Below are positions 1 through 64,000 of a DNA stretch of 64,000 bases, piece by piece; position 1 is the first letter of the stretch; each line of letters opens with the position of its first letter. Position numbers and translations under genes: made by a program. Location of the stretch: positions 1 through 64,000 of the forward strand of contig NZ_SSWX01000009.1 of the NCBI RefSeq assembly GCF_004803635.1, written 5' to 3'. The notes under the pieces are model-generated. The model did not search any database. It was given only the letters and a program-made list of their open reading frames with translations, and was not told the DNA's origin. The stretch comes from Lampropedia aestuarii. Lineage in GTDB: Bacteria > Pseudomonadota > Gammaproteobacteria > Burkholderiales > Burkholderiaceae_C.

Positions 1-82
1 GAGTGGTTTTACCGTGGTCAACGTGACCAATCGTACCGACGTTCACGTGCGGTTTCGTACGTTCGAACTTAGCTTTTGCCAT
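1..82 (-). CDS. tuf: Elongation factor Tu, N-terminal fragment (gene runs off the window)
   Basis: EF-Tu delivers aminoacyl-tRNA to the ribosome as a GTP complex. The visible reading frame starts MAKAKFERTKPHVNVGTIGH and continues into the G1 P-loop (GHVDHGKTT), which is diagnostic of EF-Tu. Only about 27 codons lie inside the window and the rest continues to the left. It follows the tRNA-Tyr, tRNA-Gly and tRNA-Thr genes on the same strand, the standard proteobacterial tRNA-tufB arrangement, so it is probably co-transcribed with them. A purine-rich stretch (GAAA/GAGG) precedes the ATG at 82. Confidence 0.95.
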   Translation of the reverse strand, partial: MAKAKFERTKPHVNVGTIGHVDHGKTT

Positions 83-151
83 TTCTCAAACCTCGAAAGA
101 AATGAAATTACAACAGAGGAAAATACCAGAGACTACCACACGGCATATCAC

Positions 152-226
<75 letters not shown>

Positions 227-287
227 ACTATTTAGACGCTTCACAAGACTCAGCGAATACTCACTACAATCTTTTCACTACATTCTT

Positions 288-361
288 TGGAGCGGGAGAC
301 GGGAATCGAACCCGCGTCATCAGCTTGGAAGGCTGGGGTTCTACCATTGAACTACTCCCGC
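288..361 (-). tRNA. tRNA-Gly (TCC anticodon)
   Basis: Minus-strand cloverleaf of 74 nt including an encoded CCA (288-290). Acceptor GCGGGAG pairs with CTCCCGC, discriminator T. The anticodon loop CTTCCAA gives anticodon TCC. The T loop TTCGATT is standard. The outermost anticodon-stem pair (27-43) reads as C opposite A, a mild mismatch; the other four pairs are good. Confidence 0.95.
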
Positions 362-399
362 GCAGTTACTAGTGTTTCGGTGCACCAATTCAACCAAAT

Positions 400-485
400 T
401 GGTGGAGGGAGCTGGATTCGAACCAGCGTACTCGCAAGAGGGCAGATTTACAGTCTGCTGCCATTAACCACTCGGCCATCCCTCC
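400..485 (-). tRNA. tRNA-Tyr (GTA anticodon)
   Basis: Minus-strand class II tRNA of 86 nt with a long variable arm and an encoded CCA (400-402). Acceptor GGAGGGA pairs with TCCCTCC, discriminator A. The anticodon stem GCAGA/TCTGC encloses CTGTAAA, anticodon GTA. It is the first gene of the Tyr-Gly-Thr-tuf run. Confidence 0.95.
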
Positions 486-525
486 GAAACCGTAAACTAT
501 ATCACATAGTTTGCGATGGAACGAA
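486..525 (-). promoter_or_regulatory. Candidate promoter of the tRNA-tuf operon
   Basis: A TATAGT box on the minus strand (496-501) lies about ten bases before the mature tRNA-Tyr end. It sits inside an AT-rich inverted repeat, AAACTAT (494-500) and ATAGTTT (506-512). A good -35 box is not evident at the usual spacing, so this is only a candidate. Confidence 0.35.
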
Positions 526-580
526 TTCTATCTCAAAATATCGCCTACTTTGGCCAAATCACATATTTTTTTATTAATTA

Positions 581-3500
581 ATGCTCGCCGCCTCTGACAA
601 CCATGCTTTGCAGCCGCGGCGCACAGCCAATGCAGCACAAAAACTGATCGTACTTGGCATCAGCATTGCATTGATTCTTTGCGCCGGTATTCTAAGCTTG
701 GCTTCGGCGGCCAAGCAACAACTACACAATCGTGCTGCCAGAGACCAGCAAACCTTGCGCGCCATTGATCTGACCGAGCGCGCGCAAGACGTGGCCGACA
801 GCTTCTCCATATTGTCTTCTGCCGCACTGGACCCCAAACATACCTCTCAAAGGTTTGGCGTTGAATGGCTCAACCGCAGCCACCAGCTGAGCTGGACATT
901 AGATGAACTGGCCATCGTGCTCGAAGCCAGTGAAACGCCCCACGCAGCACTCAGTCAAGCACAAAGCCACGCCAGCTCACTCAGTGCCGCCATACAAGCG
1001 CAAAACCAGCTGGTTGGCGACAGCCCTGCTGCTGCTGAGGCCAACCAAGCCATAGACAACCTCACACGCGAAATCAACCGGCAACTCTCAGCAACGCGCA
1101 TTATTTTGCAAAGGCAACTGGCCACCGGCATCTTGCAGCGCGCTTCCGGCGTATCACAACAACTCAATAATTGGGCATGGTTCTTTGTCTGCGTCATCGT
1201 CTGTTTATGTGCCGCCCTTACCTGGTTTGTCTGGCGGTGGTGGCAGCGGCCATTCTCTGCGACCGCACAGGCCCTGCATCAGCTCACCAGTAAGGCCACG
1301 GAGCAATCACTGATTGAGGCTACTGCCTCAACCGATATTCCCGATGCGTTGGCCAGCGAGCTGCATGTCTTGGCGCACCTCATTGCAGACGGCAACCGCT
1401 TAGCGCTTCAAGCAGCCCAGCAAGCGATTGGATCGCGCGTCTCGCAACAGCTATTTGAGTTGGCCAAAACAATTCCCGGGGTGGTGTTTCAATACGAATA
1501 CTCCAGCGAGGGCACACGCACCTGCCATTTTGTCAGTCCCAAACTCAACGACTTCTTCCCTGTCAGCGCCGCAGCAAACAATGCCCATGCTTGTGAAGAT
1601 GCGTCTGCGGACATGGTCTTTCCCGCCGATAACCTGCCATCGCAGGACCATGCCGTCCCGCTGGGCTTGACCCGCAGCCTGTTTGAGCAGGTATTCTCAG
1701 CTGGACACGCTCAGCCGGAGGCGCTGGCGTATGACACGGCATTGCAATTTGGCGAAACCACACAATGGGTGCGCACCTTGGCAACGGTAGCCAGGCACAG
1801 CAATGGCTCAACCATCATCAATGGTGTGTGGCTCGATGTCACTGACAGCATCGAGCAAGCCAGCGCCTTGGCCAAAGCGCGCCAAGCAGCAGAGCAAATC
1901 GCAGAGGAAAAGGCCCGCCTATTGGCCGTAATGAGCCATGAAATCCGCACCCCGCTCAACGGCATTTTGGGCATGACCCAACTGGCCCTCAAAGGCGATC
2001 TGTCTGCTCGCCAAACGACGCGCGTGGAGAGCATACTCTCCTCAAGTCACCATTTGATGAGCATCATCAACGACATCCTAGAGTTCTCCAAAATTGAAAG
2101 CGGGCACGTCACGCTAGAGCGCACGCGCTTTTCGTTGCAGCAAATCATCGCCGATGCCTGCGATTTACTGGCACCCCGGGCTGCAGAAAAAGGCCTGGAA
2201 TTCTGGAGCGACATTGACGCCGACATTGAGGACCAACTCCTAGGCGACCCCTACAAAATCAAACAAATCCTGATCAATTATCTGGCCAATGCGATCAAAT
2301 TCACCCCTTCTGGCGACGTGAGCCTGCAAGTGCGCCTGACAGCACAAACAGAACACACGCTGAGCTTGCAATTTGATGTGCGCGACACCGGCATTGGGAT
2401 TGCCAGCGAAGAGCAGAAAAAACTCTTCCAAGCGTTTCACCAAGCCGATGTCTCCACCACGCGCAAATACGGGGGCACCGGCTTGGGTCTGGCGATCTCC
2501 AGCCACTTCGCCTCGCTGCTTGGTGGGCAGACCGGAGTCCAAAGCCAACTCGGCCAAGGTAGTCTTTTCTGGTTTTCTGCACAGGTCCAGCGCACCCAGC
2601 AAGCACAGCCAGAAACCGCCTGCTGGCTACAACACACCAAAGTCCTGCTGGTAGAGAGCCATACCCCCACCAGAAATGCGCTGTATACGCTGCTGACACG
2701 GGTCTTTGACTGTGACGTGGTGGCGGTCAACTCAGGCCACAACGCCTTATTGGCTGTACAAGCGGCCGGGCCTCAAGCGCCATTTGAGCTGGGTCTGGTG
2801 GCCTACCGACTCATTGATGGGCAAGCGGCGCAATGCATCAACACCTTGCGCCAGCATGGCCACCACATCCCCCACTGGTGGCTCAGTGCCCCTCCCGAGA
2901 GTATTGAAGACGAGTGGGCCTTGCAGCCTTTGGGCGTGAGCCGCTTGTTGCCCAAACCCATCAACGCCATCACTCTGCGCAAGGCCGCCTTAGACAACAG
3001 CCCACTGGCCCTCAAAAACGATGCGCAGCTCCCACAAGCCACCAACACACCACCAGTGGCACAACCGGCAGCGGCCGCGGCACATGCCCCATTGCAGTCG
3101 CACAGCCAACAAGGCCAACGTACTCGTGTGCGTATCCTGGTGGTCGATGACAATCCGCTCAATCGCACGATTGCTGCAGAGTTGCTGGCCAGCCGCACAG
3201 ACTTGGACATACAAGTCGATTGCGTAGAAGATGGGCACGCCGCAGTCGTTGCGGTGACCTCCGAGGATGCGCCACGCTACGACGCCGTGCTGATGGATTT
3301 GCAAATGCCACGGCTCGATGGCTTCTCAGCCACCCGTGCGATTCGCGCAGCTTCTATGGGCAACGCCAGTCCGATTTTTGCCATGTCAGCACACCACGGC
3401 CAAACCGAGCAACAAGCCGCGCTGGACAGCGGTGTCAATGGCTTTATCCACAAACCGATCGTCGAGCAAGAACTCTGGAGCACGCTGGAGCAGGCCGGCA

Positions 3501-3940
3501 TTCTTCCCACACAACCAACGCACACCATGCCCACAGAACCCACAGCAACTGCAGACGCACCAGCACAAGCGGGCACGGACTTTGATCCGCAAGCTTGGCA
3601 TGAGCTGGCCAACAGCATCCCACTGCCGCGGGCACAGGCATTGGCCGAGCATTTCCTACAACAATCGGCAGAACAATTACTAGCAGCCCAAGCCGCGATT
3701 GCCAAGCAAGATTGGCCAACTGCCAGCGGGCTGCTGCACCAGCTCAGTGGCACAGCTGGTACTTTCGGACTCACAGGGCTTGGCGCAACAGCCGGAGCGC
3801 TCAGCGATGAACTGAGAAACAAAACCGCCAGCGCGAACTTAGAAATGCAACTGACCCAGCTGCAAGACTGCGCCACGGCCGGCCAACAAGCCTTGCGCGC
3901 GTTGCTGCAAGCAACAGGCTCTAAGCCGCAGCTCCCCTAG
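581..3940 (+). CDS. Hybrid sensor histidine kinase with two receiver domains and an HPt domain
   Basis: A BarA/BvgS-type phosphorelay kinase of 1119 residues. Visible order: transmembrane helix at about 22-43, a coiled-coil periplasmic region, a second transmembrane helix at about 195-218, a PAS-like stretch, HisKA with phospho-acceptor His453 (AVMSHEIRTPLNG), and HATPase with N box, DTGIGI and GTGLGL. A first receiver at about 690-800 is degenerate: its acidic pair reads VESH and the acceptor segment AYRLIDG has no aspartate at the expected place. An intact receiver follows (VRILVVDDNP, Asp906 in LMDLQMP, KPI), then an HPt with His1053, where the usual HxxKG reads HQLSG. No Shine-Dalgarno sequence is visible before the ATG; the upstream 30 bases are almost pure A/T. 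It stands alone, convergent with ssb, and no response-regulator gene adjoins it. The signal is unknown. Confidence 0.9.
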   Translation: MLAASDNHALQPRRTANAAQKLIVLGISIALILCAGILSLASAAKQQLHNRAARDQQTLRAIDLTERAQDVADSFSILSSAALDPKHTSQRFGVEWLNRSHQLSWTLDELAIVLEASETPHAALSQAQSHASSLSAAIQAQNQLVGDSPAAAEANQAIDNLTREINRQLSATRIILQRQLATGILQRASGVSQQLNNWAWFFVCVIVCLCAALTWFVWRWWQRPFSATAQALHQLTSKATEQSLIEATASTDIPDALASELHVLAHLIADGNRLALQAAQQAIGSRVSQQLFELAKTIPGVVFQYEYSSEGTRTCHFVSPKLNDFFPVSAAANNAHACEDASADMVFPADNLPSQDHAVPLGLTRSLFEQVFSAGHAQPEALAYDTALQFGETTQWVRTLATVARHSNGSTIINGVWLDVTDSIEQASALAKARQAAEQIAEEKARLLAVMSHEIRTPLNGILGMTQLALKGDLSARQTTRVESILSSSHHLMSIINDILEFSKIESGHVTLERTRFSLQQIIADACDLLAPRAAEKGLEFWSDIDADIEDQLLGDPYKIKQILINYLANAIKFTPSGDVSLQVRLTAQTEHTLSLQFDVRDTGIGIASEEQKKLFQAFHQADVSTTRKYGGTGLGLAISSHFASLLGGQTGVQSQLGQGSLFWFSAQVQRTQQAQPETACWLQHTKVLLVESHTPTRNALYTLLTRVFDCDVVAVNSGHNALLAVQAAGPQAPFELGLVAYRLIDGQAAQCINTLRQHGHHIPHWWLSAPPESIEDEWALQPLGVSRLLPKPINAITLRKAALDNSPLALKNDAQLPQATNTPPVAQPAAAAAHAPLQSHSQQGQRTRVRILVVDDNPLNRTIAAELLASRTDLDIQVDCVEDGHAAVVAVTSEDAPRYDAVLMDLQMPRLDGFSATRAIRAASMGNASPIFAMSAHHGQTEQQAALDSGVNGFIHKPIVEQELWSTLEQAGILPTQPTHTMPTEPTATADAPAQAGTDFDPQAWHELANSIPLPRAQALAEHFLQQSAEQLLAAQAAIAKQDWPTASGLLHQLSGTAGTFGLTGLGATAGALSDELRNKTASANLEMQLTQLQDCATAGQQALRALLQATGSKPQLP

Positions 3941-3971
3941 AAGAGCACTTAGTCGGCTGGTCAACGCATGA

Positions 3972-4487
3972 TCAGAACGGAATATCGTCGTCTTCAAAGC
4001 TGTCGCCATAATTGGCTGCAGGCGGCGCAGGAGGATTGTTGCGCGCCATCGGTGCGGGCGCAGGTGCTTGGCGCGCGGGCGCCTGCATCGCAGGAGCTGG
4101 TGCTTCATAGCCGCCGCCATAATTACCACCGCCACCACCAGCTCCGCCCTCACCTCGCCCACCCAGCATCTGCAGGACATCGGCGCGAATTTCTGTGGTG
4201 TAGCGGTCTTGTCCGTTTTGGTCCTGCCATTTGCGCGTGCGCAGTCGGCCTTCAACATACACCGATGAGCCTTTGCGCAAATATTGGCTGGCAATCTCGG
4301 CCAAACGGTCATTAAATACCACGTTGTGCCACTCGGTCAGCTCACGGCGCTCACCAGACTGGCGGTCTTTCCACTGCTCGGTGGTCGCAATGCTGATATT
4401 GGCCACTTGCCCACCACTGGGGAAAGTGCGCAGCTCTGGGTCACGCCCTAAATTGCCGACAAGAATGACTTTGTTGACTGAAGCCAT
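3972..4487 (-). CDS. ssb: Single-stranded DNA-binding protein
   Basis: SSB coats single-stranded DNA during replication, recombination and repair and recruits partners through its acidic tip. The 171-residue product begins [20 protein letters not shown], has an OB fold in the first 110 residues, a Gly/Ala/Pro-rich flexible linker, and ends with the canonical DDDIPF tip. The ATG at 4487 is chosen because the SSB family starts at MASVN and AAGGA stands ten bases upstream; a 22-codon upstream extension is non-homologous. A CTCTCGC/GCGAGAG hairpin (4529-4545) lies in the leader. The MFS gene is upstream on the same strand, about 300 bases away. Confidence 0.97.
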
Positions 4488-4784
4488 GGTTTGAATTCCT
4501 TCTCTTAGCAGCGATGGCGCCCTGCCCCCTCTCGCTCGGCGAGAGATCGGCAATGGCCCGCTGGTATAAACACATTTGGGATCGTATTGTGCATGAAGGC
4601 CGCAGCTTGCAACACATCAATGCCATGAAACCATGTGCTTCAGACTGCATTGCACTGCCCAATTGCACGGATCAATCAGCGCATCAAGTACTGCAAACGA
4701 CAAGCCATGGCTGCGCGTGCGCGGGTAGCTCGATGGTGCTGAACACTGCACTGATGTGCCAATCAATCGCTTGCGCCGCCATGC
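4488..4784. other. Intergenic region between MFS gene and ssb
   Basis: About 300 bases with no convincing gene. It holds the ssb ribosome-binding site and a short perfect hairpin, CTCTCGC-TCG-GCGAGAG at 4529-4545 in the presumed ssb leader. No clear terminator for the MFS gene was found. Confidence 0.5.
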
Positions 4785-6056
4785 TCATTGCGCACCTGCG
4801 TGCGCCCGCCGAGATGAGGCCAGCATTAACACGATCCACACCAAAGTCAATGCCGCCGTAGCCATGAACAGCCCCCCCAAGCCGCTCCAGCGCACCAGCA
4901 AGCCCCCCATCACACCACCACAAAACAGCCCCAATGACTGCAGTGTGCTGTACATGCCCATCACGGAGCCGCGCCGACCAGGATCGGCCAGTGCAGATAC
5001 CAGACTGGGCTGCAAGGCCTCCAATGCATTAAAGCCACAAAAGAAGGCAAACAACGCCAGCCCCAAGGCCCAAAGCAGCGCCGCAAACTGAGCCTCATGC
5101 AGCAGCACAAAAAACCCCAGCTGCGACAACAACATCAAGCCGATCCCCAGCAGCATTGCGCTATGTGTTTTGCCTTTGCGCTCCCAAGCAAACACCAGCC
5201 CCAAAAACACCACCGACGCGAGCACAGCGGGCAAATACAGCTTCCAATGCGCGCCCGACTCCAAACCTGCCTGGGCAATCAATTGCGGCACGCCACTCCA
5301 CAATGCCATTTGTACAGCGTGCAAAATAAACACCCCAACCAGCAGTATCGGCAGCGAAAAGCGTTGGCGCGCACCAGGCGCAGCTTGGTTGTGGCGCCCC
5401 GCATGCGGCTCGGAACTGTCCGCGTGCACCTGGCCAGCAAGGTCGGCTGCAGCGGCTTGGCGGGGCACCAAGCCATACACGGCCGCCAGTGCTAGCAACG
5501 CCAAAAAAGCCACGAACCAGAACAGACCATCCAGGCCCCATAGCGCGCCCAAATGGGGGCCCAAGATCAGCGCCAAAGAAAAGCTCGCACCTACGCTGAT
5601 ACCAACCAACGCCATCGCCTTGGTTCTGACCTGAACCCTGGTTTGGTCGGCCAGCAAGGCGGTCACGGCTGCCGAGATCGCCCCAGCGCCTTGCAAGGCG
5701 CGCCCTGCCACCAATCCCCAAACAGTGTCGGCCAATGCCGCCACGACGCTGCCCAGCATGAAGATGAACAAGCCAAACACAATGACCTTGCGTCGCCCAA
5801 AACGGTCAGAGGCTTTGCCAAACGGCCATTGCAACACCGCCTGTGTCAGGCCATAAACGCCCATGGCAAAGCCCACCAGCGCAGGGTCTTGCCCGCCTTG
5901 GTAGTCTGCAGCAGCCAACGAGAACACCGGCAGCACCAGAAACAGCCCCAGCATGCGCAGCGCAAACACGGCTGCCAGGGCCAGGCTAGCGCGCAATTCG
6001 CCAGCCGTCATCGAATAAGGGGAAGAGGTTTTCAAAAGAAAATTACCGCGCAACAC
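4785..6056 (-). CDS. MFS transporter, YajR-like drug/proton antiporter family
   Basis: A major facilitator with about twelve hydrophobic segments over 423 residues. Motif A between helices 2 and 3 is clear (GKASDRFGRRKVIVFG) and the helix-5 region carries a GxSxGASFSLALILGPHLG antiporter-type motif. A hydrophilic linker with Ala/His-rich sequence separates the N and C halves. The ATG at 6011 (MTAGELRAS) is a plausible alternative start that would remove 15 non-conserved residues. In related genomes an MFS gene of this kind usually lies between uvrA and ssb; here ssb is present but uvrA is not in the window. Substrate cannot be predicted. Confidence 0.85.
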   Translation of the reverse strand: MLRGNFLLKTSSPYSMTAGELRASLALAAVFALRMLGLFLVLPVFSLAAADYQGGQDPALVGFAMGVYGLTQAVLQWPFGKASDRFGRRKVIVFGLFIFMLGSVVAALADTVWGLVAGRALQGAGAISAAVTALLADQTRVQVRTKAMALVGISVGASFSLALILGPHLGALWGLDGLFWFVAFLALLALAAVYGLVPRQAAAADLAGQVHADSSEPHAGRHNQAAPGARQRFSLPILLVGVFILHAVQMALWSGVPQLIAQAGLESGAHWKLYLPAVLASVVFLGLVFAWERKGKTHSAMLLGIGLMLLSQLGFFVLLHEAQFAALLWALGLALFAFFCGFNALEALQPSLVSALADPGRRGSVMGMYSTLQSLGLFCGGVMGGLLVRWSGLGGLFMATAALTLVWIVLMLASSRRAHAGAQ

Positions 6057-6279
6057 TATCGTGCCGCCATTCTAGGGAATGTCAGTCCACCGTGCGGGCA
6101 TAACCGCGCACAACCGACGCATCGCACACTTGGCACAGGAAGATAACCAACCAGTTGCCGTCAAACAGGCCCATCTTGGCGGGTTGTAAGCAGCCCATAC
6201 TGGCAGTGACAACATGCCAGCCACCATGTACGCAATACAGTGCACAACAACGCAAGCGCCCTTGCCTTTGGGCTCGCTC

Positions 6280-6720
6280 TTAATTGCGCTGCGTCGCCCT
6301 GCGCTGCACCGCCTCCACATAAGCGGCGCCATCAGGCGCACGTTGGTGCACTTGACCCTGCCACAGCATGTCTTGCAGGCATTCCATGACCTCATGGTGG
6401 GCTGCATGCAAGGAGTCCAGCCGCTTGGTCAGCAACTCCACCGCCTGGCGAATGCCGGCCGGCTGATCGATGCTGCACTGCTCGCTGATGGACAAGTGCA
6501 TTGAGAGATGCAAAAACGGATTACTACGCCCATTGACAGAGGCATCGTAGTCGCGCTCAACGGCCGCTTCGGTGTCTGCCAGGTCGCTGTGGTACTCGGG
6601 GTGCTCATCAATCCATAGGCTGGCCAATGTCTCCAGTGCCTCCATGGGTTGGCCGGCCAGCGATTTTTGGTAGACGCCGCAGAAAAACCGGCGGACATCC
6701 TCCTGGGTAGGTGCAAACAT
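6280..6720 (-). CDS. DUF1841 family protein
   Basis: A 146-residue soluble protein recognised as DUF1841 by MFAPTQEDVRRFF at the start and the strongly conserved NPFLHLSMHLSISEQCSIDQ segment in the middle. No function is established for the family. Its ATG lies two bases after the pilL stop codon, so it is translated from the Chp operon transcript; whether it acts in pilus chemosensing is unknown. The sequence after its TAA stays open in the same frame and is Cys-rich (see findings). Confidence 0.85.
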   Translation of the reverse strand: MFAPTQEDVRRFFCGVYQKSLAGQPMEALETLASLWIDEHPEYHSDLADTEAAVERDYDASVNGRSNPFLHLSMHLSISEQCSIDQPAGIRQAVELLTKRLDSLHAAHHEVMECLQDMLWQGQVHQRAPDGAAYVEAVQRRATQRN

Positions 6721-6722
6721 AA

Positions 6723-9700
6723 CTAGTGAACTTTCGCCTCTTGGGACTGGGGGGCGTGGGCATATTCATGCACCAGCTCCAGCAACTCCGCATCTGAGTA
6801 GGGTTTGCCCAAATAATGGTTGGCGCCCAGCTGCATCGCATGGTCGCGGTGCTTTTGTGCGGTGCGCGAAGTGATCATGATCACTGGCAATTGGGCATAG
6901 CGACGGTCATCGCGCACTTGTCTGAGCAGCTCAAACCCATCCATTTGTGGCATTTCAATATCGGACAACATCACCGCAGGGGTTTCTTGCTCCAGCATCT
7001 CTAGCGCTTGCGCGCCATGGGCAGCCAGCGCCACGCGATAACCTTCGCGTTTGAGCAAGCGCTGCGTCACACGGCGCACGGTGATCGAGTCATCGACCAC
7101 CAGTATCAGCGGAATCGCCTGCTCTGCCGAGGGCTCGGTCAGCAAGCCCGCATCCACCAGCGCCGAGTGGTCCGATTTGTCTTGGCGCTGCAGGGCTTGT
7201 GCCTGCTCGCCATAAACGCTGGACAAGGCAATGAAGTTGTAGACCAACAGCACCGCGCCCGAAGCCAGCACCGACATGCCGGCCAGGCCAGGCAGAGCCG
7301 ATAGCTGCGCTCCCAGGTTTTTCACCACGACTTCCTGGTTGCCCAGCACTTCGTCAACGTGGATCGCCACCACTTGCGCGGCGCTGCGCACCAACACCAC
7401 AGGGGCAGCTTTGCCGCTGTCTTCGCCTGAACGCGGGCTGTGTTGCAGCAAGGCACCCGACCAGTACAGCGGCACACGCAATGAACCCACATCCAGTTGG
7501 CCGTTTTGGTAGCCGAGCTTCAAACCGTCCTGACTGACCCGCTCAATGCCATCAACCAGGTTGGCTGGAATGCCGACAATCAACCGCCCAGAGCGCACCA
7601 GCATGACCTGCGTCACAGCCGTCGTCAAAGGCATGATCAGGCGGAAAGTCGTGCCTTTGCCCTGCTCCGTCTGGGTTTCTATCCGCCCGCCCAAGGCACT
7701 CACATCGACACGGACCACATCCATGCCGATGCCACGTCCGGAAATGCCGGTCAGCTCATGTGCGGTGGTAAAACCAGGCATAAAAATCAGATTGGACAGC
7801 TCTTTATCAGACAAGACCTGGCCAGGGACAAGCAGTCCACGCTCTATGCCTTTGCGCCGAATTGCCTCTAAATCCAAACCTGCGCCATCGTCCTTGAACG
7901 AGATCGAGACGTCGTTGCCTTCGTGGTTCACGGTCAGCGTAATGGTACCCGCGGCTGGTTTGCCGCGACTCTCACGCGTGGCGCTGGGCTCAATGCCATG
8001 GCTGACGCAATTGCGCAAAATATGCTCGAATCCACCCAGCATGCGGTCGAGCAGCACCCGGTCCATTTCAATGCGGCCGTTCTCAATGACCAGATTGACC
8101 CGCTTGCCAGTCTCGGTGCTGGCCTGGCGCACAACCGAGTGCAAACGCTCAGCAATGCTGTCAAATTCCACCATCCGGGTATGCAGCAGATCGCGCTGCA
8201 ACTCACGGCCTTTGCGCTCTTGCGCAATCAAATCGTCTTCAGTGCCAGCCATTGCCGCTTGCAAGGTCCGCTGCACCGTAGCCACGTCGTTGACGGTCTC
8301 AGCCATCATCCGCGTCAATTCCTGCACGCGGGTAAACCGGTCCAGCTCCAGCGGATCAAAGTTGGCACTGTCCTTGCCCAGCGCCATACGCGACTGCATT
8401 TGCGACTCAGACTGCACTTCCAGCTCGCGCAGCTGTTGACGCAGACGGTCCAAGTCCACGGTCATGCCATCCAAGGCGGTATTGAGCTGGCGCAAACGTG
8501 ATTCGGCGCGGCTGCGCGAAATCTGGATTTCACCCGCCTGGTTGATCAAGCGGTTGATGTGCACGCTGCGCACCCGCACCGTTTGCTGCCGTTTGCTCGA
8601 TGCCTGGATCAGCAGCGGCGTCGGGCCCGGCAACTCCGAACCGAACGGTTCGCCCAGCTCGGGCACATAGCCGGCAGCGGCCGAAGTCTGCACCGCTTCT
8701 AGCGACAAGGCATTGCTGCGCAGGGCCTGCGCTGCTGTGGCCTGTGCGTCGCCACGCACACGCTCTTGCGAGCGCGTCACCAACGCCACCTCAGCGCTCT
8801 CTTTGGCCCGCTGGTGCAATTCCTGGGCGTTGACAGCACCGCGCAACCCATCAAACACGGCCTGCAACTCGTCGTAACGGGTCAGCAATTGACCGACCGC
8901 GGCCACGCTGTCGTCTTTGGCTTCAATGGCCTCAATTTCTGACTCAAAGCGGTGCGCCATCTCACCAATCTGGCGCGCACCCGCTAGGCGCGAGCTGCCT
9001 TTCAAGGTATGCAATACCCGCAACGACTCACTGCGCGCTTCAAACGAGCTCGGCTCACTGAGCCAGCGGCGCAGGGCGCCCACCAATTGCGGCATCAAGT
9101 CCAGCGCCTCCTCCTCAAAAATGGGAAAGAGATCGCGATCGACCAAATCTTGCATCGCCGCAAAGGGCTCTGGTTCGTGCGATTGAGGTGCAGGCGCCTG
9201 CAACGGCTGCCCAAAATCCACAGTGGCCGCGTCTGAGTCGCTGCGCAGTGCCTGCGCCAACAACTGGCGCAATGCACTGAACTCAGCAGAGTCCACCGTG
9301 CCATTGCCAATACCAGCCACAATCGCGTCCATGGCTGTTTGCACTGTCTGCAAGCCGTGCGTGAGCGCGGCAAACACCTGGGGCACATCGCTGGCCTGGT
9401 GACTCGCAAAAAAGTCCACCACTGCGGCGATTTGCTCCAGGTATTGGACAAAACTCGGGGCCACTGCCAGATTGCCACCTGCGGTAACCAGACCGCGCGC
9501 TTGTGCCACGATGTCTTGCGATAGCAACTCTGCTTGCCCAGGTGTATGCCAGTTGGCCAGCAGCTCTTCCAAATCCTGAGTGGCCTGCAAAATTTGCAGC
9601 AACCAGTAGGTCTCGTCTTTTTGCCCAACCCCAATCAGGTCTTGGGCAATTTGCGCGGCCGCTTGTTGCGCAGCCTCATCCTGCTGCGGCGCTGTGGCTG

Positions 9701-12700
9701 CAAGCTCGCCACTCAATCCGTCTTCACTGGCTGGCTCCAACGTGCCATCAGACTCGACCGTGGCTGCTACTGCTGCGGCTTCCTCAACGGGCAAGGCGGG
9801 CTCATCCGCCGGCTCAGCGGCCCCAATAGGATCGACAGGTACAGCCAATTCCTCGTTCAGCGGCGCTGCTGCGCTGGGCTCTCCGGTTGGAGCGGACAAG
9901 GCCTCCAAATCCGCCAGCAACTGCGCATGGCTGCTCAAAGCAATCGAAGGCGGTGGTGCAACACGCTCTTGCACAGCCTCCATACCATTAGCCAGCTCGG
10001 TCTCTTTGAAGCTGACACCCCAACGCACAGCGTCCTCTTCGGTGCGCGACAAGCTGTTTTCCAATGAAGTCAGCAGGGCCGACATCGCCTCAGAGCCCTC
10101 TGGTTCCTGCCCATCAAGCGCAGGGTCTGATGCCGTGGCAGGCGTCTCTGGCAAAGCGGCTGGCGCGCTGAGGTCGCCAAAAAAACTTGTCGCGGCGGGT
10201 GCAGACAAACTGGCAATGTCATCCAGAGACTGGGCATCAACTAGCAAACGCGCCGCAGTGGGAGTCGCCTCCTGCTCAAGGGCTCCCATGCCTGGCAACT
10301 GCGCGGGCACGGTCTCTAAAATCCATTCTTCCGCTGGGTCCTCAGCATCGCCTGCATCGACCTCTGGCGCATCCACATCGAGCAAGGCCGCAATCGCAGG
10401 CGCCTCGGCCTCTAATTCCTCAACCGAATCGGCAGCGTCCAAGGGCACCGGCGTGCTTGGCAAGGCGCTGCGCTCTTGCATGGTCTGGAAGTCCAGGTCT
10501 AAATCGGGCAAGTCCAGGCCATCCAAAGAGCGGATGGCCTCTGACAATTTCTCCGACGTCGATTGTGTCTGCGCTTGAGCAGCGTTTGTCGCAGCGACTC
10601 CTGCACCACGCTGCTCAGCCAATGGCTCAGGCCAATCCATACTGAGATCAATCGCGCGCGTATCCAGATCCCACTCGGCCTCATCGCCAAACGCTGACGC
10701 AGCCGCCTCGACCTCAGGCACACTTGTGTCAACCGCAGCAGCATCGATCTCTTGCTGCATCGCAGCGGGCGCCAGCGGTACGTAACGTGACTCGGTGCGC
10801 ATCAGCAAAGCCGCATGCTCAAATGGCTCAGCGCTCCAATGCGCGGTGCTTTGGCGTGCCTCAATATCATGCACCCATTGCTCCAACTGCCCTAAGGACT
10901 CAGCGCACAGCTGGTGCATCGACGATGAAAACGACTTCTGCTCGGCCAGCCAGCCGTTCATCAACTGTTCCATGGCCCAGGCAGCTGCGCCAAACTCCTC
11001 TAGCCCGACCATGCGCGAGCTGCCCTTGAGCGTGTGAAAGGCGCGGCGCAAAATCGTCTGTTGTGGCACGCTGACAGGATCGCCCTCAAGCAGCGCCAAG
11101 GACTGGCGGCCATCGGCGATGACTTGGCTGGCCTCTTCCAGGAAAATTTCCAGCAACTCGTCGTCTGATTCGTCATCGGCGCTGGCCGCGGTGGGTTGGC
11201 TTGCAGCCTGGGCAGGACTAGGCTGCATCGCCGCATCCGATGCCTGATCAGCTGACACCGGATTGCTTGAAGCCTCGGCACTTGGCAATGCGCCTGACTG
11301 CTGCGTGGGAGCTTGCTGGGCAGCAGCAGATCGCTCTGACGCAGCACCTGGCAGGAAGCTCTCATCCAGTTCGACCGGGCCAGTGACTCGCGAAGATTCC
11401 TGCACGTGCTCAAAAATATCCCGGCCGCCAATTTCGTAGACCTTCAAGCGCCCCATCAAAGGCTGCAGTCGGCCTGTATTGGCGTCGAATACGAACAACT
11501 CTTTGGACAAGCTTGGCTGTGAGGCCAGCATATCAACCTGCAGGCTCAGTGCGCCAATATTGCTGCCAATTTTCTCAAAACGCGCATCCGACAGCGCCAA
11601 GGCCTCCCCATTTTCCTGCTGGCTCTGGTCAATCAGCTCACGGATATCCGAGTTGATTTGTTGGATGGCCTTGGTCGCAGGCACCAAACCTAACACCGCA
11701 AGCACACCGCGCGCGCGGCCCAAAATGCCGGGCACATCCTCGAGCGCAGCGGTATCGGTCGGGTAGCGAAAAAAGCGGTCCAGATGGCTTTCGGCCTCAC
11801 TCAGGTTGGCCTTGAGCTCGCTGACCACACTGCCAATGGTTTCGCCATCGCTGACGCGGGTGTATAACTCCTCGACCCACACCGGCAGCGGCTGGGCATG
11901 GCCCTTCTCGGCCACATCTCTCAAACGCTGAGTCAGCTCCTGCATGCGCTCTGGCATTTTGTCAGAGCGGATGCGTACATCTTCAAGCAAGGCCTGGAAA
12001 TACAAAATCGTCGTTGCCAGCTCCATCGCCAGCTCGGCTGTGGGCACTTGCTGGGTCTGCTTGACCCGCTCGACCAGACCCTCCATGGTCTCCATCAGCG
12101 GCTTGGCAGCGGCCATGTGCGTGCCGATCAAGGCGGCAAATTCGCCCAGCTGGCGCGCCACCTGGTCGATCTGCTCAATATGGCCTTCCATCACCGCGTT
12201 CCAGCCATCGGTGGTCTCTTTCAAGGCCTGCCGCATTGCTTGTTTTTGCGCCGGCGCAATCAAGCTAAAGACGGTGTGGTTGTAGTCCACAGGCTCCATC
12301 TCTTGAAGGCCAAATGCTTCACGCACCGCATACAAGACTGGCGCTGTGCTCTGGTCGACATCGCGCGCCTGGCCGCAGAAAAACAGCAAATCCTGCATCC
12401 ACCGGGCCGTCACCAGGGCATCGCCCTCTGTCAAGGTCGCGTATTGCACCAGCACACGTGTTGCAGCCCGCTTCACATACACATCATTGGGCAGCTTTTG
12501 CAGGGACAAGGCCTCAAAAAATCCCGCTGCAACCTTCCAGAACGTGCGTTCACGAAAAGCCTGGTTAGCCAGCGACAAGCCCAGACACAGCTTGACCAGA
12601 TCGCGCGCGCTGCGCGCCTGGTTGTGGCCTTTCATGACATTCAAAATAGACCGGTCCAGCACTTGGCGGGCGCGCTCTCCGGGCGCAATGGCCTTGAGCG

Positions 12701-13232
12701 GCATGTCCAACTCGGGCTCGTGCAAGTCGCCTTCGAGATGCCACAAATCAGCCGGACTGGCCGGCGGCGAGACCCCAAGCAAGGCATGCACTTTGCGGTA
12801 GGTAGGGAACAGCAATACTGGCGAGAGACGGGGATTGACCAGCAAGTTCTCAAGATACTCGCCTAGCGCCAGGCCCGATTGCGACAGCGCCTGCACAGCT
12901 TCTGGTGTGCACAAATGGGGACGCTGCACCATCCGTGCGACCGCATGCTCTGACTGGCGCAGCACGAATGCAGGAATAAAAGCGCCCACCATCTCCAAAG
13001 CACCACAGGCCTGGTGCACCAGACTTTTGGCCTGCACCAAATCGGCGGCCTGCTCGCTCAACTCTTCTGGCCTCAAGCTCTTGTCAGCAACGCCACTGGC
13101 AAAGGCTTGCAAGCGCTCCATCGCTTGGTCATAGGTTTGACGCATCTCCCCCAAAACCCATGCTAGCGGGCCCAAATCCTGGCCTTTGGCGACGTCTTTG
13201 CTGTGCATTGAATTTGTCATAGTTTCCATCAT
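6723..13232 (-). CDS. pilL: Type IV pilus chemosensory hybrid histidine kinase (PilL/ChpA)
   Basis: A 2169-residue CheA-type kinase controlling twitching motility through PilG and PilH. Order seen: a large N-terminal PilL-type helical region (about 1-560), an Ala/Pro/Glu-rich linker, HPt with His733 (AFHTLKGSSR), a long acidic low-complexity linker (about 830-1230), a second HPt with His1408 (LHTLKGSSR), a dimerisation helix, a CheA HATPase core (HILRNCVSHGIEP, DDGAGLD, GFTTA, GRGIGMDVV), a CheW-like domain, and a C-terminal receiver with Asp2091 (SDIEMP). Pseudomonas ChpA has more phosphotransfer domains; only two canonical histidines are evident here. It is the fifth gene of the minus-strand pil cluster, about 130 bases after pilJ, and nearly abuts the DUF1841 gene. 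Several in-frame ATGs exist near the start (MMETMTNSM), so the exact start is uncertain by a few residues. Confidence 0.95.
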   Translation of the reverse strand: MMETMTNSMHSKDVAKGQDLGPLAWVLGEMRQTYDQAMERLQAFASGVADKSLRPEELSEQAADLVQAKSLVHQACGALEMVGAFIPAFVLRQSEHAVARMVQRPHLCTPEAVQALSQSGLALGEYLENLLVNPRLSPVLLFPTYRKVHALLGVSPPASPADLWHLEGDLHEPELDMPLKAIAPGERARQVLDRSILNVMKGHNQARSARDLVKLCLGLSLANQAFRERTFWKVAAGFFEALSLQKLPNDVYVKRAATRVLVQYATLTEGDALVTARWMQDLLFFCGQARDVDQSTAPVLYAVREAFGLQEMEPVDYNHTVFSLIAPAQKQAMRQALKETTDGWNAVMEGHIEQIDQVARQLGEFAALIGTHMAAAKPLMETMEGLVERVKQTQQVPTAELAMELATTILYFQALLEDVRIRSDKMPERMQELTQRLRDVAEKGHAQPLPVWVEELYTRVSDGETIGSVVSELKANLSEAESHLDRFFRYPTDTAALEDVPGILGRARGVLAVLGLVPATKAIQQINSDIRELIDQSQQENGEALALSDARFEKIGSNIGALSLQVDMLASQPSLSKELFVFDANTGRLQPLMGRLKVYEIGGRDIFEHVQESSRVTGPVELDESFLPGAASERSAAAQQAPTQQSGALPSAEASSNPVSADQASDAAMQPSPAQAASQPTAASADDESDDELLEIFLEEASQVIADGRQSLALLEGDPVSVPQQTILRRAFHTLKGSSRMVGLEEFGAAAWAMEQLMNGWLAEQKSFSSSMHQLCAESLGQLEQWVHDIEARQSTAHWSAEPFEHAALLMRTESRYVPLAPAAMQQEIDAAAVDTSVPEVEAAASAFGDEAEWDLDTRAIDLSMDWPEPLAEQRGAGVAATNAAQAQTQSTSEKLSEAIRSLDGLDLPDLDLDFQTMQERSALPSTPVPLDAADSVEELEAEAPAIAALLDVDAPEVDAGDAEDPAEEWILETVPAQLPGMGALEQEATPTAARLLVDAQSLDDIASLSAPAATSFFGDLSAPAALPETPATASDPALDGQEPEGSEAMSALLTSLENSLSRTEEDAVRWGVSFKETELANGMEAVQERVAPPPSIALSSHAQLLADLEALSAPTGEPSAAAPLNEELAVPVDPIGAAEPADEPALPVEEAAAVAATVESDGTLEPASEDGLSGELAATAPQQDEAAQQAAAQIAQDLIGVGQKDETYWLLQILQATQDLEELLANWHTPGQAELLSQDIVAQARGLVTAGGNLAVAPSFVQYLEQIAAVVDFFASHQASDVPQVFAALTHGLQTVQTAMDAIVAGIGNGTVDSAEFSALRQLLAQALRSDSDAATVDFGQPLQAPAPQSHEPEPFAAMQDLVDRDLFPIFEEEALDLMPQLVGALRRWLSEPSSFEARSESLRVLHTLKGSSRLAGARQIGEMAHRFESEIEAIEAKDDSVAAVGQLLTRYDELQAVFDGLRGAVNAQELHQRAKESAEVALVTRSQERVRGDAQATAAQALRSNALSLEAVQTSAAAGYVPELGEPFGSELPGPTPLLIQASSKRQQTVRVRSVHINRLINQAGEIQISRSRAESRLRQLNTALDGMTVDLDRLRQQLRELEVQSESQMQSRMALGKDSANFDPLELDRFTRVQELTRMMAETVNDVATVQRTLQAAMAGTEDDLIAQERKGRELQRDLLHTRMVEFDSIAERLHSVVRQASTETGKRVNLVIENGRIEMDRVLLDRMLGGFEHILRNCVSHGIEPSATRESRGKPAAGTITLTVNHEGNDVSISFKDDGAGLDLEAIRRKGIERGLLVPGQVLSDKELSNLIFMPGFTTAHELTGISGRGIGMDVVRVDVSALGGRIETQTEQGKGTTFRLIMPLTTAVTQVMLVRSGRLIVGIPANLVDGIERVSQDGLKLGYQNGQLDVGSLRVPLYWSGALLQHSPRSGEDSGKAAPVVLVRSAAQVVAIHVDEVLGNQEVVVKNLGAQLSALPGLAGMSVLASGAVLLVYNFIALSSVYGEQAQALQRQDKSDHSALVDAGLLTEPSAEQAIPLILVVDDSITVRRVTQRLLKREGYRVALAAHGAQALEMLEQETPAVMLSDIEMPQMDGFELLRQVRDDRRYAQLPVIMITSRTAQKHRDHAMQLGANHYLGKPYSDAELLELVHEYAHAPQSQEAKVH

Positions 13233-13362
13233 TGCTCGCCCTTGCCTTGCTCCATGGCTGAAGCAGTCCTCACACCACCGCCCGATGCGAAACAGGCCAG
13301 GCGCGGGTGTGTGACTGCCGCGGTCTGCATTGTCAAACCGTCTTTGATGAAATCAAATCGTC

Positions 13363-15585
13363 TTACTGAATCTTGAATCGAGAAATCGATTGCAACAACT
13401 CTTGCGCGGTTTGCGCCAACTCACGCACCTGGTGCGCCGTGGCCCTGGTGCCATCACTGGTTTGCTCGGTCACCGCAAAAATGTGCTGAATGTTCTGCGC
13501 CACCTTGTTGGCCAATGCCGCCTCTTGCGAGGCCACATCCGAAATTTGCTCCACACGCTGCGTCAATTGGCGCGAAACCTTGTCGATTTCAGCCAACTGT
13601 GCACCCGCACGGTCAGCCAGTGTAGCCCCTTCAACCACGCCCTGGGTTGAGCGCTCCATCGCCACCACCGCGTCGTGTGTGTCGCTTTGAATGGCGCGCA
13701 CCAACTCGGCAATCTTGCGGGTCGCGTCAGCTGAACGCTCCGCCAAACGCTGCACCTCTTCAGCCACCACAGAGAAGCCTCGCCCCGCTTCACCGGCAGA
13801 GGCGGCCTGAATCGCCGCATTCAGCGCCAGCACGTTGGTCTGTTCGGTAATGTCAGAGATCAGCTCGGTAATCTCGCCAATCTCTTGCGAGGACTCACCC
13901 AGGCGTTTAATCCGTTTGGAGGACTCTTGAATCTGCGCGCGAATCGCATTCATACCACCAATCGAGTTCTGCACCGCCTGCAAACCGGATTCGGCGGTAT
14001 CGCGCGACTGGCGCGCAACCTGCGCAGACTCCTGCGCGCTGCGTGAAATCGAGTTGATGCGCGAGGCCATGTCCAAAATCGCGTTACCGGTGTCCTTGAT
14101 CTCGTGCAACTGCTCAGTCGATGCGGCCAGCAGCTCAGTGGAGTTCATATCCACGGCCACCGTGGTTTTGGTCACCTTATTCACCGAATCGTGCACGTTA
14201 CTGATCAACTGGCGCAGCTCTTCAATCGTGTAGTTCACCGAGTCGGCAATCGCCCCAGTAATGTCTTCGGTCACGGTTGCCTCTTGCGTCAAATCACCTT
14301 CGGCGATCAGCAGCAGCTCGTTCATCAGGCGCAAAATAGCCGCCTGGTTGGCATCGTTGAGTCGCTTGGCGTCTTTCTCACGCGTCGAGGTGGCCATGTG
14401 CACTTGTTCGGCCTCGACAAAACGGGCCTGTCCGCTTCGGATGTAAGACAGCGCCATCAACCAACCGGATACGGCCATCAAGACCACGCCCGCGATAATC
14501 ATCACCAACTGCCACCATTGCCAACCCACGCGCGCGGCCAAACCATTTTTAATCGCATCAATCGGCTGCAACAAGTACTCAGACTGGCGGTAGAGCTTTT
14601 GCACCGCATCACGTGCGCTATTGATTTCACCCAGGTTGGCATTCATCGACTCCAGCGCCTGGATGCTGTCTTCAATTTTGCTTTTGAGCGAAGCCAGCGC
14701 GCTCTGGGCCTGAGCGCTGATGCCGTAGCGTTGAATCTGTGTGGACGTGGCCTGTGCCAAATCCAGGTTGTTCAGCAACGGCTCAAAGTCCTCGCTCTGC
14801 AAAATGTTCTTGGCAGACAAGTCATACGCAATACCAGAGGCCGCTTGCAGATACAGTGATAACTGCAACACCGCGCGGCTGACTTCGCTGCCGCGCAGCT
14901 GTTGTCGCTCCAGCGGCAGCAACACATCCTGCGCGCTAACCACCAAACTCGTCAGGCTAGCAAACGCGGCATTACGCGCCAGCAAGGCACTGCGCGTGCT
15001 GCGCAGGGTCTCTGCCGTGTCACGAATTTGCGTGCGCCGCTGCAGCATCCCAGGAAAATAATCGTAGCCATCGCCTGCGTTGCCTTGCTCAAGCACATCA
15101 ATCTGATTGGCCAGCGCAGCAGCCTCGGTCAAAACTTCCTGAGAGGCCTGGGAGTTGCCATCCAACGCCAAAGCCGACGTGATGTTGAGGCGCTGCGTAT
15201 AAGTTGTCGCATCTGAGCTGGCGGTGTAGAGTTTTTGCGCGTCGTTCGACTGCCAAACCCCCAAACCAATGCCCAAGACGAACAGCAACGCCCCAAACAC
15301 CAATAGCGCAACCAGCTTGCGCACATGGCTGCCCAGTGTGGCCATACCCAGCAAGGGAATTTTGACGCGCGTGTTATCAACGCGATGGTCCAGCGCCAAG
15401 GTCGACTGCAGCGAGCTAGCGGCAGAAGCGGTGAAGGGGCCTTGGTCGCCTGCATCCCTGTCATCATTCTCAGAGATTGCATGGTGCCCTGCGCCTTCAG
15501 GCCAAGCTTGGGCAGCAGAGGCCTCTGGTGTGGGTAGGCCCAATTTTTCTTCTTGGCCAGCAGAGCTTTTGTGTGGAGCTGTCAT
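13363..15585 (-). CDS. pilJ: Methyl-accepting chemotaxis protein of the twitching cluster (PilJ)
   Basis: The membrane chemoreceptor that feeds PilL through PilI. The 740-residue product has an unusual cytoplasmic N-terminal extension of about 85 residues, transmembrane helix 1 ([20 protein letters not shown]), a periplasmic helical PilJ-type sensing region, helix 2 ([20 protein letters not shown]), HAMP, and a long signalling hairpin with the MCP tip ([20 protein letters not shown]). I chose the ATG at 15585; a TTG eight codons upstream (15609) overlaps the pilI stop and would allow translational coupling. It ends 130 bases before pilL. Confidence 0.92.
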
Positions 15586-15605
15586 CTTAGAACCAGATAA
15601 AACAA

Positions 15606-16172
15606 TCAAATGCCGATAGAAAGGAATTTCTCATTCGCAGACAAACTTTGCAAATTCAACTCTTGCCAAGTCGTACCTTGTTGATCGGTATACAAATTGC
15701 CTAAAAATGGCCAAGCCGTGTTGCTTGGCGGACGGTGCGCTTGACTGAACTCAGCCACACTTTTGAGGCCTGCGACCTGGTCAATCAGCAAGGCCACATT
15801 GATCTCCAGGGCCGGATTAAAAGTCATCAGGCGGCAAGCTGCACTCTGTGCTTCAGAACGCTTGGGATATTTGTCATCAAGAAACGTGGCCAAATCAACC
15901 ACGCCTGAGAGCTCACCACGCCAGCCAACAATGCCCATGAACCACGGCTTCGTGTAGGGCACGGGTGTGGGTTTCTGCCAGGGTGCGATTTCTGAGGCGT
16001 GGCTGAGCGGAACCAGCAAAGCACGCTCGCCAATGCGCACCCCCATCCAAGCAGACAAGGCCCGCTCACCTGCATCAACTTGTCTCAGGCGCTTGGCAAA
16101 ATGGTTCTGAAAATCATCAGAGGAAGAAGAGGGGGGTGTGAGTGCGGACTGTCCATCAGACGCAATACTCAT
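15606..16172 (-). CDS. pilI: CheW-like adaptor of the twitching cluster (PilI)
   Basis: A 188-residue CheW-domain protein that couples the PilJ receptor to the PilL kinase. The CheW core is visible from about residue 45 ([18 protein letters not shown]) through [19 protein letters not shown]. Its ATG overlaps the pilH TGA by four bases, and its stop is 20 bases before the preferred pilJ start, so it is translationally coupled. The position between pilH and pilJ supports the name. Confidence 0.9.
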
Positions 16173-16546
16173 GCCCCACCCTCACGCAATGCAGAGATCG
16201 CCGACTCCAATTCATCAAGTTTGACGGGTTTGACCAAATAGCCTTTGGCGCCTTGGCGCATCCCCCAGACCTTGTCGGTGTCCTGGCCCTTGCTCGTGCA
16301 AATGATGATCGGGATGTCTGCGTAGACCGGGTCTTTGGTGATGGTGCGCGTGAGCTGAAAGCCGTTTTTACCCGGCATCACCACATCCATCAAAATCAGG
16401 TCTGGGCGCTCGGTTTGGATGCTGAGCATGGCCTCATCGGCATTACCAGCGATCAACACCGACATGCCTTGCTTTTGTAGGAGGTCTGACAAGTACGCCT
16501 GCTCGGTCCTTGAATCATCGACCACTAATACTTTTTGAATCGTCAT
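16169..16546 (-). CDS. pilH: Twitching motility response regulator PilH
   Basis: A single-domain CheY-like receiver of 125 residues with the acidic pair at residues 10-11 (VVDDS), acceptor Asp54 (LMDVVMP), Thr/Ser switch (ICTSKGQ) and KPVK lysine. It has no output domain, as expected of PilH, which tunes pilus retraction. It is the second gene of the operon, 27 bases after pilG, and overlaps pilI. Confidence 0.9.
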   Translation of the reverse strand: MTIQKVLVVDDSRTEQAYLSDLLQKQGMSVLIAGNADEAMLSIQTERPDLILMDVVMPGKNGFQLTRTITKDPVYADIPIIICTSKGQDTDKVWGMRQGAKGYLVKPVKLDELESAISALREGGA

Positions 16547-16573
16547 GACGGAATGCCTTTATTCTTTCGATAA

Positions 16574-16960
16574 TCAATTGGCTGAGCTGAACTCTTGCAC
16601 TGCCTTGAGCAACTGGTCTTTGGTAAACGGCTTGGTCAGATACTCTTCGCTGCCCACCATACGGCCTCTGGCCTTGTCAAAAAAGCCATCCTTGGACGAC
16701 AACATAATGACCGGCGTGGTCGCAAATTTGGGATTGCGCTTGATAATCGCGCAGGTTTGGTAGCCATCCAACTTAGGCATCAAAATATCGCAAAAAATCA
16801 GGTCTGGCTCATAGTCATTGACCTTGGAGAGTGCATCGAAACCATCTTCAGCCAGCAAGACCTCATGGCCACCTTGCTTGAGAAAGATTTCAGCACTGCG
16901 TCGAATGGTGTTGCTGTCATCGACCACCAAAACTTTAGCGGGAGCTGCTTGATCACTCAT
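16574..16960 (-). CDS. pilG: Twitching motility response regulator PilG
   Basis: A stand-alone receiver of 128 residues: VVDDS near residues 13-16, acceptor Asp58 (FCDILMP), MLSSKDG switch and TKPF lysine. PilG promotes pilus extension in the Chp system. It is the first gene of the minus-strand cluster pilG-pilH-pilI-pilJ-pilL-DUF1841. The operon promoter should lie in the gap to the right of 16960; an AT-rich TATTAT stretch is present about 35-45 bases upstream, but no clear -35 box was found. Confidence 0.92.
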   Translation of the reverse strand: MSDQAAPAKVLVVDDSNTIRRSAEIFLKQGGHEVLLAEDGFDALSKVNDYEPDLIFCDILMPKLDGYQTCAIIKRNPKFATTPVIMLSSKDGFFDKARGRMVGSEEYLTKPFTKDQLLKAVQEFSSAN

Positions 16961-17732
16961 ATGTTTGCACCGTCATTGTGAGTCTCTCTACCAATAATAT
17001 GTATCTTGTTTGCATTGCTAGCCCGTTCACTACCCCAGCACACTGGCCTTCAACAGCCAGACATGGCCCTGGCAGCACGGTATCACACCGGCAGCATTCA
17101 GTGGTCACAACACAGAACGCGCCACAATTTCACCAATTGCCTGTAATCTGTACACTTTAGCCATGAGGCATGTTCACGCCTTATGCTAACGCGCTACGAT
17201 GACAAACTATCACAACTCATGCCCGCATTATTGATGCGATTGGCGTATATCAAAAGCCTTCTTTGCTTGAGAACGTGTTTACGATCTTTTCGCAGTCGCG
17301 CAAAACTCCCAAAAAGGCAGTACAAGGCGCCTGTTGCCGCCCGTACGTGAGTACGGCCACAACGGACAACGTCGCAATGCGCTTTTTGTAATTTTGGCGC
17401 TTTGTCCTTCGACTTGGAGCCCAAAGGCGCACTATTGTGTTCAAAACCCCGCCGGGCTATTGGCTCGGCTGCGGTTTTTGCCGTTCATTGCATGCTTTTA
17501 GGCCCCAACGCGGTCTACGCCAAGATCGTACCTGTTCTTAGAAAAGAAAGCGGTTGAAAATATGCCACAAAAATATTGAATTCATTGAATTTCTCTCCCG
17601 TCTGCGTCAACTTTTAACGCAGCGAATGGCCTTGCTGCACTGCACATGGCAACCATCGCCCCCTTTAATTGCAAGCAAAACGGATCAAGCCTTTGCGCTT
17701 TGCCCGCGGCTTGACTTCGCTCGACAAGCACT
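16961..17732. other. Long intergenic region between pilG and hemL
   Basis: About 770 bases separating divergent pilG and hemL. The central 269 bases (17270-17538) are a full copy of the dispersed repeat family. The left 300 bases should hold the pil promoter and the right 190 bases the hemL promoter. Short open frames here are low-complexity or lie in the repeat and I do not call them genes. Confidence 0.6.
17270..17538. repeat. Dispersed repeat element, long copy
   Basis: Left end AGAACGTGTTTACGATCT (17270-17287) and right end AGATCGTACCTGTTCT (17523-17538) are imperfect inverted copies of each other. After the left end comes the shared core (CGCAGTCGCGCAA, GGCAGTACAAGGCGCC, a GTTGCCGCCCGTAC/GTACGGCCACAAC hairpin, CGCAATGCGC). 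The right part holds a second segment, GGAGCCCAAAGGCGCACT and a GC-rich hairpin, that is also found in the copy at 55364. It contains no transposase gene. Confidence 0.8.
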
Positions 17733-19037
17733 ATGAACCACAACGAAACCCTTTTTCTCCGCGCCCAAAAAAGCATTCCAGGTGGGGTCAACTCACCCGT
17801 GCGGGCGTTTAAAGCCGTCGGTGGCACACCTGCATTTATCCACAAGGCCCAAGGCGCTTATCTGTGGGATGCCGATGGCCAACGCTACGTAGACTACATC
17901 GGTTCATGGGGACCGATGATACTCGGCCATGGCCACCCAGAAGTGCTCGCCGCGGTCAGCCAGGCCATGCAACAAGGCCTGTCGTTTGGCGCTCCAACCG
18001 AGCGCGAGATCGAGCTGGCCGAAGAAATCATCAAACTCGTGCCATCCATGGACATGGTGCGCCTGGTCAATTCCGGCACCGAAGCGAGCATGAGTGCGAT
18101 TCGCCTGGCCAGAGGCTTTACTGGCCGCAACAAAATCATCAAATTCGAAGGTTGCTACCACGGTCACGCCGACTCTCTGCTGGTCAAAGCCGGCTCGGGC
18201 CTGGCCACCTTTGGCCACGCCACCAGCGCCGGAGTGCCCCAGGAGGTCGTGCAAGACACCGTGGTGCTGGAATTCAACAACGTCGCCCAGTTGCAAGAGG
18301 CGTTTGCCCAGTTTGGCACCGAGGTCGCCTGCGTGATCATGGAGCCGATTGCCGGCAATATGAACTTTGTGCGTGCCAGTGTGCCTTTCATGCAAGCTGC
18401 GCGCGAGCTCAGTCAACGAGCCGGCGCGCTGCTGATCATTGATGAGGTCATGACCGGCTTTCGCGTCGCCCTGGGCGGTGCGCAAAGCCTGTACGCTCAG
18501 CAAATTCCCGGTTTTGCACCAGATTTGACCGTGCTGGGCAAAGTCATTGGCGGCGGCATGCCGTTGGCCGCCTTTGGTGGGCCCAAACACATCATGGAAC
18601 AACTCGCGCCGCTAGGGCCGGTCTACCAGGCCGGTACCTTGTCTGGCAACCCAGTGGCAACGGCCTGCGGCCTGACCACCTTGCGCCTGATCCAGGAGCC
18701 CGGCTTTCACGCCGCCTTGGGCCAACGCACCCAGTCCCTGATGCGCGGCCTGCACCAGGCTGCCACACAGGCAGGTCTGCCCTTCAGCGTCGACAGCGAA
18801 GGCGGCCTGTTCGGCTTTTTCCTGCTGCCTGAGCTGCCCAGCAACTACAGCCAGGTCATGCAAACCAAAGGCGCGCTGTTCAACCAGCTGTTCCATGGCC
18901 TGCTCCAACGCGGTGTCTACCTGGCTCCCGCCTTGTACGAAGCCGGCTTTGTCAGCGCTGCACACACGCAAGAGGACATTGAACACACGATTGCCGCAGC
19001 CACCGAAGTCTTTGCCGAAATGGTTGCTGGCTTGTAA
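17733..19037 (+). CDS. hemL: Glutamate-1-semialdehyde 2,1-aminomutase
   Basis: Converts glutamate-1-semialdehyde to 5-aminolevulinate with PLP in the C5 route to haem. The product is 434 residues, full length for the family, starting [22 protein letters not shown]. The PLP-binding lysine is Lys270 in [16 protein letters not shown], and [20 protein letters not shown] and [10 protein letters not shown] are typical. The stop codon TAA (19035-19037) is immediately followed by GAACGTATTTC, a degenerate end of the dispersed repeat. It is followed on the same strand by the maf gene 32 bases away. Confidence 0.97.
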
Positions 19038-19048
19038 GAACGTATTTC
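19037..19048. repeat. Degenerate solo end of the dispersed repeat
   Basis: AGAACGTATTTC directly at the hemL stop codon matches the first 12 bases of the repeat terminus. It is short, so on its own this call is weak; the shared position at a stop codon with other copies supports it. Confidence 0.4.
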
Positions 19049-19069
19049 AAAATTGCTTGCTGTATTGCC

Positions 19070-19666
19070 ATGACACTTACTCCTCCCACTCGCCCGTTGA
19101 TTTTGGGTTCGACCTCGCGCTACCGCCGCGAGCTGCTTGCACGTCTGGGCCTGACATTCGATGCCCAGGCGCCCGATGTCGACGAAACACCCGAGGCGGG
19201 CGAAGCGCCCCAAGCGCTGGCCAAGCGCCTGGCGCTTGCCAAGGCGCGCGAAGTCGCCCAGCGCTTTCCAGATGCGATCGTGATTGGCTCAGACCAGGTC
19301 GCCGACTTGCACGGCACGCCCTTGGGTAAACCGCATACGCATGAACGCGCCATCAGCCAGCTCAGCCAGATGAGCGGTCAGACTGTGCTGTTCCATACCG
19401 CCGTCGCCGTGGTCTGCCAGGCCAGCGGCTTTGAAGCGCTGGAAGTGGCCGTGATCCGCACCCACTTTCGCGCCTTGTCGCTGGCCGAGATTGAACGCTA
19501 CCTGCTGGCCGAGCAGCCCTACGACTGCGCTGGCAGTGCCAAAAGCGAAGGTTTGGGCATCAGCCTGCTGCAATCGATTGACAATGACGACCCGACTGCT
19601 TTGATCGGTCTGCCCTTGATTCGCACCTGCCACATGCTGCGCCAAGCCGGACTGCAAATTCCATGA
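19070..19666 (+). CDS. Maf family nucleotide pyrophosphatase, YceF subtype
   Basis: Maf proteins hydrolyse non-canonical or methylated nucleoside triphosphates; the YceF subtype prefers 7-methyl-GTP. The 198-residue product has LILGSTSRYRRELL at the N-terminus, the E-rich DVDETPE segment, IGSDQVADLHG with the catalytic aspartate, and DCAGSAKSEGLGI, which is characteristic of YceF. Its stop overlaps the following methyltransferase start by four bases, so the two are coupled. Confidence 0.88.
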   Translation: MTLTPPTRPLILGSTSRYRRELLARLGLTFDAQAPDVDETPEAGEAPQALAKRLALAKAREVAQRFPDAIVIGSDQVADLHGTPLGKPHTHERAISQLSQMSGQTVLFHTAVAVVCQASGFEALEVAVIRTHFRALSLAEIERYLLAEQPYDCAGSAKSEGLGISLLQSIDNDDPTALIGLPLIRTCHMLRQAGLQIP

Positions 19667-20511
19667 CCACCCCAACACCCTCACCACGCCCACGCGGCAC
19701 TTTGTATCTGGTGCCTGCACCATTGGATTTTGGTTGCAGCGAACAAGCGCCGCTCACCGATGTTTTACCAGCGGGCACCTTGCAGCAAGCGGCCCAGTTG
19801 CAGCACTGGATTGTCGAAAACGCCAAAACTGCGCGCGCCTACCTCAAACGCATTGAAGAGCACGTGCCACTGTGCCAGCCCTTGCAAGCCATGCAAATGG
19901 TCGAGCTGCCACGCGAAGTACACAAGGTCGGCGACCATGCAGGGCAAAAAACCAGTGCCACCAAAGGCGCTAAAAATGCCACGCCAAAGCGCACAGACCC
20001 ACCGGCATTCGATCCACGCAGCCTGCTCAGACCTGCGCTGGATGGGCACGATATGGGCCTGGTCAGCGAAGCCGGCATGCCCGGTGTGGCAGACCCAGGC
20101 TCGTCGATCGTGCGCGCCGCCCACCAATTGGGCCTGCGGGTGGTGCCACTGACGGGGCCTATCTCCTTGCTGCTGGCCTTGGCCGCCTCGGGCCTGAACG
20201 GCCAAAGCTTTGCCTTTATTGGCTACCTGCCACAAGACGACAGCGCCCGCGCCAACGCCTTGCGCATGTACGAAGCCCACGCACGCAAAACCGGCCAGGC
20301 GCAAATCGCGATTGAGACGCCCTACCGCAATGCCAAGCTCTGGCAAGCGTGTTTGCAGCATTTGCAAGCCGATACCTGGCTGTCGGTCCACAGCGGCATC
20401 AGTCTGCCGACTGCGCGCAGCCAAAGCATGTCAGTGAAAAGTTGGCGCAAACAAGGCGAGGAATGCCCAATGGATGGCAAAACTCCGGCTGTGTTTATTT
20501 TTGGCTGTTAA
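19663..20511 (+). CDS. SAM-dependent methyltransferase, tetrapyrrole-methylase (RsmI-like) family
   Basis: A 282-residue protein resembling RsmI, the 16S rRNA ribose methylase. It opens with GTLYLVPAPLDF and has VSEAGMPGVADPGSSIV and VVPLTGPISLLLALAASGLNG, the SAM-binding signature of the family. It differs from RsmI by a long Lys/Pro-rich insert between about residues 88 and 115, and by a divergent N-terminal half. Its ATG overlaps the maf stop. It is probably a paralogue rather than the housekeeping RsmI; the substrate is unknown. Confidence 0.75.
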   Translation: MTTPTPSPRPRGTLYLVPAPLDFGCSEQAPLTDVLPAGTLQQAAQLQHWIVENAKTARAYLKRIEEHVPLCQPLQAMQMVELPREVHKVGDHAGQKTSATKGAKNATPKRTDPPAFDPRSLLRPALDGHDMGLVSEAGMPGVADPGSSIVRAAHQLGLRVVPLTGPISLLLALAASGLNGQSFAFIGYLPQDDSARANALRMYEAHARKTGQAQIAIETPYRNAKLWQACLQHLQADTWLSVHSGISLPTARSQSMSVKSWRKQGEECPMDGKTPAVFIFGC

Positions 20512-20569
20512 GACTAGGTAAGGGAGCGGCGCCCTCCATGGATGGCGCGCCCCCCGCATCACCCCGCCC

Positions 20570-22414
20570 TCAGCGCGTGTGGTGCACTTCCTGCAAACCG
20601 TAGACCTGCACTGGCAGCTGGGCTTCGCGGGCCTTCAATTGCAAGGCCAAATACAGCGAGTAGTGGCGTGACTGGTGCAAATTACCACCGTGGAACCACA
20701 TCGCCTCTTGTTGCGTCGGCTTCCACATATTGCGCTGCTCGCCCTCCCAAGGGCCAGGGTCTTTGGTCGTGTCTGAACCCAGGCCCCAGACCTTGCCGAC
20801 CTTGTTGGCGACCTCAGGGCTGATCAAATCCGCGACCCAGCCATTCATCGAGCCATAACCGGTTGCATAAACCACCAGATCCGCAGGCAACTCCGTGCCA
20901 TCATCGAGCACCACGGCGTTCTCGCTCAAATGGCTGATGCCTTTGCCCGACTGCAGTTTGATGCTGCCATCGATCACCAGATCGCAAGCCCCGACATCGA
21001 TGTAATAGCCTGAAGCGCGGCGCAAATACTTCATGAACAGGCCGGAGTCGTCATCGCCAAAGTCCAGCATGAAACCGGCGTTCTCAAGCTTCTGGTAGAA
21101 CTCGGCATCGCGCTCACGAATGCGGTCGTACAAGGGCACTTGAAAATCGGCCATGATGCGGTAGGGCAGCGAGGCAAAAATCAAATCGGCTTTCTTGGTC
21201 GTCACGCCACTGGCCACGGCTCGCTCCGAGTACAAGTCGCCCAAGCCAATATCCATCAGCGAATCCGAGCGCACAATGTGCGTGGATGAGCGCTGCACCA
21301 TGGTCACGTCAGCGCCATGCTCCCACAGCGCAGCGCAAATATCGTGGGCGGAGTTATTCGCGCCAATCACCACCACCTTCTTGCCGGCATATGCATCTGG
21401 GCCTGAGTGCTGGGACGAATGCTGCTGCGCGCCCTTAAACACATCCTGCCCGGGAATGCTGGGCACAAACGCCTTGCCCGACATGCCGGTGGCAAACACC
21501 AGGTGTTTGGGCCGGATCACCAGCTCCTGGCCATCCCGCTGCACCGTCACTTCCCACTCTTTGGCCGCTTCGTTGTAATGGGCTTTGAGGCAATTGGTGG
21601 ATGACCAGTAATTGACCTCCATCACCTTGGTGTACATCTCCAGCCAGTCACCAATCTTGTCCTTGGGCGCAAACACCGGCCAGTTGTCAGGAAACGGCAT
21701 ATACGGCAGGTGGTCATACCAGACCGGGTCGTGCAGGCACAGCGACTTGTAGCGGCTACGCCATTGGTCACCAGGACGCGCATAGCGGTCGACGACGATG
21801 TGCGAGACGCCCAATTGCCGCAGGCGCGCCCCCAGCGCAATACCGCCTTGGCCGCCGCCAATCACCAACACAAACGGTTGTTCTGTCACGCCCAAATTAG
21901 CCGCTTCTGCCAGCTTGCGGTCTTGCCAGGTCTGGCGCCCACGGCGAATGCCATGCTCAGCGCCCATAGGGCGGCGCGTGCCTATTGGCTCTTCATGGCC
22001 TTTGAGCTCCTGAGCCGTGGTCAACAAGGTCCAGATTCGGCCTTCTTTGATGCGGATGTGGCCGTAGCCGCGCATCGCCTTGGTATCGACCGTGATCCAG
22101 GCCGAGCACACGCCATCGGCCTCCTCGGTGAGCTCATTGGGATCCAGGCCAAACACGGCCGACTCGATGGCTTGCAGTTGCGCATCCAGCATGTGCTTAA
22201 TGGCCGCTTGCCCCTCCATGGTTTTCAAGTTCCATGTAAACAGCACCAAATCGCGCCAATAGCATTCGGTTGCGAACAAGTCGGCGGCGGCCTGGCTGTC
22301 ACGGCGCGCCAGCGCGTCGTTCAACTGCTCAAGCAGCGCTTGCACTTGCGCTCGGGCAGGCTCTGGCGTTTGTGCAAAGCGGCGCACGGCTTGGTCAACA
22401 GTCGGTTGATTCAT
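20570..22414 (-). CDS. Flavin-containing monooxygenase with N-terminal SnoaL-like domain
   Basis: A 614-residue NADPH- and FAD-dependent oxygenase. Residues about 25-135 look like an NTF2/SnoaL fold; the FAD-binding GGGQGG is at 186-191, an FMO-type FKGAQQHSSQH motif at about 326-336, and the NADPH-binding GANNSA at 351-356. These FMOs perform N- or S-oxidation or Baeyer-Villiger reactions; the substrate is not evident. The ATG at 22414 has AGGAG eight bases upstream. A sigma-54 promoter 39-54 bases upstream of the ATG and a divergent sigma-54 activator gene indicate inducible expression. It is convergent with the methyltransferase gene. Confidence 0.88.
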   Translation of the reverse strand: MNQPTVDQAVRRFAQTPEPARAQVQALLEQLNDALARRDSQAAADLFATECYWRDLVLFTWNLKTMEGQAAIKHMLDAQLQAIESAVFGLDPNELTEEADGVCSAWITVDTKAMRGYGHIRIKEGRIWTLLTTAQELKGHEEPIGTRRPMGAEHGIRRGRQTWQDRKLAEAANLGVTEQPFVLVIGGGQGGIALGARLRQLGVSHIVVDRYARPGDQWRSRYKSLCLHDPVWYDHLPYMPFPDNWPVFAPKDKIGDWLEMYTKVMEVNYWSSTNCLKAHYNEAAKEWEVTVQRDGQELVIRPKHLVFATGMSGKAFVPSIPGQDVFKGAQQHSSQHSGPDAYAGKKVVVIGANNSAHDICAALWEHGADVTMVQRSSTHIVRSDSLMDIGLGDLYSERAVASGVTTKKADLIFASLPYRIMADFQVPLYDRIRERDAEFYQKLENAGFMLDFGDDDSGLFMKYLRRASGYYIDVGACDLVIDGSIKLQSGKGISHLSENAVVLDDGTELPADLVVYATGYGSMNGWVADLISPEVANKVGKVWGLGSDTTKDPGPWEGEQRNMWKPTQQEAMWFHGGNLHQSRHYSLYLALQLKAREAQLPVQVYGLQEVHHTR

Positions 22415-22452
22415 GCTTGTCTCCTGTAGTGGTCATCATGGCCATGGCTGTT

Positions 22453-22468
22453 TGCAAACCCTGTGCCA
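22453..22468 (-). promoter_or_regulatory. Sigma-54 promoter of the monooxygenase gene
   Basis: On the minus strand the sequence reads TGGCAC, five bases, TTGCA: an exact match to the -24/-12 consensus with correct spacing (-24 box 22463-22468, -12 box 22453-22457). Transcription would begin near 22441, giving a leader of about 28 bases that includes the AGGAG ribosome-binding site. The adjacent divergent gene encodes a sigma-54 activator. Confidence 0.85.
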
Positions 22469-22616
22469 ACAAAAAAACAGCTAAGGCCAGCCAAATAAAC
22501 AATGATTTATCAATGACTTATAAAAACACACTACGGACTATCCAGCAGTTCAGCCGAACGTATGACGGCGCTGCAAGGCGCCACAACTATTGCAGTTAAC
22601 GCCACAGCTGCGCACC

Positions 22617-22634
22617 GTGCAACACCTGTTGCAC
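22617..22634. promoter_or_regulatory. Candidate upstream activator site (palindrome)
   Basis: GTGCAACACCTGTTGCAC is a perfect inverted repeat of 8-base arms around a 2-base centre, about 150 bases upstream of the sigma-54 promoter and 140 bases before the activator gene. A half-site-like GCAACA recurs at 22651-22656. Position and symmetry fit an enhancer bound by the divergent AcoR-like regulator. Confidence 0.6.
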
Positions 22635-22774
22635 CACCCACTGCCGCACTGCAACATGCCGTTTGGGTAATCCTTATTCCCCCTGCTGGACTTTGCCAAC
22701 ACAATGGGGCTGAGCACGCCCTGTGACCACCACAAGGCGCTTGATCCAGCATCCGCAACCGCCACGATCAGCCC

Positions 22775-24898
22775 ATGCCCACCCAGTCCCATGCCGCCCA
22801 CATCCAGGAGATTGAAGCCTTTGGCCAAGGCTATCGAACGCATGCGCATGGACGCGACCGGGCGGTGCTCAGCAGTTGGCGCCGCTGCATTGACCACTAC
22901 CAACTCGATCCGGCGCACACCTGCGAGGCGTATATCGTCCCCGAAGGCCAGTTGCGCGTGCACCGCGAAGAGTCTGAGCCGCTCATTCGCATTGCCCGCA
23001 GCGGGCTGGAGCGCCTCTACCAACAGCTCAAAGGCCTGGACTACGTGCTGCTGCTGGCCGATCGCCACGGCATTGCGGTGGACTTTCTAGGCCATGACAT
23101 AGATGCGCAAGATTTAAGGCAAGCCGGCCTGTACCTGGGTGCAGAATGGCGCGAAGACCGCGCAGGCACCTCGGCTGTGGGCGCCTGCCTGGCCAGCGGC
23201 AATGCGCTGATCGTGCACCAGAGCGACCATTTTGACTACACCCACTCGCAGCTCTCCTGCACCGCCGCGCCCATTTACGACTTGCATGGCGAGCTGGCAG
23301 CGGTGCTCGATTTGTCCTTGCTGCAAGCGCCCAAAGAGCGCGCCAGCCAGAATCTGGCCTTGAATTTGGTGATTGCAGCAGCACGCCGAATCGAACTGGC
23401 CAATTTAATGGCGCAATCGCGCAGTGACTGGGTATTGCGCTTTGCCCAATCGCCGGATTTTCTTGATGTCGACCCCGATGCCGCCATCAGCATCGATGCA
23501 CGCGGGCGTATCCGTGCAATGACGCACGCCGGCGCGCGCAGCCTGAGCACGATGGCCGGCCTCGATTGGCGCCAGCGCCACAGCCTGATTGGGCAGCCAC
23601 TAGAGCATTTTTTTGACTGCGATACACGCCACCTGCCCGAGCTGCGCCGCAACCGTGCCGCGCAAGAACGCATCCTGCGCGCCCGCGATGGCAGCATCGT
23701 GTTTGCCCATGCGATGGAGCCGCAGCGCAGCATAGCGCGCAGCAGCGCATTGAAAGCGGCACAGCTGTCGCCGTCTGCTGCGACAGCTGCCCAAGCGCCC
23801 TTGCCTGCCGCCTTGCAGCCACTGCACGCAGGTGATGCCACGATGCACACCTTACTGCACAAAGCCGCCAAACTGGCACACCACAACCTGCCGGTTCTGA
23901 TCCAGGGCGAAACCGGGGCGGGCAAAGAGTACTTGGCACGCGCGTTGCACGACTGCAGCGGCCGATCTGGCGCCTTTGTCGCCATCAACTGCGCAGCCAT
24001 TCCCGAAGCCTTGCTAGAGAGCGAGCTGTTTGGCTACCTGCCAGGCACCTGGACGGGTGGAGCCAGCAAAGGCCGCCAAGGTTTGATTGAAGCCGCTGAC
24101 GGCGGCAGCTTGTTTTTGGATGAAATTGGCGATATGCCGCTGGGCCTGCAAGCCAAATTGCTGCGTGTACTGGCGGAATCGCAAATCACCCCGTTGGGCG
24201 CACGCGCGCCCAAACCGCTCAATCTGCGCATCATCTCGGCGTCTCACCGCAGCTTGCATGACTGCGTACAAACCGGCCAGTTTCGCCAAGACCTGCTCTA
24301 CCGCCTCAATGCCGCAACGCTGTGTCTGCCGCCGCTGCGCGAGCGCAGCGACCTGGCCGCAATGCTTGAGCGGCTCTTGGACAATCTGTGCAAGCCGCCT
24401 GTCACAGGCGCAGCGCAGCACGCACCGGCCTGTTACCAGCTCAGCGAAAGCGCCTTGAGCGCGCTGCTGGCCTATGATTGGCCGGGCAACCTGCGCGAGC
24501 TGGACAATGCCTTGCGCTATGCAGTGGCCTTGTGCGAAGTGCCGCAGCAGCTCGGCTACGCCACCCCTGCACTGGCGCGCATTGAGTTGTGGCATCTGCC
24601 TGATGCGCTGCAAGCCCAAGCGCCCCCTCGCAACCACCCCGCAGCGAAAGAGACCACTGATGCAGCGCGGCCACCGCTGCCATGCAGCAGCGGGCCGCAG
24701 CACATGCCATGGCCCACCGCCGCAAGCAGTGCAAACCAAGCGGCACACGACCTAGAGCGCTTGCTGGCCCAGTGCGATGGCAATGTATCGGAAGTGGCGC
24801 GGCTGCTAGGGGTCAATCGCTCGACCGTGCACCGGCGCATTCAACGCTTGCTGGGTGCGCGCCAAGTGCATTGGCAAGGGCGGCAACCACCGCCTTAG
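22775..24898 (+). CDS. Sigma-54-dependent activator, AcoR-like (GAF, AAA+, Fis HTH)
   Basis: An enhancer-binding protein of 707 residues. An N-terminal GAF-type sensory region (about 60-220) is followed by a linker, an AAA+ domain with Walker A GETGAGKE at 378-385 and Walker B LFLDEIGD, an arginine-finger region, and a C-terminal Fis-type helix-turn-helix ([20 protein letters not shown]) near the end. The sigma-54 contact loop, normally GAFTGA, reads GTWTGG starting at residue 424. It is divergent from the monooxygenase gene, which carries an exact sigma-54 promoter, so that gene is the likely target. The inducer is unknown. Confidence 0.88.
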
Positions 24899-24955
24899 CC
24901 GAACCACGGACGCGGCAGATGGCTGCACATACACGGCTCGGAACGGGTTGTAGAG

Positions 24956-24983
24956 CAGGCTCTTGAACGTATTTACGATCTTA
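24956..24983. repeat. Two dispersed-repeat ends, head to head
   Basis: GCAGGCTCT (24956-24963 with flank), an inverted end, is followed directly by TGAACGTATTTACGATCTTA (24964-24983), a direct end. The TAA stop codon of the BON-domain gene (24981-24983, minus strand) lies inside the second end. Confidence 0.6.
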
Positions 24984-25649
24984 CAGATTCGGGCCACCTA
25001 AATTGCCACCAATCGGGCCTTCGGCCGTGCGGGCCTCGCGCTCTTGCAGGCTTTTTTGCAGCTCTTCTTCGGAGATGATTTCAAAAATCCGCACGACTTT
25101 GTCGACGCCACCAATGGAGCGCACGCTGTCAGTGGCCAACTGGGCCTCACGCGGCGTCACCAGCCCCTGCAAATACACCACGCCGCGCTCGGTCGTCACT
25201 TGCATGGATTTGGAGGGCAAATCACTGGTGCGCAAAATCTCGGTGCGCACTTTGCTGGTCACCCAGGTGTCCTGCGTGCGCTCTGAGTAGGTCGACGCAG
25301 GCGCAATCACCAGCTCGTTGAACACTTCACGCACATTCTCAACTTCCTTGGTCAGTTGTGCTGCTTTTTGACGCTCAGCCTCATTGGGCACCTCGCCGGT
25401 GAGCAAAACGCGGCGGTTGTAGCTGTTGATGCTGACATGGGCTTGCTCACTCAAAGCCTGATTGAGGGAGTTGCGGGCTTTGAGTTGAATGGCTTGGTCA
25501 TCGACCTGCGCGCCAGCGGTGCGCCGATCCAAAGCCACGTTGGTGGTCATCACCGCAGTGCCGCCCATCACCAAAGGCACACAGGCCGTCAGACCCGCTG
25601 AGCTCAGCACAGCGATACAAATAAGCGTTGTGAGTCTTTTTGAAAACAT
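24981..25649 (-). CDS. Dual BON-domain outer-membrane lipoprotein (DolP/YraP-like)
   Basis: A 222-residue lipoprotein. A signal peptide ends in the lipobox LTAC with lipid-attachment Cys23; two BON domains follow (about 50-115, with GEVPNEAER, and 125-195, with GVVYLQGLVTPREA). DolP-type proteins sit on the inner face of the outer membrane and support envelope integrity and BAM function. A Gly-rich tail (GPIGGNLGGPN) ends the protein, and the stop codon falls inside a dispersed-repeat end. The gene is divergent from rfbA and is not next to diaA/yraN, its frequent neighbours. Confidence 0.85.
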   Translation of the reverse strand: MFSKRLTTLICIAVLSSAGLTACVPLVMGGTAVMTTNVALDRRTAGAQVDDQAIQLKARNSLNQALSEQAHVSINSYNRRVLLTGEVPNEAERQKAAQLTKEVENVREVFNELVIAPASTYSERTQDTWVTSKVRTEILRTSDLPSKSMQVTTERGVVYLQGLVTPREAQLATDSVRSIGGVDKVVRIFEIISEEELQKSLQEREARTAEGPIGGNLGGPNL

Positions 25650-25836
25650 TGTTTTACCCTATCTACATCAGGCTTACAGTCAGAGCGATCTTGGTACTTT
25701 GATGCCAACTGCAGTGCATTTGCCATAACATACCATACTCAATTCCATCCAAAAGGCGAGGCCAACTCGGCATTTAGCACAACTGAGTCCTGGCGCCCGA
25801 TGGGGTTCCCTTTATCTCAACTTATCAATAGACGCC

Positions 25837-26724
25837 ATGACTCCCATGAAGCGCAAGGGCATTATTTTGGCTGGCGGATCCGGCACCCGCCTGCATCCAG
25901 CCACCCTGGCACTGAGCAAGCAACTGCTGCCGGTGTACGACAAGCCGATGATTTACTACCCATTGACGACCTTGATGCTGGCGGGCATTGAGGACATCTT
26001 GATCATCAGCACACCGCTGGATTTGCCGCGCTTTCAAAGCCTGCTGGGAGACGGCAGCCAATGGGGCCTGAACCTGCACTACGCCGAGCAGCCCTCTCCG
26101 GACGGCCTGGCGCAAGCGTTTCTGATTGGTGAGTCCTTCCTGGCCGGCGCGCCCAGTGCCTTGGTGTTGGGCGACAACATCTTCTACGGCCACGACCTGC
26201 CCCACCAGCTCGCTGATGCCCACGCCCGCACGCGCGGTGCCTCGGTGTTTGCCTACCACGTGCACGACCCTGAGCGCTATGGCGTGGCGGAGTTCGATGC
26301 CCAGGGCAAGGTCTTGTCTTTGGAAGAAAAACCCGCCAAGCCCAAATCCAATTACGCGGTCACCGGCCTGTATTTTTACGACGACCAGGTCGTCGAGCTG
26401 GCCAAAACGCTGCAACCATCGCCGCGTGGCGAGCTGGAAATCACCGACCTGAACCGCCTGTATCTGGAGCAAGGCGAGTTGAGTGTGGAGCTGATGGGCC
26501 GGGGTTATGCGTGGCTGGATACCGGCACGCATGAAAGCCTGCTGCAAGCCTCACAATTCATTGCCACCTTGGAGCTGCGCCAGGGCCTGAAAATCGCCTG
26601 TCCAGAAGAAATCGCCTGGCGCCGTGGCCTGATCGACGACGCCCAGCTGCTGCGCCTGGCCGAGCCACTGCGCAAAAGCGGCTACGGTGCCTACCTCGAA
26701 AAACTGCTGCTGAGCCCCCGCTAA
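25837..26724 (+). CDS. rfbA: Glucose-1-phosphate thymidylyltransferase
   Basis: Makes dTDP-glucose from glucose-1-phosphate and dTTP, the first step of dTDP-rhamnose synthesis for LPS or exopolysaccharide. The 295-residue product carries the nucleotide-binding [23 protein letters not shown] and [19 protein letters not shown] motifs. A second ATG three codons in (MKRKGI, 25846) matches the usual family start. It is followed 14 bases later by rfbC; rfbB and rfbD are not in the window, so the pathway must be completed elsewhere. Confidence 0.95.
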
Positions 26725-26738
26725 AAGGACCTATTCCC

Positions 26739-27287
26739 ATGGAAGTGATTGCCACCACCATCCCCGAAGTGCTGCTGCTCAAACCCCGTGTGTTTGGCGA
26801 TGAGCGCGGTTTTTTCAGCGAAAGCTTCAACCAGCGCGTGTTTGACGAAGCACTCGGCTATAGAACGCATTTTGTGCAAGACAACCACAGCCGCAGCAGC
26901 TATGGCGTGCTGCGCGGCCTGCACTACCAAATCCAGCAGCCACAAGGCAAGCTGGTGCGCGTTGCACGCGGGCGCGCATTTGACGTCGCCGTCGATGTGC
27001 GCCGCAGCTCGCCGACCTTTGGCCAATGGGTGGGCGCATTGCTGACCGATACGGGCGCTGAACAGTTCTGGGTGCCACCGGGCTTCGCGCATGGTTTTTT
27101 AGCGCTGTCCGAGACCGTGGATTTTCTCTACAAAACCACCGACTACTACGCGCCAGAGCATGAACGCTCGATTGCCTGGAACGATCCGCAATTGGCCATT
27201 GAATGGCCAGAGCTGAGCGGCGCGCCAACCATTTCTGGCAAAGATGCCCAGGCCCAGGCGTTTGCTACTGCGGAGTGTTTTGAATAA
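26739..27287 (+). CDS. rfbC: dTDP-4-dehydrorhamnose 3,5-epimerase
   Basis: A cupin-fold epimerase acting on dTDP-4-keto-6-deoxyglucose in rhamnose synthesis. The 182-residue product has the family motifs ERGFFSES, FVQDNHSRSSYGVLRGLHYQ (with the catalytic histidine) and FWVPPGFAHGFLALSE. AAGGA stands nine bases before the ATG. It forms an operon with rfbA. Confidence 0.95.
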   Translation: MEVIATTIPEVLLLKPRVFGDERGFFSESFNQRVFDEALGYRTHFVQDNHSRSSYGVLRGLHYQIQQPQGKLVRVARGRAFDVAVDVRRSSPTFGQWVGALLTDTGAEQFWVPPGFAHGFLALSETVDFLYKTTDYYAPEHERSIAWNDPQLAIEWPELSGAPTISGKDAQAQAFATAECFE

Positions 27288-27389
27288 GCCGAGGCGACTA
27301 CGCCGCCTTTGGAGCCACGGCAATGGCATCGAGATAAGCCGGTGGCACACAGGTAGAATGGCCCCCTCCTTTGCTTCGGCGCACTTGTC

Positions 27390-28100
27390 ATGACTGAACC
27401 CTTACGCTTGTCCAAACGCCTCGTCGAGCTGGTTGGCTGCTCCCGCCGGGAAGCTGAGCTTTTCATCGAAGGCGGCTGGGTCACCGTGGACGGTGAAGTG
27501 GTCGATACGCCGCAGTTCAAGGTCACAACCGAGCAGGTCGCGCTGGACCCTCTGGCGCAGGCCACCGCGCCAGAACCGGTGACCCTCTTGTTCAACGCGC
27601 CCGCTGGCATGCAGGTCCAGATGGCCATGGCGTCGCTCAAGGCAGAAACCCTGTCGCAAGAACACCGTTTCAGCAAACGCCCGCTCAAAGGCCACTTCTT
27701 GCGCCAGAGCACCGGCTGCGACCTCCAAGCCGGAGCCAGTGGCCTCATGGTGTTTACGCAGGATTGGAGGATCTTGCGCAAGCTGACGAGCGACGCCGAC
27801 AGGATCGAGCAGGAATACCTGGTCGACGTCAGCGGTGAGATGATCGATGAAGGCCTCAACGCGCTCAGCCGCGGCATGCTCTACCAAGGCTGGGAATTGC
27901 CAGCGGTCAAAGCCAGCTGGCAGAGTGAAAATCGCCTGCGCTTTGCGTTGAAAAACCCACCGCCGGGCGTGTTTGCGCTGTTGTGCGAAGCCGTGGGCCT
28001 GAAAGCCCAAGCCCTTCGACGCATCCGCATTGGTGGAGTCTCGATCGGCAAAGTGCCAGCAGGCCAATGGCGCTACCTGTCCAGCCAGGAAAAGTTTTAA
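27390..28100 (+). CDS. S4-domain RNA pseudouridine synthase, RsuA/RluF-like
   Basis: A 236-residue protein with an N-terminal S4 RNA-binding domain (LSKRLVELVGCSRREAELFIEGG) and a pseudouridine-synthase core. The usual catalytic GRLDxxTxGL motif is altered to GCDLQAGASGL, with a different spacing between Asp and the GL pair, so activity should be treated with caution. C-terminal RRIRIGGVSIGKVPAGQWRYL is typical of the RsuA family. Its TAA stop is followed at once by a truncated dispersed-repeat copy. Confidence 0.75.
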   Translation: MTEPLRLSKRLVELVGCSRREAELFIEGGWVTVDGEVVDTPQFKVTTEQVALDPLAQATAPEPVTLLFNAPAGMQVQMAMASLKAETLSQEHRFSKRPLKGHFLRQSTGCDLQAGASGLMVFTQDWRILRKLTSDADRIEQEYLVDVSGEMIDEGLNALSRGMLYQGWELPAVKASWQSENRLRFALKNPPPGVFALLCEAVGLKAQALRRIRIGGVSIGKVPAGQWRYLSSQEKF

Positions 28101-28178
28101 TAACCTGTTCAAAATCTCGACGCAGCCGCGTTGAAGCCCAAAGGGAATCGCTGCGTGGCAACTACGCCTTGCGCGACG
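28101..28178. repeat. Dispersed repeat element, truncated copy
   Basis: TAACCTGTTCAAAATCTCGA, CGCAGCCGCGTTGAAGCCCA and a terminal CGCCTTGCGCGACGGCG match the left end, middle and right core of the copy at 55364-55581. The right terminal inverted repeat is missing. It starts immediately after the pseudouridine synthase stop codon. Confidence 0.6.
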
Positions 28179-28212
28179 GCGTGGAGATGGTGATCAAGTA
28201 CAGCGGCCAGCG

Positions 28213-29088
28213 TCAAGCCAGGTTTTCGTAATAGGCCTGTCGCTCTTCCAGGGCTTGCCAGCCAATGATGTCTTTGAATTGCGCCATCGTCGCCTGGGCA
28301 CTGGGCAACTCGTCGACGCTGCCATTGCGGCGCTGCGCCAAGGCATGGAGGTTGGCTTGCAAAGCATGGACGGTAGACATCAAGGTCACAATCGGATAGG
28401 TGGCAAACGCAGCCACGGCTTCGATTTGCGAGCGGCTGAGCTGGGACATCCACAAACCTTGCATCAATTGCAAGGACAGGCGCCGCCCTGAGGCTTCGCG
28501 CAATTGCAGCAAGCCCGCGTAATCCTTGAAGGTGCGCGAGATCGGCTGAATCAAATCGGCACCAGCCTGGGCGTAGTGGCCTGCGCGGTCAATCGCCTCA
28601 TTCGGATCGAGCACATCGGTGCGCGCCACAATCAGGAAGTTTGGATCCACCCGCGCATCGACGGCGGCCTTGATGCGCGCCACGCCCTCTTGCAAAGACA
28701 CCACGGGCATCACCGCAGCAGCCGCAGGGCAGCGTTTGGGGCTGAGTTGGTCTTCGATGGAAATCGCCGCCACTCCTGCTTTTTCAAACTCGCGCACCGT
28801 ACGCGCCACATTGATGGCATTGCCATAGCCGGTATCGGCATCGGCAAAAATCGGTTTGTGCACCACGTTGGCAATTCGGTTGACGGCCGCCACATTCTCA
28901 GTGAGCGTGTAGACCTCCATATCGGGCTGGCCTAACAAGGAGGCCGAGATCCCGAAACCGGTCGTAAAAATGCCATCAAAATCCGACTGGTCCACCAGCA
29001 ACGCCGACAGCGCATCTTGGGCGCCAGCCATCCAGAATGTCTGGCCGCTGGTGATTCTTTGGCGCAAAGCTTCGCGCATGGGATTCAT
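28213..29088 (-). CDS. PEP mutase/isocitrate lyase superfamily carbon-carbon lyase
   Basis: A 291-residue TIM-barrel enzyme of the family that includes methylisocitrate lyase, 2,3-dimethylmalate lyase and oxaloacetate decarboxylase. The Mg-binding DADTGYGN is at 83-90, SIEDQ at 110-114, and the lyase loop reads KRCPAA from residue 118, so the family K(K/R)C is kept but the following Gly-His is replaced. The ATG at 29088 has AGGAG upstream; a longer frame to 29133 lacks support. It is the last of eight genes in the minus-strand operon with the aconitase-like subunits and LIV transporter. I infer that it splits a hydroxy-diacid made by the upstream hydratase; the substrate is unknown. Confidence 0.82.
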   Translation of the reverse strand: MNPMREALRQRITSGQTFWMAGAQDALSALLVDQSDFDGIFTTGFGISASLLGQPDMEVYTLTENVAAVNRIANVVHKPIFADADTGYGNAINVARTVREFEKAGVAAISIEDQLSPKRCPAAAAVMPVVSLQEGVARIKAAVDARVDPNFLIVARTDVLDPNEAIDRAGHYAQAGADLIQPISRTFKDYAGLLQLREASGRRLSLQLMQGLWMSQLSRSQIEAVAAFATYPIVTLMSTVHALQANLHALAQRRNGSVDELPSAQATMAQFKDIIGWQALEERQAYYENLA

Positions 29089-29104
29089 CTCCAATCTCCT
29101 TGTC

Positions 29105-30313
29105 TTAACGTTGCACCGGATCGATGTAGCCACTGCCCAGGGGCGTGAACTTCTGGTCTTTCAATTGCATCAGCGCAATGCCGGTCTGGCCTCGGCGTGA
29201 GTATGGCCCTGCATCCAGCGCCTGGAAGGTGATGGCTGGGCCAATTTTTTGGTCAAACTCTGTCATGCCGTTCAAAGCGGCAATGACTTTTTCGCGCGAA
29301 GGCTCAGGGCCAGCACGCTCCAAGGCTTCCACCGCCACCGCCGCAGCGGAGTAGCCCATCAGTGCAGTCGACGAAGGCGCAGAGTTCGGGTAGAGCTTTT
29401 TGTAGTGTTCAAAAAACGACTGGATCGCCGGGTTGTCGCCTTCGACCGCGTCGTAGTAAGAGGCCACATACAACTGCGATGGCGTATTGCCCAGCAACTC
29501 GACAAACTTGGGATCATTCAAGCCCCCGGCACCAAACACCGTCGGGGTCCAGCCCAGTTTTTCTGCAGCGCGGAAAAACTGCACCGCCTCCTGGCCCAGC
29601 GCGTAGACCACCACCACATCGGGCTGGGACTCTTTGAGTTTGAAGACCTGTGAGGTCAAATCGGTGGCGAAGCGCTCAAAGCTTTGCGCCTCTACCAATT
29701 GCATGCCATGGCTATCAAGTTGCTTGACCGCAATGTCATAGGCCGGCTTGCCCCAGCCATCATTTTGGTAGAGCATGGCGATTTTTTTCGCCTTCAGCTC
29801 CTGCACCGCATAGTCAATATAGGCCGCTGTTTCAGTCGACTGCGGCGAAGGCAGCACATACAGCATCTCACGCGGGGGCGAAGAGGTCAGATCAGAAATG
29901 CTCAGCGCGCCAATCGTCGGCACGCCTTTGGTTGAGCTGTATGAATACGCGCTGATATTGGTCGCATGGCCAATATTGCCAATCATGCCCAGCACCTTGT
30001 CGCGCTCAACCAGCAGCTTGGCGTTGGCCACCGATTTGGCAGGTTTGAGCTCATCGTCATAGGTGATCAGCTTGATGGTGCGGCCATGCACACCGCCTTG
30101 CTGATTAACGATGTCAAAGTAGGTGCGAATGCCTTCATCAACCGCTTTGCCCATGTACGCCAAGGTCCCTGTCATCGGCTGGGACGAGCCCAGCACAATC
30201 TCATTGGCCGATATGCCTTGGGCCTTGTTCTCAAACGCCCAGCTGGGCATGGTAGTCAGCGCCAAGGCGCACAAGGCACTGGCCAAGACCGTGCGGCGGT
30301 GAAGGTGTTTCAT
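29105..30313 (-). CDS. LIV-type ABC transporter substrate-binding protein
   Basis: A periplasmic type I binding protein of about 402 residues. It has a Tat/Sec-like signal peptide (MKHLHRRTVLASALCALALT, cleavage near PSWA) and then IVLGSSQPMTGTLAYMGKAV, typical of LivK-related proteins that bind amino acids, aromatic acids or carboxylates. The ATG at 30313 is preceded by GGAGA. It lies between livF-like and the lyase gene, so its ligand is probably the substrate of the enzymes encoded in this operon. Confidence 0.88.
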   Translation of the reverse strand: MKHLHRRTVLASALCALALTTMPSWAFENKAQGISANEIVLGSSQPMTGTLAYMGKAVDEGIRTYFDIVNQQGGVHGRTIKLITYDDELKPAKSVANAKLLVERDKVLGMIGNIGHATNISAYSYSSTKGVPTIGALSISDLTSSPPREMLYVLPSPQSTETAAYIDYAVQELKAKKIAMLYQNDGWGKPAYDIAVKQLDSHGMQLVEAQSFERFATDLTSQVFKLKESQPDVVVVYALGQEAVQFFRAAEKLGWTPTVFGAGGLNDPKFVELLGNTPSQLYVASYYDAVEGDNPAIQSFFEHYKKLYPNSAPSSTALMGYSAAAVAVEALERAGPEPSREKVIAALNGMTEFDQKIGPAITFQALDAGPYSRRGQTGIALMQLKDQKFTPLGSGYIDPVQR

Positions 30314-30366
30314 GGGGAGTCTCCTGTTGATCAATAGTCGGTCGAAAAAATACCTTGCGGCCTGGT

Positions 30367-31116
30367 TTAGCCGCCCAGATACGCGCGGCGAATGTCCTCA
30401 TTGCCAGCCAATGCACTGGCCAAGCCCTGCATGACCACGCGCCCGGTCTCAATCACATAGCCCTCATCGGCAATGTCCAGGGCGATGTCGGCGTCCTGCT
30501 CGACAATCAGCAAGGTCAGGCGTTCGCGGTCACGAATCTCGCGCAAGGCGGCAAAAATGCTGTCCTTCATGATCGGTGCCACGCCCATCGAGGGCTCGTC
30601 CAGCATCAGCAAGCGCGGCTTGGCCAGCAGGCCACGTGCAATCGCCAGCATTTGCTGCTCGCCGCCAGAGAGGGTGCCAGCGCGCGAACCGATGCGTTCC
30701 TTGAGGCGTGGAAAATAATCCAGCACATGGTCGATGTGCTCGCGCACTTCACGGGCCGGCCGGGTAAAACCGCCCAGCACCAGGTTCTCGCGCACGCTCA
30801 GCTGCGCAAACACCATGCGCCCTTGCGGTACATGCACAATGCCACGGCGCACCAGGGTTTCGGTGGGCACATTGGCAATGCTTTGGCCATCGAAGCAGGC
30901 GGTGCCTTCACTGACTGGCAGCAAGCCCGAGAGCGCCCGCATCAGCGTGGTTTTACCTGCGCCATTGGCCCCCAGCACGCAGACAATCTGCGCGGCCTGC
31001 ACGGTCAGACTGATGCCATGCAAGGCACGGATCTTGCCGTAGCCGGCACTGAGTTGGTCCACCGTCAGCAAGGCCGTGCCTGGCGCGGTTGCTGTAGGTT
31101 CAAATCCGTTTGCCAC
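30367..31116 (-). CDS. LIV-type ABC transporter ATP-binding protein (LivF-like)
   Basis: An ABC ATPase of about 249 residues with Walker A GANGAGKTTLM, signature LSGGEQQMLAIARGL and Walker B LLMLDEPSMG. I prefer the GTG at 31116 because GGAGG lies seven bases upstream; an ATG at 31143 would extend it by nine residues. It overlaps the livG-like gene by 17 bases, implying coupling. Confidence 0.88.
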   Translation of the reverse strand: MANGFEPTATAPGTALLTVDQLSAGYGKIRALHGISLTVQAAQIVCVLGANGAGKTTLMRALSGLLPVSEGTACFDGQSIANVPTETLVRRGIVHVPQGRMVFAQLSVRENLVLGGFTRPAREVREHIDHVLDYFPRLKERIGSRAGTLSGGEQQMLAIARGLLAKPRLLMLDEPSMGVAPIMKDSIFAALREIRDRERLTLLIVEQDADIALDIADEGYVIETGRVVMQGLASALAGNEDIRRAYLGG

Positions 31117-31945
31117 TCTTGCCTCCGCCCAGATAAGCTTCAATCACCGCCGGGTGCGACTCAATCTCGCGCGGCGTGCCTTGCGCCAAAAAAGCGCCGT
31201 TATGCATCACGGTAATCATGTCGGAGATCGTCATCACCAAGGGCATGCTGTGCTCGATCAAGAGCAAGGTGGCACCTGTGGCTTGCTGCAATTGCTTGAG
31301 GGTCTGGCCCAGTTGCTCAATCTCACGGTTGTTCATGCCCGCAGCTGGCTCGTCGAGCAGCATCAGCGTCGGCTCCAAAGCCATCGCCCGTGCCAACTCG
31401 ACCAGTTTTTGCGTGCCGTAGGGCAAATCACGCACCACGCTGTGGGCATGGGCAGACAGGCCCAGCGTCTGCAAAATCTGCTCGGTACGCGCATGCTCTT
31501 GGCGCTCTTCACGCCGCTGGCGTGGCAGCCGCAACAACACTTCGGCCAGCGTCGCCTGCATCGCTTGCGAGCGCGCAATCAGCACGTTGTCAAACACCGT
31601 CAAGTCAGAAAACAGCTCCAAATTCTGGAAGGTTCTGGCCACGCCCAAGCGGGCAATCTGGTGCGCCTTGTGCGCGAGCAAATCGTGCACGCCGCTGGCC
31701 GTGCGCAGCAACATGCGGCCCTGCTGGGGCGTATAAAAGCGGCTGATGCAATTGAGCGTCGTGGTTTTGCCAGCGCCATTGGGGCCAATCAACGCATGCA
31801 CGGTGCCGGGCATCACATCAAAGCTGACATCATTGACCGCGACGATACCGCCAAACTCCATGCGCACGCCTGACAGCGACAGCAGCGGCGCCGCGCCTGC
31901 AGCAGCCGACAGCGCTGGAGACTGGTGTTGTTCGATTACCGACAT
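31100..31945 (-). CDS. LIV-type ABC transporter ATP-binding protein (LivG-like)
   Basis: A 281-residue ABC ATPase: Walker A GPNGAGKTTTLN, signature LPYGTQKLVELARAM, Walker B LMLLDEPAAGMN, and the C-terminal LivG extension (HNGAFLAQGTPREIE). Its ATG overlaps the livM-like stop codon and its end overlaps livF-like. Confidence 0.9.
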   Translation of the reverse strand: MSVIEQHQSPALSAAAGAAPLLSLSGVRMEFGGIVAVNDVSFDVMPGTVHALIGPNGAGKTTTLNCISRFYTPQQGRMLLRTASGVHDLLAHKAHQIARLGVARTFQNLELFSDLTVFDNVLIARSQAMQATLAEVLLRLPRQRREERQEHARTEQILQTLGLSAHAHSVVRDLPYGTQKLVELARAMALEPTLMLLDEPAAGMNNREIEQLGQTLKQLQQATGATLLLIEHSMPLVMTISDMITVMHNGAFLAQGTPREIESHPAVIEAYLGGGKSGKRI

Positions 31946-32910
31946 CAGAGGCCCTCCTTGTGTGGCACATCCGCACCGGCGACGGTTTTGCGCTTGAGCA
32001 AACTGGCCAAGCCATCGGGCAGGAACATCAGCGCCAAAATCATCGCCACGCCATACAGCGCACGCTGGAACTGGTCAAAGCCAAAATAGGTCAGCAACTG
32101 CGGCGCGCCGATCACAAAAATCGCCCCCAATACCGAGCCCATGATCGAGCCCAGGCCGCCAACGATCACCATCGAGACAAAGCTGATCGAGACCATGATG
32201 TTGAACAGCGAAGGGTCAATAAAGCGCACCAGCGGCGCATACAAAGCGCCTGACAAGCCGGTGTAGAACGCACAGACACCGAATGCCACCAGCTTGAGCG
32301 ACGTGGTGTTCAAGCCCAAGGCCCGCGCCGCAGTCTCGCTGCCTTTGATGGCCAAAAACCCTCTGCCAAAGCGGCTTTGCGACAGATTGCGCGCAAACCA
32401 CAGCGCCACGCCCAAAACGGCGGCGACAAACAAATGAAAGGCATGCTCACCCAGCTCAAAGCCCAGCAAAGTAGGCCCATTCACCCCCATGCCGTTTTCG
32501 CCACCGGTGAAGTCACCGCCGGACTTGACCAGCTCCATCGACACCATGACAAAGCCCAGCGTGGCAATGGCCAGAAACACCTCCTCCAAGCGCAGCACCG
32601 GCAAGGCCAGCAGCAAGCCCACCACCGTTGCGATCGAGGCCGCGATCAAGATCGCCAACACCAATGGCATGCCGTGGCTGGTCAAAATAGCAGAGCCATA
32701 CGCGCCCACACCAAAAAACACCGCCCCCGCCATCGAGATCAGGTTGGTATAACCGGTCAGAATATTCGTGCCAAACGAAGCCAGCGTGTAAATCAACACC
32801 AGCGTGACGATGTAGAGCACATAGCCACCAGAGAACAACGGCGCCAGCACCAGCAGCAAGACAAAGACCAGCGGTGCCAGCCAGGGTTTAGAGTCGAAAA
32901 TACGTTTCAT
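31945..32910 (-). CDS. LIV-type ABC transporter permease (LivM-like)
   Basis: A 321-residue integral membrane protein with eight to nine hydrophobic helices and the LivM signature region (GRGFLAIKGSETAARALGLNT). It forms the translocation channel with the LivH-like subunit. It is 10 bases downstream of livH-like and overlaps livG-like. Confidence 0.9.
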   Translation of the reverse strand: MKRIFDSKPWLAPLVFVLLLVLAPLFSGGYVLYIVTLVLIYTLASFGTNILTGYTNLISMAGAVFFGVGAYGSAILTSHGMPLVLAILIAASIATVVGLLLALPVLRLEEVFLAIATLGFVMVSMELVKSGGDFTGGENGMGVNGPTLLGFELGEHAFHLFVAAVLGVALWFARNLSQSRFGRGFLAIKGSETAARALGLNTTSLKLVAFGVCAFYTGLSGALYAPLVRFIDPSLFNIMVSISFVSMVIVGGLGSIMGSVLGAIFVIGAPQLLTYFGFDQFQRALYGVAMILALMFLPDGLASLLKRKTVAGADVPHKEGL

Positions 32911-32920
32911 CGCATGCCCC

Positions 32921-33784
32921 TCACACTTTCTTGATGTGTTTGCGCGCCAGCAAACCTTGTGGCCGCAAAATGAGGATGGCCAGCATCACAATGAATGGCA
33001 CGGCATCCTTCCAGGCCGATGACACATAAGCACCGGTCAAATTCGAGGACACACCAATGATGACCCCGCCCAACAATGCGCCAGGCATGCTGCCAATGCC
33101 GCCGAGCACAGCCGCGGCGAAGGCAAAATGCAGTGCATGCTGCATCATGGAGAAATGCACAAAGGTCATTGGCGCAATCAGCAGCCCTGCAATGGCCGCA
33201 ATCACATGCGAGATGCCCCAGGCCAGCGCATAAATGCGCTTGATGGGAATGCCCATCAGACGGGCTGCGACCGGATTTTCCATCGTCGCCTGCATCGCAA
33301 TGCCCAGCCGGGTAAAGCGGAAAAAACCAAACAACACGGCCGCCAGAATCGCGCAGACCAGCACCACCCCAAGGTCTTGCCCCGACACAATGACGCCGCC
33401 GATATCAATCGGTGCGTTGGGAAACAGGCTGGGCAGCTCTTGCGTGTCCTTGCCCCAGATCCAGATCGCCAGGTCGCCAAAGACCAGAAACAGGCCCAGC
33501 GTGCAAATGGCCGAGGACAGCAGCGCCTTGCCAATAAAGCGCCGAATGATAAAACGCTCAATCACCATGCCCAAGGCGGCACCAAACAGCAAGGTCAGCA
33601 GCACGACCGCCCAGATCGGCAGACCCGACACCATCAGCGTATAGGCCATGAAAGCCGACAACATGGCCGCCTCACCATGCGCAAAATTGAGAATCCCCGT
33701 GGCCTTGAACACCATCACAATGCCCAAGGCAATCAGGCCGTAAATGGCCCCCAGCGCGATACCGCTGACAATCATTTGAAGCAT
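32921..33784 (-). CDS. LIV-type ABC transporter permease (LivH-like)
   Basis: A 287-residue membrane protein starting MLQMIVSGIALGAIYGLIAL, with repeated hydrophobic helices and MGIPIKRIYALAWGISHVIA, typical of LivH. The ATG at 33784 is preceded by GAGGGG. An in-frame extension upstream is the wrong frame of the aconitase small-subunit gene. It is 11 bases after that gene. Confidence 0.9.
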   Translation of the reverse strand: MLQMIVSGIALGAIYGLIALGIVMVFKATGILNFAHGEAAMLSAFMAYTLMVSGLPIWAVVLLTLLFGAALGMVIERFIIRRFIGKALLSSAICTLGLFLVFGDLAIWIWGKDTQELPSLFPNAPIDIGGVIVSGQDLGVVLVCAILAAVLFGFFRFTRLGIAMQATMENPVAARLMGIPIKRIYALAWGISHVIAAIAGLLIAPMTFVHFSMMQHALHFAFAAAVLGGIGSMPGALLGGVIIGVSSNLTGAYVSSAWKDAVPFIVMLAILILRPQGLLARKHIKKV

Positions 33785-33795
33785 CGGTGTTCCCC

Positions 33796-34326
33796 TCAGG
33801 CATGGCCCGCTGGCGCTTGTTTGGCCAGACGGGCTTTGAGGTAGGGAATAAAGCCGCCAGCGGCCAGCGTGGCACGCTCGACCGAAGACAGCGCCTCCAT
33901 CGGCAGGGCCTGGCCATTCGCTGCATTGCGTACCTGGCCCAGCTCCCAGTCCACGCTCAGCGTGTCCCAACGCGAGACTGCCGCGCGAATGCCAGGGCAG
34001 GTCACCAGCGGAAAACCCATGCTGATTTCACCGCGAAAAAACCCCGGCGAGAACGACTCGGCAATCACGCCAGCTATGCCCAGATGCCGCATCGCGCGCA
34101 TCGCCGGGTAATGCGGGTGGCCATAGCCAAAGTTATGGCCACCCACCAAGAGATCGCCCTTTTGTACGGCGCTGCCAAAGTCCTTGTCATAGCTGGACAT
34201 GGTCACAGCTGCCAACTCATCTATGTTGGTGAGTTTGATGTTCTTGATGCCGACAATCAAATCGATGTCGTAGTTGTCTTCTTCAAAAATCCAGGCCACC
34301 CGGCCATGCAAATGGGGCAAACTCAC
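33796..34326 (-). CDS. Aconitase-superfamily small (swivel) subunit, LeuD-like, atypical active-site loop
   Basis: A 176-residue LeuD/HacB-like swivel domain. Conserved parts are DNYDIDLI at 17-24, GGHNFGYG at 62-69, and GIAGVIAESFSPGFFRG. The catalytic loop that normally reads GSSREH after NFGCG is here GHPHYP (69-74), so the usual Ser and Arg are absent. The GTG start (34326) overlaps the TGA of the large subunit, with AAGGGAG upstream. It is the partner of the large-subunit gene in an unassigned hydratase or isomerase. The operon lacks leuA/leuB, so leucine biosynthesis is unlikely. Confidence 0.8.
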   Translation of the reverse strand: MSLPHLHGRVAWIFEEDNYDIDLIVGIKNIKLTNIDELAAVTMSSYDKDFGSAVQKGDLLVGGHNFGYGHPHYPAMRAMRHLGIAGVIAESFSPGFFRGEISMGFPLVTCPGIRAAVSRWDTLSVDWELGQVRNAANGQALPMEALSSVERATLAAGGFIPYLKARLAKQAPAGHA

Positions 34327-35597
34327 AAGGCACTCCCTTCGAGCAAATACGGTCTTGGATCGGCGATGCAGCCTTCCAGCGCAGAAGCGGCCACCACGGC
34401 GGCATTGCAGATAAAAATTTCGGAATCGGAGCTGCCCATGCGGCCTGGCGTATTGAGCGTGCCGGTAGAGACTGCGCGCTGGCCATCGCTCATCGTCGCA
34501 ATGCGCCCATAGCAGTAATCGCAGCTGGACGAGCTGATAAAAGCGCCAGCATCGACCAAGGTGCTGATCAGCCCCTCTTTGGCCGCTTGCGACATGATGG
34601 CCTGCGAAGTCGGCACCACATGCAGCTGAAAGCCTGGCTTGATGCGCTTGCCGCGCAGCACTTGCGCGGCCGCACGCAAATCCTCCAGCCGACCGCTGGC
34701 GCACGAGCCCAAATAGCCGGTGTGCACTGGCAAGCCAACGTAGTCCGTCAGATCACGCGTATTGGCCGGGCTGGGCGGCACCACGACAACCGGTGTCAGA
34801 TCGCTGACATCAATGCGGACCTCGCGCTCATAGACCGCATCGGCATCGGCATAGACCGGCTCCAGCGCAATCTTGGCGCGGCCTTGCGTGTATTGCAGCG
34901 TTTTCGCATCCGGGGCAATCACCATCGTGGTCGCGCCCAAAAACATCGCCTGGCCGCAGATCGTCTGGCGGCCCTCAATGCTCATCGCATCGATAACCGG
35001 CCCGCACAGCTCGACCACCTTGAATCGGCATGAGGCTGGCCCCAGCACCCGCACCATATGGTGGAACACATCGCGCGCCATCACGCCGGGCTGCAAGGTG
35101 CCGGTCAGCTCGATTTTCACCGTGGCCGGCACGGTCAGCGCCATGGTCTCAGAGACAAAGGTCTCCAGCACGCTTTTGCGCGCGCCAAAAGCCAGTGTGC
35201 CAAAGGCACCCAATTGGCTGACATGGCCATCAAAATGCACGGCAAACGCGCCCGGCGTCGCATAGCCGAGCTCCGCAGAGACTTGGTGGCCAATGCCTTC
35301 GCGCTCGTGCACCGGCACGCCTTGCGCTGCGCCCCAGGCTCTGGTGACCTGGTGCAGCTCTTCTTCCTTGGGCGCGGTCGCCGGCACCATGTGGTCAATG
35401 AACAATACAAAGCGCTCGGGGCTGCTGACCTTGTCTACCCCAAACTCTTCCTTGGCTTCCTTGAAAAAGACATCGGTGTAGCCTGGAAAGTCGTAAGCGA
35501 TCACAAAATCTGGGCGCACCAGAATGTCATCGCCTGGCCTGACCGAGTCCAAACCGGCGGCGCGCGCCAGAATTTTTTCTGCAATGGTGTGAGGCAT
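34323..35597 (-). CDS. Aconitase-superfamily large subunit, LeuC/HacA-like
   Basis: A 424-residue [4Fe-4S] hydro-lyase subunit. Cluster ligands appear as Cys299 (GSCASGR) and the Cys359/Cys362 pair (SSSCDYC). DHMVPATAPKEEELHQ and PGAFAVHFDGHVSQLGAFG follow the family layout, but the usual GDSHT reads FDGHV. Family members hydrate or isomerise unsaturated or hydroxy-diacids (isopropylmalate, homoaconitate, citraconate, dimethylmaleate). It is the first gene of the operon feeding a LIV transporter and a PEP-mutase-type lyase, and faces a divergent iclR gene. The specific substrate cannot be read from the sequence. Confidence 0.85.
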   Translation of the reverse strand: MPHTIAEKILARAAGLDSVRPGDDILVRPDFVIAYDFPGYTDVFFKEAKEEFGVDKVSSPERFVLFIDHMVPATAPKEEELHQVTRAWGAAQGVPVHEREGIGHQVSAELGYATPGAFAVHFDGHVSQLGAFGTLAFGARKSVLETFVSETMALTVPATVKIELTGTLQPGVMARDVFHHMVRVLGPASCRFKVVELCGPVIDAMSIEGRQTICGQAMFLGATTMVIAPDAKTLQYTQGRAKIALEPVYADADAVYEREVRIDVSDLTPVVVVPPSPANTRDLTDYVGLPVHTGYLGSCASGRLEDLRAAAQVLRGKRIKPGFQLHVVPTSQAIMSQAAKEGLISTLVDAGAFISSSSCDYCYGRIATMSDGQRAVSTGTLNTPGRMGSSDSEIFICNAAVVAASALEGCIADPRPYLLEGSAL

Positions 35598-35618
35598 TTA
35601 TAGTTCTCTATCAATAAT

Positions 35619-35629
35619 CCACTATGTGG
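35619..35629. promoter_or_regulatory. Candidate IclR operator 1
   Basis: CCACTATGTGG, a perfect inverted repeat of 4-base arms around TAT, lies 22 bases upstream of the aconitase-like operon start. It shares CACWATGTG with the site at 35703-35715. Confidence 0.5.
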
Positions 35630-35702
35630 GAATACAAAATTGTCGACAACAGAAATTTAAAGACTATGCGCGCCACCAAACAGCTGGTTATCCCTTAATT
35701 AA

Positions 35703-35715
35703 TTCACAATGTGAA
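35703..35715. promoter_or_regulatory. Candidate IclR operator 2
   Basis: TTCACAATGTGAA, a perfect inverted repeat of 5-base arms around AAT, lies 47 bases upstream of the iclR start. Together with the site at 35619 it brackets the divergent promoter region, as expected for an autoregulated IclR switch. Confidence 0.55.
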
Positions 35716-35761
35716 CACGATTTACTATGGCATCATTTAACAAAAATGATTGGACCAAATA

Positions 35762-36574
35762 ATGAATCCACAATATGAGAATAAAAGAACGGGCACTCAA
35801 AGCATTGAGAAGGTCGTGATGATGCTCCGCATCGTGGCATCGCGTGGCAGAAGTGGCATGCGTATACAGGAGTTGACCGATATCAGCGGCCTGCCACAAT
35901 CGACCTGTTTTCGCATGCTGCAGCGCTTGGAGCTGGAGGGCCTGGTGGCGCGCGATGCGCACACCCGAAAGTATTATTTGGGGCCTTTGCTGCACGAGCT
36001 GGGCCTGATCGCAAGGCCGCGCTTTCACTTGAGCCAGCTGTGCGATGGCGCGCTGCACCAGCTGGCCGACGTCACACAAGACACGGTGTATTTAAGCGAG
36101 CGCAGTGGCCTCGAAGCGGTCTGCACCAACCGGGCCTTGGGTGACTACCCGATTAAATCCTTGGCCTTGGATGTGGGAATCAGACGGCCGCTGGGCGTAG
36201 GCGCTGGCGGGCTGGCCATTCTTTGCGCCTTGCCTGAAGCAGAATGCGAGGCAGTGATTCAAGCCAACAGCCACCATTACGAGAAATACGCGTCGTTCAG
36301 TCCCGATTTTCTGCGCCAAACAGTCGCCGAGAGCAAGCGGCGCGGCTATGCATTTCTAGAGAGTGCGGTTACACCAGGGGCGGCTGCTATCGGCCTGGCT
36401 TTTCCAGCGAACTGCCCCGTTGCGGCCATCAGCGTCGCGGCCATCTCCAGCCGGCTTGAGCCGGCGCGCTGCGAAGAGATTGCCCAAGCGATGCGTAAAC
36501 AAATCACCACGCTCACCAATGAGCTCAATGCCGCATCGTTTGGCAAAGAGAGCGCACGCAGACCGCACAATTAA
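35762..36574 (+). CDS. IclR family transcriptional regulator
   Basis: A 270-residue regulator with an N-terminal winged helix (SIEKVVMMLRIVASRGRSGM, then ELTDISGLPQSTCFRMLQRL) and a C-terminal effector-binding GAF-like domain (RRPLGVGAGGLAILCALPEAE). IclR proteins control catabolic operons and usually sense a pathway acid. It is divergent from the eight-gene aconitase/LIV/lyase operon, which is its obvious target. I take the ATG at 35762; a TTG four codons upstream is possible. Confidence 0.9.
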   Translation: MNPQYENKRTGTQSIEKVVMMLRIVASRGRSGMRIQELTDISGLPQSTCFRMLQRLELEGLVARDAHTRKYYLGPLLHELGLIARPRFHLSQLCDGALHQLADVTQDTVYLSERSGLEAVCTNRALGDYPIKSLALDVGIRRPLGVGAGGLAILCALPEAECEAVIQANSHHYEKYASFSPDFLRQTVAESKRRGYAFLESAVTPGAAAIGLAFPANCPVAAISVAAISSRLEPARCEEIAQAMRKQITTLTNELNAASFGKESARRPHN

Positions 36575-36626
36575 TACGCCCGATCGCGCCCCAGCACTGC
36601 CTCGCCGCACCATGGGTGCCATCAGT

Positions 36627-36665
36627 AAAAAAAATGCCGCTCACTGGGATTTCAGTGAGCGGCAT
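36627..36665 (-). terminator. Intrinsic terminator of rsfS
   Basis: A perfect 13-bp stem (36634-36646 with 36653-36665) and a 6-base loop is followed, on the minus strand, by eight T residues. It lies about 55 bases beyond the rsfS stop codon and also separates rsfS from the convergent iclR gene. Confidence 0.9.
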
Positions 36666-36719
36666 GCGGTTAAGCGCCTGTTCATGCACGCTGCGCTCAG
36701 GCAGCATGCAAGCAGTCCT

Positions 36720-37493
36720 TTAGGCTTTTTTCTTCGCGGCCGCTTTAGGGGCAGTGGACTTGGTCGCGGCTTTGGTCGCAGCAGGCTTCTTGGCTGCGGC
36801 TTTTTTGACCGTCTCAGCATTGACCGTCACTTTTTTCACAGCGGTTTTAGCCGCTGTTTTGGCTGCAGATTTTTTCACCGCAGTTGCGCTGGCGGCGGTT
36901 TTGGAAGCGGCCGTTTTGCTGGCCACTTTTTTGGCCGCAGGCTTTTTAGGCTCAGCCGTTGTAGCAGCAGCGGACTTGCTTGCGGCTTTTTTCACAACAG
37001 GCTTGCCAGCTGTGCCAGCAGCGGTGGTCTTTTTGGCTGCGGTTTTCTTGGCTGGCGGCAGGGTGTCGCCCTCTTCAGCCTGGGCCGCTTTAGCGGCTTT
37101 GGCGGCCTGAATCTTGGCGGCTTTGATTGCCGCCTTGACCGGCTTGTCGCCCCAAATCTCTTCCAGGCGGTAGTACTCACGGATCGCCGGCTGCATGATG
37201 TGCGCAACGATGGCGCCGCAATCGACCACCACCCACTCACCGTTCTCTTCACCTTCGGTACGCGGTTTGTCAAAACCAGCTTCCCTGACCTTGTCGCGCA
37301 CGCTGGCTGCCAGCGCTTTGGTTTGGCGCGAAGAAGTGGCAGAAGCCACGATCACGCGCTCAAACAAAGGAGACAGATGGGTCGTGTCAAAGACCTGGAT
37401 GTTTTGTCCTTTAACGTCCTCCAAGCCATCGACAATGGCGGCTTGCAGTGTGCTGACTTGGCGCTTGGCGCCGGACTCGCTAATGGTTTTCAT
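36720..37493 (-). CDS. rsfS: Ribosomal silencing factor RsfS with long histone-H1-like tail
   Basis: RsfS binds ribosomal protein L14 and blocks subunit joining in starved cells. The first 115 residues are the Iojap/RsfS domain (VDGLEDVKGQNIQVFDTT, FERVIVASATSSRQTKALA, GEWVVVDCGAIVAHIMQPAIREYYRLEEIWG). The remaining roughly 140 residues are almost entirely Ala, Lys, Thr and Pro in AAKK/KPAAKK-type repeats, as in bacterial histone-H1-like proteins; the family is usually near 110-150 residues in total. The tail is probably disordered and may bind nucleic acid (inference). It is downstream of hemF, and the customary nadD neighbour is absent here. Confidence 0.9.
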   Translation of the reverse strand: MKTISESGAKRQVSTLQAAIVDGLEDVKGQNIQVFDTTHLSPLFERVIVASATSSRQTKALAASVRDKVREAGFDKPRTEGEENGEWVVVDCGAIVAHIMQPAIREYYRLEEIWGDKPVKAAIKAAKIQAAKAAKAAQAEEGDTLPPAKKTAAKKTTAAGTAGKPVVKKAASKSAAATTAEPKKPAAKKVASKTAASKTAASATAVKKSAAKTAAKTAVKKVTVNAETVKKAAAKKPAATKAATKSTAPKAAAKKKA

Positions 37494-37688
37494 GCGGTGC
37501 TGTATAAATGCAAAGTGGTGCTAAAAGCAGACGGGCTCACCTCGCGTTGGGCAATCGGGCCAACAAGCACGCTCATTGGCAGCAAGGCCAGAAGCCCATC
37601 TTTATGCGCGCAGTGTACCGTAAGTGTGCATCAGCCTATCCATGCTGTCTAGCGACACGCCTTTTCTACATGCACTCCGGCCACCACA

Positions 37689-38633
37689 TTACAGGGCAGC
37701 GAGCCAATCGCGGCGAATCAAAAACTGTTCGGTCAACGCGGCCTCTGGCGTGCCTGGGGCAAAGGTTTTTTGGTAGGCCCAGTTGGCTTGAGGCGGCATC
37801 GACAACAAGATCGACTCGGTGCGCCCGCCCGACTGCAGGCCAAAATGCGTGCCGCGGTCAAACACCAGATTGAACTCCACATAGCGCCCGCGGCGGTAAC
37901 TTTGAAAGTCGCGCTGCGCCTGACCGTAGGGCATGTCTTTGCGGCGCTCGACAATCGGCAAGTAAGCCTCTAGGAAATGCGAGCCCACCGATTGCATCAT
38001 CGCAAAACCACCGTCAAAGCCCAGCTCCGAGACATCGTCGTAGAAAATACCACCTACACCGCGCTGCTCATTGCGGTGCTTTAAAAAGAAGTACTCGTCG
38101 CACCATTGCTTGTAGCGCGCATAGCGCTCTGGGCCAAACGGCTGCACGCTGGCTCTGCAGACACGGTGAAAATGCACAGCATCTTCTTCAAAGCCGTAGT
38201 AGGGCGTCAAATCCATACCGCCGCCAAACCAGCTGACAGCCGGGCCTTTGACAGGAAATGCGGTGATCATGCGCACATTCATATGCACCGTGGGCACATA
38301 GGGGTTGCGGGGGTGGAACACCAGGGAAACGCCCTGCGCCTCAAATGCAGCGCCCGCCAGCTCGGGGCGCTTTTGCGTCGCCGATGGCGGCAAGGCCACG
38401 CCTTGTACATGGGAGAAGCCGCAACCGGCACGCTCAAACACTTGACCGCCTTCCAAAATGCAGGTGATGCCATTGCCTTGCAGGGGCTCATGCGCGGCTT
38501 TGTGCCACGGCTCTTGCAGGCAGGTCTGCGTGCCACCGGCCGCTTGCTCGCAGGTATCCAGGGCTTGGATGATGGTTTGTTGCAGGCCCAGTAAATAATC
38601 TCTGACGGCTTGGGTAGCGGGGGTCTTTGTCAT
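37689..38633 (-). CDS. hemF: Oxygen-dependent coproporphyrinogen-III oxidase
   Basis: Decarboxylates coproporphyrinogen III to protoporphyrinogen IX with O2 in haem synthesis. The 314-residue product has [47 protein letters not shown] and [21 protein letters not shown], all typical. The ATG at 38633 ([10 protein letters not shown]) is chosen because the 101-codon upstream extension is repeat and non-homologous sequence. With hemL elsewhere in the window, two haem-pathway genes are present. Confidence 0.95.
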
Positions 38634-38718
38634 GCAGTGTGGCCAGTTAGACGGTGTCGGACATGGGGATGATTGTAAACACGCCATGCCTATCAAGGGC
38701 ATATGCGCACAGAGACTG

Positions 38719-38878
38719 AGAGCCTGTTCAACATTCAGCGCGCCGTCGCGCAAGGCACAACAAAGAGGCTGTGCAAGGCGCCTGTTGCAGCTCATTCCTC
38801 TGTATGCGCAAAACGGGCAACGCCACAATGCACTTTTTGGGGCTTCAACGCGGCTGCGTCGAGATGATGAACAGGCTC
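38719..38878. repeat. Dispersed repeat element, complete copy
   Basis: Left end AGAGCCTGTTCA (38719-38730) and right end TGAACAGGCTC (38868-38878) are perfect inverted copies over 11 bases. The core has CGCGCAAGGCACAA, GCAAGGCGCCTGTTGC and GCAACGCCACAATGC, shared with the copies at 17270 and 48854. Confidence 0.8.
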
Positions 38879-38888
38879 CAAGAGCCAG

Positions 38889-38925
38889 AAAAAACCGCCG
38901 TGGCGCAAAGAACACCACGGCGGTT
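38889..38925 (-). terminator. Intrinsic terminator downstream of purD
   Basis: An 11-bp perfect stem (AACCGCCGTGG at 38893-38903, CCACGGCGGTT at 38915-38925) with a T run on the minus-strand 3' side. It lies about 60 bases past the purD stop. Confidence 0.85.
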
Positions 38926-38987
38926 GACCAGTCCATTGGTGCTTGGCTTAGCGGGTGTTAACGCCCGCTGCTGCCGCACCCTGGCAC

Positions 38988-40271
38988 TCAGTTCTTAATG
39001 GCGCGGTAGCCAATGTCTTTGCGGTATTGCTCGCCCTCGAAATGAATCCAGCTGGCCACCTCGTACGCGCGCTGCTGGGCTTGCTTGACGTTGTCGCCAA
39101 GCGCCGTGACGCACAGCACGCGACCACCGCTGGTTTTGACCACGCCATCTTCCAGCACGGTGCCAGCATGGAATACCATGGCGTCGTCCAGCTCGGTCTC
39201 TGGCAGACCTTGAATGGCATCGCCTTTGCGCGGTGCTTCTGGGTAGCCGCCAGCGGCCATCACCACGCCCAGTGCGACGCGTCTGTCCCACTCAAGCTCG
39301 ACTTTGTCGAGCTTGCCATCCACGGCAGCGACAAACACTTCGTACAAATCGCTTTTGAGGCGCATCATGATCGGCTGGGTTTCAGGATCGCCCATGCGGC
39401 AATTGAATTCCAGCGTTTTAGGCTGGCCGTTCTCGTCGATCATCAAGCCCGCATACAAAAAACCAGTAAACAAAATGCCATCGCGCTCCATGCCACGCAC
39501 CGTGGGCAAGATGATTTCGCGCATCGCCCGTGCATGCACATCGGCGGTGACCACCGGCGCTGGCGAATACGCGCCCATGCCGCCAGTGTTCGGGCCTTGA
39601 TCGCCATCGCGCAAGCGTTTGTGGTCCTGGCTGGTGGCCATGGCAACGACATTTTTGCCATCCGACATGACAATGAAGCTGGCCTCTTCGCCAACCAAGA
39701 ACTCTTCAATCACAACCCGCGCTTCGCCTGCGTTATGGACTGCGCCATAGCGGTTGTCCAGCAACATGTCTTCGACCGCTTCGTACGCTTGCTCGACGGT
39801 TTCAGCCACGACCACGCCTTTACCAGCCGCCAGACCATCAGCCTTCACCACAATCGGCGCGCCCAATTGGTCGATGTACGCTTTGGCCGCAGCCACGTCG
39901 GTGAAGGTGTCAAAGGCCGCAGTCGGAATGCCGTGGCGCTTCATGAAGTTTTTAGAGAAGGCTTTGGAGCTCTCCAATTGCGCGGCTTTTTGCGTTGGGC
40001 CAAAAATCTTCAAACCATGGGCACGGAACTCATCGACCACACCTGCGGCCAAAGGCGCTTCTGGACCCACTACTGTCAAGGTGATTTTTTCTTGCTGCGC
40101 CCACTCGCGCAATGCCACCACATCGCTGATGTTGACGTTTTTGAACTTGGGGTTCAAGGCCGTGCCACCATTGCCGGGCGCAACAAACAACTCTGTCACG
40201 CGCGGCGATTGGGCCAATTTCCAAGCCAGTGCGTGTTCTCGGCCGCCGCCACCAATCACAAGGACTCTCAT
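38988..40271 (-). CDS. purD: Phosphoribosylamine-glycine ligase
   Basis: An ATP-grasp enzyme making glycinamide ribonucleotide in de novo purine synthesis. The 427-residue product starts MRVLVIGGGGREHALAWKLAQSP and has PSDYDxx-type ATP-grasp features, VVKADGLAAGKGVVVA and FNCRMGDPETQPIM. It is downstream of the yebC-family gene and upstream of hemF on the same strand, with repeat copies in both gaps. Confidence 0.97.
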   Translation of the reverse strand: MRVLVIGGGGREHALAWKLAQSPRVTELFVAPGNGGTALNPKFKNVNISDVVALREWAQQEKITLTVVGPEAPLAAGVVDEFRAHGLKIFGPTQKAAQLESSKAFSKNFMKRHGIPTAAFDTFTDVAAAKAYIDQLGAPIVVKADGLAAGKGVVVAETVEQAYEAVEDMLLDNRYGAVHNAGEARVVIEEFLVGEEASFIVMSDGKNVVAMATSQDHKRLRDGDQGPNTGGMGAYSPAPVVTADVHARAMREIILPTVRGMERDGILFTGFLYAGLMIDENGQPKTLEFNCRMGDPETQPIMMRLKSDLYEVFVAAVDGKLDKVELEWDRRVALGVVMAAGGYPEAPRKGDAIQGLPETELDDAMVFHAGTVLEDGVVKTSGGRVLCVTALGDNVKQAQQRAYEVASWIHFEGEQYRKDIGYRAIKN

Positions 40272-40321
40272 ACGTAGGATTCAATTGAGCGCTCACGCGC
40301 GTTTGGTTGTCGGATCTGGCT

Positions 40322-40492
40322 AGAACCCGTTGACTGGCTTTTAGCAGTTGCGCAAGGCATCAAAGGGCAGTGCAAGGCGTCTGTTGTCGCTCATACGCGG
40401 GTATGCGCGGCAACAGGCGGCGCAGTCATGCGCCTTATGGTCTGGCCTTGGGACTTCCAACGCGGTCTGCTAAAGGTTCATAAACAGGTTCT
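40322..40492. repeat. Dispersed repeat element, complete copy
   Basis: Left end AGAACCCGTTGACTGGCTTT (40322 onward) is degenerate; right end CATAAACAGGTTCT (40479-40492) is close to consensus in inverted orientation. The core hairpin is GTTGTCGCTCATAC/GTATGCGCGGCAAC. The last two bases belong to the TAA stop codon of the yebC-family gene. Confidence 0.75.
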
Positions 40493-41211
40493 TAAAGTTG
40501 GGCGTTATGAAAAATATCTTGCGTATCATCCAGGTCTTCGAGCGCGTCCAAGAGTTTTTGCATGCGCTCGGCATCCTCTCCCTCCAGAGCAATGCTGACA
40601 TCGGCACGCATGGTGACCTCGGCCATCTCAGAGCTGAAACCTGCGGCCTCCAGCGCCAGCTTGACGGCTTCAAAATCAGCAGGGTCACACAAGACCTCAA
40701 TCGCACCTTCCTCGTCGGTCACCACGTCGTTGGCACCGGCTTCGAGCGCGACCTCCATTATTCGGTCTTCATCAGTGCCTGGTGCAAAAAAGAATTGGCC
40801 CACACGCTGAAACTGGAACGCTACGGAGCCTTCCGTGCCCATATTACCGCCGTACTTGTTAAACGCATGGCGCACTTCCGCCACCGTGCGCTTGTTGTTG
40901 TCGGTCATGGTGTCGACGATGATGGCAGCGCCACCAATGCCATAGCCCTCGTAGCGGATCTCTTCGTACTGCACCCCTTCGAGGTTGCCAGTAGCTTTGT
41001 CGATATTGCGCTTGATGTTATCGGCCGGCATATTGGCCGCCTTGGCCTTGTCAATGGCCAAACGCAAACGTGGATTGGCACTTGCATCAGCCCCTCCGGC
41101 ACGCGCAGCAACGATGATTTCGCGAATCAAGCGTGTCCAGATGCGTCCACGTTTCTCATCCTGGCGCCCTTTGCGGTGCTGGATGTTTGCCCACTTGCTA
41201 TGCCCTGCCAT
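40492..41211 (-). CDS. YebC/PmpR family protein
   Basis: A 239-residue protein of the YebC/PmpR/TACO1 family, annotated as DNA-binding regulators and more recently linked to translation of proline-rich stretches. [39 protein letters not shown] and [23 protein letters not shown] are diagnostic. The ATG at 41211 (MAGHSKW) is the family start; a 15-codon upstream extension is rejected. Its stop codon TAA overlaps the end of a dispersed repeat. It is followed by purD. Confidence 0.95.
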
Positions 41212-41451
41212 GCCATGCCTCTCTGTCAGATCGGGCCAAAGCGAACGCCAGCCCACCCATCAATGACAACCCAAAAGTTGACATTTTACTTGGTCAAACT
41301 CTGTGCGAGGGCTTGCCACTCAGGCTTGTCTCAGTATTTGTTTTCGTTTACTTTTCACCAGCACTATGCGTTAGCACCTGAACTGGCATGGCCGCTGGGG
41401 CCATTTTCACTGCGCCAAGCCAAGTGCAGCGCCACTCTCTCAGTGCCTGCA

Positions 41452-42597
41452 TTATGCGCCAGACACCAAAGTCCATGCCTGCTCAATCACTACCCCAACA
41501 AGGGCACCAATGGCATGCGGTTTGTGGCTAAAAACCATCAAATGCGGCTCAGCCGCATGCGCCAACCTGAGCATCAACTGGTAGCGCTCACCCTTGAAGA
41601 CACAATCGACCACGCATGCTGCCAGGCTATCGGGCGCTGGTCCATCTGCGTGCGGCGACGGCTCCAGCACGCGCACATGTTCGGGGCGCACCAAGATCTG
41701 GCGCTGGGCTTTGCGCGAATCCGGCAAAGCCCAGCGAATCGCCTGGTGCAACAAGGCACTATCGGCAATGCACTGGCCTTCCGTGCGCGCCATATTGGCC
41801 AGTGCGCCACAGGCCTCCGCCTTCAGCACACTGCCCTGGCCAATAAAACGCGCCAGCCAAGGCGTGCGTGGCTGGCGGTAGATCTGCTGCGGCGTGCCGC
41901 GCTGCACCAGCTGTCCTTGGTGCATCACGGCGACTTCGTCGGCCAGCGCCATCGCCTCGGCCTGGTCGTGGGTGACATAAATCAAGGTCGCGCCACTTTG
42001 GCGGTGCAACCGGCGAAACGCGTCCTCCATCGTGTGGCGCAAATGGCGGTCCAGATTGGCCAGCGGCTCATCAAGCAAGATCACGCGCGGCTCGGCGGCA
42101 ATACAGCGCGCCAAGGCCACACGCTGTTTTTGCCCGCCCGACAACTCGTGCGGCATCGCGTCGCGCTTTTCAGCCAGCTCCACCTGCGCCAACGCCTGCT
42201 CAATCGCACGCCCATAATCCTGGCCCTTCACTCCGCGCAATTTCAGCGCATAGCCCACGTTGTCACCTACCGTCATATGCGGCCACAGCGCATAGGACTG
42301 AAACACCATGCCCATGCCACGCTGCTCCGCGGGCACGCTGTGCGTGGCGTTGGCCAGCACAACACCGTCGAGGTGGATGCTGCCAGCATCGGGCTGCTCA
42401 AAGCCAGCAACCATCCTCAGCGTCGTGGTTTTGCCACAGCCGCTAGGCCCGAGCAAAGCGAGAAATTGGCCCTGACTGACCTGTAAATCCAGGTCTTTGA
42501 CAACCGCCTGGTGGCCATAGCTGCGACGCAGCTGTTTGAGTTGCAGCAGCGGCTTGTCGCCAAGCACTGGCGGTTTATAGGGGTTTAGTTGCGCCAT
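41452..42597 (-). CDS. ABC transporter ATP-binding protein, iron(III)/FbpC-like
   Basis: An importer ATPase of 381 residues: Walker A GPSGCGKTTTLRM, signature ELSGGQKQRVALARCI, Walker B RVILLDEPLANLD, and a C-terminal TOBE-like domain (about 285-375) as in the FbpC/PotA subfamily. The start at 42597 (MAQLNPYKPP) overlaps the end of the permease gene by 13 bases. It is the last gene of a three-gene import operon. Confidence 0.88.
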   Translation of the reverse strand: MAQLNPYKPPVLGDKPLLQLKQLRRSYGHQAVVKDLDLQVSQGQFLALLGPSGCGKTTTLRMVAGFEQPDAGSIHLDGVVLANATHSVPAEQRGMGMVFQSYALWPHMTVGDNVGYALKLRGVKGQDYGRAIEQALAQVELAEKRDAMPHELSGGQKQRVALARCIAAEPRVILLDEPLANLDRHLRHTMEDAFRRLHRQSGATLIYVTHDQAEAMALADEVAVMHQGQLVQRGTPQQIYRQPRTPWLARFIGQGSVLKAEACGALANMARTEGQCIADSALLHQAIRWALPDSRKAQRQILVRPEHVRVLEPSPHADGPAPDSLAACVVDCVFKGERYQLMLRLAHAAEPHLMVFSHKPHAIGALVGVVIEQAWTLVSGA

Positions 42598-44375
42598 GGA
42601 ATCGCTCCACGTGGCAGCTTGCGCCCCAGCCATGCCAAAGCCAGCATCGCCGCAACCACAAACACCACAATCAACACAGACACGGCCGAAGCCAGCACGG
42701 TTTCGCCACTTTCATTGAAGTTAAAAATCAACACACCCAAAGTTTCATGACCCGCACTCCACAGCAAGGCAGACACCGTCAGCTCATTGAGCGCGGTTAA
42801 AAAGACCAGCAAGCCCGCAGCCCAACAGGCCGGTGCCAGCAAAGGCGCCAGAACATGCAGCAAACGCTGGCGCTGGTTGGCGCCTGCCAGTTGCGCGGCC
42901 TCTTCCAGCGCAGGATCTGTCTCCTGCATCGCACTGAGCAAGGGCCGCAAGGCGACAATCCAAAAGCGCGCCAGATACGCCACAAAAATCAGCCACAAAC
43001 TGCCATACAAGCCCCAGTCCCACCAAGGAAAGGGCCGGGCAAACGCCAAAATACAGGCGACTGCCAGCACGACGCCGGGCACGGCATAGGGCAGCTCCAA
43101 CAGGTTTTCCAGCCAGCGCAAGGCGCGCGAAGAGCGACGCGCCATCAACCAGGCCAATGGCAGACACACGGCCACCAAGACCAGCGCCGCCAAGCTCGAC
43201 AACAGCAGGCTATTGCCGCCAGCGCGCCAGGTCACGCGCTGCTCAAACAGCATGTGCGCATAGGCCTGCAAGCCCATCGTGTGCCAGCTCAGTGGCACGC
43301 CCAATGCAGGCACCAAAGACGCGGCCAGCAAAGCCAGCAGTGGTGCGACCAGGACCACTAACAAGACGGCCAACAGCAAGGCTTCACACCACGGCCGCCA
43401 TGCCCCCAGGCGCCACTGCAGGGGTTTGCCTGCATGGCCTAATAAGCGGTAGCCATTGGGCTGCTGCAGCACGCGCTGCAATCCCACGCCCAACAAGGCC
43501 AGCATCGCGGTCAGCACCGACAGGCTGGCCACTTGCGGCAGCATGCTGGCGCCAAGGCTGGCCATTTTTTGGTAGATCAAGGTCGGCAGCACATAGTAGC
43601 TGGCCGGGATGCCCAGCAAGGCCGGAATGCCGAAATTGCCAAGCCCAGAGACAAATGCGAGCATCGCGCCTGCGGCCAGGCCTCGCTTGGCCAAGGGCCA
43701 GACGACATCAGACAGCATGCGCCAGCGCCCAGCACCTGCCTGCTGCGCGGCTTCGACCAAGTCCGACGGAATCGCCAGCAAGCTGCTGCGCACGGCCAAA
43801 TAAACCAGTGCCGCATGCTGCACCCCCAGTAGCAAAGCAATGCCTGCGCCCGAGTACAAAGGCTGCGGGCTACCCAGTGGTGGAGCGAGGCCCAGCGCGT
43901 TCAACAAAGCACTCGATGGTCCGGTCATTTGCAACCAGGCCAGGGCGGTGACCTGCGGAGGGATCATCATCGGCAGCATCAAACCAAATACCCACAGGGC
44001 TTTGGCGCGCACATTGGTCAGTGTCACGGCCAGCGCAAAGCCACCGCCCAGCAGCACCGAAATCAGCATGCCGCCGCCGCTGGTGACCAGGCTGTGCCAA
44101 ACCGCCAACCAGGTGGCGCGTTGTGTCAAGACCTGCGCCATCGCTGAAGGCTGGGCACTGAGGCCGTCAGTGACCACCAGCCACAGCAGTTGCAGCATGG
44201 GCCACAAACAGACGACCGCAGCCAATGCCAACAAGGCAGCACTGAGCCAGCCAGAGCGATCGGCGCGCAGAGCTTTGGCATGGCTGGCAGGCAGGCGGCG
44301 CTTGCCGGCAAGCGCAGAAGCGGCGGCACCGGCCTGTACGCCGGTGCTCGCCGCAGCAGAAAAACGTTCAGGCAA
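42585..44375 (-). CDS. ABC transporter permease, iron(III)/FbpB-like, fused two-domain
   Basis: A 596-residue membrane protein with about twelve hydrophobic helices in two homologous halves, each with an EAA-type loop (DLVEAAQQAGAGRWRMLSDV near 200; DPALEEAAQLAGANQRQRL near 500). This fused form is typical of FbpB/ThiP-type iron or thiamine permeases. It follows the binding-protein gene by 26 bases and overlaps the ATPase gene. Confidence 0.88.
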   Translation of the reverse strand: MPERFSAAASTGVQAGAAASALAGKRRLPASHAKALRADRSGWLSAALLALAAVVCLWPMLQLLWLVVTDGLSAQPSAMAQVLTQRATWLAVWHSLVTSGGGMLISVLLGGGFALAVTLTNVRAKALWVFGLMLPMMIPPQVTALAWLQMTGPSSALLNALGLAPPLGSPQPLYSGAGIALLLGVQHAALVYLAVRSSLLAIPSDLVEAAQQAGAGRWRMLSDVVWPLAKRGLAAGAMLAFVSGLGNFGIPALLGIPASYYVLPTLIYQKMASLGASMLPQVASLSVLTAMLALLGVGLQRVLQQPNGYRLLGHAGKPLQWRLGAWRPWCEALLLAVLLVVLVAPLLALLAASLVPALGVPLSWHTMGLQAYAHMLFEQRVTWRAGGNSLLLSSLAALVLVAVCLPLAWLMARRSSRALRWLENLLELPYAVPGVVLAVACILAFARPFPWWDWGLYGSLWLIFVAYLARFWIVALRPLLSAMQETDPALEEAAQLAGANQRQRLLHVLAPLLAPACWAAGLLVFLTALNELTVSALLWSAGHETLGVLIFNFNESGETVLASAVSVLIVVFVVAAMLALAWLGRKLPRGAIPWRN

Positions 44376-44401
44376 AGAGCGCTACCTCACACCGCCATGG
44401 C

Positions 44402-45397
44402 TTATTGCGCGGCATCAAAAATTTGACTGAAACGGGCTTTGTCGGCCTCGGTCTGCGCCAATGCATGGGCGGCATTGAGTGGCAAGATGTTGATGCTGTC
44501 ACGCGCAGGAAAGCCTTCGGGCATCGCACTGCCATTGCGCGCCGGGATATAGCCTTGCTGCAACACCAATTGTTGGCCCGCTTCAGACAGCAGAAAATCG
44601 ACCAGTCGTGCCGCTGCGGCAGGCTGCTGGCTGCTTTTGAGAATCGCCACCGGCTCGGTCACTACGGTCACACCTTCTTGCGGAAAAACAAATTCCACGG
44701 GTGCGCCTTTGGCCTTCTCACGAATCGCCAGGTAGTCGGCCAATACGCCATAAGGCTTGGTGCCCGTGGCCACGGCTTTGAGCACGCCGCCATTGCCACC
44801 CTGGACCTGGGCCTGGTTGGCTTTGAGTGCCTCGTAATAGCCCCAGCCAAACTCTGGCATATTCACCAAGGTTTGCATGTGCAACATGGCCGCACCGGAA
44901 TACAAAGGACTGGGTGCGGCAACCAGATTTTTATAGGCAGGCGTGACGAGGTCCTGCCAGCTTTGCGGCTTGCTGGGCGCGGCGCTGTGGTGGGCAATGC
45001 CGGTGGTGATCAGTTTGGTGCTGTAGTAGTAACCGGCTGGATCGTACAAATCGGCGCTGTAGTGCTGTCGCTCAGCACTCAAATGGGGCTGGAGCAAATC
45101 GCGCTGTTTGAGTGACTCCAAAGTCACCGTGTCTGCAATCAGCAGCACATCGGCCTTGACGGCTTTGGCAGCCAGCTCAGCCTCCAGGCGAGTCATCAAT
45201 TGCGTCGTGCCATCGCGCACCCACTCGACCTTGATGCCTGGGTTTTGCGCCATGAAGGCATCGACCGTGGCCTGGGCATCGCTATTGGGTTGGCTGGTGT
45301 ACAAGGTGATCGTCTGGGCGCTCGCAACACCAGCACCAAAAACCAGCGTGCTGACGCACAGCGCCACAGGCACACGCAAAAATGGGGGCAATTTCAT
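44402..45397 (-). CDS. ABC transporter substrate-binding protein, iron(III)/FbpA-like
   Basis: A periplasmic binding protein of 331 residues with a Sec signal (MKLPPFLRVPVALCVSTLVF, cleavage near ASAQ). It begins TITLYTSQPNSDAQATVDAF and has PAGYYYSTKLITTGIAHH, the pattern of the FbpA/AfuA cluster of iron and related binding proteins; aminoethylphosphonate binding proteins look similar, so iron is likely but not certain. The start at 45397 is chosen because the signal peptide begins there. Confidence 0.85.
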   Translation of the reverse strand: MKLPPFLRVPVALCVSTLVFGAGVASAQTITLYTSQPNSDAQATVDAFMAQNPGIKVEWVRDGTTQLMTRLEAELAAKAVKADVLLIADTVTLESLKQRDLLQPHLSAERQHYSADLYDPAGYYYSTKLITTGIAHHSAAPSKPQSWQDLVTPAYKNLVAAPSPLYSGAAMLHMQTLVNMPEFGWGYYEALKANQAQVQGGNGGVLKAVATGTKPYGVLADYLAIREKAKGAPVEFVFPQEGVTVVTEPVAILKSSQQPAAAARLVDFLLSEAGQQLVLQQGYIPARNGSAMPEGFPARDSINILPLNAAHALAQTEADKARFSQIFDAAQ

Positions 45398-45663
45398 GAT
45401 GGAAAATGGACACAAAAAGGCTGAGAAACCGTGAATCCGGGCCACGCAGGCCGACCGCTTGTGACCGTCGCATTCGCTGACAGGCAAGCTGGCTGGCCGC
45501 GCGCCGCGTAGCCTAAGACGCAGCGGTGACACTTTCATGACATTGCCATTTTGGGTATAGGGGTGCTCTGCAGAATCTCCGTGCCCGGCACGGGCGGAGT
45601 GCATCACAGTGCTGTCATATTCAAACCCTAGCATGGAGTTCCATCTACCACGAGGACACTTGT
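45398..45663. other. Divergent region between the iron transporter and the small acidic protein gene
   Basis: About 265 bases. It contains GTGCCCGGCAC, a short palindrome nested in CTCCG...GCGGAG inverted arms near 45581-45600, a possible operator. No Fur box was recognised. Confidence 0.4.
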
Positions 45664-45897
45664 ATGACTCACCCACACGCGACACAGCACGCTGCGGCGT
45701 TGGCAGACCATTTTGTTTCCGTTATTTTGGAGGGCGACCCAGAGCTGCTGGTCAGCAATCTGGATGAGCTCGATGAAGAGGAAGTACGCGACGTTGCCAA
45801 ACGACTGGCGATCTTCCGTTTGGCGTTGATCGAGGAGCTGGCCGCACAGCCGCATGCACAGGATGAGGATGAGGACGACGACTGCGACGAAGCCTGA
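45664..45897 (+). CDS. Small acidic protein of unknown function
   Basis: A 77-residue protein I do not recognise. It has an amphipathic helical centre (LLVSNLDELDEEEVRDVAKRL) and an extremely acidic C-terminus of Asp and Glu (DEDEDDDCDEA). A GAGGAC ribosome-binding site stands before the ATG, the third-codon pattern looks coding, and it faces the transporter operon across a promoter region, so it is probably real. Twelve bases after its stop begins a tandem array of dispersed-repeat ends. Confidence 0.65.
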   Translation: MTHPHATQHAAALADHFVSVILEGDPELLVSNLDELDEEEVRDVAKRLAIFRLALIEELAAQPHAQDEDEDDDCDEA

Positions 45898-45908
45898 CCC
45901 TCGCCCTT

Positions 45909-45958
45909 AGAACGTGTTTACGCTTTAAGAACGTATTCACGATCTAAGAGCCTGCTAC
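45909..45958. repeat. Tandem array of three dispersed-repeat ends, 19-bp period
   Basis: AGAACGTGTTTACGCTT (45909), AGAACGTATTCACGATCT (45928) and AGAGCCTGCTAC (45947) begin exactly 19 bases apart. All match the outer end of the dispersed element, but no core follows. Confidence 0.75.
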
Positions 45959-45967
45959 ATCATCTCT

Positions 45968-45993
45968 GCGCAGCGCTGAACACAGCGCTGCGC
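45968..45993. terminator. Strong hairpin after the small acidic protein gene
   Basis: GCGCAGCGCTG and CAGCGCTGCGC form a perfect 11-bp stem with an AACA loop. There is no T run, so it is terminator-like rather than a clear intrinsic terminator. Confidence 0.4.
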
Positions 45994-46099
45994 TGCCTTT
46001 GCCAGCTCACCAGCCCGATACACAGCATGCACTGCCTGTGCACAGGTTTCTGTGTCTGCGCGATCAAGGCCGCTCACCGGCCCAATTGGGGGAGTCACC

Positions 46100-47284
46100 G
46101 TGGTCAGTCCCATCATTGATCTTGTTTACTGCAATGCAGGCGGCGGACACCGCGCCAGCGCACTCGCACTCGAAGCCATTGCGCTGGCGCAGCGGCGCAA
46201 TTGGACCATCCGCCTGATGAACCTGTTTGAGGTGCTTGATCCTGAAGGGCGTTTTCATGCCTTGACCGGCCTGAACCCCGAGGACCTCTATAACAAGCGC
46301 CTGGAGCGCGGCTGGACACGCGGCATGGCGCACGAATTGCGGCTGCTGCAGCAAGTCATTCGCCTGAGTCAAACCCGGCTGACACAGCGTTTGACCACGC
46401 ATTGGCGCGGCAATCCGCCCGACATGGTGGTTTCACTGGTGCCCAACTTCAACCGCGTCATGGTCAACGGTTTGCGAGCCAGCGCCAGCCATGCCCCTTA
46501 TGTGACGGTGTTAACCGATTTGGCCGACTTAGACCACGGCCGTTTTTGGATTGAACCAGGCCTGGGCATCCACACCGTCTGCGGCACGGCCCATGCGGTG
46601 CAGCAAGCACAACGCCTAGGCATTGATGCCGAGCATTTGCACCCGACCTCGGGCATGCTGATTCGCCCGGAGTTTTATGAAGCCCCCAAAGAACCGCGCG
46701 CCCAAGCCATGCAGCGCCTGGGTCTGGACACCACGCGACCCACTGCCGTGGTTTTGTTTGGTGGCCATGGCGGCCGCACGATGCTGAAAATTGCCAGGCG
46801 CATGCCCGATTTGCAAACCATTTTTCTGTGCGGCCACAACACCCAATTGGCCGAACAACTGAATGCATTGCCGCTGCAAGCGCCGCGTTGGGTGCAAGGC
46901 TTTACTGCCGATATCGCCCACTTCATGCGCATGGGCGACTTCATGATTGGCAAGCCCGGCCCAGGCAGCATCAGCGAAGCCCTGTGCTGCGGCCTGCCGG
47001 TGATCCTGCTGCACAGCGGCGCCACCATGCCGCAAGAGCGCTACAACGTGCACTGGGTGCAAGAGCAAGGCGTTGGCCTGACCTGCACGACCTTCAAAGG
47101 CTTGCACCAGGCAGTCGCAAGCATGCAGCAGCAACTCACGCACTTTCAAGCGCGAGCCCGTGCGATCAACAACCAGGCCCTGTTTGAAGTGCCTGAGATT
47201 TTGGCTCGCGTCCTGCAGCAAGACACGGCCACACAAGCCTTTGGTATGGACTGGGACCAGTTCCTCTCCAGCCCTGCCGTCTGA
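46100..47284 (+). CDS. GT28-like glycosyltransferase (MurG/MGDG-synthase type)
   Basis: A 394-residue glycosyltransferase with a GT-B fold. CNAGGGHRASALALE near the start is the MGDG-synthase/MurG-like acceptor loop, and GKPGPGSISEALCCGLPVIL in the C-terminal half is the nucleotide-sugar donor signature. Related proteins glycosylate diacylglycerol or cell-wall lipids; the acceptor here is unknown. The GTG at 46100 is chosen for its GGGGGAG ribosome-binding site; a GTG 48 bases upstream is also in frame. It is monocistronic and convergent with the sulfatase. Confidence 0.8.
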   Translation: MVSPIIDLVYCNAGGGHRASALALEAIALAQRRNWTIRLMNLFEVLDPEGRFHALTGLNPEDLYNKRLERGWTRGMAHELRLLQQVIRLSQTRLTQRLTTHWRGNPPDMVVSLVPNFNRVMVNGLRASASHAPYVTVLTDLADLDHGRFWIEPGLGIHTVCGTAHAVQQAQRLGIDAEHLHPTSGMLIRPEFYEAPKEPRAQAMQRLGLDTTRPTAVVLFGGHGGRTMLKIARRMPDLQTIFLCGHNTQLAEQLNALPLQAPRWVQGFTADIAHFMRMGDFMIGKPGPGSISEALCCGLPVILLHSGATMPQERYNVHWVQEQGVGLTCTTFKGLHQAVASMQQQLTHFQARARAINNQALFEVPEILARVLQQDTATQAFGMDWDQFLSSPAV

Positions 47285-47292
47285 ACGATCGC

Positions 47293-47400
47293 AGAGCCTG
47301 TTGGCGATCCTTTCGCAGTCGCGCCAGGGACAAAAAAAGACGGTACCGCAATGCGCTTTAATGTCCCCTCCCCTTCAGCTTGAAGAGGGTGTGCAGGCTC
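47293..47400. repeat. Dispersed repeat element, copy lacking most of the core
   Basis: AGAGCCTGTTGGCGATCC, TTTCGCAGTCGCGCCAGGGA and GCAATGCGCTTTAATG match the left end and flanks of the core; the central hairpin is deleted. The right end GTGCAGGCTC is a partial inverted end. It lies nine bases after the glycosyltransferase stop. Confidence 0.7.
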
Positions 47401-47415
47401 CCAATGCCCCAGCAT

Positions 47416-48747
47416 TTAACGCTGCGGCATGTCCTTGGTCGAATAAACGGGCGAAACCGTCGCATCGGCGGGAATCGCCGGCATGCTGGCATTCCACGCC
47501 TCCCAGCTGCTGCGCATCGCCGCCAAACGCTCGGGCTCATGGCGCGCATGGTTGGCGCGCTCACGCGCATCGACCGCGACGTTGAACAAGTACTCGTGCT
47601 GGTCGACCTTGAGGTACTTCCACTCGCCCACGCGATACGCACGTTGGTCGCGGTGGTTCATGCGCCAAAACAAGGGCCGCTCAAACTCCACCGCGGCATC
47701 GCGCAGCACCGCCGCCATCGATGCACCATCCAGCGGGAAGTCCGCCGCAGGCACTGCACCGGCAACATCGAGCATCGTCGCCGACCAGTCCATCGTCATG
47801 CACAACTGGCGGCTGACGCCACCAGCAGGCACGATGGCAGGCCAATGCACAATCCATGGCACACGGATGCCGCCCTCTGTCAGATCCATCTTGCCGCCCA
47901 CCAGCGGCCAGTTGTCAGAATAGCGCTCGCCGCCGTTGTCACTGGTGAACACGACCAAGGTGTTGTCAACCATACCGTGCTCAGCCAAGGCTTGCATCAA
48001 TTGGCCAATGCCCTCGTCCATGTGGTGGATCATCTTGCGGTAAATATCCACGCTACCGCCCGATAGGTCGTACAAATCGTTCTTCAAGGTCGGCGCGCGA
48101 TTGGCATCGTCACGTGTCTCCCAAGGCCAGTGCGGCGCGGTGTAGTGCAAACTGAGGAAAAACGGCTTGTGGCCTTCTGCCGCATTGGCCTGTGCCTGGC
48201 GGTGCACGTAGTCCACCGCGCGGCGCGATAGCAAATCGGTCAAATAACCGTCCTCGTGCTTGGCCTCCTCGCCCTCCCACCAGTCATGATTGCCGCGTGA
48301 GTCCGCATGCGTGAAATAATCCAGACCACCCGAGAGCGCGCCATAAAACTCGTCATAGCCCGACTGCAAGGGACCGAAGTGTGGTGGATAACCCAAGTGC
48401 CATTTGCCCACCAGGGCCGTACGGTAGCCAGCACCGCGCAGCAGCGATGGCAGCGTTGGGATGCTGGGCGGCAAGCCCAGCTTGTCGCTGCCGCGCGCAT
48501 CGCTGCGAATCGGCTCTTCAGCAGCACCGCGCAAACGGTATTGGTAGCGCCCGGTCATCAGCGCAAAGCGCGTGGGTGAGCACACGGGGGAGTTGGAGTA
48601 GCCCTGCGTGAACAACAGGCCATTGCTCGCCAAACCATCAAGCACCGGTGAAACAGCCCCAAAACTGGCTTCGCGACCGCCATAGCAGCCCAAATCTGCG
48701 AAGCCCAAGTCGTCAGCTACGATAAAAATAATATTGGGTTGTTGCAT
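47416..48747 (-). CDS. Sulfatase (formylglycine type), no signal peptide
   Basis: A 443-residue alkaline-phosphatase-fold sulfatase. The N-terminal IIFIVADDLGFADLGCYGG metal site and the CSPTRFALMTGR sequence with Cys56 are the formylglycine-modification signature of Cys-type sulfatases, and VGKWHLGYPPHFGP is also typical. The ATG at 48747 starts directly with MQQPNIIFIVADD, so there is no export signal; a TTG seven codons upstream does not add one. A cytoplasmic location is inferred. Which sulfate ester it cleaves is unknown. A Bug-type binding protein gene is nearby upstream on the same strand, separated by a dispersed repeat. Confidence 0.88.
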   Translation of the reverse strand: MQQPNIIFIVADDLGFADLGCYGGREASFGAVSPVLDGLASNGLLFTQGYSNSPVCSPTRFALMTGRYQYRLRGAAEEPIRSDARGSDKLGLPPSIPTLPSLLRGAGYRTALVGKWHLGYPPHFGPLQSGYDEFYGALSGGLDYFTHADSRGNHDWWEGEEAKHEDGYLTDLLSRRAVDYVHRQAQANAAEGHKPFFLSLHYTAPHWPWETRDDANRAPTLKNDLYDLSGGSVDIYRKMIHHMDEGIGQLMQALAEHGMVDNTLVVFTSDNGGERYSDNWPLVGGKMDLTEGGIRVPWIVHWPAIVPAGGVSRQLCMTMDWSATMLDVAGAVPAADFPLDGASMAAVLRDAAVEFERPLFWRMNHRDQRAYRVGEWKYLKVDQHEYLFNVAVDARERANHARHEPERLAAMRSSWEAWNASMPAIPADATVSPVYSTKDMPQR

Positions 48748-48853
48748 ACTGAGGAGACACACTTCCAACTAAAAACGCGAGTGTACAAACAAATCCAACC
48801 ACTTCTGCAAGCTGGCGCATACCGGCCGCAATTGGGTAGATGGGCTGCTTTTA

Positions 48854-48985
48854 AGAACCTGTTTACGATTTTTTCGCAGCCGCGCAAGGCACAAAAAAGA
48901 GGCAGTGCAAGGCGCTCGTTTTGCGCATACGCCCGTATGAGCAAAACGGGCAACGCCACAATGCGCTTTTTTGTAAACAGGCTCT
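48854..48985. repeat. Dispersed repeat element, compact complete copy
   Basis: The best short copy: left end AGAACCTGTTTACGAT (48854 onward), then TTTTTTCGCAGCCGCGCAAG, GGCAGTGCAAGGCGC, a hairpin CGTTTTGCGCATACG/CGTATGAGCAAAACG (one mismatch in 15), GGCAACGCCACAATGCGC, and right end GTAAACAGGCTCT. The right end overlaps the TAG stop of the Bug-type gene (48984-48986). Confidence 0.85.
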
Positions 48986-50000
48986 AAGGTTGGTAGCCCG
49001 AGTTTTTCACTACCGGCGCCCACTGCTGCTCAAACGCCGCCAAGGTTTCGCGGGTTTGGGCTTGCGTGCTGCCCACTGGCGTGATTTTGGAATCGATAAA
49101 ACGCTGGCGCAATGCTGGCTCTTGCATCACCTCGTGGACGGCTTGCGCCAAGGCCTCAATGCGCGCAGTAGGCGTGCTGGCCGGAGCGTATAAGGTGTTC
49201 CAGCCTGAGGCTTCAAGCTCCAGCCCCGCCTCTTTGAAACTCGGCACCTGCTCGGCCCAGACCGAGCGTGCATTGCCGGAGGTCGCCAGAATGCGCAGTT
49301 TGCCGCCCAGAAATTGCGGCAATAAAGCATCTTCGGTATCAACAGCAACCGGAATCTGTCCGCCCAGCAAATCGCTGGTCAACGGCGCAGAGCCGTTGTA
49401 GCCAATCACCTCGGACTGCACACCGGCCTTGTCGCCCAACATCAGTGCAAAAAAGTGCGGCAGGCTGCCAGTAGCTGGTACGCCGACATTGGCTTGCTGA
49501 GGATTGTCTTTGAGCCAAGTCATCAAACCTTGGAGGTCGGTCACAGGCAGTGTCGGGGCGACCGCCACGGCAAAATCGTAATTGGTCAAATGGGAGACCG
49601 GAATGAAATCCTTGTCGACGTCGTAGCCCACGTCCTTGAACACCAGCGGCGCCACCACCATCACCGCCGGGTTGGCCAGGATCAAGGCATTTTTATCTAC
49701 CGGCGTGGACTTGAACTGCTGCGCCGCCACGCGACCGCCGGCACCAGGCTTGTTCTCCACAATCACCGGCACGCCCAGTTTGGCGTTCAGTGCATCGGCC
49801 AGCAAACGCGCAGCCCGGTCAGACGCGCCGCCAGCCGGATAGCCCACGATGATGCTGACAGGCGAATCAATACCGGCCTTGCCACTCTCGGCCGCCTGCA
49901 ACAGGGGCGCTGCAAGCAACGCCACTGCCGCCGTCAAACTCCAAGTGAGGCTGCGGCAACGCATGGCTGCACCAAATCTTGTATTACCCAATGTGAACAT
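48984..50000 (-). CDS. Tripartite tricarboxylate transporter binding protein, Bug/TctC family
   Basis: A 338-residue periplasmic binding protein. A signal peptide (about 1-37, ending LLQAAES) precedes VSIIVGYPAGGASDRAARLLADAL and IVENKPGAGGRVAAQQ, the hallmarks of the Bug family, which is greatly expanded in Burkholderiales and binds carboxylates and other small molecules. The ATG at 50000 has GGAGAAG upstream. No TctA/TctB membrane genes adjoin it, which is usual for Bug orphans. Confidence 0.88.
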   Translation of the reverse strand: MFTLGNTRFGAAMRCRSLTWSLTAAVALLAAPLLQAAESGKAGIDSPVSIIVGYPAGGASDRAARLLADALNAKLGVPVIVENKPGAGGRVAAQQFKSTPVDKNALILANPAVMVVAPLVFKDVGYDVDKDFIPVSHLTNYDFAVAVAPTLPVTDLQGLMTWLKDNPQQANVGVPATGSLPHFFALMLGDKAGVQSEVIGYNGSAPLTSDLLGGQIPVAVDTEDALLPQFLGGKLRILATSGNARSVWAEQVPSFKEAGLELEASGWNTLYAPASTPTARIEALAQAVHEVMQEPALRQRFIDSKITPVGSTQAQTRETLAAFEQQWAPVVKNSGYQP

Positions 50001-50170
50001 CAACTGTCTTCTCCGATGCGAATGCAATCTACCAGCGCGCAACATGCGCAACCAGCTCCCCAAAAAGCCCAGCAGACACCGTTTGCGGCCCCTCCTGGCG
50101 CACCGCGCAACGGCCCGGCCGCAATGCGGGCCATTATCCAAGCACGCTTTGCACTTTTATTTATATCCTT

Positions 50171-50190
50171 AGAACGTGTTTACGATCTTA
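50171..50190. repeat. Solo end of the dispersed repeat
   Basis: AGAACGTGTTTACGATCTTA is a near-consensus outer end without the core or a partner end. It is preceded by TT, as at the other solo ends. Confidence 0.75.
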
Positions 50191-50234
50191 TAGCAGGGAT
50201 GCGCAGCGGTGTGCAGCGGGTTAGTCTGCGAGAC

Positions 50235-50254
50235 TGCGTCACACAGGTGACGCA
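50235..50254. promoter_or_regulatory. Inverted repeat upstream of the DJ-1-like gene
   Basis: TGCGTCAC and GTGACGCA form a perfect 8-bp inverted repeat around ACAG, 77 bases before the DJ-1-like start. A regulator site or a leader hairpin are both possible. Confidence 0.4.
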
Positions 50255-50330
50255 CACTACAGCCATGCTGTACCTATTGCGTTCTCGTTCATAGGCAAGC
50301 GGCCTTGTTTTCAACCATAGGAGAGAGACC

Positions 50331-50912
50331 ATGACAGGCAAAAAAATTCTGATGATCTGCGGCGACTACTGTGAAGACTACGAAACCATGGTGCCGTTTC
50401 AAGCGCTGCTGGCCGTTGGCCACACCGTGCATGCGGTATGTCCCAACAAAAAAGCCGGCGACCACATCAAAACCGCGATCCATGATTTCGAAGGTGCGCA
50501 AACTTACAGCGAAAAGCCGGGCCACAATTTCACACTCAACGCCAGCTTTGCCGATGTCAAGGCCGAGCAATACGACGCACTGGTGATTCCCGGTGGCCGC
50601 GGCCCCGAGTATTTGCGCAACGAGCCCGCCGTGATTGCTGCCGTGCGCCACTTCTTTGATGCCAATAAACCAGTCGCAGCGGTATGCCACGGTGCGCAAT
50701 TGCTCGCTGGCGCAGGCGTGCTCAAGGGCCGCACCTGCTCGGCCTACCCGGCTTGCAAGGTCGAAGTGGAGTTGGCTGGCGGCACCTATGCCGATATTGC
50801 CGTTGACCAGGCCCACACCGATGGCAATCTGGTCAGCGCCCCTGCCTGGCCTGCCCACCCAGCGTGGTTGGCGCAGTTCTTAGCCTTGCTGGGCACACGC
50901 ATCACCCATTAA
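50331..50912 (+). CDS. DJ-1/PfpI family protein
   Basis: A 193-residue class I glutamine-amidotransferase-like protein. [15 protein letters not shown] opens the fold; the nucleophile elbow AVCHGAQLL places Cys119 next to His120, as in PfpI proteases, glyoxalase III and deglycase-type members. An AGGAGAGAG ribosome-binding site precedes the ATG. Activity cannot be fixed from sequence; stress or carbonyl detoxification is common for the family. It is followed by proA 60 bases away. Confidence 0.88.
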
Positions 50913-50972
50913 AGACGCGCTGAAGCTGGCCGTGGTGCGGCACAAATGCCCAGTCTTTGGCACAATATTGGG

Positions 50973-52253
50973 ATGAACACCCGCACCACTGAAGAGATCA
51001 TGCACGCCATGGGCGTGCAAGCACGCCGTGCCAGCGCCCGCATGGCGATTGCCAGCGCCAAGGAAAAAGCCCTAGCACTGCGCTTTTTGGCCGATTTGCT
51101 GCGCCAGCAAGCGCCGGCATTGCAGGTTGAAAACGCCAAGGACTTGGAGCGCGCGCGCGCCAATGGCCTGACCGAACCGATGGTCGACCGCCTGAAACTG
51201 ACAGACACCATTCTGGAAACCGCAGCCCAGGGCTGTGAACAACTGGCCGCCATGCCCGACATCATTGGCGATGTGATCGGTCTGCGCCAGCAGCCATCGG
51301 GTATTCGCGTGGGCCAAATGCGTGTGCCACTGGGTGTGTTCGGCATGATTTACGAAAGCCGCCCCAACGTCACGATTGAAGCGGCGAGTTTGGCCATTAA
51401 AAGCGGCAATGCCTGCATTTTGCGCGGTGGCTCCGAAGCGATTGACTCCAACAAAGCGCTGGCAGCTTTAGTGCGCCAGGCGCTGGTGCATGCGCAGCTG
51501 CCTGAAGACGGCGTGCAACTGGTGCCGACCACCGACCGCGCCGCTGTAGGCGCGCTGATCACCATGCCCGAGTATGTGGATGTAATCATTCCACGCGGCG
51601 GCCGTGGCCTGATCGAGCGCATCAGCGCCGAGGCCAAAGTGCCGGTGATCAAGCACTTGGATGGCATTTGCCACACCTATGTCGACGATCCAAGCAATAT
51701 TGAACAGGCGGTGGTGATTGCCGACAACGCCAAAACGCACAAGTACAGCCCTTGCAACGCCACCGAGACCTTGCTGGTCGCACGCGGCGTGGCCGAGCAG
51801 TTCCTGCCCAAGATTGCCGCCATCTACGCGGCCAAAGGGGTGGAGATGCGCGTCACCGATGAGGCGCGCGCCTGGGTCAGCCAAGCGCCGCAAGCCCATG
51901 TCGTGTCTGCCACCGAAGCCGACTGGAGCACCGAGTACCTGGCGCCGATCATCAGCATCAAAATCGTTGCCGGACTGGACGAGGCCATTGCCCACATCAA
52001 CCAATACGGCAGCCACCACACAGATGCGATCGTCACCAACAACCACCAGCATGCGCAGCGCTTTTTGCGCGAGGTCGATTCGGCCAGCGTGATGGTCAAT
52101 GCCAGCACGCGCTTCGCCGATGGCTTTGAGTTTGGTCTGGGCGCCGAGATCGGCATCAGCACCGACAAATTCCATGCGCGTGGGCCTGTTGGCGTTGAAG
52201 GCCTGACTTCGCTCAAATTCATCGTGCTGGGCGAGGGCGAAATTCGCCAATAA
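50973..52253 (+). CDS. proA: Gamma-glutamyl phosphate reductase
   Basis: Reduces gamma-glutamyl phosphate with NADPH to the semialdehyde in proline synthesis. The 426-residue product has [28 protein letters not shown], and catalytic Cys261 in [31 protein letters not shown] is the typical C-terminal motif. The ATG at 50973 (MNTRTTEEI) is preferred to the in-frame ATG at 50946. proB is not adjacent. A strong intrinsic terminator follows at 52279. Confidence 0.96.
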
Positions 52254-52278
52254 ACGCACTGCCAACGCGCAGCCCATC

Positions 52279-52321
52279 AGCACGCCTGGCGCGGTTCACA
52301 CTGCAAGGCGTGCTTTTTTTC
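52279..52321 (+). terminator. Intrinsic terminator of proA
   Basis: AGCACGCCT (52279-52287) pairs perfectly with AGGCGTGCT (52306-52314), followed by a run of seven T. It lies 26 bases after the proA stop. Confidence 0.9.
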
Positions 52322-52348
52322 ACCCCATTGAAGCCACTACCAACGCCC

Positions 52349-52654
52349 ATGATCACCTGCTATTTGCGCTACATCATTGATGCCGACAAACTGGGCGAAT
52401 TTGAGCATTACGCCCAATTATGGATTCCGCTGGTCAATCGCTTTGGTGGCCAGCACCACGGCTATTTCCTGCCCTCCGAAGGCGCCAACAACGTCGCCTA
52501 CGCGTTGTTCAGCTTCCCAAGCCTGGCGCTGTATGAGCAATACCGCATCGACTCCATGCAAGACGCCGAATGCCTGGCAGCTTTTGCCTATGCAAAAAGC
52601 ACACGCTGCATCATCAGCTACGAGCGCAGTTTCTTACGACCGGTGTTTGCGTAA
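52349..52654 (+). CDS. NIPSNAP family protein
   Basis: A 101-residue dimeric alpha-beta barrel-type protein. MITCYLRYIIDADKLGEFEHY and the phase of short strands and helices match the NIPSNAP family, and GYFLPSEGANNVAYALFSF is typical. Function is undefined. I use the ATG at 52349; the frame extends upstream into the proA terminator and is not credible there. Confidence 0.78.
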   Translation: MITCYLRYIIDADKLGEFEHYAQLWIPLVNRFGGQHHGYFLPSEGANNVAYALFSFPSLALYEQYRIDSMQDAECLAAFAYAKSTRCIISYERSFLRPVFA

Positions 52655-52740
52655 ACGCCGTTGGCCTGCCATGGCCACAGCATCACAGCGGGCTTGTGAC
52701 GAACTTGACAGAGTCCTAAAGCCCAGCTTCAACAGCCTTT

Positions 52741-52760
52741 AGAGCCTGTTTACGATCTCC
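52741..52760. repeat. Solo end of the dispersed repeat
   Basis: AGAGCCTGTTTACGATCTCC matches the outer end over 18 bases, preceded by TTT. No core follows. Confidence 0.65.
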
Positions 52761-52854
52761 TTGCAGGCTGGCGCCATTTGCTGCGGCAGGAATGAATCAG
52801 CAGCCCGCATCAGGCAATGCGCCATTTCACCATGGCAAGGCATAAAATGGCGCC

Positions 52855-54528
52855 ATGCTGAAAATCAAACAAGACTTGCTGAACGGTCTGGCCGCTGTGC
52901 TGGACCAGATCTCCCCTGGCGCTGGCGACAAAGCGGCATTTGAGCTGCCCCGCCAGCCAGAACATGGCGACTATGCCATCACGGCCGCCATGCAATTGGC
53001 CAAGCCCCTGAAACAAAATCCGCGCGCCCTGGGCGAGCAGATCAAGGCCGCGCTGCAAGCGCAGCCCGTCTACCAACAATGGGTGCAAGCCGTTGAAATT
53101 GCTGGCCCCGGCTTTTTGAACCTGCGTTTGACCCCCGCTGCCAAGCAAGAGCTGGTGCGCGAAGTGCTGGGCGCTGGCAAAGAGTTCGGCCTGCAGCCCC
53201 AGCGCGATGAGCGCGTGGTGGTCGAGTTTGTCTCGGCCAACCCAACCGGCCCGCTGCACGTTGGCCATGGCCGCCAAGCCGCGCTGGGCGATGCCATTTG
53301 CCACTTGCTGGGCTCGCAAGGCTGGCAAGTGCACCGCGAGTTCTACTACAACGACGCTGGTGTGCAAATCGACACCCTGACCAAAAGCACGCAGCTGCGT
53401 GCGCAAGGCGTCAAACCGGGCGATGCCGGCTGGCCAGAAGCCGCCTACAACGGCGACTACATCCAGGACATTGCCGACGATTTTCTGGCGAAGAAAACCG
53501 TCAAAGCCGATGACCGCGAGTTCACCGCCAATGGCGATGTGAATGACTACGACAACATCCGCCAGTTTGCCGTCGCCTACCTGCGCAACGAGCAAGACAA
53601 AGACCTGCAAGCCTTCAATCTGAAGTTTGACCAGTACTACCTGGAGTCCAGCCTGTATGAGAGCGGCCGCGTTGAGCAAACCGTGCAGCGCCTGATCGAC
53701 CAGGGCCATACCTATGAGCAGGACGGCGCGCTGTGGCTCAAATCCACCGACTACGGCGACGACAAAGACCGCGTGATGCGCAAGTCCGAAGGCGGCTTCA
53801 CCTATTTTGTGCCCGATGTGGCCTACCACATCGCCAAATGGGAGCGCGGCTACCACAAGGCCATCAATATCCAGGGCACCGACCACCACGGCACCATCGC
53901 CCGCGTGCGCGCTGGCTTGCAAGCGGCCGATGTCGGCATTCCGACCGGCTACCCCGACTACGTGCTGCACACCATGGTGCGCGTCGTGCGTGGCGGCGAA
54001 GAAGTCAAAATCAGCAAGCGCGCTGGCAGCTATGTGACCTTGCGCGACCTGATCGAGTGGACCAGCAAGGATGCGGTGCGTTTCTTCCTGCTCTCGCGCA
54101 AACCTGATACCGAATACACCTTCGACGTTGACCTGGCTGTGTCGCAAAATAACGACAATCCGGTCTATTACGTGCAATACGCCCATGCGCGCATCAACAA
54201 GATTTTGCGCGATTGGGGCGGCTCGCTGGAATCACTGAGCACCGTGGATTTGTCGGCACTGGATACCCCGGCAGCACAGGCCCTGCTGGTGAACCTGGCC
54301 AAATACCCGGACATGCTGACTGGCGCAGCGCGCGACTTTGCCCCACACGACGTGAGCTTCTACCTGCGCGACTTAGCTGCCAGTTACCACAGTTACTACG
54401 ATGCCGAACGCATTCTGGTCGACAATGAAGCGGTTAAACTGGCCCGTCTGGCGCTGATTGCTGCGACCGCGCAAGTGTTGCGCAACGGTCTGGCAATGCT
54501 GGGCGTCTCTGCCCCTGAGCGCATGTAA
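52855..54528 (+). CDS. argS: Arginyl-tRNA synthetase
   Basis: Charges tRNA-Arg. The 557-residue class I synthetase has an N-terminal Add-1 domain, the HIGH-type motif [17 protein letters not shown] at about residues 132-148, VKISKRAG as the KMSKS-like loop, and a helical anticodon-binding C-terminal domain. Length is normal. The SPOR-domain gene follows after 25 bases. Confidence 0.97.
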
Positions 54529-54553
54529 TCCTGAACGCAAGCTCCCACTAGCT

Positions 54554-55255
54554 ATGGCAAAAAAAACCACCCGACGCAAGTCCGGATCCGAACAGCGCGG
54601 CGGCACGCTCGCCGGCATTCTGATTGGCCTGACCATTGGCGGCATCCTGGCCATTGGCGTGGCCTTGTATGTCTCGAAAATGCCGGTGCCCTTTCTGAAT
54701 ACCTCATCGAATCTGCGGCCATCGGCGCTTGATGCCACAGAGCAAGAGCGCAATAACGCGTGGAACCCCAATGCTGCACTGTCGGGCAACCGCTCGGGCA
54801 CGCAAACCACCACGCAAACGCAACAGCGCCCATTAGGGCCAGACACGGCCTCACAAGACCAGTCGCCGCCGGTGATTCCTGAGCCGCCGTCGGAAGTCGT
54901 CGCGGTCGCGCCTGTGACCCCTGGCAGCACCGATCCGCTGGGTGAATTGGCCGCGCGCGTTGGCAACCGCCCTGGTGCTGCTGAGCCCACGGCCAGCACG
55001 CCGCCGACCTCTGCCGATCCCTACCAGTACTTTGTCCAGGCCGGCGCCTACCGCGCCCGCAGCGACGCCGACGCGCAACGCGCCCGTCTGGCAATGAACG
55101 GCTGGGATGCCAGCATCACCAGCCGTGACGCCCAAGGCCAAACGGTGTACCGCGTGCGGGTAGGCCCATTCAATAAGAGCGAGGATGCAGCCAATATCAA
55201 ACGCCAGTTTGACCAACAAGGCTTTGACTCTGCAGTGGTGCGCCAAGCGCGTTAA
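54554..55255 (+). CDS. SPOR-domain cell-division protein, FtsN-like
   Basis: A 233-residue bitopic protein: short basic cytoplasmic tail (MAKKTTRRKSGSEQ), one transmembrane helix (GTLAGILIGLTIGGILAIGVALYV), a Pro/Thr/Gln-rich periplasmic linker, and a C-terminal SPOR domain (YFVQAGAYRARSDADAQRARL, VYRVRVGPFNKSEDA) that binds denuded septal glycan. It lies directly after argS, a common arrangement in Burkholderiales. An intrinsic terminator follows. Confidence 0.88.
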   Translation: MAKKTTRRKSGSEQRGGTLAGILIGLTIGGILAIGVALYVSKMPVPFLNTSSNLRPSALDATEQERNNAWNPNAALSGNRSGTQTTTQTQQRPLGPDTASQDQSPPVIPEPPSEVVAVAPVTPGSTDPLGELAARVGNRPGAAEPTASTPPTSADPYQYFVQAGAYRARSDADAQRARLAMNGWDASITSRDAQGQTVYRVRVGPFNKSEDAANIKRQFDQQGFDSAVVRQAR

Positions 55256-55302
55256 GCAGCTCTCCACAGCCGGCCGTCAGCTTGCCGTGCCGTCTCTCCC
55301 AA

Positions 55303-55335
55303 AGCGCCATGTTGTACACAGCATGGCGCTTTTTT
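55303..55335 (+). terminator. Intrinsic terminator of the argS-SPOR operon
   Basis: AGCGCCATG and CATGGCGCT form a perfect 9-bp stem around a 10-base loop, followed by six T. It lies about 48 bases after the SPOR gene stop. Confidence 0.9.
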
Positions 55336-55352
55336 GATTGGGCAACAACTTG

Positions 55353-55581
55353 AGCAGGTTCTAAGAACCTGTTTAGGATCTTTTCGCAGACCGCGTTGAA
55401 GCCCAAAAGAATGCAATGCGCGGCAAAAACCGCAGTCGGGCTCTCAGCCCGGCGAGGATTTTTAACAAAGCAGTGCGCCTTTTGGGCTTCAACCCGAAGG
55501 GCAAGGCGCAAAAAAGCGCATTACTGCGTTGCCTGTTTTTTTGTGCCTTGCGCGACTGCGAAAAGATCCTAAACAGGTTCT
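55353..55581. repeat. Dispersed repeat element, long copy with perfect 26-bp terminal inverted repeats
   Basis: A solo inverted end, AGCAGGTTCT (55353-55362), abuts the element proper (55364-55581). The terminal 26 bases (55364-55389 and 55556-55581) are perfect inverted copies, starting AGAACCTGTTTAGGATCT. Inside are GTTGAAGCCCAAAAG and its inverted partner CTTTTGGGCTTCAAC, and a CGGGCT-CTC-AGCCCG hairpin. The right end supplies part of the TAG stop codon of the TauE-like gene (55580-55582). Confidence 0.85.
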
Positions 55582-56353
55582 AAAACACGAACAAGCCCGC
55601 ATCGCGCAGCGCCGACCACAGCAACTGCATGCAGGCAACCGCCATGATGGTTTTAAAGCCAATCTCAAAGTAGCGCTCAGGCAAACGCTCGAGTAATTGG
55701 CTGCCGGCATACACGCCCACATACCCAGCGCCAATCATCAACACCAGCAAAAAAGCCCAGGCACCATAGGCAAAACCCAGGCCACCAAATAGCAGCACTT
55801 TCAAGCCGTGCTGCGCAACCATAGAGGCCGCTTGTGTGGCCACCAGCGCATGTTTTTGCAGCTTGCCAGCAGACAGCACAGCCGCCACCAAGGGCCCTGT
55901 AGCGCCCACAAACATACTGGCCAGCCCCGTCAAAAAGCCGCCGCCCACCAGCCAGCGGCGGCTGAACGTCGACAAGCGGTGTTTGCGGCCAAACACCGTC
56001 CACATAATGAATACAGCCAGCAGCATTTTCAGCAATGCATCGGGAATCGAAAACACCACAGCACCGCCTGTGAGCACGCCCAGCATAGAGCCCAGTGCAA
56101 ACCACAGAAATAGGCTGCGCTCAATGTAGCGACGCTGGATCAACGAGCGGCTGATGTTGGAGCCCAATTGCACAATGCCATGCAAGGGCAGCACCGTGGC
56201 CATCGGCAAGCCCATGCTCAGGACGACCAGCATCAGCATGCCGCCCCCCAGGCCAAATGCCCCCGTCAGAGCCGAAGTGCAAAAACTGGTTAGCACCAAA
56301 ATAACAAAGAACGTCGCACTGATATCTGGCGGCAGCCATTCAAACCCGCTCAT
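55580..56353 (-). CDS. TauE/SafE family sulfite exporter-like membrane protein
   Basis: A 257-residue membrane protein with seven to eight helices. The repeated glycine motifs TGAFGLGGGMLML and GFLTGLASMFVGATGPLVA are typical of TauE/SafE (DUF81) anion exporters. Its ATG overlaps the ribD stop by four bases, so it is translated from the ribD transcript. The last codons run into a dispersed repeat, which provides the stop. The exported anion is unknown; a nearby sulfatase is suggestive only. Confidence 0.85.
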   Translation of the reverse strand: MSGFEWLPPDISATFFVILVLTSFCTSALTGAFGLGGGMLMLVVLSMGLPMATVLPLHGIVQLGSNISRSLIQRRYIERSLFLWFALGSMLGVLTGGAVVFSIPDALLKMLLAVFIMWTVFGRKHRLSTFSRRWLVGGGFLTGLASMFVGATGPLVAAVLSAGKLQKHALVATQAASMVAQHGLKVLLFGGLGFAYGAWAFLLVLMIGAGYVGVYAGSQLLERLPERYFEIGFKTIMAVACMQLLWSALRDAGLFVF

Positions 56354-57600
56354 GACTGTGCCGCGTCGCTGTGGTAATCGTTGTGGTGATCGTTGTGAGA
56401 CATGTCCTGTCTCAGCGCTCTTAAACACAGGTCTGGGCCCACCAAGCGCGGCTCTAACCAGCGGTAACGCGGGGCTTGTGCGAGGCTGTCCAGTGGCTGT
56501 GGCAACGTGGCCATGCCACGGCCAAGACCCAGCATCGCAGGCGCCACATACAGCAGCCACTCATCCACCAAACCCGCTTGTAATAAACCGGCATTCAGGC
56601 TCGCGCCAGCCTCCACATGGATTTCATTGAGCGGCATGGCCGCCGACAACGCACCAATGGCTGCGTGCAGATCCAAACCAGACGCCGCTGAAGCTGCAGT
56701 GCTGGGCGTCAGCGCCACACGCAGCACCCGTGCGCCTTGGGCTTCGAGCGCCTGCTGCTTATTGCGCTGTGCTTGTGCCCAAGCAGCGTCATCGCCATCG
56801 GCCAGCGCCTGCGCGACTATCCATACTTGGCGACCTGGCACTTGCCAGAGCCTGGCATGCAGCGGCGTACGCAATTGGCTGTCGACAATCGCCAAATGCG
56901 GCTGGCGTTGTGGCAGGGCCGAATCGGGCGAGCGCCAATCACGCACATTGAGTTGCGGGTCATCGGCCAGCACCGTGCCAATGCCAGTCAGCACCACATC
57001 AGCGCGAGCGCGCCAACGCTGACCATCCGCACGCGCAGCCGGGCTGGTAATCCATTGGCTTTGGCCATCAGGCAAGGCGGTATACCCATCGATAGAGGCA
57101 GCCACTTTGGCGCGCAGCCAAGGCCGGCCAGTTTCCATGCGCTGTAAAAAGCCCAGATTCAATTGCCGCGCCTGCTCTGCACCATCGCCGACCTCCACTG
57201 CGATGCCTGCCGCTTGCAAGCGCGCCAAGCCTTGCCCTGCGACCTGGGGATTCGGGTCAGCCAGCGCTGCGACGACGCGGCCCAAGCCTGCTGCGACCAA
57301 GGCGTCACAACACGGCGGTGTGCGGCCATAGTGCGCGCAGGGCTCGAGCGTGACGTAAGCCGTAGCACCGGCAACGCTATGGCCTTGTGCTGCAGCATCA
57401 CGCAGCGCCATCACCTCCGCGTGTGGACCACCAACGGGCTGGGTATGGCCTTCACCGAGCACACGCTGGCCATCTGCACTCACAATCACACAGCCCACGG
57501 CCGGATTGGGATTAGTGAAACCCACGGCACGCGCAGCCAGTGCCAAGGAACGTTGCATCCAATCGGATGGGGCAGAAGAGGACTGTACAAACATCGACAC
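56350..57600 (-). CDS. ribD: Bifunctional riboflavin deaminase/reductase
   Basis: Performs steps 2 and 3 of riboflavin synthesis. The 416-residue product has an N-terminal deaminase with zinc ligands His60 (GPHAEV), Cys88 and Cys97 (EPCAHYGRTPPC), and a C-terminal reductase with KVAASIDGYTAL and DVVLTGIGTVLADDPQLNVR. The GTG at 57600 has AGGGAG six bases upstream; an ATG two codons later is the alternative. The usual ribE partner is replaced by a tauE-like gene, and upstream lies a shrunken acetyltransferase gene. Confidence 0.95.
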   Translation of the reverse strand: MSMFVQSSSAPSDWMQRSLALAARAVGFTNPNPAVGCVIVSADGQRVLGEGHTQPVGGPHAEVMALRDAAAQGHSVAGATAYVTLEPCAHYGRTPPCCDALVAAGLGRVVAALADPNPQVAGQGLARLQAAGIAVEVGDGAEQARQLNLGFLQRMETGRPWLRAKVAASIDGYTALPDGQSQWITSPAARADGQRWRARADVVLTGIGTVLADDPQLNVRDWRSPDSALPQRQPHLAIVDSQLRTPLHARLWQVPGRQVWIVAQALADGDDAAWAQAQRNKQQALEAQGARVLRVALTPSTAASAASGLDLHAAIGALSAAMPLNEIHVEAGASLNAGLLQAGLVDEWLLYVAPAMLGLGRGMATLPQPLDSLAQAPRYRWLEPRLVGPDLCLRALRQDMSHNDHHNDYHSDAAQS

Positions 57601-57615
57601 ACGCGACTCCCTGTC

Positions 57616-57870
57616 TTAACCGCGGACACCCGCCATCGACCGGCCTTTGTTGGGCTGGACAGCCGCATACGGGCAAGTTGCCAGCACCTCGATGCCGCTC
57701 GCTCGGACCACGCCCAGGCCAGTCAATCTGTCATCCACTCGGGTGTGGCCCACGATGGCCTGCTTGTCGTTGACACGGCTGTGCATCATCTCGGCGACCA
57801 GGTTACCGCTGTGCGCCATGCATAAACCGCGGCCTTGTTGATTGCCGATGTGGGCGATAGGGAAAGACAT
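57616..57870 (-). pseudogene. Shrunken GNAT acetyltransferase (COG2388/YjdJ type), probably decayed
   Basis: An 84-residue frame that aligns by eye with the small COG2388 acetyltransferases. NLVAEMMHSRVNDKQAIVGH and TRVDDRLTGLGV correspond to the central strands and the acetyl-CoA loop, and SGIEVLATCPYAA to the C-terminal strand. Between GLGV and VRASG about twelve residues that normally form the helix after the acetyl-CoA loop are missing, in frame. The N-terminus is also weak. It has a start with AAGG nearby and ends 15 bases before ribD. I read it as a recent remnant; a small functional protein cannot be excluded. Confidence 0.55.
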
Positions 57871-58116
57871 CACAAACCTTAAAAGGGCCAACGCTTGCAG
57901 CACGATTCGGGCGCCAAGGGCATCCACTCAGCGTGTACAAGCGGCCATTGAAGAAGTTTGTAAGCATAGTGCAAACCTGCCCAACACGCAGCGCAGTGAG
58001 TACACCACGGGGCGCATACCGACCATTTGCTCAAATACCATAGGACTCTTAGAACGTGTTTACGATCTTAGAGCTTGATGGAGCCGTCTCTCTATCCTTG
58101 AGGACACATTAGCCCA
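57871..58116. other. Intergenic region between the MBL hydrolase gene and the GNAT remnant
   Basis: About 245 bases with no gene. It contains the repeat ends at 58051-58080, immediately before the MBL hydrolase stop region. Confidence 0.5.
58051..58080. repeat. Solo end of the dispersed repeat with a degenerate second copy 19 bases on
   Basis: AGAACGTGTTTACGATCTT at 58051 is the consensus end, and AGAGCTTGATG starts at 58070, exactly 19 bases later. The same period occurs in the array at 45909. Confidence 0.7.
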
Positions 58117-59166
58117 TCAGGCGAGCCGATAGCGCACGGCACCGTCTTCGTCCTCTGTCAATACGATTTCCCCACGCTGGTCGAGATAGTTCAGGTGGGC
58201 GAGCGTCTCTCCGGTCGCGAGGAAGAGGTGCATGTGCTCCGCAACCACAGACGTGCGGTACAAGGAGCGAACTAGATCGATGGTCCTCACAGGCTGCACA
58301 AGTTGTTGCCTCACACGCTCGGTGCCTTTCATAGCGCTCTCACGCAGTTGCTCCAACCGCAAGTGCAGGCCGTAAAAAGGCTCGTTGTGGGCGGGCAAAA
58401 CCAGGGCGCTCTCAGGTACGCGTTGCTGCAATCGATCGATAGAGTCGAGCCAGCCCTGTAAAGGATTGGCATGCGGCTCGGTGGCATCCACGGAGGTATT
58501 GGAGCTGATCCTGGGAAGAACCTGATCTCCCGATATCAACAAATCCAGCTCGCGCGTGTAAAAACACGCGTGCTCGGGAGAATGCCCTGTGCCAACAATG
58601 ACCTCCCATTCCTGATTCCCGATCCGCAACATCTGACCATCCGTGAGCCGCACAAAGCTGTCAGGCAAAGGATGAACCATTTTGCCAAAGTCACCAAACC
58701 GAGCGCGGTACTCATCGACTTCGGTGTCGCGCCAACCGGCTCTCTGGTAGAAGCGAACCCCATCAGCTGGCGCTTGCTGCCCTGCTTCGCTCAGCATGAC
58801 CCTACCGCTTAAATACTCGTCTCGTGTCATCCACAGCGCACAATCGAAGCGGCGTGTCAGCCAGCCCGCCATGCCCACATGATCCGGGTGCATGTGCGTC
58901 GCCATGACGCGGGAAACAGGACGCCCAGCCAGCGGCCCCTGAGGCGCCAATAAGGCGAGCCACGCATTCATCACGTCCACGCTGCGAATGCCGGTGTCCA
59001 CGACCGCCCAACCAGCACCGTCGCTCAATACCCAAAGGTTGATGTGGTCCAGGGAAAACGGCAGCGGCATGCGCAACCACAGCACACCTGGCTTGATTTC
59101 AATGGCTTGTTCAGGGAGCGGGAGATGGGCGAACGGATACGAAAGTGCCGGGGCTGCGTCGGTCAT
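58117..59166 (-). CDS. MBL-fold metallo-hydrolase
   Basis: A 349-residue metallo-beta-lactamase-fold enzyme: ATHMHPDHVGMAGWL (THxHxDH zinc motif), GTGHSPEHACFYTRELDLLISGDQVL and LPAHNEPFYG place the other metal ligands. Longer than glyoxalase II, with a C-terminal helical extension. Substrate unknown. The ATG at 59166 (MTDAAPALSY) is preferred to an upstream TTG. It lies about 275 bases downstream of an araC-family gene on the same strand. Confidence 0.85.
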   Translation of the reverse strand: MTDAAPALSYPFAHLPLPEQAIEIKPGVLWLRMPLPFSLDHINLWVLSDGAGWAVVDTGIRSVDVMNAWLALLAPQGPLAGRPVSRVMATHMHPDHVGMAGWLTRRFDCALWMTRDEYLSGRVMLSEAGQQAPADGVRFYQRAGWRDTEVDEYRARFGDFGKMVHPLPDSFVRLTDGQMLRIGNQEWEVIVGTGHSPEHACFYTRELDLLISGDQVLPRISSNTSVDATEPHANPLQGWLDSIDRLQQRVPESALVLPAHNEPFYGLHLRLEQLRESAMKGTERVRQQLVQPVRTIDLVRSLYRTSVVAEHMHLFLATGETLAHLNYLDQRGEIVLTEDEDGAVRYRLA

Positions 59167-59441
59167 GGTGCTGGGTTTACATTCTGGCAATGCCGCTTCA
59201 ATGGTGCACGGCCATCACTCTTATGCTGTGCGATATCTATTTGAGCTTAGGGTCAGCAACGACAAGTGGCAATGGCAAATGGCCTCAATAGGCTGACAAA
59301 AAACGCCTACTTTTTTAATGCCGCCTGCCACTGCGCTGCCGCGGGTGCAACTGCCTGAGAACCTCGCGCGAAACAGGCCATGGCCCCGGCTGCCATGCAG
59401 GCGCCGATCTCCTAGGTCAAGCTGCAATTACTCCAATGCCG

Positions 59442-60482
59442 CTATGCAAGAGCCTGCTTGGTGCGCGAGCGAGCACGGTAGGCCCCCGGCGCACTGCCGG
59501 TCCAGACCTTGAAGGCGCGTTGGAAGGCGGTGCTGTCAGAGAAGCCCAGGTCAGCGGCAATGGCGACGAGCGATGCGTCGCTGCTGGTCAGGCGTACGAT
59601 CGCCACATCGCGCCGCAGTTGGTCCTTGAGCGCCTGGAAAGAAGTGCCCTCAGAGGCCAAGTGCCTCTGCAACGCGCTCACCGACATATGCAGGTGTTGC
59701 GCGGTGCTGGCCAGGTCAGGCCATTCGGGACTGGCCCGCTGCAGCACCATGCGGACCCGCGCGCTGGCGCTGCGCTCGTTCAGATACGGCCCCACCACAT
59801 TGCCCGGCGTGGCTCGCAGGAAGGACTGCAGCACGTCCCGATCACGCCGCACCGGCTGCTTGAAGGCATCGGAGTCGAACCAAACCGCCGTGCGGGGCTG
59901 ACCGAAGCACAGCGTGCCGGAAAAGATGCCTTGGTAGTTCTGTGCGTGAGGTGGCGGCGCAAAGCTGAAGTCGAAGCGCTGCGGCACCAGTCGGCCGCCG
60001 TGCAGCCATACCAACAGTCGCCAGAACACGCGCAGCAGGTGTGCATGCAGGAAATCGGCATACGCGTCCGAACCGCCACGCATATCGAGCGCGATACCTG
60101 ACAGCGCGCCCTCAGTCACACGCAGCAAAGCCACGTCGTCCTGCAGCAGGGCAAAGGACTCAGCCAAACGGCGCAGGGCCAACTCCAATGAGTTGGCGCT
60201 GAACGCACTGCGCACCATCAGTGCGAAGCTGCCCGGGCGCAACGGACGTCCATGCAGATAGCCCAGGCACTCGTCGTTGAGGCTGTCCTTGACGGCAATG
60301 AGCAGCGTGTTGAACTGCTCCACGGTCACACGCGACTCCTCCAACTCCAGCAGCGATGCGCTGATGCCTGCGCGCCCCAGCACGTCTGCCAGCCATTCTG
60401 GCGTGGCCAACCCCTTGCCGCGAGCACCGTCCAACAGGCCGTGCACGGCAAAGATGGGAGCAGTGAAAACGGGTTGCCGCAT
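59442..60482 (-). CDS. AraC family transcriptional regulator (OruR/ArgR-like N domain)
   Basis: A 346-residue regulator. The N-terminal 200 residues form the arabinose-independent sensing domain common to OruR-type AraC proteins (SAFSANSLELALRRLAESFALL). The C-terminal helix-turn-helix pair is clear: STAQHLHMSVSALQRHLASEG and SLVAIAADLGFSDSTAFQRAF. It has no recognisable partner except the MBL-fold gene downstream on the same strand, which may be its target (inference). Confidence 0.88.
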   Translation of the reverse strand: MRQPVFTAPIFAVHGLLDGARGKGLATPEWLADVLGRAGISASLLELEESRVTVEQFNTLLIAVKDSLNDECLGYLHGRPLRPGSFALMVRSAFSANSLELALRRLAESFALLQDDVALLRVTEGALSGIALDMRGGSDAYADFLHAHLLRVFWRLLVWLHGGRLVPQRFDFSFAPPPHAQNYQGIFSGTLCFGQPRTAVWFDSDAFKQPVRRDRDVLQSFLRATPGNVVGPYLNERSASARVRMVLQRASPEWPDLASTAQHLHMSVSALQRHLASEGTSFQALKDQLRRDVAIVRLTSSDASLVAIAADLGFSDSTAFQRAFKVWTGSAPGAYRARSRTKQALA

Positions 60483-61146
60483 GGCGTGTTATCGAAAGGG
60501 CCAACGCCGGCCGCATGGGCCGAAAGAAGTTATTTGTCAGTGGATTGAGACGATCTGCCATCGCCTTCGCAGGCACTGGATTCTGCGATTATCGCATCCC
60601 TAAAACACGCCGGCCGTAGTGCTATAGAGAGCATGTGGCGCAGGGTCACAGTCAGCGCATCGCGCTGCGACCTCAAGGCGCCACAGGCTGGCCGTGTCCA
60701 AGACCTGCTGGGCGGCTGCATGAAATACCAGGCCCCCCGGATAGCCCGCTTGTCTCCGCCGACGAGGGCATCTGCGCAGACGACATGGCTCTGACCAACC
60801 GAGTGGTCGATCCGGACGGAGCTATGTGCTGTGTGATTGGAGAAAGCAGTTTTTGCACCAGCGCCTGCAACTTGCTGCCTTCCAGAGCGGTCTGGCAATC
60901 TCATTGGGGTTGGAGGCGGATGAAATGGATGGGCTCCACGGCTTCGCTGGCAACAGTCCGCGCGCTCAGAACCCAACAGGGAGTTTTGCAGCCGCACCCC
61001 TGGCGAAGCACAAAAAGACCATTGCAAAAACAGCAGCAGTGCCTGCTCGCTATGCTGCCCAAACAGGCGATGCCAGCGATCGCTGGCATCGAAGGTCGCG
61101 CCCGCATCACGTCAGGCGGTTGTGCACAAGCCCGCCCCCCAGCAGG
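60483..61146. other. Long intergenic region between the araC-family gene and parB
   Basis: About 660 bases. No frame has recognisable motifs, so I call no gene; it may be decayed sequence. A perfect 24-bp palindrome lies at 61068-61091, about 55 bases beyond the parB stop. Confidence 0.55.
61068..61091. repeat. Perfect 24-bp palindrome downstream of parB
   Basis: Half-site CGATGCCAGCGA is followed directly by its exact inverse. There is no spacer and no T run, so it is not an intrinsic terminator of the usual kind. It could be a protein-binding site or form a cruciform. Confidence 0.65.
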
Positions 61147-62094
61147 TCAAAACTCCTGCGCGCCCTTCATGCGCTCGATCACGCCATTGAGCACTTCCAG
61201 CGAGGCAAAGGGAATACGGATCTCGCCCGACTCCTGCACCTGGCCGTTTTTCTTTTTCACGCGTTTTTTGATTTGAATATCCACCTCGGCCATCAGCAGG
61301 TCCGAGAGAATTTCTTCAACGCGCTTGAGGTCGCCGCTTTTGCGGGTGCTGGCCTTTTTGCTGGGCTCTGCGCCCTTGCCTTGCGCAACGCGCTTGACCA
61401 GGCTCTCGGCTTCGCGCACGGTCATTTTCTTGGCGGCAATTTCATTGCCCGCGGCGATTTGCTCGGCCTTGCCCAGAGCCAGCAGCGCACGCGCATGGCC
61501 CATTTCAATGTCACCAGCCATCAGCATGGTTTGCATCGGCTCGGCCAGATTCAGCAAGCGCAGCAAATTGCTGGCTGCGCTGCGTGAGCGGCCCACGGCT
61601 TGCGCTGCTTGCTCGTGCGTGAGCTTGAATTCCTGCACCAGGCGGTGCAGGCCGCGCGCCTCTTCCAGTGGGTTGAGGTCTTCGCGCTGCATGTTCTCAA
61701 TCAGCGCCATTGCAGCGGCAGTGTGGTTGTCCACCTCGCGCACAAGCACTGGTACCTGCGCTAAACCAGCCAGTTTGCTGGCCCGAAAACGCCGCTCACC
61801 CGCAATGATTTCATAGCGCCCAGCCTGCTCGCCGCTGTTGACTTTACGCACCAGCAGAGGCTGCATCACCCCCTGGTTTTTGATGCTTTCAGCCAGCTCG
61901 TACAGCGCGCCCTCGTCCATGTGGGTGCGGGGCTGGTATTGGCCTGGCACCAGCGCGTCTAAAGCCAGCTCAAGCGGTATGCCATGGGTTTTGGCAAAGG
62001 CCGAGTCGTCGCTGGCCACCTCACTGGCTTTAGGGCCTAACAAGGCCTCCAGACCGCGTCCCAGGCCTTTGGTTTTTTTGGCTGCTGTTGCCAT
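61147..62094 (-). CDS. parB: Chromosome-partitioning protein ParB
   Basis: Binds parS and loads condensin for chromosome segregation. The 315-residue product starts ATAAKKTKGLGRGLEALLG, then has YQPRTHMDEGALYELAESIK, the CTP-binding GERRFRASKLAG, NMQREDLNPLEEA, and a helix-turn-helix (LTHEQAAQAVGRSRSAASNLLRLL), with a dimerisation domain at the C-terminus. The ATG at 62094 has AGGGAG upstream. It is separated from parA by a hydrolase gene. Confidence 0.96.
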   Translation of the reverse strand: MATAAKKTKGLGRGLEALLGPKASEVASDDSAFAKTHGIPLELALDALVPGQYQPRTHMDEGALYELAESIKNQGVMQPLLVRKVNSGEQAGRYEIIAGERRFRASKLAGLAQVPVLVREVDNHTAAAMALIENMQREDLNPLEEARGLHRLVQEFKLTHEQAAQAVGRSRSAASNLLRLLNLAEPMQTMLMAGDIEMGHARALLALGKAEQIAAGNEIAAKKMTVREAESLVKRVAQGKGAEPSKKASTRKSGDLKRVEEILSDLLMAEVDIQIKKRVKKKNGQVQESGEIRIPFASLEVLNGVIERMKGAQEF

Positions 62095-62108
62095 AAACAA
62101 TTACTCCC

Positions 62109-62675
62109 TTAATCGGTCGATGTCTGCGCGATAAGCCGCTGCAGCACCTGGTGTCCGGCAGCCCAGTCGCCCAGGCCGCTGTCACTGTTGATATGGCCCA
62201 AAGCGCCCAAGTCTTCGAACTGCGCGCCCCAGTGCATGGCCATGCTGTGCGCACGCGCCAGGCTACAAAACGGGTCGTTGGTGCTAGCCAGCACGACACT
62301 GGCAAAGGGCAGGCGCTGCAAAGCAATGGGCTGCCAGCTGGGCAGCAAATGGCGGTTGTGTTCAGTCTCTACATCGGGCGGCGCGACCAGCAAGGCCGCT
62401 TGCACGCGGTGGCCATGTTGGCTGTGGCTGGCCCAACGGGCCACCAGCTGACAGCCCAGGCTGTGGGCAACCAACACAATGGCTTGTGTCTCTGGCGTGG
62501 CCAGAATGGCCTCTTCAAGCTGGATATTCCAATCGCCGCTTTTGGGACGTTGCCAGTCGTGCTGTTCAACGCGCTGGTAGCCGTACAAAGCCTCCCAGCG
62601 GCTTTGCCAGTGGTCAGGGCCGGAGTTTTGCCAACCCGGCAAAACCAGGACCTGCAAAGCAGAGGCTGTGTGCAT
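62109..62675 (-). CDS. RBBP9/YdeN-like alpha/beta hydrolase
   Basis: A 188-residue serine hydrolase of the RBBP9 family. LVLPGWQNSGPDHWQSRWE opens the fold; the nucleophile elbow is VAHSLGC, and GHINSDSGLGDW holds the catalytic histidine. Substrate is unknown. It sits between parA and parB, 14 bases from parB and 16 from parA, so it is transcribed with the partition genes; this arrangement recurs in Burkholderiales. Confidence 0.88.
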   Translation of the reverse strand: MHTASALQVLVLPGWQNSGPDHWQSRWEALYGYQRVEQHDWQRPKSGDWNIQLEEAILATPETQAIVLVAHSLGCQLVARWASHSQHGHRVQAALLVAPPDVETEHNRHLLPSWQPIALQRLPFASVVLASTNDPFCSLARAHSMAMHWGAQFEDLGALGHINSDSGLGDWAAGHQVLQRLIAQTSTD

Positions 62676-62691
62676 TGCAGCCCTCCTTCAA

Positions 62692-63531
62692 TCAGTTGGA
62701 TGCGGGTTTGACCAAGGCTGGCGCTGCGCCTGCCGCTTTGGGCTTTTTGGTCTTGTTTGGCAGCTTGCCGCCATTGCGCACGACCAGCTCTTCGGCAAAC
62801 TCGATAAAGGCCTTGCTGCCTTTGGCATTCGGGTCATAGACCACACCGGGCAAGCCGTGGCTAGGCGCTTCGGCCAAGCGGACATTGCGCGGAATGATGC
62901 TGTCAAACACCTTGTCGCCAAAGTGCTGTCTGAGCTCTTCACTCACTTGCTGCTGCAAGGTCACACGGGCATCAAACATCACGCGCAAGATACCAATGAT
63001 CTTCAAGTCACGGTTCAGGTTGGCATGCACTTGTTTGATGCTGTTGACCAGATCCGTCAATCCTTCAAGTGCGTAGTATTCGCACAGCATCGGCACGATC
63101 ACACCCTTGGCCATGCACAGGCCATTGAGTGTCAACAGGCCTAAAGACGGCGGGCAGTCGATCAAGACAAAGTCAAACTGGTCTTGCACGGCTTCAAACG
63201 CATCGCGCAGGCGGTTTTCGCGGCGCTCCATTGAAACCAGCTCAATTTCGGCGCCGGCCAGATCGCGGTTCGAGCCAATCACCTGGAAGTTGGCAGCTGG
63301 GGAGGTTTGCATCGCCTGCTGGGCCGTACAGTTGCCCAGCAACACGTCGTAGACCGAATGCGGCAGTGCGCGCTTGTCGACTCCGCAGCCCATCGTGGCA
63401 TTGCCTTGGGGGTCCAGATCAATCAACAAAACCCGCTGGCCAATCGCCGCCAAAGCGGCAGCCAGATTCACAGTTGTGGTTGTTTTCCCCACTCCACCTT
63501 TTTGGTTTGCTACACAGTAGATTTGCGCCAT
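62692..63531 (-). CDS. parA: Chromosome-partitioning ATPase ParA
   Basis: A Walker-type ATPase that moves ParB-parS complexes. The 279-residue product starts MAQIYCVANQKGGVGKTTTT (deviant Walker A), has LLIDLDPQGNATMGCG and DFVLIDCPPSLGLLTLN, and a Lys/Pro/Ala-rich tail. It follows rsmG, the standard order for chromosomal par loci. Confidence 0.97.
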   Translation of the reverse strand: MAQIYCVANQKGGVGKTTTTVNLAAALAAIGQRVLLIDLDPQGNATMGCGVDKRALPHSVYDVLLGNCTAQQAMQTSPAANFQVIGSNRDLAGAEIELVSMERRENRLRDAFEAVQDQFDFVLIDCPPSLGLLTLNGLCMAKGVIVPMLCEYYALEGLTDLVNSIKQVHANLNRDLKIIGILRVMFDARVTLQQQVSEELRQHFGDKVFDSIIPRNVRLAEAPSHGLPGVVYDPNAKGSKAFIEFAEELVVRNGGKLPNKTKKPKAAGAAPALVKPASN

Positions 63532-63611
63532 TTATTTTTTCATCCTGTATCGGTTTTCAACACTTGCGTGATGAACGGCTGATGATAGCCGCAATCATGG
63601 TAGCAGCCTGC

Positions 63612-64000
63612 TCAATTGTCAGACTTACGCATCCAAACAATGCAACGTTCTGCATCGACGCCCGGCACCTGCAACTGTTCCACGTGAAACACCTGCGCGC
63701 CACTGGGCAAAACCTGCATCTCATCCAGAGGATGTTTGCCTTTCATCGCCATCCACACGCCTTGGGGCTGTAGCAGCTTGTGCGTGAGTTGCACAAAGTC
63801 CAGCAGACTGGCGAAAGCACGCGATGTGATCAGGCTGTAGGGCTGCTGCAGGGATTCAACCCGTGCGTGCGTAGCCAACAAATTGCCCAGTTTCAGCTCC
63901 ACACCTGCCTGACGCACAAAAGCCATTTTCTTGGCCACCGCATCGACACACTGGATATGCACTTGTGGACAACACACGGCCAACACAATACCAGGCAAGC
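63612..64000 (-). CDS. rsmG: 16S rRNA methyltransferase G, C-terminal part (gene runs off the window)
   Basis: RsmG methylates G527 of 16S rRNA. Visible C-terminal sequence includes GIVLAVCCPQVHIQCVDAVAKK and KMAFVRQAGVELKLGNL, followed by SLITSRAFASLLDFVQLT, the SAM-binding Rossmann pattern of the family. The start lies beyond the right edge. A parS site is embedded in its coding sequence near the end. Confidence 0.9.
   Translation of the reverse strand, partial: LPGIVLAVCCPQVHIQCVDAVAKKMAFVRQAGVELKLGNLLATHARVESLQQPYSLITSRAFASLLDFVQLTHKLLQPQGVWMAMKGKHPLDEMQVLPSGAQVFHVEQLQVPGVDAERCIVWMRKSDN
63676..63691. promoter_or_regulatory. parS centromere site
   Basis: TGTTCCACGTGAAACA matches the conserved bacterial parS palindrome in all 16 positions. 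It lies inside rsmG, encoding part of QVFHVEQ, about 150 bases from parA. ParB encoded nearby should bind it. Confidence 0.95.

Follow-up and report, generated by a model that had tools for sequence, protein, structure and literature searches.

The window analysed here, the whole stretch of DNA at positions 1–64,000 of contig NZ_SSWX01000009.1 of Lampropedia aestuarii (GCF_004803635.1), contains dispersed copies of what is in all probability a transposase-less MITE of about 264 bp, moved in trans by IS5-family transposases. The core of this element is a conserved two-armed fold and probably no remnant of an IS; it would have spread with changing ends, its copies decaying to footprints.

With up to 3 mismatches allowed, the end sequence AGAACSTGTTTACGATCTT matched the window at 11 positions (17270, 24964, 40474 on the minus strand, 45909, 45928, 48854, 50171, 52741, 55364, 55563 on the minus strand, and 58051) and had no match in 100 shuffles, showing that the dispersed family with terminal inverted repeats (TIRs) proposed by the first-pass annotation is real. 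Repetition beyond the window, which that annotation had set as a test, was borne out by at least 271 end matches genome-wide (4.17 Mb), compared with 4 for a reversed control pattern. BLAST with one copy gave at least 40 rows with 88–100% identity that span no fewer than 220 of 270 positions (the best 40 of 330 candidates), and a search of the same genome for arms of the element, i.e., the bulged hairpin described below, gave at least 144 matches at E 0.001 (the best 150 of 3579 candidates). The full element is about 264 bp long, with inverted ends of about 26 bp, and its size is near-constant, being 257–272 bp in 55 copies where the pattern permitted 246–276 bp.

The copies in the window differ in state, being two-armed, one-armed, rearranged or reduced to an end. 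A near-complete two-armed element of 267 bp lies at 17271..17537 (−), with both arms found by model R1, one at 17297..17396 (+; 48.9 bits, E 3.1e-7) and the second, inverted one at 17414..17512 (−; 43.7 bits, E 3.9e-6). Its right TIR is damaged and its flanks are TGA on the left and TTA on the right, hence no duplication. The two-ended copy of 216 bp at 55365..55580 (+) has perfect 26-bp TIRs and TAA/TAA flanks; one of its arms is full (55392-55493, R1 E 1.6e-12), and the other is partly deleted. An extra GTTGAAGCCCAAA segment had been ascribed to the longer copies; the sequence is there, but it belongs to one of the two arms and is no add-on. The copies at 38719, 40322 and 48854, previously taken as complete at 130–170 bp, fall short of the full length of about 264 bp. 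The first (38720..38878, +; GAGCCTGTTCA-type ends; arm 38747-38846, R1 E 1.2e-5) and the third (48855..48984, +; 130 bp; TAA/TAA flanks; arm 48881-48982, R1 E 0.0014) are one-armed, and the second (40323..40491, +) is rearranged, with a degenerate left end; it has no counterpart in the relative G002, where the alignment edges are not clean.

Of the remaining loci, 28104..28142 (+) is a truncated end with the start of an arm, its TIR being of the CAAAATCTC type, 47294..47346 (+) is a left-end fragment, and 52742..52757 (+) is an end fragment with TTA on the left and TCC on the right, i.e., no duplication. Five solo ends of 16 bp are all on the plus strand: 24965..24980 (CTT left, TTA right, no duplication), 45910..45925 (TTA left, TAA right) and the putative footprints at 45929..45944 (in tandem with the preceding solo, TAA on both sides), 50172..50187 and 58052..58067 (both with TTA/TTA flanks). 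At the place matching 50172..50187, the relative G002 has a single TTA, as read from the letters; at most loci, divergence of the flanks in this relative precludes clean empty sites. Of the loci originally ascribed to the family, those at 28101, 38719 and 47293 have variant ends outside the AGAACSTGTTTACGATCTT matches, and the one at 19037 is only a short weak end (19035..19055, +), seen in sequence only where the reading frame 17733-19037 has its stop codon, and with no AGAACSTGTTTACGATCTT match.

Equal TNA triplets flank 24 of the 31 full copies in the own genome, compared with 11.1 by shuffling, and in a cross-genus set, equal flanking triplets were found for 37 of 55 copies, compared with 11.7. 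One core carries two TIR types within the own genome. The search for an autonomous element with the same ends, suggested in the first-pass annotation, yielded one, an IS in the congener G005 (L085) having GARCCTGTTCACGATCTTTT, the type-A ends of the present element, at both ends. NCBIfam NF033580 (IS5 family) matched the second of two G005 frames with 111.3 bits (cut-off 110) and the first with 87.2, below the cut-off; the flanks of L085 are unequal (TCA/TTA). Since an IS5-family element with the same ends occurs in a congener, IS5-type transposases can plausibly move the MITE, a reading also supported by the inverted ends, the TNA duplications and the dispersed, transposase-less copies. Such transposases would recognise the TIRs and move the element in trans, duplicating the TNA target. 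Further IS share ends with elements of this kind: an IS with GAACCTGTTCAAAATCTTTT ends is present in G009 in four separate copies (L092-L095), all with equal TNA flanks; type B-like CAAARTCT ends are found on IS in G009, G007 and G001; and GAGCGTGTTATGCACTTTT, present at one end of a G009 IS, also forms the ends of a MITE in G156. Examination of own-genome loci turned up no IS with type-A ends; the assembly is a draft in 75 contigs, from which IS copies may be missing. The IS5 copies there are broken, and their ends, where seen, are GTTCAAAGTCT. Among 20 other arm-bearing genomes, only 5 yielded PF13340, so that most TIR types lack an identified partner.

The usual account of MITEs derives them from insertion sequences by internal deletion. 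For the present element, this origin and that of a plain IS remnant were rejected because a search of 17 PF13340-bearing loci (E 0.01) gave no arm within the IS, the only arms found being those adjoining the IS of L092. While the IS5 family IS has the TIRs (L085) and TNA duplications (the G009 copies) in common with the element, it is about 845 bp long, carries a transposase and has no arms that could be found.

The interior of the element consists of two inverted copies of one bulged hairpin of about 104 nt around a small CCCnnnGGG hairpin. Covariation in the set used for model building (A1) was 0.838 versus 0.236 shuffled; this set consists of 39 arms, drawn from 21 of the 60 elements, with the 3 non-aligning arms of those 21 excluded. 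In 74 arms from loci outside model building (A2), it was 0.949 versus 0.198 shuffled, where the arms were fitted to the model, which biases the counts toward the model's structure, and where A1 and A2 both took arms from G048 and G135, at different places. Within A2, pairs with double changes and further pair types are scarcely above shuffles (36 and 48 of 500 shuffles as high, respectively). Folding of the core lies below the shuffled mean in 60 of 60 elements, with z from −3.3 to −16.4 (40 shuffles each); for six elements, the orientation was not clear. The letters of the bulges and internal loops (AGGC on one side, GCAAC on the opposite one) are conserved at 85% or more in the 74 arms. Read inward from the TIR, the strand has 90 G.T cells versus 19 A.C cells, and by locus, G.T prevails over A.C by 35 to 3, with 7 ties. 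Protein coding found no support, as no frame is open throughout the 60 elements; the best is open in 44 (80-codon threshold, GC-rich DNA).

This conserved two-armed fold occurs across Pseudomonadota, with ends that vary with lineage. Among sampled genomes, the hairpin was found in at least 117 of 300 from the order and in at least 62 of 398 from the phylum. A second inverted arm is at the expected place in 28 of 45 loci, and 28 of 29 two-armed loci have matching inverted ends outside the arms (score of at least 10), with about 20 end types counted by eye. The presence of the two-armed core in many bacteria with many end sequences suggests something beyond plain remnants of known transposons. 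The core has probably spread through Pseudomonadota and gained ends that match different IS5-type transposases, presumably by exchange and not by slow co-evolution of the ends. The window's own copies and L267 had no match in plasmids, and L182 and L291 had none in phages; L182 matched one Variovorax plasmid record, and L291 matched four plasmid records, with no annotated feature at those places.

Several known systems were compared with the element. No Rfam 15 family was at threshold for the window, 4 loci or 12 loci, and a known RNA family was rejected, the sub-threshold matches within elements, isrK (21.4 of 50 bits) and mir-301 (25.2 of 56), being taken as chance. An integron attC-like site was rejected in a by-eye comparison with the attC consensus. 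No publication naming the element was found in the open-licence literature, among the matches listed. The first-pass annotation had also considered a REP-type element, which is unsupported given the long TIRs, the target duplications and a unit length of about 264 bp; REP/REPIN with RAYT are likewise palindromic and intergenic, but REPs are palindromes of 20–40 bp (PMC3733652), and size, TIRs and duplications set the present element apart. MITEPsy1 of Pseudomonas syringae is a gene-less unit of 100 nt with TIRs like those of the IS5 element ISPsy2 and a target duplication of CTAG/YTAA, whose movement was observed in an assay (PMC3189936). By description, the present element resembles this IS5-derived MITE in being short and gene-less with IS5-like TIRs and a target duplication, whereas it has a conserved two-armed core of about 266 bp common to genera, with differing ends. 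The repeats R0, R2, R178 and R200 of Pseudomonas fluorescens, as described in PMC2718517, are intergenic like the element, measure 89–320 bp, and several form hairpins, the ends of R0 and R2 being common to resident IS. Enterobacterial RU repeats, with units of 127, 168 and 103 bp, are small, mobile, intergenic and likened to MITEs (PMC2759123, PMC2229807), and differ in unit size by description.

Decay by deletion probably leads from full copies to one-armed copies, end-to-end hairpins of about 50 bp and 16-bp solo footprints. The solo ends fit near-precise excision, which could arise by slippage of ACGATCT, within one TIR, against ACGTTCT, a motif to which the other TIR and the target T both contribute. 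With ends that run on into an element removed beforehand, equal flanks were found in 29 of 46 own-genome solos versus 19.8 shuffled (p 0.0016). It is unlikely that the solo ends are instead 16-bp units that inserted independently, or a site bound by a protein, although their strong uniformity (an identical 16-mer in 28 of the 46) and the equal flanks in only 6 of 15 solos of G003 speak for it. The above-chance match of flanking triplets in the own genome argues against such units, as do the product ends G(A/T/C)TC-TNA, which are those predicted from the 7-bp imperfect repeat. Moreover, the relatives G001 and G004, whose GAACCTG TIRs weaken this repeat, have no solos despite at least 65 end matches (GAACCTG in most among the matches listed) and at least 114 (GAACCTG in three copies seen), respectively.

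The core may act as a folded single strand, either RNA or single-stranded DNA, the likeliest benefit being tolerance or retention of a copy. As RNA, an arm transcribed from outside inward would fold co-transcriptionally and terminate or insulate, making insertion behind a gene harmless; we regard this as a tentative reading, somewhat short of an even chance. It is favoured by the excess of G.T over A.C along the inward-read strand, i.e., on the arm that a polymerase meets first from either side, and by the closeness of elements to the ends of genes, 54 of 119 flanking 3′ ends versus 11 of 103 5′ ends lying within 30 bp (custom gene caller; sites lacking a called gene on either side omitted). 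This closeness may, however, reflect TAA stops as TNA targets together with selection against promoter hits. Similarly, TTTT is in the 3′ stem of 20 of 39 A1 arms and AAAA in 0, but in A2, TTTT is in only 14 of 74 arms and AAAA in 5. Convergent gaps are without significant excess (23 of 111 versus 17.2 expected, p 0.23). Both the A2 count of TTTT and the lack of a significant convergent preference mean that any terminator role is not a general one, and a general transcription terminator as the sole role was rejected.

DNA hairpins also tolerate G.T, and the same excess would be compatible with arms that extrude as single-stranded or cruciform DNA at replication and recruit a transposase or host factor, raising mobility or retention. 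The two-fold symmetry, conserved bulges and constant length of the element suggest such a role, which we nevertheless hold to be doubtful, as the 17 PF13340-bearing loci gave no arm within the IS and no binding protein is known. Least probable is a core without function, i.e., inherited junk whose palindromes are kept perfect by template-switch correction in replication. Quasi-palindromes do undergo this correction, and one-armed and arm-less deletions exist; however, correction should remove the conserved bulges and internal loops, and the strand-specific G.T excess and constant size would be left without a reason. A structured core that is selected as RNA or single-stranded DNA for the survival of the element itself would be an old, independently evolving selfish nucleic acid which swaps ends to ride the available IS5-type transposase, a possibility that we put a little below even.

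If this last reading is true, the element would represent a new class of mobile element and no decayed IS. The occurrence of one folded core between about 20 kinds of ends makes it testable whether a non-coding element outlives its transposase by changing ends, and the same core makes it testable whether selection acts on the fold as RNA or as DNA. The covariance model could annotate copies which at present carry no annotation, e.g., in the four plasmid records matched by L291, and the 16-bp footprints may be a record of past excisions.

The shared end of the dispersed repeats, which the first-pass annotation had read from the window, is real: 11 matches to the end motif at up to 3 mismatches were found there, and none in 100 shuffles. 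Repetition outside the window, set beforehand as the test, is also seen, since the window's own genome (4,173,824 bases in 75 contigs) contains 271 end-motif matches vs. 4 for the reversed pattern. Outside the window, the full element runs GAAC...GTTC over 264 bp, has terminal inverted repeats (TIRs) of ~26 bp and occurs in both orientations. In a BLAST search of the own genome with one copy, all 40 rows scored, from 330 candidates, are 88–100% identical across 220 or more of the 270 positions. Copies of 130–170 bp, previously taken as complete, are not, because the full unit is 264 bp and most window copies are decayed. One copy (17271–17537) carries both arms, i.e., the two inverted hairpin copies of the interior, and another (55365–55580) has two ends and one damaged arm; of the remainder, two have a single arm, one is rearranged, and the others are fragments or solos (16-bp lone ends). 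Rfam at gathering thresholds gave no match for the repeat anywhere in the window, only three tRNAs, which are consecutive genes on the minus strand (155–485).

By anatomy, the repeats are a real IS5-type MITE, as the TIRs, the TNA duplications and an insertion sequence (IS) with the same ends in a congener all support the earlier MITE reading. Among 31 full own-genome copies, TNA fits 29 left and 29 right flanks, and the flanking triplets are equal in 24 (11.1 expected by shuffling), 22 of these being TAA or TTA. Equal triplets also flank 37 of 55 copies from a multi-genome end scan (11.7 expected). The autonomous element with the same ends is L085 of the congener, an IS of ~845 bp with two frames, ends GAGCCTGTTCACGATCTTTTT and GAACCTGTTCACGATCTTTTG, and flanks TCA and TTA; its frames match the IS5 family transposase NF033580, one above and one below the cut-off. 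From the ends and duplications, we infer that the element would be mobilised in trans.

Another compared genome, G009, carries an IS with GAACCTGTTCAAAATCTTTT ends, all four separate copies of which (L092–L095) have equal TNA flanks; simple flank pairs are not shown by the tandem copies L074, L090 and L096. The own-genome IS5 copies examined are broken, with ends, where seen, of GTTCAAAGTCT, which parallel a second TIR type found at both ends of the same core in that genome, GAGCCTGTTCAAAGTCTC. In a third pairing, a G009 IS has GAGCGTGTTATGCACTTTT and GAGCGTGTTATGAACTTT ends and a MITE of G156 has GAGCGTGTTATGCACTTTT ends. Because the IS5-type transposase family PF13340 was found in just 5 of 20 genomes bearing two-armed loci, a partner IS is known for a minority of TIR types. 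A further PF13340-bearing IS of G009 (L068, ~1421–2254) has a differing end, CTAGGCCGAATCGACATTCA, matching no MITE end seen.

Placement was assessed with a home-made gene caller at 111 own-genome sites, a non-random draw partly from pattern hits. None lies within a called gene. The gaps (23 convergent, 15 divergent, 73 tandem) are no different in mix from intergenic gaps overall (convergent p 0.23), and among the gene ends that flank an element, 54 of 119 3' ends are no more than 30 bp away vs. 11 of 103 5' ends.

The sampled own genome holds 46 solos, 28 of them an identical 16-mer, with TNA flanks at 43 on the left and 42 on the right and equal flank pairs at 29 (19.8 shuffled, p 0.0016). 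At window 50172, CTTA-(16 bp)-TTATAGC faces CTTATAGC in a relative, a net insertion of 19 bp in the window as read from the letters, the aligner's gap lying elsewhere and the rightward match being just TAGC. A solo may be what remains when a deletion joins ACGATCT in the left TIR to ACGTTCT, made up of the right TIR and the target T; the predicted product would retain GATC or GTTC, as solos do. In favour of excision, the same search found no solos in the relatives G001 and G004, whose ends read GAACCTG. Counting against it, G003 has 15 solos with equal flanks in only 6. The smallest two-ended forms of the family, recognised by eye, are micro-elements of ~48–52 bp in which the two TIRs meet with almost nothing between them (contig C12 of the own genome, 29971, 58396 and 140787, in L221, L222 and L227).

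A scan of 84,980 genomes for the window's end type (type A) spaced 206–236 bases apart yielded 53 stretches with 55 elements of 257–272 bp, in Lampropedia, Corticibacter, Acidovorax, Paenacidovorax, Paracidovorax, Comamonas, Simplicispira, Chromobacterium, Chitinimonas, Chitinolyticbacter, Methylobacillus, Dyella, Alloalcanivorax and some MAGs, one labelled Verrucomicrobia, possibly through a binning error. Their interiors are often little alike, yet in the folds listed two arms flanking a CCCnnnGGG hairpin recur. The arms of one element align mutually as inverted copies of one hairpin, and for this reason L167, L178 and L214, among others, fold as a single long hairpin. Stripped of TIRs, the core gave folding z of −3.3 to −16.4 in 60 of 60 elements. 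For 39 arms, RNAalifold found 31 pairs, of which 29 vary at both partners; pairing was 93.7% vs. 61.4% shuffled, and covariation 0.838 vs. 0.236 shuffled and 0.11–0.16 in slid controls. A further 74 arms from 45 loci outside model building gave 96.3% pairing and covariation of 0.949 vs. 0.198 shuffled, in an alignment made by the model and thus biased toward its structure; G048 and G135 supplied arms to both sets, from different places. These 74 show no clear excess over shuffles in double-change pairs (36/500 as high) or pair types (48/500). Around the bulges, AGGC and GC in the 5' half and GCAAC in the 3' half are among the letters conserved at 85% or more.

The covariance model of the arm, R1, detected at least 144 arms in the own genome (E 0.001; 150 scored of 3579 candidates). 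It found arms in 117 of the 300 genomes sampled from the order (66/135 genera; E 1e-5) and in 62 of the 398 from the phylum (35/213 genera; E 1e-6), with 13 and 10 candidates scored per genome, respectively, making copy numbers lower bounds. Of the 62, 11 belong to the order, 15 to the rest of the class and 36 to other classes; family f79 holds 29 of the 36, many with a single match, and two inverted arms are confirmed outside the class at L288, L293 and L294. Although R1 does not require it, an inverted second arm adjoins the first in 28 of 45 loci. Matching inverted ends (score at least 10) enclose the arms in 28 of 29 two-armed loci, and in the exception, L256, with a one-base slip. Some 20 end types, counted by eye, surround such loci (spans 264–279 bp). 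Of 399 genomes from the order, just 3, counting the own genome, have exact type-A ends at scan spacing; therefore, it is the ends that vary, and the core is common. One lone arm (L295, 1501–1604, in G785), with no second above threshold, lies directly downstream of an apparent rpmF, judged by eye. Relatives of the L291-type element lie on four plasmid records, including NZ_CP017294.1 (8548–8817), from Pseudomonas, Halomonas and Azotobacter, with no annotated feature beneath.

On the modelled strand, running from outside to inside of each element half, there are 90 G.T cells vs. 19 A.C cells, with G.T in excess in 35 loci, the reverse in 3 and ties in 7 (p 6.7e-8, uncorrected for kinship); two adjacent pairs supply 37 of the 90. 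G.T predominates in the inner arm (68 vs. 3), and the outer stem is near equal (22 vs. 16). This bias suggests, from sequence comparison, a defined folding strand. Such a strand would be accounted for by RNA of the first-met arm, and could likewise be by single-stranded DNA. Of the candidate roles of the core, each less likely than not, we tentatively rank insulation at the RNA level first and action at the DNA level slightly behind. In the databases and literature searched, the two-armed core has no name; its conservation is an unusual feature for an IS5-type MITE.
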